A stretch of DNA of 64,000 nucleotides, from contig BDIU01000256.1 of the NCBI GenBank assembly GCA_002118135.1, positions 250,773 to 314,772 of the forward strand, given 5' to 3'. The first letter of the stretch is position 1, and every line of letters starts with the position of its first letter. Source of the DNA: Trebouxia sp. TZW2008. Lineage: Eukaryota > Chlorophyta > Trebouxiophyceae > Trebouxiales > Trebouxiaceae. Below the pieces are notes generated by a model that saw only the letters and a program-made list of their open reading frames with translations, was not told the origin of the DNA and searched no databases. The position numbers and the translations under genes were made by a program. Shown here piece by piece: positions 1-64,000 of the stretch.

Positions 1-138
1 AACAAATTTTGTATCTGGAGCATGTGCATGGGGTTGCAGCAAGGCAGTTGGGCCCAAAGTGCAATCTCAACCTACTGGCATCATGATAAGGTCCTTCCAC
101 TATTTGGTGGTTGTAAGCAGACTACATGCATGATACAG

Positions 139-3100
139 GTGGTAGGGGAGCGCAGTGAGTCAGCTGCTGCCAAGTTGCACCTATGGTTGGAGCGCACCGC
201 CTTCTACAAGGTGCCCAAAAGCCACCAGGATGAGGTTGCTGAGCAATGCCAGAAGCCCTTTGATCAGGTCTGGCTCTGCTCTTCCTTTTACCTTTTCTGA
301 TATCGTCTGCACAGACCTGCTGCACCATCACATAGAGCAGATCTGATGCTGTTGCAGCAGACTTCACTCCCATGGCTTTTCTGTCTGTTTGGCCCCACAG
401 TGCCTGTCTGCAGCCTTTGCTTGCATACGCAGCTTGTGATCAGCTCTTCCTCCAAGCTAGATCCCAGGTTGTTCGAAGTGAGGTGTTACAGCCCAAGAAG
501 CAAGTCATGGGACACTCCGCAGCTGTGAAGGCAAGCTTGTCATGCCATGTCTGTCTGTGCAGCTGATTGATGAGCTGCTACCAGTTGTCCCTGGTGCACC
601 TAATTTGGGTGGGCACAACAGAAGCGGCGAGTCCATGAAAGCTCTGAAGGCCAAGCAGAAACTTCAACAGTCACAACCAGGCAGTGAGGCAGGCAGAAGG
701 GCTGGGGCTGTTGCTGGGGCCTTGCCAGGCAATGTGGCTCAGATGCCCAGTGCAGGCCTTATGCATAACAGCTTGGCTGGCCCTCGTGAGGCCACTTGGG
801 AGCAAGGGCCCCTCCTGGTCAGGGTGAGTGCACAAATATCCCATAAAGTGCATGTTTCGAGTGCACAGCTTCTCACAAGCCAGGGGCCAGGGCTTTGCAA
901 GGCAATGTGGCAGTGACTGCACGTTACCTGGTGAGCAAGCCTAGCAATGCACTCATTGCATGGCATGCATGCACTGACTGCTCAGCACGTCATGAGCAAG
1001 CTTACTTCCTCCTCTCTGGTCTTGTTCTCATTGGCCCTTTCTTGCTGTCCTGTTGTTAGGCTAAGCCATACGATGTCTGATCACTAGGTGGGTCAGTCTG
1101 AAGCCACACATCCATTCAGCACGCCTTACTCGGCCTCTGGCCAGGCTGATAACTCGCAGGGCCTAGAGGCAGCCAAGCTGGCTTTTGCTGCCCTTGCTTG
1201 CTGTTGCATCTGTCGTCTCTCACATGATTCGCGTACGGTAACACAAGAAACACGCCCGAGCTGTGCAATAGACACAAACAAACAAGGTCAAGGCAATGGG
1301 TGCGGATATGTAAATGCGGAACCACAACACAAAACGCTGCAGCAATTGTGCCAAGCAAATACATGCAAGCAGTAGTTGCTGTTGCATCATCAGGCTAAGA
1401 GTGATGTCTGTCCATCAGGTGGGCGAGTCTGAGGCTGCACTTCCAAATAGCACGCCTTACCCAGCCTCTGGCCAGCCTGATGAGTCCCAGACCCTAGAAA
1501 CAGCCCAGCTCTCTACCGCAGCCCCCTCAGGGTCAATTGGGACCAGTGGTGGGGTACCCTTGCCCCTAGGCATTGAGGGGTGGGTGGGCCCTCCCATGAC
1601 AGGGGTCTTTGGCACAAACGATGGGTCAGCCGCTGTTGCAACAAGTGCAGGGGAGCAGACGGCTGTTGAGCCAGTTGGTGAAACAACCAGTGATGCACCT
1701 GCGCCAAGGGAGTATACTGTGAATGGCAAGCGCAAGTAAGCTGCAAGCACTGTACAGGTCCCTGTCAGCTTCGAGCGACGCATTGCAAATTTGCATTGAC
1801 CATCAACAGATGCAGGGCTCAAGTCTGAGCAGCCCATTGTGGTCCTGCAATGCAGTATGTAGATTGCAGCATTCACACATGGAGCCTTGCAACTTTGCTG
1901 TGTAAGCCTTTGCCTTGCAGCTTTGCTGTATTAGCCTGGGCAGAAACAGATCAACAAGTCAACGTATCGCCTAACAGAGACCTGCAGAATACCAGTGAAT
2001 CCTTCACAAAGCAAGACATAAGCAGCTTTGTTGTATACTTTGTCATGACAGTGCAAGACCTAGATTTTGAAGCAACTCCCCAGCAAGCAGGCAAAAAGGC
2101 TGTGTGTCCACTGCATGGGTCCTGCCTGTGCAAACCCTGGCCATAGCCTTGACAAGAGGACCGACTGCTCGACTCTAGCTGGCTGACTCACCAATTGTAT
2201 TGCCTGTACAGGCCGCTGAGCAACACAGGGCAGGGCAGGAGGCGCCTGAATGCCAGGGCAGCCCTGAGGGCAGCAGGGCAGGACCGCCAGATCCAACCCC
2301 TGTCAGCACCCGCCCCCACCACCACCACCCCCCTCCAGCCCTTCCCTGTCAGCCCCCTTGCAGCCAGGTATGCTCAATCTGTGCAACCATCAGTGAATAG
2401 TGTCTTTGAAAATATTTATATGTATTCTGGTAGTGCTGTCATGCTCACTGTGATGCTGTTGGGTTGGGCACTTTTTTTGACACAATGTCAGTTCATGCTA
2501 TTTCCTCCAAAGCACACATGCTGTGATCAAATCAACACTCTGTCTTACTCATCTAGTTCACCCAAAGCACACATGCTGTGATCAAATCAGTACTCTGTCT
2601 TACTCATCTAGTTCCCCCAAAGCACACATGCTGTGATCAAACCAATACTCTTTCTTACTCAACTAGCCGCAGCTTGTCCATTTATTCTAGTCAGGCTATG
2701 GCTGGCGCTTAAAGCTGCACCTACATTAAGCTTCAGGCCCAGGCACAACTGCTACAGCCCAGCATGCAGCCTACCTCACTCATGTATGGCATTGCAGGAA
2801 CTCACTGCTGGAGACAGAGGACAGTGGCAGCGGTAGTGCCAGCAGGAAGCCAAAGGCTATGGCTGGCGCTTACAGCTCCACCTACATTAAGCTTCAGGCC
2901 CAGGCACAACTGCTACAGCCCAGCATGCAGCCTACCTCACTCATGTATGGCATTGCAGGAACTCACTGCTGGAGATAGAGGACAGTGGCAGCGGTGATGC
3001 CAGCAGGAAGCCAAAGGCTATGGCTGGCGCTTACAGCTCCACCTACATTAAGCTCCAGGCCCAGGCACAAATGCTACAGCCCAGCATGCAGCCTACCTCA

Positions 3101-6100
3101 CTCATGTATGGCATTGCAGGAACTCAGTGCTGGAGACAGAGGGCAGTGGCAATGGCAATGCCAGCAGGAAATCCAAGGCTATGGCAGGTGCTTACAGCTC
3201 CACCTACAGTAAGCTTCAGGCCCAAGCGCAGCTGCTACAGCCAGGCATACAGCAAAGCATAGCAGATGCTACAGCATCAGGCAGCCAGGAGCTGCTTACA
3301 GAAGCTGAAAGGGCCGCAGCACAGGCAGCATCAAGGGACTTTGCCAAGCATAGGCAGGCTGTGGGGGAAGCAGGGTTGGACGTTTTGGCACAGCCCTTCA
3401 GGGGGCTGGCGGCAGATGGTGCAGGGCAGCTAGCAGATGGTGCAGGGCAGCTGGTAGATGGTGCAGGGCAAATGGCAGATGGGGCAGGGCCCTTGCAAAG
3501 TGCCCTTTTGGAAGCGCCCCCAGCCCTTCTGACCAGGCAGCTGCGCCTTGGCAAGAAGGTGAGTCATACCCGATGTTGATCCTGTCTATTGTGTCCCTGT
3601 ACACCTGCTTCAATTGTTGTTCACCTGCGCTTGCAGTTGCCTTTCCTGTGTCTTTCAAGCTGCCTTCTCGCTTGCGTTCTCAGGTGCTGTTGGGTACCCC
3701 TTGCAACAAAGATGGGAAGCACAACAATAGCAGAACTGGAAACTGTGGTGTATGTGAAGCCCGCTCCTCATAGCATTTAGCTGTCATCCTCATCATTAAC
3801 AATCAAATGCAATGCTGTGTTCAACTTGTCATCTCAAAAAGCTGCACCATTAGCCGTGTCTTGCTGCTAAATGCTGATGTCTGGCATCTGCAGCTAGCAG
3901 CAAGGTACAGCTGACTGTGCAGCAAGATGAGATGGCACACCAATCACTGTCTAGCAGCTGAGTGATGTATGTTGGGTACCTTTGCTTGGATCTGTGGCTT
4001 CTTGTGTCTCCCTGCAACTGCCCAGCATCCCTTTTGATCAATTTTTGAGTGTATGACAGCAAGTGTTCACGGATCATTGGGTCTTCAACAGTTTAAAAGA
4101 TGACTGAGCGAGATGGTCAGACAGGCTGCAAGCAGAATCAAGCGTGTCTCTGAGCACCTGACTAATTGTCGACAGCACTTTGTGGCTGCCTTCAGAGCAA
4201 GAAGGCCGAACAAGTTGGCCATGGCACATTGTGGCGCCGAGCAGACATGCTCCTGAGAAGGCCCATTATGCGGGTGAACTCATAATTGACTGAGACAACA
4301 AGGATGTTGCCCTGCACAGCAAACAACGTGAGCGATATAGCCATGTGACACACAGGGACACACAGCAGACATGCTTCTTGAAGGAAATCAGCATGGCCAC
4401 AAAATGATGGTATGACAGCAAGTTGGTGTGCCCTGCAGAGCAAGAGGGGCGAACGAGATGGTCCAGACGCACTGAGTGGCGATCAGCAGACAGGCAGTCC
4501 ACTGCATGTGCTGTCAGAGCTAGCACAGCAGCAGGGCAGTCTAGCGGCGCAGCCTTCTGCCCCTGGCCCTGCCCCGGTCCTAGGGGCAGCCAGCACAGCC
4601 CCTGCTAGCATGCAGACCAGGAGTAATGGCACTGCTGCAGCAGGTGAGGTCACCTTTCCTGCCTACATTCACGGTCCAGTCAGCCTCATCCATGCACCAT
4701 GCACAACATGCTTTTGTAATGAATTGCCCTTGATCTTCGGGCAGGCAGCACAGCCTGCTGGCATGCAGACCAGGGGCAATGGCACTGCAAGCACTGCTGC
4801 AGCAGGTGAGGCCATACAGTTTAGATCTGCCACACCGTACAGGCGGCTGCATGCATGAACTGTGTATGCTCAACATGCGTTTGCTGCATACTGCCCTTGG
4901 GAGTACAGCCCCAGCTGAGCAGATGTACACCGGGAGCTATGGCACTGCATCTTTCCATTGCAGTGCAGGAAGCATAGTAGACACACCTTGTGGAAGACTG
5001 ACAGCACTGCGATGCAGGGCAGGGCGCTGACAACAGCCCCAGGCATCGTCTGCAGCAAGTCACCAGTGCACAAGAGCCCTCAGGCTCTGCCCAATTGGCC
5101 CTTGCAGCTGCAGCCGCGGCTTCTGACTTAGCTGATGCCAGCACCCAAGGACACCATGAGCAGCCAGCACCTTTGCACAGCACTTTACCTCAGGCTGCAG
5201 CATCTGCTGCTGCAGCTTCTGCTGCTGAAGGCAAAGCAGGCACTCGCTTCAGCAAGCGACAGGTCAGAAGATCTGAGGCCGCAAGCACGTGATGGGTGCA
5301 TCAGCAGTGCAGCATGCATCTGAGGTAGACATCCACCACTCTCAGCATCATCTCTAGGTCACTTTTGACTGTGATGCCACCGTGCTGTCAAGGCCAGCAT
5401 ACAGCTTGAATGTTCTGATATAGTCAGAAGATGTAAGGCTGTTGTGTACGTGTCGGGTGCATCAGCAGTACAGCATGCATCTCAGGTAGCTTTCCGCCAC
5501 TCTCAATATGTTCTCCAGGGCACTGCATGTCACAGCCCAACAGCTTTCTGCTTGTGACGCGCAACACATGTCCATGACATTGCAGACATGGTCTGCATGT
5601 TCTGCTTCTGTGGGCAGCTCAGTGTGACATGACAGGTGCATCAGCAGTGCAGCATGTATCTGAGGTAGACATCCGCCTAGTCCTGTAGACCACCGCATAT
5701 CACTTGTACTGCTGCCTGTGATGCTTCCCCACTCCATTCAGATAAGACCTTCAGTTTGACCTCAACGCAGTGATTGGTTGATGATTCCCTCATTGCCTAA
5801 GCATAGAGTCAGCAGTCTATATACTTCAGTACGATGGATTGATTGTCTAAAGCCTCATGGCGTTACAAACTTCCCCTCTATAAGGAGGCTCAACCTTCAG
5901 TTTGAGCTCAGTAAGTCCCCAAACATTCAGTGTTTAGCAAGCAGTCAAATTATCAGTACGTCTTGACTTGGCCTGGGTGATCAACCCAGGTTGATTCAAG
6001 TCAACATACAAGTGACTGTCCCTTTGCAGCTGACAGCTCTCAAGGCTGTGACCATGGCCTTTGCATAGCCACAGCACGCACTATACGCACACACAAGTTA

Positions 6101-9058
6101 CATGCGCATGAACAGGAGCCTAGTTTGCTTCCTGCAGCTCGATACTTGCGACTCCCGGTATCAGTAAAAGTGTCAGTGACAATATGCCACACAGACTGCA
6201 GCTCGCAGGTGATGAGTAACAGGATTGCTGTCCGAGTAAGCTTGCACAACTTATGCCCATAGTCCCAGATAGCTTGGTGAGCGAATAGAAAGCCTAGAAC
6301 AACAACATCAATATCTGCACACAAGTCAGTCACAAGACAAGGTACCACAGCAATGAACTGCTGTATCTTCCTTTTCAGTTTCACTTTGCCAAAGATAGGT
6401 GCTTCTGAGTTGTCAGCAAGCCGCAGTTTGGCCGCAACAGGTAAGTAATCTAGGTTCAGTCGCTGCCGGATCATGTGCATCCTTGCCAGGGGTAAATTGG
6501 CCACCATGTTACACTGATGTGCCAGCTGTTGATCATGATGCCGCTGTGGAAACAACACCTCTGCATGACTTACATAAGGCAAAAGTGCTTACAGATGTTG
6601 TGTCAATGGCCACACACTGTTATGAACTCACGACTGACAAGCATTTTATTAGAGAGACAGGAATACACGCTGCCTGCCAACAAGTCTGGTCGTGCGAAAC
6701 CCTGATCAAATACTGAGACAATCAAGGCAATCAAGAATGAACGTGAACACCTGCATATGACCCCCATGCTGTTATAAGGTCAAATACTGAGGCACCAACT
6801 GCCATCTCAAATACTATTGGGCACTGGCGCAAGTGTCAGCTTTGTTAAACCAGACTTACTGAAGCAACTGAAGCTAGGTTACTTTCCTGCCGTCAGCAAG
6901 CCACAGTTTGGCCGCAACAGGCAAGTAATCCAGTTTCAGTTGCTTCAGCTAGTGTGGACTGACAAAGCTGGCGCTTGCACCAGTGTCCAACAGTATCTGA
7001 GATGGCAGTCGGTGCCTCAGTACTTGAACTTGAGACCGCATAGTGAGTTGCTGGTCAGTAGTGAGATCATCACAGTGTGTGGCCATTGACACAACATCAG
7101 TAAGCACTTCTGCCTTATGTAAGTCATGCAGAGGTGTTGTTTCCACAGTGGCACCATGCTCAACAGCTGGCACATCAGTGTGAACATAGATTGGCCGAAG
7201 CACCCCTGGCAAGGATGCACATGATCCAGCAGCAGTGGGCGCAGTCGATAGTTGACTGCCCTTGCTGAAGCCCTTCCTTTGCTTGGCCCAGCAACAGAGT
7301 CAAGAAATGGAAAACTGCAACTTAACACAGGAATGTCTTCACCAGCAGGGGAAGACAGTCTCTGCTGTTGCTAGACACTCTTGTGTCAAATATCAGCCCC
7401 GATCAATTCTCTGCGGGCTGCAGCAAAGACTCGATGTCTCTGCTGCTGGGGTAAGCAAAGTACATGTAATGGGAGCTGAGGCTAGTCAGCGGGTTGTTTT
7501 CAACAGCAAGGATTCTGTGTCTAGATTCAGCTGCCCGCTGTGTATATGCATGCTGCAGCAAAGGCAGTCAGTCTGTGCTGCTCGAAGCCATCTTGTGTCT
7601 GACCTCAGCTCCGTCTTGTCTCTCTGTGGGCTGCAGCAAAAGCAGACAGTCTGTGCTGCTGGGCACATTCCTGTGTCTCACGTCAGCTGCTTATTTTGTA
7701 TGTGTAGGCTTCAGCAAAGGCGGACAGTGTCTGCTGCTGTAGATGTTTCTTATTCTGACCTCAGACTCCCACTGCCTGTCAGCATGTTGCCCCAGCAGCT
7801 CGGGACTTTCCTGTTTGTAGCCTCAGCTCCCCATTGTGTATCTGCAGGCTGCATCCAAGGCACATAGCGGGAGCTCTGGCGCAACAGCAGAGTTGGATCC
7901 AGCAAGCTCTGCCAAACACGTGCAGAAACATGCAGCTCACCCAATACATGCATGCCCTTCAAAATTTTGCTTGCACCTCTTGCTATTCATGCTCAATTAT
8001 GCAATTGGGTCTCTGTGTTGGAAGCTTGCCAGATGCAGTCAGCGCCACGCAAAGCTTCACATGCAAGCAGACTCTCTTAGGTCTGCCTCTGCTGCTCCCA
8101 TCAAAGATGCGTTCTATGTGAATACATGTGCTGTGATCGGTCATACACCGTTGCTGAATGCATAGGCAAGTCGAAATTGCAGCTCTTTCCTGATGGCCAT
8201 GTTGCTGTGAAGGTAGCAAATGCTGAGTCTGCTGGGCGGAAGCGGAAGGGTCAAAACCGTTTGGGGCGCACGAGAGGCAAGCAGGCCAAAGTGGACCGCC
8301 TCAACATGCTTTTTGAGGCAATTGAGGCTGATAAAGCTTCGGACAGTGAGAATGCCTCTGCCAACTACGCAAGCAGTGCCGGCAATCAGGGTCAAGGTGA
8401 AGATGAAGTACAGGAACAGAACACTGTGAGCAAGGGTGGCAGTGAGGGTCAAGACGAAGAGGAAGAGCAGGTCGTTTGGAGGCAGCATAAAGGAGCTGTA
8501 AATGCAGATGATGCTTCAGCAATGCAACATGAAGCTCAGCAGCCATCTGCAGGTACGGCGACCGATGGGCTTTGCAGTCAAGATGAGCTATTATTGGTTG
8601 TCTGCAAGGCCTACCATCCTCCTTATTTGGTGCTGACTCTGCACATCTTGAACTTGCTTGCCCATGAGTCTGCATAGCTCGATCTAATAATAATAACAAT
8701 GACATGTGCCAGCATATACTGCTAGGTGTGTGTAGCACAAGCCTATCTCGCCAGGCAGGCTTGTCTGCATAGCTCGATCTGCACTACTGCTTTCAGACTT
8801 ATGCAATTTCGAAATGGGCTTGATCTTTGCTAAACTACTTGCGCAGGGTTTATAGGTGATCCCACCTGCTTGACCTCTGCTGATGGTTCAACAGTACAGC
8901 AGACGACGTTTTACTGTGGTCTCGGCACTGACTCAGCTGTCTTATCAGATGTCGATATGGCTGCTTCTGGGACCTTAGACACAGATCAACCATCAGAACC
9001 AGTAAACTGTCCACCAATAGAGCAGGACTTGCAACTGATGCTGCCCTATGCTTTGTGA
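139..9058 (+). CDS. Uncharacterised multi-exon gene, 5' end outside window
   Basis: I do not recognise this protein. Phase-consistent exons are 139-267, 563-823, 1419-1735, 2212-2367 and 3120-3558. After an unresolved stretch (3.6-5.0 kb, with exon-like pieces near 3682, 4438-4644 and 4745-4805) come 5056-5262, 8183-8552 and 8856-9058 (TGA). The phase-1 junction 8552/8856 and the phase-2 junctions 1735/2212 and 2367/3120 fit exactly. The protein is low in complexity: Ala/Gln/Pro-rich stretches, a basic patch RRRLNARAALR, a 7-residue repeat (ADGAGQL, four times) in the 3120-3558 exon, a basic AGRKRKGQNRLGRTRGKQ segment and then an acidic region in the 8183 exon. That composition suggests a nuclear or chromatin protein (inference only). 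The intron between 5262 and 8183 holds a retroelement fragment. Joining the 5' and 3' blocks into one gene is inferred from phase and from the lack of a start between them; two genes remain possible. Confidence 0.5.
1088..1180 (+). repeat. Decayed upstream copy of the 1419 exon 5' edge
   Basis: The stretch from the acceptor at 1087 encodes VGQSEATHPFSTPYSASGQ. It matches the start of the exon at 1419 (VGESEAALPNSTPYPASGQ) and lies 331 bp upstream of it. Both copies keep an AG acceptor. Only the 1419 copy leads into a long exon ending at a GTAAG donor. Confidence 0.75.
2505..2672 (+). repeat. 55-bp minisatellite, three copies
   Basis: The string agcacacatgctgtgatcaa recurs at 2511, 2566 and 2621, an exact 55-bp period. 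It lies in the intron ahead of the 161-bp array. No coding role is visible. Confidence 0.9.
2695..3180 (+). repeat. 161-bp tandem array of an exon 5' edge plus acceptor
   Basis: The motif gctatggctggcgctta recurs with starts at 2695, 2856, 3017 and (diverged) 3178, exactly 161 bp apart. Each unit holds the acceptor tatggcattgcag followed by the start of the 3120-3558 exon. Since 161 is not a multiple of three, reading through from an earlier unit meets a stop. Only the last acceptor (3119) gives a frame matching the phase-2 donor at 2367. Confidence 0.9.
5290..5680 (+). repeat. Tandem repeat of the 5.29-kb segment, three copies
   Basis: The string ggtgcatcagcagt begins at about 5295, 5456 and 5635, offsets of 161 and 179 bp. 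Each copy continues into an atgcatct(g/c)aggtag tract. It lies just downstream of the exon ending at 5262. The copies are diverged and non-coding. Confidence 0.75.
6040..7215 (-). mobile_element. Ty3/gypsy-type aspartic-protease fragments in inverted mosaic
   Basis: Three pieces of one retroelement protease region are present. The minus strand of 7212-6893 reads HDLHKAEVLTDVVSMATHCD, then LLDTGASASFVSPH (intact retroviral-type DTG active site), then LKQLKLDYLPVAAKLWLADG. The plus strand of about 6510-6888 carries the same order with LGTGASVSFVKPD, where the catalytic Asp is replaced by Gly. The minus strand of 6495-6040 carries DYLPVAAKLRLADNSEAP followed by the rest of the fold. The pieces therefore sit head-to-head near 6500 and tail-to-tail near 6890. 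No reverse transcriptase, integrase or LTR is visible, so this is a dead remnant. It lies inside an intron of the flanking gene. Confidence 0.75.
7330..7770 (+). repeat. Degenerate 78-bp tandem repeat
   Basis: Related segments of the form ctgcagcaaa-gcagacagtctgtgctgctg occur with clear cores at 7564, 7642 and 7720 (78 bp apart) and weaker ones near 7345 and 7420. Because 78 is divisible by three, one frame stays open for about 200 codons with a Cys/Leu-rich 26-residue period. I read this as an accidental open frame within an intron. Confidence 0.75.
8686..8762 (-). mobile_element. 77-bp short retroposon with 18-bp target-site duplication
   Basis: A 77-bp segment is flanked by perfect 18-bp direct repeats, gtctgcatagctcgatct, at 8668-8685 and 8763-8780. 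Read on the minus strand it ends in a T-rich (ttgttattatt) tail and starts with a block resembling a pol III A box (tggcgagatagg). A related copy lies at about 46635-46720 in the same orientation. The long perfect flanking repeat is typical of target-primed retroposition. The SINE-like assignment is inference. Confidence 0.65.
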
Positions 9059-9911
9059 GCAGCATGCCCCTTTGCACGCACAACAGCAGGAATTGCAGCA
9101 GCAGCAGCAACAGCAATGGTGTGTCCAACAGGCATGTGGCAGTTGCGCACACTGATCAGTCTCAATGGATATTTGTGAAGCAGATGTTGGGCACTGTCTT
9201 TCTGACCTTGGGATGATCCAAAGCAGCATTTGGCATTTGGTCTGCAGTGTAGTAGTTCAATTGTGCAGCTGCCAGTGCTGCTGCCTGCAAATGCCATTCT
9301 GATGGCAACATTTGAAGTTGATTTCAGCTTTTCCACGACTTCAGCGCATTTTGTGATATGTACACTGTTTGGGCTGCTGTGCACAGCTTTGTACTTGGTA
9401 TCGCCTTTTGTTTGTGTCAGCAGGGTTCAGGTAGAATAGATACTGCAATACGTCCATTCGATGACTGAGCTCCTCTATTTCTGCAGCATTGCTGGTTCAG
9501 CTATTTTAGCCAAGTGGTCTGGTCTGAACACAAGACACAACGAACACCGTGCAACAACACAATAATCATGCTCAGGGCGCGGCAATCAATTTGCATTCTC
9601 GTCCTGGGAGCACATGCTGCAGATGTGCTGTTGATCATGTAGCTTCGGGTGCAATGCGTCCGTTCAATTACTGGATGGCACGATGTGCTGTCAACATGTC
9701 ACGCCTCTTTGCACATGTTGGCCTAAGCCTGTGACACTTTTGCGCAATGGGCTCGATGACTGCAGTTGCATTGCAATGCTTGTCAGTGCTAGTTGTGCAC
9801 AGGCAGACCCCTGTAGGAATTCTGGGGGGCTTGAGGGGCCCGCCACAAAAAGTGCTAGAAAATAGCATTCAGCAGGAACACTGGCTGTGAAGTTCGCGCT
9901 CAGCACGGCAG
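9059..9911. other. Spacer between two plus-strand genes
   Basis: This 850-bp stretch lies between the TGA at 9058 and the ATG at 9912. It should hold the 3' UTR of the first gene and the promoter of the second. It contains a (gca)n run near 9091-9116 and no convincing reading frame. Confidence 0.5.
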
Positions 9912-12900
9912 ATGGGCAGAAAACGGTCAAGATCGGTCAGCAGCTCTGGCACAAGCAGCGACAGCCAGCCTTCCGAGCAATATCACGGTCGAAGATCACA
10001 CAGGAGCCGCAGCCGAAGCCGAGAGCGCAGAAGGGACACGCGACGAGACTCGAGAAGCCCCCGGCACGGCGATCACACCCACCGATCTTCAGCACATCGG
10101 CACGTCAGGAGCAGAAGCCCCAGACACTCGCGGCGATACTCCCCATCCGATAGACGGCATGCAGACCACAGGAACTTGCGGGAGCGCAGTCCTCGATACG
10201 AGTCTCAACGAGGAGGAAGACAACAGCAAACGCTGAGTGACGCGCCTCCGGAGGAGTTCAGCATCCACAGGTATTTGTCGAGATTCACTTTTGACCAACC
10301 CAGTGTTGCAGTGCATCTTTGCAACGACCTCAAATGACCTCAGTTTGCTGTGTTTTGCAGGGCAAAGGTGCAGTCTGTGCGACCTTTCGGGGTGTTTGTT
10401 GCCTTTCCCGGTCACAGGAGGCATGGCATGGTTCACAACAGCCAGATTGCAGAGGAGCTGCGCTTCAGCAGGGAGGATGAAGACGACATGAAAGTCAAAG
10501 CCATGGAGTTCTATGCATCCATTGGCTCAGAGGTAGCTTTCAGATGCATTTTCGGCCGTGCCTAAGCACAAATGCTCTTTACCGTCTCGTTTCTCATGAG
10601 GGGCGGTGATATTACCCTTCCTTGGCTGGAAATACTTGGCTATATACTCGCTGAGCATGCTTGCCCAGTCATGCGCATGCACATGCTATGAGCAAGCAAG
10701 TCTTGTTCTGACATTTGTCACAATCTGGACTTGCAATGCAAGCTTTGAGCAGCCAGCAAGACCAAGCTGTAGCTTGTGTGCATCTGACCGCAGCATGCTG
10801 TTGTTAGCTCCAACCCCAGTCCTTTATAACGTGTGCCAATAGATGCATTTCTGCTGATGAAAGATAAACAGCAAGAGGAGAATGTGGTTCTGACTTCAGG
10901 TGTGGGTCAAAGTGGTGGAAGTCAGGCAGGAGAGCAATGGCTTCAAGGTTGCTTGCAGCATGAAGGTACAATTTTTGGTTTCTCCTCTTCAGAAATTTTA
11001 ATGTTCTGCAATCAAGGCACAATCTCAATAAGCAGTGTGTGTCAGCTTGCTCCAGCACTGCATGAGCAGCGCTGGTACAGACAAGCAGTCAGCAATGCCT
11101 GCTGTATTCCTTGCACTGTGAAAGTGTGCTCACCAATGCTGTGCAACTGCTTTGCATGCAGCAACAGCATCAATGTTATTTAAGGCTTGGCCAATACAGC
11201 GCTCTGCTCGCTGCAGTCAAAGTTCAGTCAGCACCTGCAACGCATGCCTGCCACAACACTCACAGCAAGCTGGTGTCTTCAGATATGCTGAACACTATGT
11301 AGCACCAAAGTGAGGATTCAAACAGCTTATGCCAGTGCTTGAATGTACCCCTTGCTTCTGTATGCACTAGCTGGGTCGTTGAACCCCACTAGAAAGCAGG
11401 AATGATAATTGATAACGATCATGTCAGTGCAGGCAGTGTCTCAAGAAGATGGCACTGATCTGGACCCCAGCAATACTCAGGCAGGAGGTCCAAAGGGGGG
11501 TGGCGGTGGGCCCCCTGGGGGTTTCAGGGGCCCTGTTAGTGACAGCCCCCCTGAGCTTGGCAGCATCCAGAAAGCCGCGGTTCGCAGCATCAAACCCTAT
11601 GGGGTGTTCGTCCAGATGGAAGGGTTCAGATCCAATGCGCTGGTTCATGTGTTTCAGGTGCCTTTTAGCAGGTCCGAGAACAATTTTGCTTAATTGGCAT
11701 ACACTTGCATACATACATGCACAGCAAGATCGTGCTACAAAGCGCTGCTGCTGTCATCAGTTGTGTGCGATGCACCTGAGAAGGTATACGTAATGGCAGC
11801 ATCTTGGGTTTTGTTTACTGTTTTGCAAGCACCTGTTACAACCCCAGCTCAAGCATCCATTACCAATTGTCAGGCGACTCACATGTCACTCATTGTGACA
11901 TTCAGGTTTGAATGTTGCAGTGCAGACAGTCGCAGAAGCTGATGCGTGCTTGCGACAGGACTGCTCACCTGCACTGGGCACCGCGCACAGTCCAACTGCG
12001 CTCACATCCCATTTTGGTCTGTGGACTGCAGGGTTCATGTGGTGCTTGAATCTTGAACATGTCATGCAATGCTCATATCAACAACAAATGCGTCTTGCAA
12101 TGTTTGTATCAAAAGTAACGCGTCAGAACACGTTCAAACTTGCTTATGTCCAAGTTCAATGGGTCGTGCAGGGCTTGTATACAAAACAAATGTGGAAAAC
12201 AGGGTTGTAAGTTTCAATTGCTTGTGACAGGTGGCTGATGGGATGGACATTGGCAAAGAGGACTCAGATGAGGAGAAGGTTGCTGCTGTGAGTGCTGTGG
12301 TGAGTGTGGGCGAACAGGTCTATGTCAAGGTGGTGGAGATCAAGGAGGACGATGGCTCTGGCAGGTCAGCCTTGTTCCAACTAACTCACGCTGATTGCAA
12401 CCCCACAAAAACGACTTGCAGTTTTGTGTCATGACACCAGCAACTGACAGCGATGCCGCCCACAAAGAAGACTGTGCAAGAAAAGCCACTTGAAGCAAAC
12501 TTCACAGTAAGAATGTTGTTAAACTTACGCATTGTCACATTGGTTGCATGTTCTGCAAAAGGCAGCAAGCTGCCCTTCTTTGCTAGCCAGTTGCAAGACA
12601 GGCGCTTTTCAATGGCTTTGCTGAAGGGGATGCCTGCCAGTAATCACAGAGCCCTAAACGGCAAATGCATGTTTGCTGAGCACCTACCAGGGTTTGTTGC
12701 TCACCAAGCCTGTTCTTGCTGCTTGCTGCTTTGGATTCTGCCACCCCTGCAACACCGCTCATGGCAAACAAAGTATTTGCAGCCATTGAAAGCTTGAGGT
12801 AATTTTTTGATAGCACAGCCACAGCACCATGTGCATGCTCCAGAAGAGTAAAAAGCAAAAGAGAGCAGAAGAAAAAGATGCAAAATGCAAAGATAATTAC

Positions 12901-15118
12901 CCTCCTCTGCTTTTGCTGTGGGACTGAGGGCAGTCTCTTTGCTACAGGAATCGCCTGCCTTGCATGGCTGCAGGGCTACTAATCTGCCAAAACCCTAGGC
13001 AGCCTTTCCGCACCTGCCAGGGTGGCAGATCTTGGCGACATTCTGCTTCATATCACCAACAACATCATTTACATGTGTTCTAGTGAAACCCTGTGAGTCA
13101 GCTAGGTGCACACAGAAGCAATGAGCAGCCCTCAAAACGCTTGTATACAGATTGCTACAACATTAATGATGTTGGTGATTACGCATTGTGGCATGATGAG
13201 TACAATAGGAGAAACTCAACAGCAGTGATATGCACATGATAGTCTTGATGAAAGCCACTTTGCTATTTTGCTGGGCAATGTGTTGCTGATGTAGCATGGG
13301 GATGCCCGCCAACGCTTGGAAGGTGTACTTTGGTGACCTATCTCAAGTTTTGCAAGCAGTTTGGTCGACCTTCTTGTGTTCGTTGCTTGTGGCAAGTGTT
13401 CCTCAGCAACAGCAAGAAGCCGCTCCATGGCTCCTGTGCATGAATCCTATGTGCGTTGAGACCAAAGATTGGGGCACCGATCAAACCTCCCATAAGGTTG
13501 GGACATTTTCGTTTGGCATGCTCATAACAAGTCTTTCACAAGAAAACACTGCATTGCAGCTGAGCATGTTTGGATTCTTTCCTGCGTCATGCAGGGGTCC
13601 AAAGATTAGTGCATCCATCAAGCTAGTCTCTCAGAAGGATGGGACAGATCTGGACCCCCACGGGACCAAATTTCAGCCCAGAGGGGCGGAAGGGGGCGGC
13701 CCACCTGGCTCTGGAGGCAGACGCCCTGTGGGAGGGCGTGCTGGCGAAGCTGCAGGTAATGACAATGTGAAGCCGTAGTTGATTGAGTTAATGCAGATGC
13801 AGCAGCTGCAAAGGTGTGAACCCCAAAGGCAGTATCTTTTAGCCCAGGGTCTTGGAGGGGTGCCCCTGCCCTTGGCTCAGGGGCGGTTCTCTTGGCCCTG
13901 GGGGCAGACGCCCTGTGGGAGGGCGTGCTGGTTAAGCTGCAGGTACTATGAATTGGAGCTGTTCTCAAAGCAGTGACCACTGCAGACGGTGATGGTGATA
14001 GTGATTGTGATTGTCAAGGTGAATATAGAGGGTCAAAGCATCATCCTGAGCTGGTGCACTTTATTGCAATGCCTTGCTCATTCACAGGCCCCTGCAAGCA
14101 TAGTGGATGGTGGCACACATCTCAGTGTGCTGCCATAACAAATCAGGCAGCACAAATAACAAGACGTGTAGTGTGTCTACTGAGCAGTCATAGCAATACA
14201 GACTGTTTGCGACAGTTGACAGCATTATGAGCAGCATATTGGAGGCAAAAAGATGATCTGCATTGACACACGCCTTATAGGTACCAGGTATACAATCAAA
14301 CGAAGTTGATGCCTTTCCTTTGAAGAGAATTTTGGGTTGCCTTCTGGCTACTGTTCTAACTAGGCCTGATTATGTGATGGTGTAGGGGGCAAAGTGGATT
14401 GGGGCCATCTATCCGCTGGTGATGCAGCCCTGAATGCTGCCTTCACAAGAGGTGGGCAACAGTATGACATGATTGGTGAAGAAGTTGATGACATGGCGCT
14501 GGACAGGCTAGCAAGCCAGGGGGGTGCAGCCCCCCTGGCCCCCTTGGGGCGGGGTAGGGGGGCTGTGCAGCCTGCCTGGATGACCAATCCTGCTGCCACT
14601 GCAGCACCTGGCTCAGATGGTGAGCCAGCTTGTTATGCTGACTTTGTTGCTATCACTGAGCTGTTTTTGTCTCGTCGAAAGACACAACAAGGCAGCTGAA
14701 GCACTTGATGTGGCTGTCAAACTTGTTGTCAAGCAAAGTGTGCCTTGCAGTGAAAATGGTACTTCCTGTATCCCACACACGCTTCACATGCATGAGCATT
14801 ATTGCTGATACTGGACGCTGTGCCAAAATTCAGTGTCATAAGTGCTCATGCCAAGGGCTGTTATGTAAATATTGTGATTGTATGTCTGACTGCAAAAGCA
14901 GCAATGCCGTGCTCAAATTACCGTGAGCCTTGGGTCATGAATGCATACAACCTGTGTGGTGTGCAGCTGGTCAACAGATCACAAGCTTGGAGGAGGCGCT
15001 GGCCATACTAGCAGCAGCAAAGCACAGCAAAAGGAGCAAAAAAGACAAGAAGCAGAAAAAGGAGAAGAAAGACAAGAAGGAGAAGCATGCCAAGCATAAG
15101 CACAAACACAAGAGTTGA
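9912..15118 (+). CDS. SR-rich protein with two S1 domains (ZCCHC17/pNO40-like)
   Basis: Eight exons: 9912-10270, 10361-10532, 10900-10965, 11433-11657, 12231-12364, 13595-13755, 14386-14619 and 14967-15118. They sum to 1503 nt, a 500-residue protein. Residues 1-115 are Arg/Ser-rich, as in splicing proteins. The first S1 domain starts at about 120 (VRPFGVFVAF, GMVHNSQ, VWVKVVEVR) and ends in the signature KAVSQEDGTDLDP. The second begins LGSIQKAAVRSIKPYGVFV and ends KLVSQKDGTDLDP. These S1-plus-xDLDPxN endings match animal ZCCHC17/pNO40 and related plant OB-fold proteins, which act in ribosomal RNA or mRNA processing in the nucleus and nucleolus. The C-terminus is a Lys/His-rich tail (KKDKKQKKEKKDKKEKHAKH). 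No CCHC knuckle is visible, and the S1 unit is duplicated, unlike the usual single copy. A TGTAA lies near 15367. Confidence 0.85.
13715..13950 (+). repeat. Downstream copy of S1 gene exon 6 3' edge
   Basis: The end of exon 6 with its donor (gcagacgccctgtgggaggg through gctgcaggta) recurs about 184 bp downstream at 13905-13947. The second copy has lost the frame with the body of the exon and is intronic. Confidence 0.8.
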
Positions 15119-15785
15119 GCTTTGTAGAGTCAGTTTGAAGTGCACTCTAAGGGGTTGCTGGAGCTTGTGGCTGCCAATGACATTATGTCCTGCCAGCTGC
15201 AAGAGACACTTTCTGCTTATGGCATCAACAGTCTGTTGACTTCTTTCCTGACTGAACACAGACTACGTTTCCTGAAGGCTTATGCCAGCCCTGACGTTCA
15301 GCATCTCATAGCTGCACATCATTTAACACTTTGTGATTCGGTCAGAAGGGTGTGAGCTGTCTGGTGCATGTAAGTCGGCAAGGTCAGTTTGCTTTCGTCT
15401 GCCAAAGTATCACATGAGGAGCTGGCGCTGCATCAGCATCTATTCAAACCTCTTGCAAAAAGAGGCGAGGGAGCACGTCAAGGTTAGCCTTGCTTGAGGT
15501 GGGTCTCTGAAAATTGCAACTATCTATACAGACGCCTGAGGTTCAGCCTGGCGCTTTGCAAGCTCTACGACCGGCAGCAACCTCCTCAGGCATGCTTGCA
15601 CATTCGTTGCTTGGCCTGACAAGGTGCAGTCACAAACATGCACACGTCTGATATTCACCGCAACTGGTTAAGGCAGTAAGCAGACACAGCGCAAAAAGGA
15701 GGACTGGTGCGTTTTACACAAACATTTGGATGCTGCCTAGACCAAAAGCGTCATATAGGTAACTCAAAAACACTCAGAACTGCTG
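15119..15785. other. Convergent 3' spacer
   Basis: This stretch of about 670 bp lies between the stop codons of the plus-strand S1 gene and the minus-strand NEMP gene. A plus-strand TGTAA is near 15367 and a minus-strand TGTAA (ttaca on plus) is near 15714. No gene is seen. Confidence 0.5.
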
Positions 15786-18700
15786 TCATGACCTGCGTGC
15801 ACGACCAGAAGACAAACGAGACTTAGTTGCCGTTTTGGACGGGGTATAAGATGGCTGCTGATCCTGATCAGTATCATCTGAGTCATCACCACCTTTGCCT
15901 GGTGGTGTGAGTACCCCATTCTGCCTATCTACTATGTGGCCATTTGCGACAAGCTTGTTGTAAGTTGCGCTGTTCAGCTTGATGGTCCTGCCTGTGGCCT
16001 CATTCAAGATGTAGCCCCTGCACAACACCAACGTGCCTATTTTGAACTCAATCAACAAACCTTGCAGTGATGCACTAAGCTTGAGGGCTAGGTAGCACAG
16101 AATTGCAGACGTCAAGCTGCATAAGTCCTGCTATAAGCCAGCACATCTCAAGTGATTGCAGCAAGCTCAGCGTTTGCTGTATCCAGTCAGCATTGACACA
16201 GTCACAGCCACAAGTGAGTGAGTTGGAATGGAGCAGCATGCTTGAAAATACTGTACTTCTTGCCCGCAAACGAGCTGCTTGAAACGGTAAGTTTTTGGAT
16301 TCCATTTGAATGCACACACATTCAGCCGTAGACAGCTGCGCCAAATCTTACCTCTGCACTAGGGGACTGATGTTGTTCTCCTGCGCACCAGCCTTGTGCT
16401 TTGGGGTGGCTTGGGGTCTGTCAGCAGGGGGGGTGGGGGCAGGAGGGGTGCTGGCCTCATACTCGCCAGGCAAAGGGGTGTCTGCTGCTGGATGCGTCCA
16501 GCCAGATGTTGAGCCCTGCCGTCGTGTTGTTGACCCTGTGCATAAGCAAGCAGTAGTTGAAAGATGCTGACAATCACACAAGCTATGGGGTGGGGTCCGG
16601 GGGGGTTGAGTGCAGGGGTGGTGCTGGCCTCACACTCCCCAGGCAGTGGAGTGCCTGCTGCCGGATGTGTCCAGCCTGATGTTGAGCCCTGCCGCCGCGT
16701 TGTTGACCCTGTGCGCAAACCAGAGCTTGTTGAAACAAGATTTCACAAGCTGTGGCTTCTCGTTGCGCTTGTGCATGAGGGAACAAAACCGGTAAAGATA
16801 GCAAAACAAGAAGTTTCCACTCAAGCGCGACACCGTCTTGGCAAGGTGACATGTCCAAAGAGAGCAGGGGCACACATAGAACGGCACGTGGGGGAGGGGG
16901 GGGGAAACACCTCAAAGCACAGGTGCAAGCAGCAATCTGCATGTGCTAGCACATGTACCAGGTGTTTGCAAGAAGGCTTGGGGGTTTTTGTTTGTGTACG
17001 AATCCATCTTGGCAAGGTAATGTGTCCAAAGCAGGGAATGACAGAGAAAATTTTGGGAAAGACAATCTTGAAGCACAGATGCAAACGTGGCTATTGGGGG
17101 GCCAGCAGGTTTCTGTGAGACCGCAGGCTGAGGTTCCCGTTTGTGCGCGAACCCATCTTGGCGAGGTGACATGTTCAAAGCCAGCAGGAAACAAAAGAGA
17201 GGAGCACTTGGGAAAACAACCTCAAAGCACCGGTGCAGGCATGATTTCTGGGGTGTCAGCATGTATTAGGTGTTTGTGGAAAGGCTGGCTGGGTTTTCCG
17301 CTTGTGTGTGAAAGCATCTTGGCGAGGTGACATGCTCCAAAGCAGGGAATGACAGAGAAAAGAGAGGCAATTCTGACAGCAACCTCAAAGCACCGATGCA
17401 AGCATGAATCTTGCGGTGACAGCAGGCGTACCAGGTGTTTGTGAGAAGGCTGGCTGGGGTTCCCGCTTGTGAGTAAAAGCATCTTGGCGAGGAGACATGT
17501 CCAGAGCTGGCTGCAACGCTGGCTCATCCTGAAACTGCTGCAGCAGCTGCTTGCCAGCTTCCTTGCTGTCTGTCCATGTGTCTTGAATACGCTGCTGCCT
17601 TCAGAGAGAAATCGGAGCTAACTTGGACAGTACAACTTTACAGGTATGGTCAATACAGGCCCATGCCTTGCACACAGTGTCAAGCAGTAGAGCCATTTCT
17701 GCTCCCTGTTCTTTGTCAATAGCTGGGAATACAACGCTGCTGCTGCTGCTGGTTGCAAGAAGGTTTTGGGGAACACTGTCAACGTGTAGTAGAACGCTTT
17801 TTGGTTAGCCCAGGTGGAAACTTGACCTGTGCGCTGATACACAGAACAGTACAGCAAAGCATGATCGGCTGCCTGATGTTTTGCAGCAGCTAGAAATACA
17901 CTGCTGTGTTCAATGTAGACAAGCTGAAGTCTGCAACATGTACAACAGTGTACATCTACAGCAGGCTGGTTCATGCACAGCTCATGACTCAAAAGAATGC
18001 TGGTGTTAAAACCACCCAGTGGCAACCAACCTTTTGTACCAAATTATGGTAGCAGGAATGCAAGCAATCAGCAGCACACACAGCCTGTATGGCACTGGTG
18101 CTGCAGAGACTGTGCAGCCTAAACAGCAACTCCCACCAACACCTCAGAAGTGCAAATTATGCTGATATTGACTTTGTGAATGCAAGCCACCTTTTGTCCC
18201 GGTTGATGCTTGCTAGAATATAAGCGATCAGCCGCACACACAGGATTGCAAATACCCCTGTCACACTGTCACACTGGTGCTGCAGGACACCAAACTTTTG
18301 CACAGCTTGAAATTCATATCCATTCTGGTGTGGACTGTGTCTACTGGCAACTGACCTTTTGTCCCAAATTATGGTAGCTGGAATGGAAGCAATCAGCAGC
18401 ACACACAGCGTCGCGGACGCCTCGGTCATGCTTGTGCTGTTGTAGACTAGTCCAAGGCCCATCAGCATCAGCCCGTACTTCAGGATGTTGAGCAGCTTCA
18501 AATTGCCCTCATCATCATAGTAGTAAGTGATGGCAGCGCCGCTCAGCCCTGATAAGACGAGGTATGCCCATGCCAGCTGCATTACACATAGTGGGTTGTA
18601 CAACGCTATCACAAAGTCAGCGAGTTTGCCAGGCAGCACCTCTGGGCATACAGGCCAACACAACAATGCCTCAAACGTGTTGTTTGTCTCACACCAGACT

Positions 18701-20802
18701 AGTGTTATTTTGAAAAGTCAGCATGCATGCAGCAAAACCAGCTCTGACTCTGTGAGTTCTTGCCAGGGTTGACTGCAGTCATGGTAAACTACACAGCAAC
18801 AGACAATCTGGATGTCGGCTTCCCCAGTACATCTGCAAAGGCTGCTCATGCAGCATCAAATCAGAAGCAAACCAAAACAAAAAGTCTGCACTCTGAAGCA
18901 TCACATTGGGAGTTCCCAATGTCAGAAACAACGCAGGAGAGCCAGAGCAAAGCAAGCCTTTTGTGCAGCCTAGTCAAAAGGCTTGCTGTGCTCTGGCTCT
19001 CCTACGTTGTCTCTGACACGCTCCCACCAACAAGCTACTTCTACAAATATTCCCATGCGGATGTCCATACGGCATAGTTCTAGGTGCTGCTCGCTGTTGA
19101 CATCGATCAAAGGCACAGCATCACCTTGTTGTGAATGAGCTGCTGCCAGGATGGAATCCAGCGTCCAAACAGGTATCTGACCAAGCCAGAAAGGCTGCTG
19201 CCAAAGAAAGCAAAGGCCGCTGCCATGCTCTTCTTGTTGGGAGTCTGCCTGCATGTCACCATCTAACATTTGCCAGGGCTGCTTCTGCACAGCTTACTTT
19301 TTTGTCATCATGGTGTATAGCAGACCAAGTGGCAAGTGATCAGATGCCCTGTGACCTACGCCATTTTACACTGGAGCAAATGGTGCAGAAACCAGAGAAC
19401 TTGACAATTTTCAGCTGACAGCATGTAAGGAACAGGGTAGCCTTTGAGGCATGCAACAATGCAGAGCATAGGGCGTTCAGGCTGCAGGATGTCTGTGTGT
19501 AGGATGAAGGGCATTGGCAGTGATGGAGATCTTGAGCAAGGACAAGGACAACACTCTGTGATGGAAATGAAAATTGAATTGCAGAGACCCACTATGCATA
19601 TAGTTTGCTATCAGTGTCATTCGCACCTCACAACCCCTGTATGGCACTGACAAATGGACAAACCATGTATAACAACGGTGACCATACGGCAAGCGATGTT
19701 ATCGATTGCAGTTACCTGGCCAGCATGAAGACAAGCAGCAAGACAGCCAAGAGCAAGGAGGTCAAGGCGCCAGTACTGACGTTTGCATCTCACAATAGCA
19801 ACCTTTTTCGTCAACGGCAGTTACCTGGCCAGCATGAAGACAAGCAGCAAGACAGCCAAGAGCATGAAGGCCAAGGTGCCAGTGCTGACATTTGCATCTC
19901 ACGAGAGCAACCTCTTTTGTCAACTGCAGTTACCTGGCCAGCATGAAGACTAACAGCAAGACAGCCAAGAGCATGAAGGCCAAGGTGCCAGTGCTGACGC
20001 GGAACGTCAAGGATTGGCTCAGCAGCTCTGCATTAAAGAAGAGCAGCACGCCAGCAATACCAGCAACAACTAGCGGGATTGACACCTGCTCTGATATCTC
20101 CAAATGGCATTTTGCTTCACCTACAGGTAACGCTCCAGCAGTTGCAATGATGTGCTGCTGGCAGACCTGTTCATTGAATACATGCCTCACAAGGACTGTG
20201 CTGCATCAGTGCTGCACAGCAACAGCTCTTGTCTTGCGTCGATCTTACAGGAGGCCGTAACTTCTGGAATTCAGGCAAGTGGCACTTCATCTAACGCAGA
20301 AGGCTGCAGGGCTGTAGTCATCTGGGCACCAGAAATCAAATGGGATCACCTGTTTTGAAAAGGCCAATCCCTTGTGTTGGCACTACACCAACATATGTTG
20401 TTTGAAAAGGAGTGATGCTCAACACGCATGTCCGCTTATGGCCTGACACCAGCCTCTCAAGGCCACACCATGCTGTGTTGTCATCTAAGATTTTGTCAGC
20501 AAGAGAGTCTTCGCTCTGGGCGATGAACACGTCAAAGTCCTGCAGGAGAGCAAGCTCAGTACTGCTTGACTGAGATGTGCCATGTTGCAATTCAATCGTC
20601 TGACGCTTGCCTGCTTGTGAGGACAGGAAATATTGACACTTTTGTAGGACCATAAATGGGGCCAGAGGTGCCACTTGGGCACACCGGCAAGAGGCTCAAC
20701 TTGTACCGGTGTGCCGTCTGTCAGAGATCTTGTTTTGCACAAGGCGATTGGCAAGCAAATGGAGAGAAGTAACAGTACGAGCCTGCGCGTAAAGTGGCGC
20801 AT
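15786..20802 (-). CDS. NEMP/PNET2 nuclear-envelope integral membrane protein
   Basis: Eight exons in transcript order: 20802-20685, 20610-20350, 20120-19934, 19248-19125, 18576-18356, 17598-17432, 16535-16352 and 16017-15786. They sum to 1494 nt, 497 residues, and all splice phases agree. The start codon opens a signal peptide (RRLVLLLLSICLPIALC). A lumenal region of about 100 residues precedes five membrane segments: SIPLVVAGIAGVLLFF, TLAFMLLAVLLLVFMLA, AAAFAFFGSSLSGLVRYLF, LAWAYLVLSGLSGAAITYYY, and LKYGLMLMGLGLVYN running into VLLIASIPATII. The pattern and the NLKLLNILKYGLMLMGL stretch match the NEMP (DUF2215) fold; members sit in the inner nuclear membrane and link it to chromatin. The tail is disordered and ends with GYILNEATGRTIKLNSATY and a basic segment. 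Its start lies 357 bp from the divergent BFN gene. Several introns are arrays of exon-edge copies. Confidence 0.88.
16590..16708 (-). repeat. Upstream copy of NEMP exon 7
   Basis: On the minus strand this segment repeats the acceptor and the first 40 or so codons of exon 7 (GSTTRRQGSTSGWTHPAAGT), 173 bp upstream in transcript order. It lacks the GTAAG donor of the true exon, so the 16535-16352 copy is taken as the real one. It could serve as an alternative acceptor. Confidence 0.8.
16790..17431 (-). repeat. 150-170-bp array of NEMP exon 6 3' edge copies
   Basis: The element c(a/g)tcttggc(a/g)aggt recurs at 16834, 17005, 17154, 17315 and 17480, offsets of 171, 149, 161 and 165 bp. On the minus strand each unit repeats the exon 6 end (DMSPRQDAFTHKREPQPAF and variants) plus its donor region. 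The 17480 copy belongs to the true exon; the others lie downstream in the intron. Confidence 0.85.
18020..18355 (-). repeat. 160-164-bp array of NEMP exon 5 3' edge copies
   Basis: The exon 5 end (LLIASIPATIIWDKR on the minus strand, plus donor) recurs downstream with the block ccttttgt starting at 18354, 18190 and 18030. Offsets are 164 and 160 bp. The frames of the two extra copies are degraded. Confidence 0.85.
18904..19017. other. Long near-perfect hairpin in NEMP intron
   Basis: 18921-18963 and 18975-19017 are inverted repeats: 43-nt arms, three mismatches, 11-nt loop. They begin gtcagaaacaacgcaggaga and end in its complement. A second small palindrome, cattggg-agtt-cccaatg, abuts it at 18904-18921. 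The element lies wholly in the intron between NEMP exons 4 and 5 (19124-18577). The geometry suits a miRNA precursor or a short terminal-inverted-repeat element; the sequence alone cannot decide. Confidence 0.8.
19700..19933 (-). repeat. 109-bp array of NEMP exon 3 3' edge copies
   Basis: The block gttacctggccagcatgaag occurs at 19711, 19820 and (last bases varying) 19929, exactly 109 bp apart. On the minus strand each copy repeats the exon end encoding GTLAFMLLAVLLLVFMLAR and the donor gtaact. The copy at 19934 belongs to the true exon and the others lie downstream of it. Confidence 0.92.
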
Positions 20803-21159
20803 TCAGCGGCAAGCCTGAAAAGCCTACGGAGAAACCCGTCGAGTGATCAGCCGAGCTTTGGGTTTCGTCAGGCGCAAAAGACCGTGTGATTCGCGTCTAG
20901 CCTGTTCAAGATGTACCGAGCGCCTACACAGGCTTTGTGTGACTTTCACAGAGCGTGCTGCACGAGCAGGTGCGCGACGAGCTGCTAGCATGCGCCGAAG
21001 TTCCGGAAGCAAAGCAGCACATGGATTTAGTCACACAGGCAATCTCCCTCGATTTTGGCTCGAAATTTATTTATTGCTGACAAGGAGCGGAGCTTTTCGC
21101 TGGGTGTCAATTTTGATCTTGACACTGTAGCTGCTGCGCTTTAGGCTCTTGTAGGCATC
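20803..21159. promoter_or_regulatory. Divergent promoter between NEMP and BFN genes
   Basis: This 357-bp gap separates the ATG of the minus-strand NEMP gene from the ATG of the plus-strand nuclease gene. It must hold both promoters and both 5' UTRs. No TATA box or recognisable operator stands out. Confidence 0.5.
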
Positions 21160-22638
21160 ATGCTAAGCGGTGCGACTTGCCGGCCCTGTACCTTGCCAGC
21201 ACTGTCGGCCGCTGCGGTATGTCCTGATTTCAGGAGGAACTGTGCGTTGTCATTCTTGAGACATGCTGACCTGCATCAGCGAATTCTTGTCACCCACGCT
21301 CCGACTTTCTCAGCCAGCGCTCGCCGATGCGGACTAAAGAGGTCGAGGGTCACTCCTCGAGCTGCCCCTCAGGACGCCAATGGAGCTGATACAAGTGGAG
21401 ACTTCAACCTTTCGGAATATGTCGAAGCCAAGGTGGAAAGAGGCAAGGAAGCCGTTCTTGCGCAATCATCACCCGTGCATAGCAGCTCGTCCCCGACCAG
21501 ACTTGTCTTGGCGCAGTACAATCAAACTCAGAAGAGCGCAGAGAGGCCAAGAGCCTGGTCTTGCTCAAGATCTTGGATGGCACGGGCCGAGTCCTACCTG
21601 TATTCGTAGGTGAGACCTCGGAGATCGAACCCACCAAAAACTGTTACTTGCCTGCTTGACAAAGGATGCTGCGCAGGCGAGCACGAAGGTTCGGTGTTGC
21701 AAATCGAGCTGCAAAGACAAAGCTTTGTAAGTCTCGAGGCAACGTTGGCTAACAACAGATCTCTGTGTCATCCGAAGGCAACACACCCTTGCTGAATTGC
21801 AGAACCGTCCTTTGACCCACGATTTGATGAAAAACTCTTGGGAGATGCTTGGGTACAGAGTAAGCATCCTAACAACCCACCAGCAGATAGCAGCTTGAAA
21901 CGTAGCTCAAGTCTAAAGTGTCTTGTAAGTGCAGGTCTCAAAAGTCAGGATCACATGCCTCCTCAATAACACATACTATTCAAGGATACATCTTGTCAAC
22001 AGCAGACGGGAGCCAGATGGCTCGTACAATGAGATGGACTTCGATGCAAGGCCTTCTGATGCAATCAACATAGCTGCCCGTTTCGCTGCACCAATCTTCA
22101 TCAACAAGCAGCTTGCTGACAGAATGGCAGCAGATGCAGACCAGTACAGGGTTGCCACCGCTCAGACGACACACGAAATCATTAGAAGCTGCAAAGAAGT
22201 GCTCATGCATTTCCCAGACCCCATTGTAGTAGACAAGCTTCATTTGCAGCTTGCTATCACTGAAGAAAGATACGATGATGCACGAGTGTAAGTTGCTCAG
22301 ACTCTGCATGCTGCTGTTGCTACATAAGGTATCAAGTTCCTGTTCATTTCTGACGCAAAGTCTCCATCTGTTGTGCAGGCTCAAAGACCGTATAGAGGAA
22401 GTGCTAAAGACTGACAGAACTATGCGGCTTATGGTGCAGCTTGAGGCTGCTCTGCATGATTCAAGAATTGAGGTAAGCTGTGGACCAGACGCACACAAAC
22501 CTTGTCTCCTCTGTGCTCACTGACGCATTGCGGCAATGTACCTTGCAGGAAGCTGCTCAATTGAGGGATGAGTTGGCCCTAGAATATGAGAAGCGGGCTG
22601 AAGCTGCAGGTCGAGAAAGGCAGCAACTTGACCTTTGA
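21160..22638 (+). CDS. Bifunctional nuclease (BFN/BBD) with C-terminal UVR motif, plastid-targeted
   Basis: Seven exons: 21160-21432, 21486-21609, 21677-21726, 21803-21859, 21935-22287, 22379-22472 and 22549-22638. They sum to 1041 nt, 346 residues. The first 70 residues are rich in Ala, Ser and Arg with few acids, consistent with a plastid transit peptide. The DUF151 domain follows: GRVLPVFVGEHEG, RPLTHDLMKNSWEMLG, MDFDARPSDAINIAARF. The C-terminal coiled segment (LEAALHDSRIEEAAQLRDEL) is a UVR motif as in plant BBD proteins. Plant members degrade DNA and RNA and act in defence and abscisic-acid responses. The 53-nt intron after 21432 is the weakest junction; its acceptor could be 21482 or 21485. 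TGTAA sites lie near 23007 and 23034. Confidence 0.9.
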
Positions 22639-23127
22639 TGCCTCAACAGTGTTGCTCTTTGCACTAGGCAAAGATCAGCACTGAGTGTACAGGCCATTGG
22701 CTGTGTATCATATGTCCTAACTTGATACAGTCTGTTGTCCAGTCAGTGTATAGCTGCATGTTAATCAGAACAGCAAACAGTAGCACCACAGGGCATGTAC
22801 CAATCTGCTTTGCTTTGCCAAGTTTGACTTGCGTTTTGGATCACTGCTCCCATGTTTCTTTTGTCAGCTGAGGTGACAGCAAGTCACAGGCAAGCAAAGT
22901 CTTTTGAGATGAACTTGGTCTTGATGTACCATTCTCTGTTGTAGTCACTGTACATCATTGTTCAGCAGGTATCACGATGTAGATGAATAGGAGTGAAGCC
23001 TGTCAGTCGATGTAATTTGCTGTAGACAATCGTGTGTAATTACTCTATGGTCACGATGTGTGAGATTTATGTATGAGTAATGGTGCATGGTGTTACAAGG
23101 CAAATCTACTTCCCTGGGCCTTGAGGC
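22639..23127. other. Convergent 3' UTR region
   Basis: This 490-bp stretch lies between the BFN stop and the stop of the minus-strand gene. Plus-strand TGTAA sites are near 23007 and 23034; a minus-strand TGTAA (ttaca) is near 23091. The two transcripts probably end within about 60 bp of each other. No gene is seen. Confidence 0.6.
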
Positions 23128-25614
23128 TTACAGGTACTTTTGTACATCGCGAGATTGTTGTGTTTTGAGCCTAGCTCTCTTTTCTCGCCAGTCATTGAAC
23201 TCTTCCGCGACATTGTTTTCAGCATCATAGTCAGCTTGTCGCTGGAAACGATTGGCAAGTCGTGATGATTGCCTGTGTCGCATGAACGTCCCTCCTGCAG
23301 CCTTCTGTGGCTGTGTGGTTTGCTGACTACTGGGGCTGCTTTGCTGACTTGACCTCATAATCACACTTGGCTTTTGCATGCCCTGCACGCCCAGTCATGC
23401 AGACATCAACTTACTATGTAGCCGTGAGCATTGGTGCACACACTGACTTCACAAATCTGCCTTGCTGGCATGCGCAATGACTGGGATAGGCTAAAGTGAA
23501 AGCCTTGCCAGGTACACAGACTAGCGCATACACAGCAAAGAAGCAGGTATGCAGGCCCGTGTGACCTCAAGGCAGCCCATAGCACTCAAATCTGTTGCAT
23601 TGACTTGAAAGTCAGTATGGAACTTGTGGCTGTACCTTGCTTTGACTGTCCACACCAGCATTCACAGTGGCTGCTCTGCTAGTGAACGAAGATGCAGCAG
23701 GTTGTGGTTGCAACGCTGCTCTCTTGGCAGCTTGCAGCTCAGACACCCTTTGACTTGATCTTTTGTCATGCAGCAGATGCCCAGCTGGGTCCTCTTCTGC
23801 TTCGCTGCTGGCCTCACTATCAGTGAAGAGGGAACTTGCTGGTGGCAAGCCACTGCAGGGCACACACAATTTTATGCTGCTTTGTTTGCCAACATGAAAG
23901 GGAAGCACTGAAGCACATAATCATCTGATCATCATCATCTGATCATCATCATCTGATCATCATCATTGTCAGCAGCAGCAGCAGCAACAGCAGTGTGCTT
24001 GCTAGTGATCCTACTAGGTGCATACAAAAGCAGTGAAATGCCCTTCAAACAGTGCTGTGCACAAAAGCAAATCTCTAGGTAGAACAAGGCTGTTGATTTG
24101 TTGAGTTTGCTGATGCACTCATGACGGTGTTGCTGGTAATGGCGTATGCTGCACTGGCTTACCTGTTTGAGTCATGTGGGTTGTAGTCAATCTCTCCACA
24201 GACAAGCTTTTGTAGCAATCTATCAATGTCACTGTCATGTATAGCGGTGACTAGCTGTACGCATTGGCTGTCAGCTGCAGAGATATCTGCGCTTTGCGCC
24301 TCCTGTTGGAATGCACGCTCCACCTCTTGCTCTGTCATTTTGTCAGCATCTGCAATGCAGCAAATGCGTGATGATTTCAGCATACACCTGGATGGGGCCA
24401 CCAGTGCAACGTTGTTTTGGCAGTGAGATAGGCTGAAAGATGGGAATATGGCGCAATTTTAGGAGCACATGTAGGGATCTTTGTGGTAAAGGTATATGGA
24501 TGCAACTGGCTGACGACACGTCAAGTACTTCCCAAGCCAAGAACCAAGTGCAATCACCTGCAGACAAGTGCACTATACATTGTGTCTGAGCACCATGTGG
24601 ATCATCTTATGCAAGCATGTGATGTGTGACTTGACAGCTAACAGTATGTGCGTGACTCACTCTTGTATTAGCAACCACAGCCACAAATGCTGGTGCAGAA
24701 GGCTTGTACCAACGCTTGCATGCATGCATGACACACTCACCTCCAGAGAAGTTGAGTGCAACATCTGTCTGCTGAGATGTCTCTGCTGCAGCGCTCCTTG
24801 ACGCAGCAAGCTGACCAGCTGCTCCTGTCAGCCAACCAGCCGCATTTGGTGCATTGTGTAAGCTGTCATGGTCCATGTCTTGCACTGCAACACTGGCTGA
24901 TGCAACAGGATTGTCAGATTGGGAGCTCTCACGCGCATTGGTGTGGCCTTGGCTTTGGGTGACCTGTTCTGCTTCTTGTGACAGCTGATTCCTGGCTGTC
25001 CCTGCAGCACAAGGCAAAGCGTGCCCGGTCAATGAGGCTGCATGCTATGCTCCATGCTATATTTGAGGCGCAGTTCGAAATGAAGCAGAGATACAGGACA
25101 GCTGTCAACATCAAAGCCCACCTGGAAGCTCAGGTTGCCAGCTATAATGCAGCTTTGCTGGCAATTGGGATGAGGCAGCTTTTGCAGGTTTTTGCATGGC
25201 CTGCACTGGACACACACGTGTCCTCGGCATAGCATATGGCATGCACCAAGCTGCTTCAAGGCATGATGTGCTTCTGCCAACTCACAGATGCGTCCTCATC
25301 TGCATGATGAATGCTGGAGAAGAGGATTTCCTCATCTTCACTGGCACTGTCTGAGCCTGCTATGGACGGAACATTCTGCAGACAAAAGGATTCCATCTGT
25401 GCAAGGTCATACATGGAAATGCAAACAGGTGGCTGCACACACCTGCGCAGTTTCTAGATAGAAAGCTGATGTGAGATCAGATGGCACAGCCTGCAAAAAG
25501 AAGAGTTGTCAAGCAGAGGTTACAGCAAGTTCGAAGATAGAGATACAAAAAAGCATTCAACTCAACCTCGTCGGCTGCATCAAATCTGTCATCGTTAGCA
25601 GTTGACCACTGCAT
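23128..25614 (-). CDS. Uncharacterised disordered acidic protein
   Basis: Eight exons in transcript order: 25614-25567, 25490-25443, 25375-25286, 25200-25122, 25001-24741, 24349-24163, 23852-23636 and 23382-23128. They sum to 1185 nt, 394 residues, with all phases consistent. I do not recognise the family. The protein is mostly disordered: acidic clusters (SDSASEDEEILF; SEASSEAEEDPAGH), Ser/Gln-rich linkers, one predicted helical block (MTEQEVERAFQQEAQSAD through IDRLLQKLVCGEIDY) and a basic C-terminus (NDWREKRARLKTQQSRD). A nuclear role is likely from composition alone. Its ATG is 302 bp from the divergent OCP3-like gene. Introns are short and lack exon-edge arrays. Confidence 0.7.
23922..23990. 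repeat. Microsatellites (atcatcatctgatc)n and (cag)n
   Basis: A 15-bp unit, tgatcatcatcatc, is repeated about three times from 23925 and followed by a (cag)n run near 23970-23988. It is intronic in the minus-strand gene. Confidence 0.85.
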
Positions 25615-25916
25615 AAGCGGCAGTCAGCTCTGGGCAGCAGCTTGACAACCTAGCTTGGTGATCAGTCGAGGCGACTTTGCGTATGTCAGAACAGAGCTCG
25701 CCCGGACCAGGCAGGGAAGCTTTTGCTGCAGAGATCCGCCACCAACTGCGTTTCAGGTTGCATACCAGAGCCTGCAGCACGCCTGGGCCTTTCAGGCAAT
25801 AGATCACTTCTGCCGCTCTGTTCGACGTGCAGAAGAAGGAAAGGTAGGTTACCGGTTGTGGCTTCGGAGCCAGCTCTCTTGGCCAGCGCTGCAAAGCAGC
25901 AACCGACTTTCGCTTG
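25615..25916. promoter_or_regulatory. Divergent promoter
   Basis: This 302-bp gap between two opposite start codons (minus-strand gene at 25614, OCP3-like gene at 25917) must contain both promoters. No core motif is obvious. Confidence 0.5.
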
Positions 25917-28467
25917 ATGTTGGCGATCGCCTCGTCCTCGTTGACCTTCGTTGCTGCTGTTGCAATACGGCCTGCGCTCGTCGGCGTCTGCCCGCTGCAT
26001 CGTGGTTGGAAGCCCCGCTTGACGCAGTGTTTCACTATGCAGCCTTTGGGGCTTTGTGCGACAGCTGACAAAACAATTCTACGTTTTGCGCACCATGGCT
26101 GTGTCCAACGGCACGAGCAAGCACGGCAATGCAGCACATCCGCTCGTCGCAGAGACACATCAAGGTGGAGCAGGGACCTTAGCGACGTCCTTCTTGAGCC
26201 TGAGGTCAGTGTTCTTTCTAAACTATCAAGAAACAATTCGCCCGCTTTGCAAACTGTGCATGGACATGCAACTCAGCTGCGGCATTGCCCTTGAGACAAT
26301 ATGTTGTACAGGCTCAGGTAACACCCTTCAGGAACCCCCTTGCACATACGCGACGTGAAGCTTTGGAAGAGTGGCAACTTCAGAAAATACAGGCTGCTTC
26401 TGAGATTAACAAGCATAAAGTCAAGGTAGTGAAGCTCTTGGCCTGCAACTGCATTTGCTACAAGCACTGCAAGCCACAGGCTTGACTGAGTTTTCGCTGT
26501 CTAGGTTGAGGATCTGGTTGAAGAGCTCAACTTGCCCCGTGGTGTTGTCTTGAAGCACATCAAAACATTCAGGTTGGCTGGCACAGCTGCAATTTGTCTG
26601 CTCCCCTGCCTGCTGGCTCACTGCTGCATCTCTAAGTACTCACCCAGCATGCTCAATTGATCTGCTTTTGCACCAATGCAATTTGCTGCCACAAAGTGAA
26701 AAGTCTGCTACCCTCTCCTGCATGCTGTCTTTCACAGGGCATAGAGTCTTAGAAAGGAGCAAGCCATTTGTAACTTTCAAAAACTGTGTCAGAAATCATG
26801 TTATTGCTTGTCGCTGCTTTTGCTTGTTGTGAAACATGTAATTTCAAGCCGTATGCCTGCAGGACTGACAAGCTTGAGAAGTTGAACAGAAAAGAGAGTC
26901 AGGGCACAACCAGTTTCGACCCAGATGACGACATTCTGCAGCCCAGCTATTCAGGCACACAGGTGCAGCAGCCACAAGCCAGGCAGAAGCCATCAGCTTC
27001 TCAAATGTCAGCTTTGAAGACGCAGGCCACACAGCCCAGCACCAAGGTTACAGACCGTAGTCAGACACTGCATGCATCCCCTACAGCATCTCTGCAAGCT
27101 GCTGCTGGTTCAGTGCCAGTGCAAACTGATGACGCTCAGCAGCTGCAGGGACATCCTCTATCACAGGCAGCTGCTGAGCAGCAAGATGCCAAAGACGCGC
27201 CACAGCCGACAGACGCAGCACAGGATTTTGAAAGTCAGCCTCAGTATGAAGCTCCCACCAACATGATCTTCAAGAACAAGCAAATCAGAAGGATTGGGCG
27301 CTCGCCCATTCCCCAAACCCCCTTAATGAGGTCTGAGTCTGCGTCACAGTCATCGACCATTGATGCAGCTGCTGAAAGATTGCCAGAACAGTCCTCAACA
27401 CCGCAGCAGACAATGCCACAGCATGCGGCTGAGTTTGCTTCTTCAAAGCCACAGTCATTAGTTCTGCAGTCAACTACTTCGTCTATGCCACAGGCAGCGC
27501 CTCAAGTGCAAGCAGCTGGCACAAAGCCACAATTCACAGCTCAACAGCAGATGGCTTCTGCACTGCCTCAGGCAGAACCTAGGCAGACAGCTGCTCAGTC
27601 GACACTACAGGCCACAGCTGAAGTGTCAGCTGCTCAAGCAATGCCCCAGTCACCAATGCAGCAGCAACCTGCTGCTGAGATCCCTCGCTCATCAGCTGAC
27701 TTGCCAGCCTCCACTGCATTGCCAAGGAGCAAAGCTCAAAAGCCAGCTGCTTTAGCGGCGCTAGTGTCAAAGCAGGCAGCTGTTGATCAAAAGCTGCACT
27801 CAACAGCCAATCAGCAAGCTAATTCACCACAGTTGCGGCCACCTCAGAAGCGTTCAGATGCTGACTTTGCTCCACAGTCGCCAGCTAAGCAGCAAAGGGC
27901 AGCTTCAAAACCGCGTGGCAAGAAAGTGAAGCCAGTATCATTTGCAGGTCTGCTGTTGTCACATCATCCAGAAATGCAAGGCAACATTCATTTTACCGTT
28001 GCAGGCAGATAAAGAAATGCACCTTACATGACTTACACAAATTGTCAATGATAGTGACAATGAGAACATGTCGAGTAGCAGAGAACACTGATGCATGCTT
28101 GGTCTCCATAGACTCAAGTGCAATCATGTTGACTAGGGCTGGATGCAATCATTTGTTTGCAACAGTCTGCAATCAGATGAACACATGCTCCCTTCAACAC
28201 TCCATACAATCACATGGTGCATGCGTGATGCTGTTCAAGACTCTAGGCATTGATGTTCTGACAATTGCAGAGCGTCAAAGGCAAGGCACTGACTTTGACA
28301 AGAAACGCCTTGGGAAAGCTGTGGAGGCAACTCTTGAGAAGATGTATCAACAGTCCAAATTCCCATCTGATGAAAACATCAACAGCTTTCTACAGCTGCA
28401 TAGAGGGCTTCCGAGGTACCGGGTGGTAGACTGGTTTGGCGAGCGCAGACGCATGAGCAGGCAATGA
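25917..28467 (+). CDS. OCP3-like homeodomain-like protein with plastid-type leader
   Basis: Five exons: 25917-26204, 26312-26425, 26505-26572, 26863-27947 and 28271-28467. They sum to 1752 nt, 583 residues, and all phases agree. The ATG at 25917 gives a basic, Ala/Ser/Thr-rich leader. A helical helix-turn-helix-like block follows (EALEEWQLQKIQAASEIN, VEDLVEELNLPRGVVLKHI). Then comes a long Gln/Ala/Ser/Pro-rich disordered region (about 320 residues) with KQIRRIGRSPIPQTP. The C-terminus resembles a degenerate homeodomain (LEKMYQQSKFPSDENI, LPRYRVVDWFGERRRM). This order and the xLPRxxVxxWF ending recall plant OCP3, a regulator of defence and plastid gene functions. The gene model is strong; the family call is moderate. 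Confidence 0.6.
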
Positions 28468-29577
28468 TGCAGCTATCATTCCATGTTTTATTTGCTTTTA
28501 TTGCATCCAGCAATGGCTATAGCAGATGTCAAGTGTACACACCTAATGGTGCTTGCTGCTGGCAGCTTTAAGAGTTTGTTCACATGTCACTCTGTCTCAG
28601 CCAGAATACCCTTTGCAGTCAGCAATTTTTGATCTTCGTGTTGCTGCCCATGTGGCAGGATGTTGTGTGCTGGCAACGGGCATCAGCAAGAAATGCATTC
28701 CTTAGACAAAACACATGTCCCTTGATTAGTGCCATGATGCTGGCGTGATATTGACAAACGTGCTGGATACTTACAGTGCTGCATCGCTTGTCTGACACAG
28801 TGCATGTTTGTTTGTGGCTTGTGACAGAAATCATGATTACTTGCATGCATCAGCCAGTGACCTGATGTAAAGTGAGTCTGTCTAAGACAGATGTCCGTTT
28901 AAAAGGCCGACTTAGTTTGTCTCAGATCATAGCTCGGTCAATCTTGCATTTGCATGCAATTGAGTCTTGAGGATTGATGGCCACACAAAGTTCCTTGTTG
29001 GTGAAAATTAGCCGAAGCTGGAGATGACACAGCGCAGGTTTCAAGCGTGCTTGCGTGTGCACAGGTCCTGTCAGTGAATGAGTCTTTTCCATGTGAGGCA
29101 TGAGCGTGCAGCCCTGATCTGACTTCAAGGGAATCACGAAGAAACACAGTTGTACAAGATCAGGCGTTGATTTGAGGCCTGCAATGCCCAGCTGTCAAGT
29201 CATTTTTGCCTTGGTCAAGCTCGTTGGCGCCAAAGTCAAGCAGCAACTGCCGCCTTGCCAATTTAAATGGCAAAGAATGCAAGGTGGGCGCCCGAGGCGC
29301 AGGAAGCCGACATGTCTGCTGCAACGTGGCAGATTCAGCATGTGAAACGGCATAGCCTACACAATTCGGATCGAGCAGCTTTCAGACACAAATCCGACCC
29401 ACATGTCAGCCTTGCACAATCCACTTCAGAATCCTCCCCGCCACATGACGGCGGCTATTTGCGGCTCCGTCCAATGAGAGGACCGTATAGCCATGGTGAC
29501 TGGGCCAATTCTCACGTAACACCGCGTCATGCGTAAGGATTACTGCGTGCCTCCACATCTTGAGGATCGAGGTGAGC
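28468..29577. other. Intergenic spacer
   Basis: This 1.1-kb stretch lies between two plus-strand genes. It contains a TGTAA near 28865 and several short open frames with no coding character. It presumably holds the MYB promoter. Confidence 0.5.
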
Positions 29578-30652
29578 ATGGAGGGAGAGAAGGCCTCAAG
29601 TTTGGAGCGGAAAGGGACCTCGGTCACAACCGCGCGTGTCTTGGCAAGCATGGCGTGCGACTTCGAGCTGCCTCCTCGTATCAAGCTTGATCATGGTGCT
29701 GTGACGAATTCTGCAGAGACGTCTGGCGATTCACGGGCATCTCTTGGCAGCACTACAGGCAAAAAAGGTCCGACTGCTGTTTGATTTTGGTTTTGTACGA
29801 AGCACGCCACAGGTGTGTTGTAGAGAAAAAGCTCAACGCATCGTGTACTGCAGGTCAGCCATGGACGGAGTCAGAACACCTTGGCTTTCTCGCCGGCCTC
29901 AAGAAGCTGGGCAAAGGCAACTGGCGTGGCATTTCTCGGCTGTTTGTCCCCAGCAGAACACCCACTCAAGTCGCAAGCCATGCACAGAAGCACTTCCTTC
30001 GGCTCAGCGGCGTCACCAAGCGCAGGTCCAGGTTCAGCACTCTCGACCAGGCGGTGAGTGAGGCTCGTGTCGAACACAACATCGCCTCACTTGCCACCTC
30101 GTGTGTAACCCCTAGCGATATGGCTCAGGCTGGCGCGCAGTCCATCCTTGAAGCAGCCGCACACACAGCACAGACAGGACGGTCGGAATGGTGCTCAGCA
30201 TACCCAGCAGCTGTACCTTCAAACAACGGCTTTCAGGCAGAACAGTTCCAGCAGTCACTGCCCCTGCCTTCAGGTCAGCGCAGTTCATTCTGACTCATAT
30301 GCTGTGCTGCTGCTTGTTGATCATTCCAAGCTGTGCCCCCAAGCAAAGCTGAAGTTTTGTTTGTTTGCTTTCAGAGAACACCGTGTGGCGGGCAGTGCCA
30401 GCCTATGGCGCTGGACGTGGTGCTATCACTGCAGTCCCTCAGGAGCAGCAGTCTGAGCCAATTCAGTTCACGAAAATTTGCCGGCCCACAGCGTATCGAG
30501 CCTCAGTGCGAAATGGGGAGGTGCAAAAACTGGTAAGGTTGCTAGCAGCCGTCTCCTCCAGCAGCTGTCCCTCTAGTGGGTGTGCGCAGTTGCAGCAGTC
30601 ATCACACTCAGCATTCAGCGTTCCAAAGTCCCACCGTACTGTGAAGGCATAA
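29578..30652 (+). CDS. Single-repeat MYB transcription factor, SHAQKHF type
   Basis: Three exons: 29578-29767, 29854-30273 and 30375-30652, a 295-residue protein with agreeing phases. Residues 62-115 form one MYB repeat ([46 protein letters not shown]). SHAQKYF is the hallmark of plant circadian and stress 1R-MYBs; here the Tyr is His. The repeat recognises DNA such as the I-box or evening-element class (family knowledge). The region beyond is disordered. A GTGAGT within exon 2 (30053) could act as an alternative donor, and a GTAAGG at 30533 could extend the transcript to an unseen last exon instead of stopping at 30652. Confidence 0.85.
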
Positions 30653-32069
30653 ACACAAACAGGTAGCTTCCATCAGCAGACAAAATGTATCCATTTCTTA
30701 TGGATTGGTCCATGTCATCACGCCAAACATTGTATAGCATTTGCTGAAGTCAGGGAAATGAATTGTCAGGACGATGCAATTTTAGAATTGTCAGCGTAGA
30801 TTGTGATTGGAGTGATGTAGTTTGATAGGTACATTTAGGGTGTACATCAGGACGATAGAATTGTGTGTTGATGACGATTTGATTAGGTCTTGCATAACAC
30901 CCCAGCTTGCTATTGTTTTTTATCACTTTCCTGTATTTGTATGAAGCATTGGACCTGTTGTGATGTGTATGTTTCACAACAGCCAAACTTGTAGTTCCCC
31001 AACATGGTGTCATCATTTAGTAGATAGCTGCTCTTCATTCTAGCAGTCAGATCTCCTCAGTCAATAAAGTTCCAATGTGACAGCGTACTGATGGTGGCCA
31101 TACAACCTTGCTACTGACTTGTCACTTTGCTGCCATAAGTAGATCTGGTCTATCTTGCACTTTGCAAGCTGCAGCCAGTGCTCACATTGCTCTTGGCTGA
31201 TCTGGCTCAAATTCTCGGCCGCCATCCCGTCATGCTTTTCCCTAAGCTGCTTTTCTGGATGATCCTTGTTTTACCTTGCATTATTGGATGTGGTGGTGTG
31301 AAGTCAGTTGTTGGTCTCAACTGTGCTTTGTAAATATGGTGAATGTGGTGAAAAGTCAGTGTGCGTCTTGCGTACTTGGTATCTCTGCATCAGCTGTATT
31401 GCTGGTGCATGCACACATGCTTCCTGCCAAGCTGTCACCTATTAGCAGAAGCAAATTCTGCTAATGCATGCCCTCTTCTTCAAATTATATTGTCTTCTTC
31501 AAATTATATTGTCAGATGAAGTATGGGTGGGAAAGATCTCATGTACTCATCAACAGCAGACCCCAATGCATATGCAGCGAGCATATTAGAGACTAACAAG
31601 ACTGCAAGAACATTGTGACAACACATTCAAGGTTGCAGCATAAACAGAATTTTTGGTCCATCTGTCAGCTCTCCAGTTGCATGCTGAACAACAGCGCCTT
31701 ATTCCCTTACAGACTTGCAGCCCACACAAAATGCTGCTGAAGACAAGCAGTGGCTTGCATTAAATCTTTTGACATACCGAGGGACAAGCTTATGCTGTCA
31801 TTTGTGAGCACTGGTGACAAAGCTTGCGCAAACAGTCTTTGAAACTGCCTTAATATAACTTACTCCCCTTCCCCAGCGCAACTGTAACGAACCACGCCTT
31901 GGTATGAGATGCTGACATGCTGCTCCAGATCAACTCTGCTGTTGGGCATGAAGCAACAGGTTCCCAGCTGGAGCTGCAGAAACGACAAGTCTACGCCGTT
32001 ATGCGTCATAGCGGGAGCCTCTGTCTAAAGAGGCAGCCCGTGATGCTGGAGCTGCATGTTGTGTTGGAT
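30653..32069. other. Convergent intergenic region
   Basis: This 1.4-kb stretch lies between the MYB stop and the stop of RRP45. It contains a plus-strand TGTAA near 31330 and a perfect 19-bp tandem duplication, cttcttcaaattatattgt, near 31470-31510. No credible gene is seen. Confidence 0.5.
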
Positions 32070-35000
32070 TCAACCATTTGCTTTAGATCGCTTCTTTCGC
32101 TGTGCTGGGGGTCTGATGGCTGCTTCTAGGCCTTGCATTGCGTCACCGTCTGATGCTGCAGTGCACACAACAGCAGAGCTTAGTTCAAAAGTGCTGCTGC
32201 TTGCGCATACTCAGCACAGCAAATGTGCAGAGCATTTACTCCCCCCAAAGTATCAAATATGCTCACTCAACAAAGGTATGCGGCAGTGCTCGTGTTAGGT
32301 CAGCCAGACAGGGGATGCGCCACACAGACATGATTTTTATGCTGGAACAAAGTAGCAACTATCACTGAAAGTACAAAGTACAGCGATATAACATAAAGAC
32401 ATCACACCTGCATTACCTGCTAAAATGGCAGCTCCAGCTTGTAAATCAGGATCTGCTGTGTCACCCGCACTTTTGGCTGCTTTAGGCGGTCGCGCTTGCC
32501 GCCAGCTTGACTTTGTATGCACTGCTTGTTCTTTTGGAGTTATGGACCCTGCTGTCTGATGTTGCTGTTGTTCTGCAGTCAAGTTGCCTGCGCAAAGTGA
32601 GAATTATGACATGTGGCAAAACAAGTGTCAGGTGTGTCTAGCCTATGACACATGTATGACCTTCTGCTGCCAAGTTGCCTGTAAGAAGTAAGGCTTGTTG
32701 ACACGTGGCAGCAGGTTTAGCTTTGTGTAGCGGGTGACACATCAACTGTTTCAGTTGCACAATTGAAGGCTGTCAGCATCTGTTGCTAGCCGCATGGATA
32801 ATGTGTCAAGGTGAATTGTATGGTTTGCGTAGACCATCATGTATCAGCCAGGCCCAGCACGTGACCGTAGGTGTGTCAAACACAATGACAACTCTGCTGG
32901 ACCAAGCTTCTTCGTGTTGGTCACAACAGCTGCTCATAGGAGCTCATTGCAATGATCTGATTCATCTGGTCAGGCTCAGGCATATGTGTGTGAGCAGTCG
33001 TTGCGTAAGAAAGCACAGGCACTGCTGCAATGTCTGTGCAAGATCATCATCCAGCAAACAGCCATGCAAGGCATGCAAATCGCTTGCAGCACGCCTCATG
33101 TATCGATCTCAACTATGACTTTCCACGCCTTGAACATGACACATACAATGCGTAGCAGACAGTTTGGCTTGTCAGTGCTGTCAGGAGCTGCACCTGAACT
33201 TGTCGCCATTTCAACATCAGCGTCTCCACCATCAGCTGCATCCTGTGATTCTTCATCTTCCATGTCTTCATCACTCCCAGACTCACTTGTGCTGACTAAG
33301 TCTGAGTCATCTGAACCTGAGTCCAACTCAGCCATTTGCAATCCAGGCTCTGAAACCAACACAAGCACTGTTGAGCCTATGTGTCCATCACCCAATCTAG
33401 CTCTGAACTTGCAATGCACGATGGGTTCTGTACGCTATGCAGCTATCTAAGCTGTTGGCGCATGTATAGGCAGCAGGATATGATTGCCATAATGACCTTG
33501 TCAGAGGCTCAATGTAAATGGCGCCTAGAGAGCATTTGTGACAAACAATCAATCACATGGTTTATGCCCCATATTTTGAGCACAAACCAACCTGAAACAG
33601 CATCGCTGTTGAGGATTGTGGTAGCTCTGCCATGCAGCTTTGGCCCAGCTGCAGTCTGATGGTGACGCCTGATGCGGGCTTGCACCCTATCAACATCATG
33701 TGCCTTCAGGCTGGCTTGTAGTAAGCTGCTCAGCTCCTTGGCTTTCACCTCTGCAAGCCTTATGAGCCGCATCACCTGCACCAGCAGGCTTCAATGCCAA
33801 CAGAGACTCTGAATGTTCTGAACATGCTGACATAGATGTTTCTTCTTCACCCTTGCAGTTGGGCAACATCAGGTGCCTTCAGGCTGGCGTTGCAGCAACC
33901 CACTTAGCTGCTTTGCTTTGACCTCTGCAAGCCTTGTCAGCCGCATCACCTGCATGAGCAGCTAATGGCTCTTGATGCCAAATGACCTTGTGAATTGGGC
34001 AACTAGTTCATCAGTGTTCAGGCCGGCTTGTAGTCGTGCACTTGGTTCCTTGGCTTTCACCTCTCCAAGCCTGATCAACCGCATGACATGCACCAACACC
34101 TGCAGCAGCAGCAGCTGAAGTGTTTTGAAGCCAAGTGACACAGTGAAGCAGTCTTTCTTGTTGCGGTGTCATGTGCCTTCAGGCTGGTTTGCAGCAACCC
34201 ACTCAACTCCCTGGCTTTCACCTCTGCAAGCCTGATCTGCATCATCACCAGCAGCAGCAGCAGCTGATGGGCCGTGACGCTGACTGGGAGCACAAAGCTG
34301 GCCAGGTTTCTTGCTTGGGTCTTCATCTCCGCAAGCTTGATCAGGCGCATCACCTGCAGCTGATGGCCTTGATGCCAACAGAGACTTTCACATGGTCGGC
34401 TTCCATGTCTTGGTTCAGACCCTGGAAGCCAGATCAGATGCATCACTGCAGGCACGGCTTGCCTCTGCAAGTCTAATCAGGGGCATCACTTACAGCAGCC
34501 GCGGCAGCAGCTGATGGGTCCTGATGCCAACAGAGATTTTCACATGGTCGGCTTCCATGTCTTGGTTCAGACTCTGGAAGCCAGATCAGGTGCATCACTG
34601 CAGGCACAACTTGCCTCTGCAAGTCTAATCAGGGGCATCACTTACAGCAGCCGCAGCAGCAGCAGTTGATGGGTCCTGATACCAACAAACCCTTGAGACA
34701 TTGACAGATCTTTGCCCTTTTCTGCACCTCTGCAAGCCGAAGATGGCTCTTGTAGCCGCAGCGCAAACTCAGCATTACCCAAGCGCTTTCGCCTTTTCTG
34801 TGATGTAGCTCTTTGCAGAAGTCCAAGCTCATGACTTGCAGCAGCAGCAGCTGATGCGTAGCAACGATGCACGTGATGGCAGTAGGCTTGGAATGTGTTG
34901 CAGGCAACATGCAACTATGTACAAAGCTCCATCATGATGACTGCTGTCACAAAGCATGCAATGAATGTCCCCTTCCATGCTAACTAGTGGCATTACCTGA

Positions 35001-38000
35001 GCATCCATTGATGTGAACAGTCCACAAACCAGCACTGTTTCAAAATGGCTGCACAGTTGGCTTGAATCTGAATTTGCCCACACTAAGAAGGGGTTAGTCA
35101 ATCACCTCAGAGGTTGGCAGCCCAATGCCGCTGGTCTTCTGCACTGCGCACAGCTCCCCAAATGCGTTCACAATTACCGTCATCAGACCGGATGCTGCAG
35201 CTTCCTCCTCAAGACTGGGGTCCACAACCATCAGCTCACCTGCCTCCACCACCACACAACACATTCAGCTGATGACTTCAGATAACGCAGGCACAAAAAC
35301 AGATTCCTGTTCAGCATGAAGCAGCTACTGTTTTGGAGAAAGGCAGCCGAAGGCCCCAGGTCTTCTGCACTGCGCACAGCTCCCCAAAGGCATTCACAAT
35401 CACCGTCATCAGACCAGACGCTGCAGCTTCTTCCTCCAGGTTGGGGTCCACAACCATCAGCTCACCTGCCTCCACCACCACACAGCACATTCAGTTGGTG
35501 GCTTCAGCATTTGACATCATTGAAAGAGGGCAACTTGCAAAATAGGGATGATGTGTAGCGGCTGCTGACCTAAGCTGAATTCACATGGGACATTCAGCTA
35601 GTGGACTCATAGATCACTGACACATGGTCAGATCCTTGCTTGAGACAGAGAAGCAACTAATGGAAGGCTGGGGTCCACGACCATAAGCTCACCTGCCTCC
35701 AACATGACACACCATATTCAGCTGATGCTGGTGACACACAGAAAGATGCCTGCTTAGTGTGAAGCAGCAACTGAGGCAGAGGGAACCATACAATGTTTCA
35801 GCAGATGAATTAGACATGATTGACATATGGACAGACATCCTGCTTGGTATGGAGTGGTTACTGACCAAAGGCTGGGGTCCACAAGTGTTGGTTCACCTGC
35901 CTCTCGACCCCACACAGATGATTTGACTGATAGCCTCAGACATTACTGACACACAGTCAGATTCTCTGCTTAATCGAGCTTGAATTCCAAGAAGCAGGAG
36001 TCTGTGCACCTGTGGTCTCATGCCTGACTCAGATGTAGATAACCAAGCGTGAACCTGAACGCCTCACCTAAAAGAGGCAAAGGTGATGCAGAGGGGGGGT
36101 GTGGTGTATGCTGAGGGGTAGGGGCTCTCTGATGTCAGGGGGGTGAAGCACCACCTGCTGCCCCTCCCCTGACTCACCAGCTTCCAAGGTGACTTCAGGC
36201 CTTCTGAAGGCTGTATGTGCGGCATGCATAGGATTGCTGGTCAATGCTAACCAAGTATGGGTTTTGAATGTCTCACCTGGAAGGAGGCAAAGGTGATGCA
36301 GAGGGGGGTATGGTGTATGCTGAGGGGTAGGGGCTCTCTGACGTCAGGGGGGTGAACCACCACCTGCTGCCCTTCCCCTGACTCACTGGCTTCCAAGGTG
36401 ACTTCCGGCCGCCTGAAGGCTAGCAGTGCTGCTAGTGCTGACAAGGACGCTGCGTCTGCCAGGTTGCCATTGTGGTCTAGAATGTGCACATCAACCCTGA
36501 TTGACCACACCTGTTCCATTGAAAAGACAAACATCAGCGGTCTAGGATGTGACCATCCATTTTGATGGACTAGACCTATTGCATTGCTAGGACAACAGTC
36601 AAACAATGCACATGCTGCAAATGAACACCTCAGACCAGCATTTGTCGTATTGGTGCATATTTGTCATCTGCAACGTGACTCTTGAAGGCTAGCAGTGCCG
36701 CTAGTGCTGACAAGTACGCTGCGTCTGCCAGGTCGCCATTGTGGTCTAGAATGTGCACATCAACTCTGATTGACCAGATCTTTTTCAAACAGCAATATGA
36801 ATGTCAGGGTATGGAATATCAGACAGGTGTTGCAGCTCAACAACAACGCATTCAACATGGTTGACACATGCAATATAACGCTCTGTGATGACTGATTTGC
36901 TCAACACCTGCGGTGAAATGGCGCATGTGCATGTCCTACGTTGTGGCATAATGCATGCTCGCATAGCAAGCCATGCCACATCACATGCTTATGAAACGTA
37001 CCAGGTAATGTGTCAGAGCCAGCCAGACTATCAAACATCAAAAGCACTTCCTAACCCATGTACCTTTCTGCCTGCCAAAACACATAGCGCCTCTAGGTCA
37101 ACAGCTTTAGTTTCCCTCAGACCTCTCTCAATCAGACGAGCTAGCTCGTTGGCATTTTCAGTCGGCCTGCCAGGCTCAAAATTGGGAGATGCCATGGGGC
37201 TGAACTCCACATTGAATCGCAATGAGCCTTCATTGGGCCTGAAAAGCAATAATTTGCCTTTTTGAGCGGCTGCAAATGCATTGATTTGTGAACATTGTCA
37301 ACAAGCCTTCATTGGACCTGAACAGCAACAATTTGCGTCTTTTAGCGGCTGCAAATGCACTGATTTGTGAATATTGTCAACGAGCCTTCATCGGGCCTGG
37401 GCTCAGCAATATTGCGCCTCAGCGAACCCAAGACAGAGCCGTCACTCCCAATGTTGCTGCAGACATTGAGCGGGGAACTCCCAGAGGCCGCGTCACTGTA
37501 TCCGTGCGCAGTAAGCCAGATCCATCACCAGACGCCCCTCAAGTTGTTCTAAATACCAATTCAGAAGATGCAGAGATCCAGTGGTGGCAAAATGCATTGA
37601 TCACGGACATGTGCATGAGGTCAAGGTGTCAGACTTCAATGTATGTGTGAACGGTTGAGATCGATCATACGGATTGATGTAACAGCAAAGCTGCCCTGTC
37701 ACCTAAGCTGGACGTTGCATTGCAATGAAATTTCAAGACAGGTGCCTTTGGCAACTGCGCAAAACAAGCATTTGTGCGGCGCTGAACATGCAGAACAGTA
37801 ACTTGCAGATCTTGTGGCTTTCTCATGTCACGCCGATTGGCAGCAATGCTGAGCAAGCAACATGTTGTGATGGCTTTGATTATCACCTGTCAGGGTATGG
37901 TGCCTCCAAAGTGGCAGTCACAACTGAGAGAACTCGTGTTTGCCCCAATAGCACAGTACAGCTGGAGTCGTCTAAAGTGTATTCAAACGCTACTTTGCGA

Positions 38001-38176
38001 TAGTCGCCGGGGGCTCGACCGTCTACTCGCACCTCTTCGTGAAGGGCCTGCGGCAATGCAAAGCGCGATGCAACGGTGCGGACCTGACAGCACAATGCGT
38101 TTTCTGATGCTTATACCTTGACGATGAAGTCTTTCTGGTTGTTGGCCAAGTTCACATCAGCCTCGCGCACATTCAT
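32070..38176 (-). CDS. RRP45: Exosome complex component RRP45 (EXOSC9/CER7)
   Basis: Nine exons in transcript order: 38176-38117, 38047-37887, 37238-37064, 36510-36277, 35234-35106, 33775-33592, 33349-33194, 32587-32417 and 32155-32070. They sum to 1356 nt, 451 residues. The RNase PH fold is clear: ALHEEVRVDGRAPGDYRKV, LGQTRVLSVVTATLEAP, FEPGRPTENANELARLIERG, VDVHILDHNGNLADAASLSA, PLSIHHTPLCITFASF, VVDPSLEEEAAASGL and a C-terminal helix VMRLIRLAEVKAKEL. This subunit is a non-catalytic member of the six-subunit ring of the RNA exosome. The C-terminal extension is acidic (SGSDEDMEDEESQDAADGG) and ends in a basic RKKRSK signal. An in-frame ATG nine bases upstream (38185) is an alternative start. 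The exon 5 acceptor is weakest: the phase requires 35235, while copies suggest an AG five bases earlier. Nearly every intron carries exon-edge copies. Confidence 0.92.
33776..34745 (-). repeat. Array of upstream copies of RRP45 exon 6 5' edge
   Basis: On the minus strand the exon start (gtgatgcggctcataaggct and variants, encoding VMRLIRLAEVKAKEL) recurs. Core ctgcaag positions are 33751 (true exon), 33925, 34063, 34224, 34329, 34465, 34617 and 34730. Offsets are 174, 138, 161, 105, 136, 152 and 113 bp. Most copies keep a recognisable acceptor and about 20 codons. Only the most downstream copy continues to a phase-correct donor. Confidence 0.9.
35240..35900 (-). repeat. Array of upstream copies of RRP45 exon 5
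   Basis: The minus-strand block ggaggcaggtgagctgatgg and the following VVDPxLEEEAAASG coding recur with boundaries at 35239 (true exon), 35465, 35692 and 35896. Offsets are 226, 227 and 204 bp. The 35465 copy is nearly full length (through GELCAVQKT) but lacks a donor; the two farther copies keep only the first dozen codons. Confidence 0.9.
36060..36780 (-). repeat. Copies of both edges of RRP45 exon 4
   Basis: The exon's 3' half with its donor is repeated 210 bp downstream in transcript order (36061-36215). Its 5' half (WSIRVDVHILDHNGDLADAA) is repeated 269 bp upstream (about 36682-36780). The intact exon, 36510-36277, sits between them. Confidence 0.9.
37239..37420 (-). repeat. 78-80-bp copies of RRP45 exon 3 5' edge
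   Basis: The acceptor and first codons of exon 3 (plus-strand cattgggcctgaa) recur at 37231 (true exon), 37309 and 37389, offsets of 78 and 80 bp, upstream in transcript order. Confidence 0.8.
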
Positions 38177-38185
38177 CAATGTCAT

Positions 38186-38661
38186 GCAGATGTTCGGTCA
38201 ATGCACGATGAAACGACGAATCAATCGCGTTTGCGCAGACCAGCGAGCTGCACAAAAAGGGCTCAGAAACCAGAATGCTGTTGAGCCCTGTGGCAACTTC
38301 AGCGTGTGCCGCTTATTGTATTCAGCTGACGATGCTGCAATGACCAGCAGCAGCAGCTTTAGGCAAACATTGCATTGCTCGTTGACTGGCTGCTGCCATC
38401 AGCATAATAACTTTAAAATCTGGGAACTGCATGGCTGGATGTACTGCAGCTTCATGGCGGACATGGTATTCTGCCTTGTGTGTGCCATTCAGTAATTGTG
38501 TAAGCACAGTTTGGCAAAAATAGCATTTGCAGCAGGTCAAAAGACGCTTCACCTGTCATCAAGGTGCAGGGTCATGACATGCATGTTAGGGTTGCATTGT
38601 TGGTACAAATGTCTGAAATGGAGGACCGAGAGATTGTTGCAACAACAGACAGCCTTGTAGT
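38186..38661. promoter_or_regulatory. Divergent promoter between RRP45 and PIMT
   Basis: This gap of about 480 bp separates opposite start codons (RRP45 at 38176 or 38185, PIMT at 38662). It should hold both promoters. No individual motif can be supported. Confidence 0.5.
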
Positions 38662-41206
38662 ATGGTATACTGGCTGCATACATCGACCAATCGCTTCACG
38701 TTCAGCAGACAGGGCGCGCTAGCGCCAGTACTGAGCCTTGCAGCAGCTTGGAAAGGTCGATCTGTGGTGCGCAGCTCGCCAGATAGACGTTCCGTACCAA
38801 CCCGTGCACTAGTTCAGCGGGACAAAGAGTTGATTGAAAGAGTTCGCTTGCGTAGAAGAGTTCTGCTTGGCACAGCTGCTGCACAGCTGCTAGTTGCCTC
38901 GGCTGCAGCGGTTTGGTTTTTGCAAAGACCGGGCTCAGGTTCGTTTAGACACAAGCTTGTGCGAAGCTCGTTTATTCCACATGCTCACAGACACATGTAG
39001 ACCAAGCTTTCTCACTTGGTTCGTGTAAGCACGCGCAGTGATCTGCGTCATTCCACTATCTTTGATCAGCTTGTGATCCATGCATGTTGCAAGCAGGTTT
39101 TCAACCTGGGACCAAAGCTGTCTCTATCATGTCTGGCTTCTTTGGAACAATCAACAGGAGCCAGGCGGAACTTATGAAGAGCCTGCAGCAGGAGGAGAGG
39201 GTCACTGACAAAACAGCGCAGACCATGTTGCAAGTTGACCGGAAATATTTCCTAGACCCTGACAATAAGGAAACCCAGGACAAAGCCTATCAGGTATTTT
39301 TCCAGCTATCACAGTCACTGCAGCCAACAGGCATAATTTTGTCCAACACTCAAGCAACAGGTATTACGGTGTAATACAGGATCATCCTTTGTCAATAGGA
39401 TATGGAGAGACCATTAGCGCGCCTCACATGCATGCTGAGGCTTTGAGGTTGCTTGAGAACCACTGCCCGCCTGGAGCTACAGTGCTTGATGTGGGCTCAG
39501 GTCAGCTTGTCCCCATCTCTTTGCCAATATCATTTGAGTCTGTGCCAGCAACTTTCTAGGTTTGCTCAACTCATTTCACCCTTGTTATGCATTTTACTGG
39601 CTTCATGCCTTCTTTGCAAACAACCAGGCACTTATCTGTAGGGCATGCACTAGCTGCTCAGCATGATAACAAGTCTTTACGACATTCAGAGACAGCCCTC
39701 TTTCAGCCTTTCTTGCAGCTTATGTGCTGTACACTTTGTACACATCATACATACACTGCTGGCACTACTGAACAGCCTATTTCTTGGCAAACATCCTGTC
39801 CTGCAGATATCTCCACTCCTGCAGGTTTTGGTCTTTGACTGGCTGCTTTGGCATCATTGTGGTGATCTTGAGGGTCAACATATTGGCAAAGCTTCCCCGT
39901 GTAATGTGAAGTCATAAAACATCACTGCAGGCTCTGGATACTTGACTGGCTGCTTTGGCATCATGGTGGGGGACCATGGACAGGTGCTAGGTGTAGAAAA
40001 ACATAAGGAGCTAGCCCATAGATCAATAGAGAGCCTGCAAGCAGCAGTCCCTGACCTCATGAAAAAGGGCACCATCAAAATCATGCCAGGCAATGTTTTG
40101 GGCAAGGTTCTTGGCACTTATGGCCCTTTTGATGCCATCCATGTGGGCGCTGCAGCTGCTACAATGCCACAGGTGACGCCTGGTTGTCGTATTTAGCAAG
40201 CAACTCATGTCTCTCATCATCGTAGATCAACAAACAGCAGTCTAAATTCTGAGACCAGAGGCTCTAACAATGACGCCTGGCAGCATGGCACTTCTCCTGC
40301 AAATCTTTCCTTTCCACAGCTCTTGTTGTGCAGCCCTCGTGCTCTCTAGCATCATGCTGCTGGGCTGCAAGTTTGCTTTGAAGACAACAAAACCAGACTG
40401 GCAAGGTACAGACAAGAGCAACACATCTGCAATGCTGTGTGCGCACAGTGTCGTCATGCACGCTCAACTTGTGTTGCACTGCCTTGCATCTGCTGTTGTG
40501 GGCTGACTAATTATAGGCAAAGAGGGCAATACACTCACTTCTCATTGAGCACCACAACCGTCTATAGCAAACAAACACTTTTGATGCAGAGTCTCTGGAC
40601 TCAGAATGGTGTCTGAAGGGTAAACATGTTGCAACGCAGAATTTGATCGAGAAGCTGAAGCCTGGCGGCAGAATGGTCATTCCTGTTGGTGCACAAAATG
40701 ATGACTACCAGGTCAGTCATCTATTCAGCATGGCTTGGTTCCTGGTGACTGCCTCACACACATTGGAAACAATACTTCTGTGCTGCTGTGCAAACTAGCT
40801 GTCGTTGCGTTCACCAGTCTGTTAGTGCGCTTTTAGTGTGCCCTTGTATGCATGGTCCAGGTTTACGATGCTGTGTTGCTTGCTTATCATTTTGTCTGTC
40901 ATTCCACAAGTCATTCAAATGCTGCATCAGTCAAAGGCATCAGTCATTTACTGGTTTGTACAGTTGCGCACGCATGCAATCATAGTTCACCACCTGCTCA
41001 ACAGGAAACACAGACAGCATGGGCTTGTCACGACCTTCCTGTGAAGTGCTGGTCAGCAGTCCAACCAAAAGATGTGTATGCAGGTTCTGAAACTAGTTGA
41101 CAAGGATCAAGATGGCAGGGTGCAGGAAAAAGATCTCATGTCAGTCAGATTTGTGCCTCTTACTGAGCCAGGCACAGATCCTTATGTGGGCAAAGACGAA
41201 GAGTGA
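38662..41206 (+). CDS. Protein-L-isoaspartate O-methyltransferase with N-terminal extension
   Basis: Six exons: 38662-38938, 39097-39293, 39380-39500, 39931-40172, 40640-40711 and 41084-41206. They sum to 1032 nt, 343 residues, with every phase matching. The catalytic core starts near residue 104 ([19 protein letters not shown]) and shows [14 protein letters not shown], the S-adenosylmethionine loop [36 protein letters not shown] and the C-terminal [10 protein letters not shown]. The enzyme methylates isoaspartyl residues in damaged proteins. Unusually, exon 1 adds about 100 residues: a basic Ser/Arg-rich leader and one hydrophobic segment ([20 protein letters not shown]). This predicts an organelle-targeted or membrane-anchored form. 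The core's own Met (39129) could start a shorter cytosolic form. Confidence 0.92.
39815..39875 (+). repeat. Upstream copy of PIMT exon 4 5' edge
   Basis: The block gactggctgctttggcatca at 39837 repeats the exon 4 sequence at 39944, 107 bp downstream, including an upstream tgcag acceptor. The copy's frame is broken after a few codons. Confidence 0.85.
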
Positions 41207-42561
41207 CAGACCCCTACTTGCACAAAATGAGGAGTATATGTGCAGCTGTGCCGTGTGTTGTGGACAGAGTCCCCACAGAGCCTGAGCAATGCGATGTTAT
41301 TGATAGGCGGGAATGAGGAGCATTCCAGCAGGAGTGGCAATCAATTGAAAGCATATCACTGCTGTGAGTCATACTTTGAAAGGCAGGTTTGCTTGTCAGG
41401 ACTGATTCTTGGTGTATACATCAGACGTGAAAGAATTGTAGAACTTGACTTGTCTCTGGCGAGCGTGCTCGCACTGAGCCATGCGCTTGCAGCTTGCAAG
41501 TACTGTCAGCATTCTGTTCAATCAGGATCGGCAGCTGAGCATCTAAGGTCCATGCAAGTATTGTGAGAACATATATGAGATTGTGACGTTACAGTCCTTC
41601 GAGCTGTGCTGTGCTGCTGAAATGGGTGCATACGTGTGGTCGGACAGCCACTATACACATGCCTAATCCGTCATCTGGCGAGCGCCACAGAAGTGCATAC
41701 TCTCTTGGTGATGTCATGCTTTAAGAGATAGCGCCAATGGCTACTGCTCAGCTGACACTTATAAACGGCATCTGCTTCTGCTTTCCAAGGGCCAGTCTGC
41801 CCTCACAGAAACAACATTGGCATCATGCCCAAGCCCTGCAGTCGCGCATGCATTATGGCCTGACGCCCTGCTGTTGCGCATGCAGTAACAAGGGTTGATG
41901 ATGCATTGAGGATGCCCGTCAATTACAACGTCGCCACCATAACTGACATCTGACAGGTAGATGATTGCACTTTCTGGGCAGTTCATAAGGATCAATTCGC
42001 AGTTGAAACTTTAGTCAACTGAGTGAAGGACTCATGTCACCTGCTGAACATCAGGACACATATCGCAGTGCAGTGGCAAGGCAAACAAACTACCACAAAA
42101 CCAGATGCAATACTTGATTCACTTCAAACACATCGCAACAGGCATAATGCACTTTCTTGCATTGTGTCCGCTGCAGGCATAATTTGAACATCTACCCAAG
42201 CTGAGGATGGCAGGGCAGCAGCACTCAGTCCGCTTCTAAATACGGAGGCTGCCAACACCATACAGTGACAGGCCCCACGTCACTTTTTCTTCATCATCAT
42301 TTCGCACCGTCATACATCATTTTCTTTTTCAGTGGACCTCCCACAGGTCAACCTTCTGCTGATCTGCTCTAAAGGCTGCTTCTACTCACTTAAGCTCCCA
42401 GTAACGATGCCTTTGAGCATTGTCATTTTCCATTTTCTTTCCCTCTGTTCGCTGATTCCCTCTGTTCGCTGATTCCCTCTGTTCGCTGATTGCAAGCTGC
42501 ATGCTGTTACCAGTGCATCAAGGGTTTGCTGCTCAGAAGCGTTTGAGTAATTCTGACAGAA
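41207..42561. other. Convergent intergenic region with a 17-bp triplet repeat
   Basis: This 1.35-kb stretch lies between the PIMT and FkbM-type stop codons. It contains three copies of a 17-bp unit, ccctctgttcgctgatt, at about 42442-42492. A 78-codon minus-strand frame at 41995-41759 has no start or family resemblance I can support. Confidence 0.55.
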
Positions 42562-45500
42562 TCAGGTAGGCCTGGAGGTCTTGCTGCTAAAGGGTGGCAT
42601 CTTGCCTTGCTTAGCAAGCGTTTCCACTAGCTGCGCTTCTTTGCCACACACCGCCTTATCTGTACAATGGCACCGATGCCGTACCTGCAAGACAATACAG
42701 ATGCGTCGTCTCACATACTTTTTCACAGTGGCTTCCATCAAGGCCTTAGGGTGGCATCTTGTCTTGCTCAGCAAGCTTTTCCACTAGCCTCTTTGCCACA
42801 CACTGCTTTATATCTGCAATGGCATCGATCTCGCAACTGCAAGAGAACACAGGTGCATTGTTTCACAAACAATTTCTACTCATAAAAGCTCCCATTACAG
42901 GATTTAGCGTGACCTTGCTTAGCAAGCGTCTCCACTAGCTGCGCTTCTTGCCACACACCGCCTTATCTGTGCAAGGACATTGATGCCGTACCTGCAAGAC
43001 AACAGGAGAGGCTTGTGACCCTCGCTGCTGCTACGCACCGAGGGTCAAATTATGATGCCAATATGTCTAGGCTGTGGTTCACTTTCAAGGTGACGTATCC
43101 TGTCAGCTGGCGCTGCAACTATTCCAGATAAGCAGACACTGTGCTCAATTCATAACCCACAGCAGAGAATGTGAGGCTTGCGATTGGAGGCTTGACACCT
43201 TCTTGATCCACTTTGCAGTTCTGGAGGAAATCCTCCAGCCTTGTAACTGTGTGTATACGTTGCAGGGTGTAGTGTTGGTTTATCTGAGTGTGCTGTTGTA
43301 GCAGTACTTGTGATTACCCTTATAAAAGTGTATGTGTGGCCCGAGTAGTCAATTACGTATATACCTGGATGGCTGGCTCAAGATGTTGGCAGGGTCGGTA
43401 GCCCATGCCTAGCTCCAGGGGGCGGCTGCTGTACCATTCATTCAAGTCCTGATCAGGCGCCATCACCCCAACTGGCTCCCCAACCTGCGCATATCAAGTC
43501 TGTGGACTCAGGGTTGGATCAGGGTCAAGCATGTTCGATCTGTCATGCTCATAACTGGCCGGCATTTGACAACTGTCAAGAGACAGCTGCTGTACGATCT
43601 GTCAAGTCTCAATCAGGGGCCACTACCCCCACTGCCTCCCCAACCTGAACACAGTGACAACAAATTCCTTGAAAATCCTGTGATGTATATAGCTGCTGCA
43701 GAGTTTCATGCTCATGACTGGTCGGCATTTGACAAATGTCAAGAGGCAGCTGCTGAACCACTCATTCAAGTCCTGATCAGGCGCCATTACCCCTACTGTC
43801 TCTTCAACCTAAACACAGCAACTTCTGTTGATTTGAGTTTTGATCAGGCGCCCTGACATGCACAAAGAACACAAAACTTATTCTTTGTCCCTGTCAAAGG
43901 CCATCTCCTTTGCTGCCTGCCTAAACAACACATTGAAGAGACATAGAGGCGGCTGCTGCACCACTCATTCAAGTCCTGATCAGGCGCCATCACCCCCACT
44001 GCCTCCCCAACCTGAACACATTGATAACAAGTTCCTTGAAGTCATGCGATGTATGTGGTGGCTGCAGACTTTGAGCAGCGTGTATGCAGGTCGCAGGCTG
44101 GTGACTCATGCCTGGCTCCAGGGGCGGCTGCTGAACCACTCATTCAGGTCCTGATCAGGTGAGAACACCCCCACTGGTTCTTTGCCAAAACCATTGTGAA
44201 TATCATGATTACCATGTGATTTGGTTTTTTGTTCCTCTCTCATCAAAATTGCATCTGACATTGTCATGCTGGCCACTTCAACAGATGTCCACCTGAAAGG
44301 CTTGTCGATCTCGCATGGCCCATTTGGTTGTTTGTTCCTCCTTCATCAATATTGTGATTGACATTGTCATAGTGCCCACTTCAAGAGATGTCTACCTGGA
44401 AGGCTTTTCGATCTCGCATGGCCCATATGTTAGTGTTGTGGCCAAAGGCGCCTCGGAAGCTCTTAGGGTGCAGGTCCTCAGGGATCTGTGCACAGCCTGC
44501 CCAATGCCTGCATCAAGAAGAAGAGCGCATTCACCAGAATGTTGCAAATATTGGCTTGAAAGTGGGGCGCAAATCCTCTGAGATGTGTGCATGCCCACTG
44601 ATTGGCTGCATGATTCAGAACAAGACAGCATGCGACCAACTACAGTCCATGGACGTGCTGAAGTTCACCAAAGGTCCCTTGGAAGCTCTTAGGGTGCAGG
44701 TCCTCAGGGATTTGCGCACCGCCTGCCCATTGCCTGCGTAAGAAGCAGAGTCAGCTTGCCCTACACATCAGACCTGAAAGAGATGGCAAAGGATATAAGT
44801 ACTTAGTGCTTCCTGAGGTGCAGTGGGAAGTTGGGGACCTTTGCGGGTTCAGACAGCCTGGGCAACAGGGCGGGAATCTGGAACAGCAGATTTGAAAACG
44901 TGCGCTGCGCTGTGATGCTGCTGGCATTTGAGCGCGTAAATGCCGCACTGAAAGACAGGCACAGCAGTATTTCTGATGATGCTGAACAATGGTTTACAGG
45001 AAGCAGATCCCAACATGCTTTCACAGCACAGCACAACGCAGCTTTGATGTTGCAGCCTCACAGATCCTGCTTGCAAATCTGTTCAGGCTGAGGACATCCA
45101 GTGCTCTTCTCCTCCAGCACAGCACAGTGTCTTCTTTCATGACTTACGGGCATTGCTTTGGAAGCTGCGTTAGACCATCCAGTCATCGATGCAGCACATC
45201 ATAGCGCAGCACAGTACAGCCTCTAGCATTGTTAGGGTTGGTGCATCCGTCCGCAGCATGGAGGCAGCACAGCACAGCACAGCACAGCACAGCACGGCAG
45301 AGCCAAGTAAAGCGCAGCACAGCGTGATGCAAAGCAATACAACTTACGAACAATGCTTCAGCAGCTGTTCAGACTTGGGACAACCAGAGCTGTTCTTTTT
45401 CAGCATGAACGCCGCACAGCACAGCACGGCACGGCACGGCACGCCACGGCACAGCACAGCACTGCACTGCAGAGCAGAACAAAACGCAGCACAGAATGAT

Positions 45501-48500
45501 GCAAAGCAATATGACTTACAAATGTTGTTTCAGAAGCTGTTCAGTCTTGGGACATCCAAAATTTTCTTCTTCAGCATGGACACAGCACAGCACAGCACGG
45601 CAGAGCAAAGCGCAGCACAGCGCAACGTGAAGCAGGATGACTTACGGGTACTGCTTCAGAAGCTGTTCAGGCTTGGGACATCCAGTGTTCTTCTTCTCCA
45701 GCATGGATGCAGCATCAGTCAGATCATGTTGAATGTTATCATCACTGACTTCCTCCAAGGGGCCAATCTCTCCCGTCCAATTAGGTAATTGTAGTAATGG
45801 TGACCTGGCGTGGCCGTCATGGACGTGAAGGATCGTGTAGCGCTGTTCAAGAAGGGAAGACAGCATGGCGGGAAGATCAGCCAGTTCCCGCCATTTGTTG
45901 TTGATTTCCCATGCTCCAGGAGTGTACTCCATGACAACATGGTCAATCCTGTGACACATAACAGTCCAACTTGGTAAAACCAAAGATTCTTGAGCAAAGC
46001 TGTGCAGCAGATAGCTAGGGATCATGTAATGTGAGGGTACATGGCTTTGTAAGCAATTCAAGAGGTTACAAGTGTTGCATCGAGCAATTGGGGGTATGTG
46101 AGACCAGGTCAGCGTGATGCAAAACACACTCTACAAAGGACATCCATCTTCTGAGCTTGACCTTGTATGCACTGGCAAACTTTAGCAACCATGTGAAATA
46201 GCGCTTTGGGCTAATCCAAATGTTGCAGCAAACAGAGACAACATCACAGGGGAAAGACAAGATGTGTCTGTTTGGCTGTATAGCAGATCTATAGCTTACC
46301 AAATTGCACAAAAAGCCATCGTTCACTGCAGCAAGCAACACAGTTGCAACATGGGTCCATGGATCCAGCTGAGATATACTTACTGGTAATCTGCAAACAC
46401 ATCCTCTGCAGACTCTATGACGCCTGGCTCAAAACCCTCGACATCAACCTTGAGCAGCAACACATCTTCATGCACCACTTCGTCTATCCTTTCTCCCATT
46501 GCACGCACTATCTCTAGCTCGTTCCATTCCTCTTCAGCGTAGGCACGACTGCAGGAAGTAAAGAGCAAGTCAGATTGTGAATCTTGAGCAGCAATACATG
46601 TTTTTGCAGCATTCTGTCTATCCTCTCTCCCATAGCATAATAACAATAATACAAGCTTACACTTTCCAGCACATGTGCTAGGTGTGTGTGGCCTAAGTCC
46701 TATCCTGCCAGGCCGGCTTGTTTTGAGCGTCACGGTCAGGACGGTTGATGTTCAACATGCAACATCCCATAGCATGCACTATCTCTAGCTGGTTCCATGT
46801 CTGTTCAGTACAAGCACGGCTGGACAACAGAAAGCATGTTCACATTAACCATGAGCAGCAACACATCCTCATGCACCACCTCGTCTACCCTTTCCTGTTC
46901 ATGCTGAGCCCGCCGTCCCAGGCACATCTGAAATAGCATTTTGGGCATGCAATAAGCAGCATCTCAGCAGCTGATGTTCAGATTTGAAGCCCTGACCTGT
47001 CAATGTTGAGGCCGCCGATTCCAGCTGTGCCCCAGATGCCCTTTGACGGCACCTTCAAATCATATGTCACTCCACTGATATCTGCCACTGCCGTGTCGCG
47101 AATCTCAATGAGGTGTTCAAGGCGGTTCAGCTGCCTGTTGTATTCAAGGAATGCTCTGAATTGTGGTATGGGTTCCCAGGTGATAACTCTGCACGCATTT
47201 GGACATTTTTTCATGCTGGCGCTGCAAAGACAAGAGTGGCGGTTGTACTCCAGAAATGCTCTCAACTGAGGTATTTGCTCCCAGGCGATCACCCTGCATT
47301 GTGCAGTGCTTCTGCTCCTCAGGGTAGCAATTGGGGGGCATGACTTGCACATCCACAGATTGTGGATTGGTTGCGTGAGGTAGACTTTCCTTTTCTGATG
47401 GCTGTGTGTCAACTGCTACAGCAATGGTTTCAATGAGATGTTACTTTCTAATTCTGCATGGAGCTCATGCTACGAAGAGCAACCCTGACTAGATGTTTGA
47501 TTCTGTCCATAAGCATATGCCAGTCAACTGCAATGACACAAGCGATACGCTGTAGAAGATATCAGTGTAATGCAATGGATGTAATGCAACAGCCAAAATA
47601 CTGGTACAATTCTCACCTGCAACACAGTTTAGCTGCATGAAAGCTGTACCAGCCAAAGTTACCACCAACATCAGGAAGCTCATTTCAAGACACATCAAAT
47701 CATCGCGTGGACAAATAGCTGAACGTGCAGCAAATGTCCAAGGGTGTCTCATGCAACCCAACTTCAGCGCGCCAATAGTGTAGGAACTTTTTGTCTGAAA
47801 GGTTTTGCGCTGCAGCCATAAGGTTGTTAGGTGTCTCACCTGCAACCCAGTGTAGCCGCATATATGCTATACCAGCCAAAGTTACCACCCACATCTAGCA
47901 CCAGCCGTCGTGACCCATCAGGCTTTATACACTTGTCTCTAAGCGCTTGATACCACATCATTGTCAGTCCAAGCTCAACAACCCCTCCAAACTCCATTTG
48001 CCCACTGACGTCCACATCTTTTTGGGGATCTGTGTATGCCATGCTGAAAGAAGGCACCGTGCTTGTGTTCTTCACAAAGACATCAATCTGCAGCATCAGA
48101 CTGATGTCAAGGTCGTTTTAGGCATTGTTGTATGCCATGCTGAAAAGGCACCGTATCTGTGTTGTTCACAAAGACATCAGGCTGCAATCAGACTGCATTG
48201 CGCATCTTTCTGGGGTTCTGTGTAAGCCATGCTCAAAGAAGGCACCGCGCTTGTGTTCATCACCAATTCACAAACGCATCAATCTGCAGCATCAGACTGC
48301 TGGGACAGAAGCGGCATTGTGTTGCAATTGCTACCTAATGCTATGAATGATGGTCTTGTTTTCACGCACATCACTCTGCACAAACAGACTAATGTGCTAG
48401 GAGTCAGCATTGTGGTGCCTTGTGCTTGCATGCCTCACCTAAACATATGCTGAAGCATTGGAATATTGTCACCACATGGGGTGTATGTGTGACAAGGCTC

Positions 48501-50445
48501 TGAAAGCATGCTGATCGTAGATCAAGTCATTATTGTTTCAGAAACACATTGATCTGCAGCCAGCGGCACATTTGTTGCGATTTGAGACTGGTATAAGCTG
48601 CTGCTTGGCCCGTGTCCCTTGCATGGTACAGACAGCATGCCTGAACAACTGTTATGCTTGGTTCGGCGTAGAGTGAGAGCACACTTACATGCCTGTCATG
48701 TAGCAGCCTAAGGGGTAGCGTCTGATCAATCTGAGAAGGCGGAAGTTGAGCAGTCCAGTTGCCACAGTCTGAACAGTCAGTACCCAAGTCACAGAACACC
48801 TGATCCTCTTCGCCTCGGCTGCCGTCATCACACTTGCCATCACGCTGCACAAAACATGCTTAAAGTGGTCGCATTAAATTGTATTTTTGGCTGCTTTGTG
48901 CATGGTATACAGCTTGGGACCAGATTGACTGTTGCAAAGGGAGCGAGCCAGTGGACTCAGCTGGACTATGTTATGTGATATGCTATGCACAAGTCAAAAC
49001 TGACAGTCAATGGGCAAGGCATTTCAGTGAGCACCCAGGTCCCTGGCATCAAGAAAGAGTTTGATGAGATTTGCAAACAAGACAGTTAGAGGCTGTCTGA
49101 AAGAGCTTCTGACAGCAATGGGTGGAGGTCTTTTTGCTGCTCGTGTGCTCACCCAGCTTAGGTGTCAGTCCTGATAAACACCCATGTCGACATTCATAGA
49201 TTACACATGACAAGTCACACCTACAGCTTGGTGACAGGTATCTGTACAGAGCGCACTATGTCGATGCTTCACTTATGGTCTCCAAGAAAGAAGAGCTTAC
49301 AGCTTTGTGACAGGTGTCATTACAGAGAACACGCTCTGTCATCTGTATCTGCCAGGGGAAGTTCAGATGGCCTGCTTGGGGATTCAGATCAGCCAAGCTG
49401 TCTACTGCTGTGGCTGCAACTTCAGCTGCAGTGCTTTGCCCTGATGTTTCTGCATCCGTCCCACGATTCCTGAAGGCTGTGCCCCGCGCTACTGCTTCTT
49501 CTAGGCTTTCCTGCCTCGCATTCTGTCCCTGTGACGTTGTTGCATCCATTGCATGATCTCTGAATGCTGTTCCCTGTGTCACTGCTTCATCTAGGGTTGC
49601 CTGTTTCACGTTCTGCCCCTGCGTCACTGTTGTGTCTCGTGCACGATCCCTAAAGGCTGTCCCTTGTGCTACTGCTGCTTCCAGAGCGTCATGCCCACTC
49701 TTTTGCTGCGTTGACATTGTTACACCCATTGGGTTGTGTCCCAGGCCTTTCAAGGACTGAATCCTTGATGCCACTCTGCTTGATGCGGCTGAAAGTTGCT
49801 GTTTCATAGCAGCAGCCCATTCAACAGTTCCAGCCTGCTTGGAAGCTGCATATGGGCTTGGGTTGCTTTCATCTTGAAGCGTATCCAAATGCTGCAAATG
49901 CTTCTGATCACTTTGTGTGGGCTGCTCGTGTTCAGTTGCTTGCTGTAAGCTGTGCCCTGAGCCACTATCCTTGGCAAGCCTTGCTGTGCCACCAGCCGAT
50001 GCTGCTGTAGTGACACTGCTTTCAAGCAACGTTTCTGCTGGAAAGGTGGCTGCCTCAGCATGGCCTTGAAGACTGCAGCACACATGTGCGTTGCTTCAGC
50101 ATGGCTAGCTGTTGACGCTGGGCTGTAAACAAAATGAAGAGCACAGTGCACACAAGGATTGCAGGGGGCACAGCAAAGGCAACAAACAGATCAGTCCCAA
50201 AGTGTTGTGTCTTACCTGCTCTGGCTTGAGCTAGTGGGGCCCTTGATATGGCCTCCGGTCTTCCAGCCTATGCAGAGAGTGAGAGTCAACGCGGTCACAG
50301 GAGTGAGCTGCGTGCATGCCGTGCTTCTCGTTTGCCATTTGCGCTGTGCAAGGCTTCCAGTTTGCGATTCCATGCAAAGCCTCCAGGCGTACATCAGACG
50401 AGATATAGCGACAAGCGACTGTCGCCCAGCTGCTCGACTAGGCAT
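42562..50445 (-). CDS. FkbM-family methyltransferase with membrane anchor and Cys-rich module
   Basis: Ten exons in transcript order: 50445-50216, 50072-49301, 48844-48689, 48087-47840, 47188-46997, 46548-46384, 45948-45646, 44507-44396, 43484-43365 and 42684-42562. They sum to 2421 nt, 806 residues, with all phases agreeing. The N-terminus is basic with one hydrophobic stretch (TPVTALTLTLCIGW), suggesting a type II Golgi/ER anchor. Exon 2 has about three 28-residue repeats (AVAQGTAFRDRARD and variants). A Cys module follows (CNDTC, DGKCDDGS, CDLGTDCSDCG). The methyltransferase core shows VLDVGGNFGWYSIYAATLG and LLLKVDVEGFEPGVIE. C-terminal exons carry IPEDLHPKSFRGAFGHNTN and APDQDLNEW. FkbM enzymes O-methylate sugars or natural products; the substrate here is unknown. 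A possible extra exon near 43150-43240 was not needed for the frame. Confidence 0.85.
42685..43000 (-). repeat. 151-157-bp upstream copies of the last FkbM-gene exon
   Basis: The terminal exon (CGKEAQLVETLAKQGK on the minus strand) and its acceptor recur upstream. The plus-strand core ttgcttagcaag lies at 42607 (true exon), 42764 (as ttgctcagcaag) and 42915. Only the most downstream copy carries the stop-containing end. Confidence 0.9.
43485..44165 (-). repeat. Upstream copies of FkbM-gene exon 9
   Basis: The exon segment encoding APDQDLNEW(Y/F/C)SSR recurs four times upstream of the true exon. Plus-strand cores lie at 43448 (true), 43617, 43772, 43975 and 44150, offsets of 169, 155, 203 and 175 bp. 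Only the true exon reaches a donor (43365/43364). Confidence 0.9.
44508..44745 (-). repeat. Upstream copy of FkbM-gene exon 8
   Basis: The segment encoding QIPEDLHPKSF with its acceptor is repeated 236 bp upstream in transcript order (block ggaagctcttagggtgcagg at 44455 and 44691). The copy loses similarity after about 25 codons. Confidence 0.85.
45060..45645 (-). repeat. Downstream copies of FkbM-gene exon 7 3' edge with (agcac)n runs
   Basis: The exon 7 end (minus-strand CPKPEQLLKQ plus donor gtaagtcat) recurs downstream near 45530, 45360 and 45075. The copies are separated by (agcac)n pentamer microsatellites at about 45266-45297, 45415-45470 and 45583-45600. The first extra copy even keeps a GTAAGTCAT donor. 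Confidence 0.85.
46549..46900 (-). repeat. Upstream copy of FkbM-gene exon 6 5' edge, with inserted retroposon
   Basis: The exon 6 sequence around actatctctagct (46508) recurs at about 46779, 271 bp upstream in transcript order, together with the flanking cttgagcagcaacacatc tract. Between them lies a copy (46635-46720) of the short retroposon seen at 8686-8762. Confidence 0.75.
47189..47300 (-). repeat. Upstream copy of FkbM-gene exon 5 5' edge
   Basis: The segment encoding VIAWEQIPQLRAFLEYNR with acceptor gcaatgcag repeats the true exon start (VITWEPIPQFRAFLEYNR), offset 105 bp. Confidence 0.9.
47610..47690 (-). repeat. Downstream copy of FkbM-gene exon 4 3' edge
   Basis: Plus-strand 47616-47685 repeats 47836-47905 (ccagccaaagttaccacc plus donor region), 221 bp downstream in transcript order. 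This is the stretch encoding the SAM-binding DVGGNFGWY motif. Confidence 0.85.
48088..48560 (-). repeat. Upstream copies of FkbM-gene exon 4 5' edge
   Basis: The exon start encoding IDVFVKNTSTVPSFSMAY and its tgcag acceptor recur upstream. Plus-strand blocks atgctgaaagaaggcac lie near 48041 (true), 48138 and 48229, with further partial acceptor-edge copies near 48275 and 48550. Copies carry indels that break the frame. Confidence 0.85.
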
Positions 50446-51555
50446 ACTCGAAGACACACATACCTACCAAACTCGCTGTCAAGATAACCAGTGTCGCTGC
50501 TCCTACGAGCAGCGTTTGGCGTCGGTGGGACCAATCTGCTCGCCTACCATACTGTCGGTCATCATCTGATGTTCGGCTGCCACGGAATGATCGTTTCACG
50601 GCCATGCTTTGCAGGCAAGATCACTGCGTACTTGTCAGCAGACCGGAATTTGGTCGACCGCTATCAGATCAGCTCAAGCAGAAAACATGTGGGAGCGGAA
50701 GCATTGCGTGCTTTTGTCTCTAGTTGGTCGGCAGCAGGGCGCAAATGACGACTTTCAAAATTCTGGTCGTACCTCGTCAAAAGTCGCGAAAATAGCTCGA
50801 AACATCCCTTCTTCTTCTTCTTCATACCGTACATTGAGCAGCAATTCTTCAAGGCTTGAGATCTGGCACTGTGACTTAACTGCAGCAGGTGGTCCTGCAG
50901 TCACAGCTCGTGAGTATGTTGATGCGCTGCGGCTTTGGTTAAGACACAAGCTGTGATTGCTTCAAAAAGTCCAAAAACTTGATGCGCATTAAAGATGACA
51001 TTTCAGCTCACTACAGAGACCGCTGCAGATCTGGACAACTCAGGCATCTCCCGCAAAGATTGTACAGATTAAGAGTTGCATGTGCTGGTTGCATGACGCA
51101 AAGCCTCCAGTACAGCCTGCAGTGCGCCACTGCAAGGCAAACAACGCATGTCAAGTTGATAGATCATAACTTACAAGGATTTGCTACCCCAGATGCTTAT
51201 GTACACTGCCTTTGCAGCTGAGCACTGTCCTTGGGCGCCTCAAAATGATCTCAGCGGTTTTGCTGCACGATGAACACTATTGCTTTTGAACTTTCTATTG
51301 ACACTCAGTGATCGACACTGGGATTCTTCTTCTTTCTCTGTCAGCCAACTGGTCAGCACACAAGCAGCGCAGCTCGGACACAACAAACAAGCTGGACAAG
51401 CGTCTGCCGATGCTGACATCCTCCAATCCGAGTTGAAACTGCAAGTTGATCGAGTTGCATCGCTTGGGATAATCCAAGAGAGTTTCTGTTTATAGCGCCG
51501 CTCCTGTCGCATCCCTGCTGGCCAGGCTGCTCATAAGGTCCTGAGCCAGACAGGA
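50446..51555. other. Divergent intergenic region, possible unresolved gene
   Basis: This stretch separates the FkbM-gene start from the plus-strand gene at 51556. Plus-strand 51347-51495 could be a terminal exon (acceptor tttctctgtcag; reading AQLGHNKQAGQASADADI to a TAG), and 50888-50956 could be another. I could not connect them in phase to a start, so no gene is called. Confidence 0.35.
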
Positions 51556-52316
51556 ATGACAAAAAAGAGGAAAGCTGAGCTTGACCTAGACGTGGAGCGC
51601 AATCTACACTCAAGCTTTGTCACAGCTGCCAACTCTATCTCGCATCTTTTCACCCAAGCAATTCAGCAAAACAAGAAGGCTCAAGCTGCAGGAGCGCAGC
51701 AGGCTCTGGTGAGCTTGATGCGCGGAATATGCGCTTGTTTAGGACTGTTTTGTATCTCGTTGTCGAGTGTGCTCAGTCTTGCTACCTGCTCCGTTCTGAG
51801 CGTGCAAGGGGCTCGCTGCTTCAAAAATGCTGCTTCACTGCAGGAGCGCCAGATTGGCTGGTTGCTGAAGGAGTACGGCAATGCGCAGTACATCCCAATG
51901 AATGTGCTGCTAGCGCATTTGCAGCAGGAAATACAGGTGAGGTCCACATTGAGTGCATGCTCTGGCATTGCTTGCGTTTGCACCAATTTTGTGACATAGT
52001 TGCTGAAAGTTGCACTTGCCTGCAGCACGCGGATGCTTTGGATGTGCAGCAGCCTTCAATAGCTGGCTTTGCTGGAGCAGCACCAGGGTATGAAGCAATG
52101 GCTAGTGATGGTTCTCCTGGCGACCACTCACAGCAGAAGCTCATCCGGCACACTTTCCCGCATCACTTGAGCCCTGCAAAGCGGCAAGCAAACACATCAC
52201 CGACCTTGTATCATATGGACCAAGAGGCAGCAATGACTCCAGCCTATACAGGACAAGACCATAGTGCAGCACACTTATTTGGCTCCAACAATGGTCAGTC
52301 ACGCACATTTGGGTAG
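51556..52316 (+). CDS. Small helical protein, unknown function
   Basis: Three exons: 51556-51708, 51844-51936 and 52026-52316, 178 residues, all phase 0. The start codon is followed by a basic KKRKAE stretch. The first 85 residues look helical (AELDLDVERNLHSSFVTAAN, ERQIGWLLKEYGNAQYIPMN, VLLAHLQQEIQ). The last exon is disordered (Ser/Gln/His-rich). The helical half looks conserved in style, but I cannot name a family. The KKRK start suggests the nucleus (inference). Confidence 0.7.
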
Positions 52317-52853
52317 AGGCGCCAGTACCAGTACTGCTTCTCAGCAAGACTCCCTGACATTGCGAGTATCAGCTAGCTTATTGTTCCCTGCTCAACTGTG
52401 TAGAGTGGACTGTAGCAGTAGCAGAGAAGACCTCAGTCTGATAAGTCCTGTTGCACTGAACCTTATTTCAAACTCAAGTTGCATCTTTGCACACGTGGCA
52501 GCAACCTGCATGCACCATAATGCCTCATTGAACGGCATGCACCTGCACAAGTTTGCTGTAGTGGAGCAATTGCTGGCGCTCTACAACACAGGAGCAGGTG
52601 TGCGTAAGCTTGACGGGTCCAACAACAGCCATGAAGCTGCATCAGCACTCCATGAAGCTTCAAGCCCTCACGAAAGGCATCACCATGCATGGCAAAATGA
52701 CTGCTGCAGGAAGCGATGCACTCAACAGCACACAAAAGATCTTGATGAAGATGTCTGTGGGTCGAATATGTACTCGATGTTCAAAACTGGATGTATAGTT
52801 GCGGAAGTCAAAATGTTGGTTTCCAAAATCCGGGATTTCAAGGCAGGCAAAAT
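52317..52853. other. Convergent 3' spacer
   Basis: This 540-bp stretch lies between the TAG at 52316 and the minus-strand stop at 52854. Open plus-strand frames here show no splice or family support. Confidence 0.5.
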
Positions 52854-55800
52854 TCAATCACCTGTCAGGTCAATGACTTCATTGTCAGTAAGAAATGGCT
52901 CAACTCTATCAACACTCGTTCTGTGACTCAGTTCAACCGCATCTGGATGAACCTCTGCTGTACTTGGAATGCTTGTTGCACTGCTGTCTTGGAACACAGG
53001 TGCCTCTGGCTTGGCACCAGATGTGCTGTTGTCTCCTTGTGGCACTGCAACATGTCTGTTTCCTACTGCACCTAGATCTGGCTTAACATCAAATGCGCTG
53101 TCACTCCCTCCTGGCACTGCAACATTGCTATGCTGTGAACTTGCAGCGGGCTGTGACGGCGTGCTACTCAACTTCCTGGCCCGTTTGCGCTTGCCAATGG
53201 TTACATTGCCATCAAAGGAAAGCCCTCGGGAGGCACTGTTGCTAAGTGAACCTGACAAGTTGACAGGGCCTGTTTGGGGCGTTTGAGGGGCATGTGGCTT
53301 TGCCTCACTTTCCTGCCCTTGCTGAGGTGTGCCACTATTACCAACAAGACTTTGAGCACGAGCATCAGCAGCCGCCGCATCAAGACTTGCCACAGCTGTG
53401 GGCATGGGCACAGCAGCAGCGTCAGTTGCAGGAGCTGTGCTGTCAGCTATACACCTGCCTACACTGCTTCCTGCCTGCTGGTGAACTCTGTCATGCAAGC
53501 TGGTGTCAACTGGAGAACCAAAAGGCACTGCGTCATCCACAGCTGCATGAGCATTGGATCTGCCAGACTCAGCTGGATCAGCACCTGCTGCAGCAGCTGT
53601 TGCAGTGGGTCCTCCTGAATCTGCTAGATCAGCAGCCTGTGCAATTGTGCCGACTGGAGTCATGCGCCTAGTCATGTTGTGAGCATTGTCAGAAGCAGTA
53701 TGCTCCTCGTGCTTATTCATCGATGCTGGAAGACTGCAGGCAGGCTGACCACTGCCATTGTGGCTTGCATGCAATGGAGCTGCTTCAGGGTCGGGGCTGC
53801 TGCTAGCTGCCCCTGGGTCGCAGCCGCTGCTAGTTGCCCCAGGGTCAGGGCTGCTGCCAGCTGCCCTTGGGTCAGGGCTGTTGCTAGCTGCCCTTGGAAG
53901 GCGTTGTCTTGGCTTGTACCTTTTGCGTTTTGATCTGAGAAGGACAGCCTGCAGCTCAGGGCTGCTGCTGACAGCCCTGCTCGTCGGCGTGTCAGGCCCA
54001 GGGCTGCTGCTATCTGCCCTGTTGGCGGCTGCCTCAGGCCCAGGGCTGCTGCTAGGTGCCCTGCAAGGGCCTCCAGACATAGCAGCATGGCTCCCTTCAG
54101 CATTTGCTGGACTGTTGTCAGCTGTCCAGACACCAGCCATGAAGTGCTGTAGGCTGCTCCTGCAAAGTCAGCAGACACATTCTGGCTGTATTACTCAAGA
54201 GCTAGTCATAAGGCTGTCTTGCCTTCTAGCACAGTGACAGATCGCACTGCCACAACAAGAAGTCATAAGGCTGTCTCGCCTTCTAGCACAGTGACAGACC
54301 ACACTGGCCACAACAGCTAGTCATAAGGCTGTCTTGCCTTCTAGCACAGTGACAAATCACACTGGCCACAACTAGTCTTAAGACTGTATTGCCTTCTAGC
54401 ACAGCAGCAGACCACACTGGCCACAACAACTAGTCATAAGGCTGCCTTGCCTTCTAGCTATACCACAGTGACAGACCACACTGGCCACAAGTCTGAGGTG
54501 CATTCATGACATTAGAGGCCGGACAGCTAGCTGGTTGAATCACTAAGTGCATCCTGGCCTACAGTTTTGCAACTTGCTTCTCGGGATGCAAGCAAACAGA
54601 CAACTTTGGTAGTTGCGTTTACAATGTGACGTCTGCCGTCACATAGGGATACAGCCGGTGGTTGAGCAGTGCCAGGATTGCAAGAGTTGCAGTTGCAGCA
54701 CCATGTTGAGAATGCAAAGCTCATGTTCTTGCTTCATTAAAGCAGCAGCAACATGACACAAGCAGTCAAATGCCCAGTTGAGCACCTGCAAATAGGCAAA
54801 ACACTCAGAGGCACTTTGAACCTTGAAGTGCAAGATTCAGATTGCATGCATGAGCACGTTATAGAATGGGGCATCCCGGATGTTGTATATGCCAGCACCT
54901 ATTGCCATCACTGCTGACCAGAGCTGTTCAGCTTGAATGGTTGATACACATTTGGGTAAGTATCCGGAAGAGCTTCCCTAAGGCATTGCCACAAACTACT
55001 CAGTGACAACGCCTAGATCTGACTGCTTGACAACCTGCAAAGGTGTCACGTCTGCATGAGGCTTTTGCTGATGCTGTTCAGCTTCAGCATGCGATAATGA
55101 GAGTACAGCATCAAAGGGGCTTTGCAGATCTCCACCATTCTTCATTGAAAGGCCAGTATCCATGGTGTTGTACCTTTGCTTTGTCTTGAGCAAGCCAGGC
55201 GTCAGAAGCGCATCAATATCAGGTGCACTGAAGACGTACTGGCAGACTCTTGCCCCCATGCAGTAGGCCAGCTGAGGGGCAAAATTTGCCTGTTGCTTGC
55301 TTGCTCTGCTCCTCCAGCTTCTGATAGTCTTTGTGGCGTTCCTGACACTCAGGTTGCATGCCTGCATGCATACATAACATACATACATACATACATACAT
55401 AATATCGCATATTAGTTTGGCTCAAAGGCCTTGCTGTGTACGTATCGTCACCAATCGACTGTCTTTCAGCAACCATGCCTGCATCATCACCAAAATCTGT
55501 TACAATACAACATGTGATCAATTGATGCTACCAGGCTAGGCTTCACTTGCCTGTGGGCCACCCTGTTGCAACATCAGTGTGTATCTTCTGTTATAGAGAC
55601 CCAACATGGTATCATACAGACAATGTCAGGGTATGAGGCTTTCATTCTGTTGCGTAAGGACTGCCAAGCTTGTTGTGTCCATGCCCCGAGATTGGTACTG
55701 TCATCACTGCATGGTAGCATTGTTGTCAGCCAGGGGAACTGCACTTAAGAATCATGCATCAGCATCTGATTTGTTGATGGCAACGACATGCCCATTGGCA

Positions 55801-58800
55801 AACATTGCTTTCCTGTATATGACCAGAGCATTGCCACAGTCTGTCTATGGCTTGCTCTGAAGCCAGATGCATTAGACACTCAGGACATTCAGAATTTATG
55901 TGTCCATAGCTCAGAACTTCTGACAGCATCATAGTCAGCGCAAGACAAAAGCACTGCAAAGCAGCACTAGCAAACATCCTAGAAGTACATTTGGGGCAGC
56001 GCAAAATGATGCAGGCGCCGCACGGCACATGGCATATGTGTACGCATCATTGACATGCTCAGTCAAAGTCTTGCCACATATACCTTGCATTTGCCAATGC
56101 ACAGATGAAAAGCATGCACTGCAGTCAACATCAATGGCAACATTGGTCTCACCTGCAGAACCTCTGTGGCAATCAAGTAGCGCTGGCTCTCAGCATTCAG
56201 CGCCACAATGTGGCGCTCGACAAAGCGCCGCTCAGGCGTGCCAGGATTCAAAGAAAACATGGAGCTCTGCACGCATTCAAGCCGGCCAAGAGGTGTGTTG
56301 GGCACATTGACCCAAGGACCTGCACACAAGACGACCTTTTCAGCGTCTCAGGCAGATTTGATTGCTTTTGCAGGAACCACAGTGTGACACTTGACAATGC
56401 ACCGCTCAGGTGTGCCAGGTTTTGATCGCAGATGGAGCCATGCGCGCACTGAAGCCGGCCAAGCGGCATATTGGGCACATTGACACGAGCAGGACCTGCA
56501 CACAAAGACAACCTACTCAGCGCCTCAGGCACATTGTATAGCTTTTGCGCAGACCACAGTATGGCACTCAACAATGCACTGCTCAGGTATACCACAGTTC
56601 AACCGGAATATGGAGCTCTTCACACACTGCAGTCAGCTGAGAGGCGTGTTGTCACATGAACATGAGCGCGACCTGCACGCACGACAAACCTGGCCAGCAT
56701 GCCAGGCAAGATTGTTGAACTTAAATGGAGCACAAGACATCCGGTGCAACTGCACAAAACACAACAGGTTTACTGCATGTGCATAAACTCAACAGATGTA
56801 CTGCACTCATGTGCAACACAGGCATCGCGCTGGATGCCATCATGACGGCACTACATAACAGCAAATTGCAGCAAGCTTCTGGACGTGCGGCCATGGCAAG
56901 CACATATGTCGAGGAGACTGATTTAACAATAGGCTCAGATGTGTTTTGCACAAGTGGGATTTGTCAAACAACAGCCCATACCTGCTGTGCTGCCAGGTTG
57001 CTCTGTCTCATCAGCCTCATCACAGGCATTACCAGCCAGGGTGGGAGCGCTGCCAGGAAGTACCCCAGCTGAGGCATTTGAGCCCACAGCTGTGGCAACC
57101 GCTTCTTGATCAGCTGCTGGCACCCTATTGGGGCTGCCACTGCTGGAGGTATGATGCATGTGGTTGCCATGAACAGCATCAGCACCAATACCAGCATTTG
57201 CACAAGCATCAGCGTCAGGGCTGGCAGCTAAAGGCCCAGCAGCAGTGCAGGGAGTCATAGCGGTGGCATGAGGGTGTATAGCGGTGGCAGCCATGGCAGC
57301 AGTGGCAACAGCTCTAGCTGGTGGCACTGGACTGCCGCCTTTGAAGTAGCTGGTCAGTAGCTTCTGGCCAGCTGCCGGCACCAGAGACTTTGACCATCCC
57401 TTTAGTGACTGCAAGTCCTTGGCCAAGCTGACATCAGCGCTGCCGTCTGTCCTCTGCTGTCTGTCATTTGAATTTGAACCTGCCAACATCCCCGCTGTGT
57501 CCATCAGCTTGTGATGCTCAGCAGAAGAATGGCGCACATCATTGACGGCAGCATCTGTTGAGTCAGCTTTGGTCAGAGCTGCAGGGTGACAAGGCTGCTG
57601 CCCTGCAGCTTCAGCTTCACATCCGTGTGACTCACAAGCAGTGGTCTCATCTGTCTGGCATGCATCAGCAGGGGTGAGGACCCTGTTGCGCTGTCGCTTC
57701 TGCCTTCTTCCTGACTGATTGTCTGCTTCTTGCAATTTATCTGAAGCTCCTAGCTCTTTGGCTCTGCCTGCTATTGCAAGCTCACGTTCTTGAGCATCGT
57801 GGGTAGCTGCCGTCTCAGCTTTCTCTGGTGCTGCTGCTCCTACAGCCTCAGCTGAATCTTGCACAGCCAAAACCCGAGCAAGTGCTTCAGCAGAAGCCTT
57901 GATTTTGGCTAGCTGAGCTTCTTGAGGATCCTGAACACCTGCCTTTGCAGCTTTTTCACCTTTCTCTGCTGCTGCTGTCTCTGCTGCTGCTACTGATACT
58001 GATGCCGCCGCTGCTAGTTGAGCCAACGCTAAAACCTCAACAGCAATTTGCTTGGCCCCAGACTGACCTTTGGAACTGCTTTCCTGCTGCTTGTCACCTA
58101 TGCTTTCTACAGTGGCCTCCGGTTGCTCGTTGCAGCCACTGCTCCTCTTGTCAAGCTGAGCAGCCTTCTCCTTCTTCCTTGACTTCTTTCTTGCCTTCTT
58201 CCACTTGGCGAGCTCTTCTGCAAGCTGCTGCTCTTGTGATCCAGATGGTCTCGCCAGGTCTTCACTGATATGGCGCTTGCTCTTTTTCCTGCGCTTCTTC
58301 TTCTTTGGTGCGTCTCCAGCCCTGTCTTGTTGAATGCTGTCAGATTCTGCCTGAGCTGTCTGCACATGGCTGGTGCTGCTGTGCTTCCTCTTCTTGCTTG
58401 CACGCTGAAGACCCTGGGGCATGAGCAAGCCAATCATCAGCTTGAGCAGAGATCCTGCCCCACATGATAACGCTTTCAATGCAATGCAATGAAGAGCAGA
58501 ACAGCACTAGCTTTGAACAGCAATGAGGACAACACGTTTACTGCCATCAGCTTCAGGCACATTTTGGAGAAAGCAGTGAACCTACAAATTTATGCTTGCA
58601 AACAAGCTTGGCCCAGGTGACACACATGATGTCAGAATCCACATCACCAACAAATTCATCTTCAAGGAATTGCATTGAGAATGCAGGGTTGATGGTGATG
58701 CCAAGCATGCATTGCAGCGATTGACTATACCCCAGCAACACAACAATGGCAGCCTCACTGACTACCACAGGCTTGAAGGGGATGAAAGCAGGGCTGTGCT

Positions 58801-61800
58801 CTCAACAGCCTCAGGGAGATTCGCCACTCTGGGCATCAGGGCAGCATCGTGCATTACAATGTTGTCACTGCTCACCTGCAGTGATGCTTGCGCACTGGCA
58901 TCTGCATTCTCAGGGTCCTCCAGGGCAGCTTGCATGCTGGCAGGCTCAGGTGCATCCACAGCGTGCTCCAAACTCAAATTCAAATTTGAGTTCAAACCCG
59001 AAGTGCCACGCCGAGATGGGTCTGACATTGGGAGCTGCTGTTGAGCATGCTGAGCATGCTGAGCATTGGCAGCTTCCTGCACAAGGGTTGTCTGTTTGGC
59101 CTCTTGCCCTGAGTTTAGCTGCTGCATTGAAGACTCAAGCCGCTTGAAATGCTGCATGATGACACTCAAGGCCTGCCGCAGCTCTCCCACTTCTGCATGA
59201 ACAGCCTCCAGGGCACCTCCAGACTGCCCTGGGGCGCTTTCACACTGCCCTGGGGCGTTCTCAGACTGTCCCTGGGCTGGCCTCGCTGCTGCTGGGGCGC
59301 TCCCGGCTTGCCCTAGGGCTGCCCCAGGCTGTGCTGGGGCATCTGAAAGGTGCCCAAGGGCATGCCTGGTACAGGAATCAGGGTGCCCTGCTCTGTTGAT
59401 GCTGCCAGCATTGGCCAGCTGCCCCACAGCTGCGGCGTTTGAATCCCTGGCGTGACTGCCCTTGCAGCTTCTGCCATGCTGAGGCTGACTTGTGCCAACA
59501 TCACTCTTAGCTGAGTCGTGCGTGATAGCAGCCTCTAGATCTTGCTCATCTGTGCTTTTGTCTGGAGCTTTGCTGAAGCCAACAATCTGAACAACAACAG
59601 AAGTCGCCTGAGCGCTGTGCCCTTGTAATTTAGCAAGGCACGACAAAGACTAAGCTGAACTTGTGAAAGGCAGCTGCCAGTGTAAGTTGCTGTCCATAAG
59701 TACAGCAGCAGCGTTCACATTTTACGCTCAGTGCTCTCCCAGCAAACAGGTTGCATAGCTCATACAAACAAAAGGAATTGCACAGCATTAGGCATTCTGA
59801 AGCGTACCTCTGTACCCAAGAAGCAGTACAGAGTTGCTGCAGTGAGCAGCAAACAAAAGTTTGCGGCTTCATGCTGGCGCCAGCACAGCACAGCACAGCA
59901 CAGCACAGTACAGCACAGCACAGGACAGCACAGCACAGCACACCTGAGAAAGCAATCTGACTGCTTCAGCGCACTCTTGGTGCTTTGTCTGCAAGGACTG
60001 CTGCAAAGTTGCAATCTCCCGCTTCAGCTTTCCCTCCCGTTCGTCAGCCAGGCCGGCAAGGGCACTGGAAGCCCTATTTGTGACCCAGTATTCCCGACCA
60101 TAGAAGTAGAGCAACGGACTGCCTGCAGACATGACCCTTAGGTGTTTGCTGCAAGCAGCTCATCCTGTGTCTGTCAGGTGATGTTGCCTGGTGGTGCACA
60201 TCAAGAAATTTGTTGCTTATTGTTGGACAATGACTCAACATGGCATGACAAGGCATAAGGCATGGGACACTTAATGTAATTGTGCGAGGCAGCATACATG
60301 CAAATTTATCTGATGCTGGAAAATCAGACGCTTGTGGCTGACTTGTGACTTGCTTGCAATGATGGGACAGTCATGATGTAGTAGCCTTGACTTGGCACTC
60401 AATGCAATCTGTGGGCCTAAAATTACATTACGCTCACCCTGCCACAATGGTGTTTTCGCTTTTCAGTTTGAGTTTGTTGCAACAGAGGACAAAACCAAAC
60501 AGAAGTCTGAAGAAAGCAAAGAGAAGAGAGTGATGTACAAACATACCTGCAGGTAGGAAGCAGGTGGTGACTTCAACAGGAAACATCCATGGACCAATGC
60601 GGCACATCATTACACAAGTATTGCTGGCGCTTCTGGCTTTCTCAACTGCTTCGCAATTGTCCAAATCGGTGAAGGGCTGACTGTGCGGGTCATTACACAA
60701 GACCGTCTCGTTACCATAGCCAAAAGCAGAGTGCACAACTGTGCAGCCCTGCATAGTATAAAGCACAAGCTGAACCAAGTTGCAAGCTGGCAGACAATTG
60801 TGTACAAAGATCATTCCATTCTTGACGTTCAGTACACATGTTTCAGCTTAGCACAGGAGCAAGCTGCTTGGGGAAGAGTGATTGCTCCAATATGCAGCTA
60901 GCTGGCCTGCTGAGCCTGTCCAGCATGCGTGGGGAGAAAATGAACATACGAACAAACAAACGCACAAATGAACAAGACTGCAAGTTGCAACGAGAACTGC
61001 TCTGGAAGCGTAGGAGTTGTCAACTCAGGTCAAAGAATATTGCAGGCAGACCTGGTACTGGCAGTGTGGACACAATTGCAGCCGCGGCGCAGCTGAGTTT
61101 TGGCAAGTCACAGGCAAAACATGACAGTGAGAGCTGCTTTTCCGTCAAGAGGGCTGATTTGTTGCTTTTTAAAGGCAACCTGTTCAATCAAGGGCACTGT
61201 GCCAAAGGCAGAAAGCAACATGTTGAATGAAGGGGCATTGTATCAAGGCAGAAAGCAAAAGCTCCACACAGCAAGCAAAATGTTCAATCAAGGGCACTGT
61301 GCAGTCAAGGGCACAAAGCAGAAAGCAAAACATTGAAGCAAGCAACACTGTGCAATCAAGGGCACAAAGCAGAGTGTACAAGAGCACCTTACCTCACTCC
61401 AAATGGCTGCCTTCCCACCTGCTGCGACTTTCCTCTGCATACAACAGGTCCACATCAGCTTCAAAGTTGTTGCCTAAGCTCCACCCGCAATGCCAATGAG
61501 AGCAGGCACACTTGGTATTGGTCATGCAATACTTCATGTCAGAATGCGTGCAGCTTCTGTGCAGTTCTTTCAGCATTGCAACATGCATATTGCAACCAGA
61601 CGTTCCTTGACCACAAGCGATTTTTGTGTCATTTGCCACAGCAAAAGTCTGTTTGTCTTACTGACAGACAAATGCCTTCAAGACATATACAAAATGCTCT
61701 TGCAAGGCCCTTAGTGATTTCTGACATTGCAGAGTCAAAGTGCCACCTCAACTTTGATCTACCTCCTGAGCAAATTACAGTCAGACACTCTTTTTTGGCT

Positions 61801-63759
61801 ACATATGATGTTCTGCCTGGATCATGTATAAACGCACGCACATCAGCGCAAATAGCAATCAAATAAGGCCTTCCTGGGTGCCTTAGTACAGACAAGCTAC
61901 ATGTGAGATGTTGCTTGACCCATGTCGTGAGTGCAGACACATCAGGAATATGTGATGTTATCACTGCTTGCCTTCAAAGCAGAACATGGGGCTACAACCA
62001 AGATCCCACTTGATCCATGTCGCACGCAAAGACATTGACATCCATTATGCCCTGAGCACGCTTGCCTTCTTGGTTGCCTTAGTGGAGACAGGTCCCTCAG
62101 CCATCCAGTCAGGGCAAAATATAGGAGCTACAGCCAAGATTCTACTTGATGCACGTCGCATGCACAGACATTGACATCCATTGTGCATTGAGAACGCTTG
62201 CCTTCTTGGTTGCCTTAGTACAGACAGGACCCTCAGCCATCCAGCCAGGGCGGAACATAGGAGCTACAGCCAAGATCCTCCTTGATGCATGCCATGCACG
62301 CAAGCACGTCAACATTCACCATGCACTTAGAATGCTTGCGTTCTTGGTTGCCTTAGTACAGACAGGTCCCTCAGCCATCCAGTCAGGGCGAATCATAGGG
62401 GCTACAGCTAAGATCCTACTTGATGCATGCCATTCACGCAAACACGTCAACTATCACCATGCACTCAGATTGGTTACCTTCTTGGTTGCCTTAGTACAGA
62501 CAGGTCCCTCAGCCATCCAGTCAGGGCAGAACATAGGGGCATCTACAGCGTAACGATCCATCTCCAAGCCCCACCAGTATGGAGACTTGAGGAAGTCTTT
62601 TGGAGGGGTCAACCTGTATGAAGGGCGAAACACCTGTCTTGGTTGTCTTGATACAGATAGGGCCCTCAAGCTCTAGGGTAGAGCTTTGGGGCGCCTGCAG
62701 CGAAATAACCCACCTGCACACCCCACCAAAATGGGGACTCATAAAAATGTTCTGAAGGGGGCAGCCTGCACAAAAGGCAAAAGGTCTTTCTTGGTTGCCA
62801 GAACACAGACAGATTCCTTTGGTTTCTAGTCAGGGTGGAACACGGAGCGTCCATGGCGAAGCCCTCCATCTCCATGCCCCACCAGTGTGGAGACTTAGCA
62901 AAATCTTCTGGAGGGGTCAGCCTGCACAAAAAGCAAAAACTCCTTCTTGCTTGCCAGAACACAGACAAATCCCTTCAGGTTTTTGTCAGGGTGGAACATA
63001 AGCGTCTATGGCATGTTGCTCCATATCGCATGCCCCACCAATAGAGAGACTTTGGGAGTTGTTCTGGAATAGTCAGCCTGCGCGCAAGGCAAAGAGCCGT
63101 TCACAATTGCCTTAATACAGACAAATCTCTCATTTTCTGAGTTAAGAGTGGAACACAGGCGTCTACAACGTATCAGTCCAGCTCCAGGCCCTGTCAGCAC
63201 AGGTACTCAGGAAGATGCTCTGGAATGTTCAGGCAATGTTGAGGACACAGAAGTCTTTGCCCATGCACCAACGGTCTTTGCAAATGCCCTCAACGACAAA
63301 TGTTGCAAAAGCTTGTAGGAGCGGCCCACCTCAGCAGCCATGCATGCACACTTTTAACGGCAGGGACGACCTAGCAAGGCCATTGGCACTGCGGGTAGCA
63401 ACTCATGCGCACCTGATTGTTCTCTTACTGTTGCACATACTTGATTGAGTCCATGCAGCTGTTGTACCAAGCGATGCCTACATCACAGGGGTCACCTTTC
63501 TTGTTCTGTGTAATTTGGCAACTCCAGCATGGTTCTGCTGCGGTAAATCCCCACCACAAACACGTCTGAGTCCACGGTTGTCCTCAAACCAAGCTGGCTC
63601 TCAATGGCTTGCACAGGGTCTGTGTTGGGAACCATATATGTCTCAATGTTGCTGCTGACTGGCGGATCCCGGAGGCTGGTCTCAAAGCTTTCCACTATTT
63701 GTTGTTTCCATTGCGGGTGTCCTTGCTCCTTCATGAGTGTGATGTACACTGGCATGAGC
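52854..63759 (-). CDS. Very large nuclear protein with PIP-box-like motif and C-terminal SIM, 5' end unresolved
   Basis: Eleven phase-consistent exons: 63759-63496, 62613-62478, 61473-61393, 60748-60547, 60122-59944, 59586-58876, 58413-56982, 56319-56153, 55271-55035, 54785-54643 and 54159-52854. They give about 1,618 residues, with more upstream. I do not recognise the family. The N-terminal part is folded (FETSLRDPPVSSNIETYMVP, SPYWWGLEMDRYAVDAP, GYGNETVLCNDPHSQPF). A coiled coil follows (REGKLKREIATLQQSLQTKH), then long disordered Ala/Ser-rich regions with basic clusters (KKKKRRKKSKRH). QKLLTSYF fits the PCNA-interacting consensus. A second folded part (PERRFVERHIVALNAESQRY, AYCMGARVCQYVFSAPDIDA) vaguely recalls SMC-hinge-like domains. 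The last residues, NEVIDLTGD, are a textbook SUMO-interacting motif. A role in SUMO- or PCNA-linked chromatin or DNA repair is inference. Confidence 0.65.
54196..54492. repeat. About 60-bp minisatellite, five copies
   Basis: The unit agtcataaggctgtcttgcc-ttctagcacagtgaca recurs from about 54203, 54262, 54319, 54378 and 54431, 50-63 bp apart. It fills part of the intron between the last two exons of the large minus-strand gene. Confidence 0.9.
55368..55404. repeat. (acat)n microsatellite
   Basis: About seven acat units (cataacatacatacatacat...) in the intron of the large minus-strand gene. It gives spurious Tyr/Cys/Met-rich frames. Confidence 0.95.
56320..56690 (-). repeat. Upstream copies of the 56319-56153 exon
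   Basis: Two copies of the exon (starts NVPNMPLGRLQCAHGS and a more decayed one) lie upstream in transcript order. Plus-strand cores are near 56460 and 56640 versus 56285 in the true exon, offsets of about 175-180 bp. Each keeps the sgccaggt(t/a)...gcgctcagg block. Only the true exon stays open to a GTGAGA donor. Confidence 0.85.
59878..59942. repeat. (agcac)n microsatellite
   Basis: About twelve pentamer units with two variants, directly after the exon ending at 59944 in the large minus-strand gene. The same pentamer occurs in the 45-kb array. Confidence 0.95.
61180..61378. repeat. Short-period repeat around caatcaagggcac
   Basis: The blocks caatcaagggcactgtg and ggcacaaagcagaaagcaaa recur four or more times at irregular 30-60 bp spacing, just downstream (transcript order) of the 61473-61393 exon. 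Non-coding. Confidence 0.75.
61950..62477 (-). repeat. 137-bp array of downstream exon-edge copies
   Basis: The 3' edge of the 62613-62478 exon (minus-strand GCCCTGACTGGATGGCTGAG..AAG plus donor) recurs. Plus-strand ggtccctcagccatcc lies at 62503 (true exon), 62365, 62227 and 62091, offsets of 138, 138 and 136 bp, with a decayed copy near 61960. All extra copies lie downstream in transcript order. Confidence 0.95.
62614..63240 (-). repeat. 155-bp array of upstream exon-edge copies
   Basis: The 5' part of the same exon (SPYWWGLEMDRYAVDAP) recurs upstream. Plus-strand block starts are 62538 (true exon), 62691, 62847, 63002 and 63159, a regular 153-157 bp period. Copy 62847 reads SPHWWGMEMEGFAMDAP and copy 62691 reads SPFWWGVQVGYFAAGAP, so similarity is still evident. 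Together with the 137-bp array on the other side, one exon is flanked by copies of both of its edges. Confidence 0.95.
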
Positions 63760-64000
63760 CTAGCAAGGCAGAAGCAAAGATTGGTCAAAGAAGACTGTGA
63801 TGTCGACGCAGACTGTGATGAGGAGAAGTTGAAGCGAAACATGTCTGGTCACTCTTGCAAAAAGTTGCCAGGCTTCACTGTCAGACGCACAGGTTCAGGA
63901 TGAGTGAGCAGGGTCTGCAAAGGAAAGATATAGTCATTGCGACAGTTGTTGCATTGTTTGCAAGAATACACAGAGATTACAGTACAGTGCAACTCATTGT
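63760..64000. other. Unresolved 5' region of the large minus-strand gene
   Basis: A minus-strand frame at about 63915-63850 (HPEPVRLTVKPGNFLQE) looks exon-like after a tttgcag acceptor. I could not find a donor in a phase that joins 63759, so it is left unassigned. Confidence 0.3.

Follow-up and report, generated by a model that had tools for sequence, protein, structure and literature searches.

This study was concerned with short repeated sequences that lie beside exons in the introns of the lichen alga Trebouxia sp. TZW2008. The window (the whole 64,000-nucleotide stretch of DNA that was analysed, to which all positions below refer unless a locus is named) had been described, from its letters alone, as a place where introns consist of degraded tandem copies of the neighbouring exon edge together with its splice site. 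The preliminary description placed copies of a 5' edge upstream of the exon and copies of a 3' edge downstream. It proposed duplication across splice junctions as their origin, and it viewed them as a mechanism of intron growth and a reservoir of alternative splice sites. The question raised by this locus is whether such copies are real, how they arise and whether they are used.

The gene for the exosome subunit RRP45 was defined by homology. Two of its exons were fixed by PDB exosome chains, with RRP45 among the best, and the six-exon model of 320 aa is 100% identical to the sequence P0001 across its full length. The protein is also 85-89% identical to those of Trebouxia strains C0006, C0009 and C0004 (in C0004 over 71% of the query). 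Exon-edge copies occur at five of the ten mapped intron borders of this gene, namely the acceptors of exons E3, E4, E5 and E6 and the donor of E4, each within that exon's own intron (Table 1). The other window genes are ab initio models, and 26 of the 32 repeat clusters there coincide at least in part with a predicted exon; the remaining copies in Table 1 are therefore candidates. For example, a 503-aa model built by hand for the gene at 1-5.3 kb gave four weak protein matches over 6-7% of its length, and two long read-through frames in the window gave zero Pfam matches.

Table 1. Coordinates of RRP45, of its exon-edge copies and of candidate copies in predicted gene models of the window.
Feature	Position	Strand	Basis
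RRP45 (exosome subunit), first six coding exons	33592..38185	-	homology
RRP45 exons	38185-38117, 38047-37887, 37238-37064, 36510-36277, 35243-35106, 33775-33592	-	
E3 acceptor-edge copies (intron end, acceptor, about 14 nt of exon), period 79	37239..37399	-	self-match 37225-37320 / 37304-37399, 89%
E4 acceptor-edge copy (97 nt of exon), spacing 269	36683..36787	-	self-match 36414-36518 / 36683-36787, 92%
E4 donor-edge copy (144 nt of exon and donor), spacing 209, downstream of exon	36056..36212	-	self-match 36056-36212 / 36265-36421, 91%
E5 acceptor-edge copies, two: 35342-35507 (128 nt of exon, 90%) and 35664-35773	35342..35773	-	self-matches with 35116-35281, 35211-35330
E6 acceptor-edge degraded copy array	33864..34687	-	self-matches with 33691-33808, spacings 173, 473, 577; further 151-bp repeat
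161-bp array reaching intron end, acceptor and start of predicted exon	2693..3253	+	three copies, 91-97%; putative gene model
Copy of 5' part of predicted exon 1419-1735, spacing 331	1072..1179	+	self-match 78%; putative gene model
Copy of 3' edge of predicted exon 4439-4648, spacing 155	4739..4814	+	self-match 79%; putative gene model
Copy of 5' edge of predicted exon 39931-40172 (PCMT domain), spacing 106	39819..39862	+	self-match 87%; PCMT match
Part-copies of predicted exon 46384-46548 (FkbM methyltransferase domain match), spacings 134, 401	46580..46894	-	self-matches 81-91%

Self-comparison of the window gave 73 same-strand repeat pairs, 71 of which are separated by less than 600 bp and one by more than 10 kb, and TRF and a second repeat finder returned these arrays as well. 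The genome of this Trebouxia has 68.5 Mb in 527 contigs and a GC content of about 50%, and the available text on published Trebouxia genomes gives 63-74 Mb and about 50% (PMC11523091, PMC12712428). Elsewhere in the genome, local repeats were present in 16 of 20 pieces of 10 kb and absent from the other four, and their share of a piece ranged from 0 to 48%. Dinucleotide shuffling of 26 pieces, once each, left zero repeat pairs. The local-repeat pattern is a feature of the genome and not a peculiarity of the window.

A set of introns defined by homology was built from exon-wise profile matches of CCT and HSP70 genes, which were joined where profile neighbours were adjacent, and the donor and acceptor of each junction were picked by frame and consensus. 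The CCT genes were taken from 10 of the 12 contigs matched, eight of which gave confident introns, and the HSP70 genes from four of ten contigs; neighbouring CCT matches were left out where over 25 positions of the profile were missing. Confident introns were obtained for 36 of 40 CCT junction pairs (eight genes) and 24 of 25 HSP70 pairs (four genes), the other four and one being dropped for a low score or none. With RRP45, the set comprises 13 conserved genes, 65 introns and 130 borders; kinesin exons were also matched, and the set contains no kinesin gene. Two genes were selected with their copies already known, RRP45 from the window and the HSP70 gene L039, whose copies had already shown up among the matches, and the unselected set without them holds 53 introns.

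Copies of the exon edge were found in the exon's own intron at 21 of the 130 borders (13 acceptor and 8 donor, as counted from the printed matches), one of these being the donor copy of L039, which ends 7 nt before the border. In the unselected set the figure was 12 of 106 borders. The controls were matched with exon sequence alone, 120 nt in length or 80 nt for the wrong side. By this matching the own intron was hit at 16 of 130 edges, compared with 0/130 in the shuffled own intron, 0/130 in its reverse complement and 0/130 in one random intron of another gene. The neighbouring intron on the wrong side was hit once (1/88), which may reflect a short exon with overlapping edges. The exon-edge copies are thus confirmed as real, beyond the window, in unrelated conserved genes. 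They are of local origin, as had been claimed.

The position of the copies followed the described rule. In the homology-defined genes 31 matches lay on the expected side and none on the wrong side, and in the predicted genes 59 lay on the expected side and two on the wrong side, in addition to eight whole-exon copies; these are counts of matches, not of independent events. This rule is a consequence of geometry and not an extra discovery, because the protein survives a tandem duplication over one border only where the surplus copy ends up in the intron. Exon pieces inserted in a scattered way would be expected on both sides, and against such insertion the rule does count. Among the 65 homology-defined introns there were no whole-exon copies with both splice sites, and none had a donor region matching its acceptor region, the layout of an intron born by duplication. 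The ab initio genes gave 26 rows of the latter layout, which were discounted as unreliable because they lie in arrays where the finder tends to invent exons. Lastly, unselected introns with copies had a median length of 511.5 nt (n=10) and those without copies 299 nt (n=43; p = 0.0006). This difference is only consistent with growth, because long introns also have more room for copies.

These observations are probably best explained by frequent local tandem duplication, placed nearly at random, together with selection for those outcomes which give the right mRNA. Units of about 70-270 bp (middle half 113-166 bp) would be duplicated almost anywhere. Within coding sequence such an event would mostly break the gene and be lost. 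Across a single splice border it would be tolerated; the site joined to the rest of the exon would give the right mRNA, and the extra exon edge and splice site would be spliced out along with the intron. The intron would become longer by one unit, the exon would be held by selection and the spare copy would drift, and repeated events at one border would build an array of copies differing in age. The correct copy may be chosen through recognition across the exon, a reading that fits the observed use of the innermost site pair. We infer the duplication step itself and its near-random placement.

A different reading takes the copies to be functional exons, either alternative or mutually exclusive, or else a splice-site reserve kept by selection, and this is very unlikely. 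In several copies the reading frame is open and the splice sites are intact, with AG kept in 19 of 23 matches, GT in 6 of 8 and 13 of 23 copied acceptors differing by at most 3 bits from the real one; on average, however, the copied sites are weaker (acceptors 6.6 vs 9.8 bits, donors 3.8 vs 9.2 bits). The gene finder took two CCT6 copies as exons, adding 19 and 38 aa in frame, each addition with an exon-edge copy and the second also running 46 nt past the real donor. Both additions are missing from P0125, a 1806-nt contig of 12 members that is identical elsewhere, and likewise from P0128 of Trebouxia sp. A1-2. For RRP45, the P0001 contig of 1484 nt is mRNA-sized when compared with the 4.6-kb genomic span of the six exons; its source label, lgn, presumably stands for assembled public reads. 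It contains each exon once and leaves the copies out. The copies are thus excluded from the mRNA-sized sequences of RRP45 and CCT6, which are two genes only and in which minor isoforms would be invisible. The copies have also decayed. Most differ from the exon by about 8-30%, and divergence is 15.0% in exon-to-copy columns and 22.8% in intron-to-intron columns of the same genes. When residue differences were polarised by relatives, 38 changes were assigned to the copy, 3 to the exon and 8 to neither (counted per match; 26, 3 and 5 in RRP45 and 12, 0 and 3 in CCT6). At the three exon changes the copy has the state of 5/5 relatives (residue 177), 4/5 (residue 223) and 3/5 (residue 273), and at least the residue-177 copy appears to be older than a change in the exon itself. 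One point in favour of working exons is that third codon positions differ in 162 of 675 columns, compared with 80 of 689 first and 66 of 686 second positions. This is more than expected from plain decay, with the array copies not being independent of each other, and base composition did not account for the excess, since substitution rates were independent of base. No clear sign of selection keeping the copies was seen in the RRP45 and CCT6 residue changes, the divergence or the splice-site scores. The proposed reservoir of alternative splice sites was therefore not upheld. Judged from these comparisons, the copies are most probably decaying fossils. It is also highly improbable that the copies are ordinary minisatellite arrays or assembly errors which touch exons by chance. 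Several window arrays do contain three or more copies according to TRF and the repeat finder, and the expansion of minisatellites belongs to the same kind of process; against this, the pattern is repeated in unrelated conserved genes, and the divergence of most copies from the exon is too great for misjoined alleles.

The remaining two alternatives concern the duplication step, for which plain head-to-tail duplication is an incomplete account, because some matches cover part of a period and some spacers match neither flank. The match covers 0.9 of the period or more in 8 of 10 intronic clusters and in 25 of 46 predicted exon-edge clusters, and an origin by duplication across splice borders, as had been proposed, is supported yet with this restriction. 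The other 21 of 46 edge clusters match less than 0.9 of the spacing. Flank alignments were hard to read as a tandem test owing to gap scoring; hence four young pairs were inspected directly, and these have 48-60 nt between the copies with a poor match to either flank. Such spacers could come from later deletion, from further duplication or from a copying step that is not strictly head-to-tail, for example template switching in repair, by which a piece of a nearby exon edge would be inserted and separated from its source by unrelated sequence. We consider this last possibility distinctly unlikely, given the full tandem units and the match tally of zero wrong-side copies in the homology-defined genes, where such insertion should use both sides. 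It is unlikely, too, that exon edges are preferred targets, with duplication guided to the border by, for example, nucleosome position, transcription or coupled repair. In a 200-kb sample with ab initio models, an exon edge is reached by 46 of the 61 clusters; of the others, 10 lie in introns, 3 in exons alone and 2 between genes. The edge share expected for random units is 0.24 (plus 0.10 spanning several borders). The gene finder used for these models had learned from the 65 introns; when run on the genes it was trained with, it recovered 59/65 exactly and placed eight exons wholly inside known introns. Strong edge targeting, as suggested by the first counts (21 edge borders vs 3 intronic clusters where 0.51 was expected, and the 46/61 above), was rejected. 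These counts were inflated because exon-containing pairs remain detectable longer and because RRP45 and L039 were chosen with copies known. With exons masked, so that only noncoding similarity counted, 17 of 37 sample clusters still reach an edge, where the share predicted is 0.245 (p = 0.004) or 0.347 (p = 0.10) according to the null model. The homology genes gave 6 of 11 vs 0.336 or 0.386 (p = 0.13 or 0.22), and 3 of 7 without RRP45 and L039. The bias-free test thus leaves an excess at exon edges that is at most weak. Pair spacings peak at 155-185 bp, which would favour guided placement; the primary periods, however, have a median of 136 bp, a middle half of 113-166 bp (n=61) and no sharp size, and nucleosome-sized units were rejected on this ground. 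Near-random placement, selection and unequal decay explain most of the edge excess. It is doubtful that the exon borders of Trebouxia are duplication hot spots which drive a genome-wide ratchet of intron lengthening, one exon-edge copy at a time; if this were true, the introns would hold a readable fossil record of former exon sequence.

Near-random duplication with selection, the preferred explanation, has relatives among known systems, which are compared here as far as the available portions of the cited papers describe them. In the tandem genomic duplication model a new intron is gained from an exonic AGGT segment (PMC3443670). This model shares with the mechanism proposed for Trebouxia a tandem duplication within a gene that is harmless as splicing removes one copy, but in Trebouxia existing introns are lengthened and the new-intron layout was found in 0/65. 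One case in the potato RdRp gene is a duplication across an intron-exon boundary which created a new intron and inserted exon sequence (PMC4974935). Its duplicated unit likewise holds the intron end, the acceptor and the exon start, whereas Trebouxia has many cases and an unchanged coding sequence. In Drosophila a few novel intron positions arose by tandem duplication or sliding (PMC2891723); the likeness is a local duplication beside proto-splice sites with the copy spliced out, and the difference is that in Trebouxia intron length changes at unchanged positions. Introners also change intron content genome-wide, but there one element family is copied between genes (PMC9860276) and each Trebouxia copy derives from its own neighbouring exon. 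Related sequence in the introns of unrelated genes, a trait of introners, was seen neither in the window (one of 73 pairs more than 10 kb apart) nor in the one random other-gene intron tried for each edge (0/130). Tandem exon duplication, with its mutually exclusive exons, also places copies of exon sequence next to the exon; these are whole exons used in the mRNA (PMC9013439), whereas the Trebouxia copies are partial, skipped and decaying. The head-to-tail array of minisatellites is present in part of the Trebouxia arrays, in the proportions of full units given above.

Single cases of such duplications have already been published, and the frequency seen here is apparently unreported, as a literature search found no genome-scale report of the exon-edge pattern. 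The available text of the two Trebouxia genome papers does not contain the word "tandem", and "intron" occurs once, in a reference, in one of them (PMC11523091, PMC12712428). The lengthening of introns is seldom visible, since the origin of the extra sequence has usually been erased; here it can be read as the neighbouring exon. With copies at 12 of 106 unselected borders (21 of the full 130), it becomes possible to measure how often border-crossing duplications occur, how large they are and what becomes of them. In addition, natural variants become available for testing how one of several near-identical splice sites is chosen, and an older state of the coding sequence can survive in a copy.

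Several minor observations were made on the repeats. Their density is uneven in the 20 random pieces (L009-L028), being 0% in four, 43% in L021 and 48% in L024, which sits on the same contig as the window. Spacings of less than 65 bp occurred in just 1 of 198 near self-matches of these pieces and the window, although TRF reports some short-unit arrays in the window. The periods of the sample edge clusters leave a remainder of 1 on division by three in 22 cases, of 2 in 14 and of 0 in 10. An inverted repeat at 6462-7233, whose arms measure about 185 nt and are 90% identical, with 405 nt between the inner arms, is like a small non-autonomous DNA transposon. In the CCT gene L034, the segments 1047-1224 and 1505-1684 form an inverted pair, 84% identical, in two different introns. 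A near-perfect hairpin at 18920-19018 has 44-nt arms (93% complementary) and an 11-nt loop. Pentanucleotide arrays of the CAGCA type lie in two places about 14 kb apart, at 45265-45323, 45414-45494 and 45581-45621 and at 59881-59942. Lastly, the window frames 29691-30293, 21929-22288, 10338-10562 and 18157-18717 match Myb, a bifunctional nuclease domain, S1 and NEMP, respectively, the NEMP match being under the curated cut-off.
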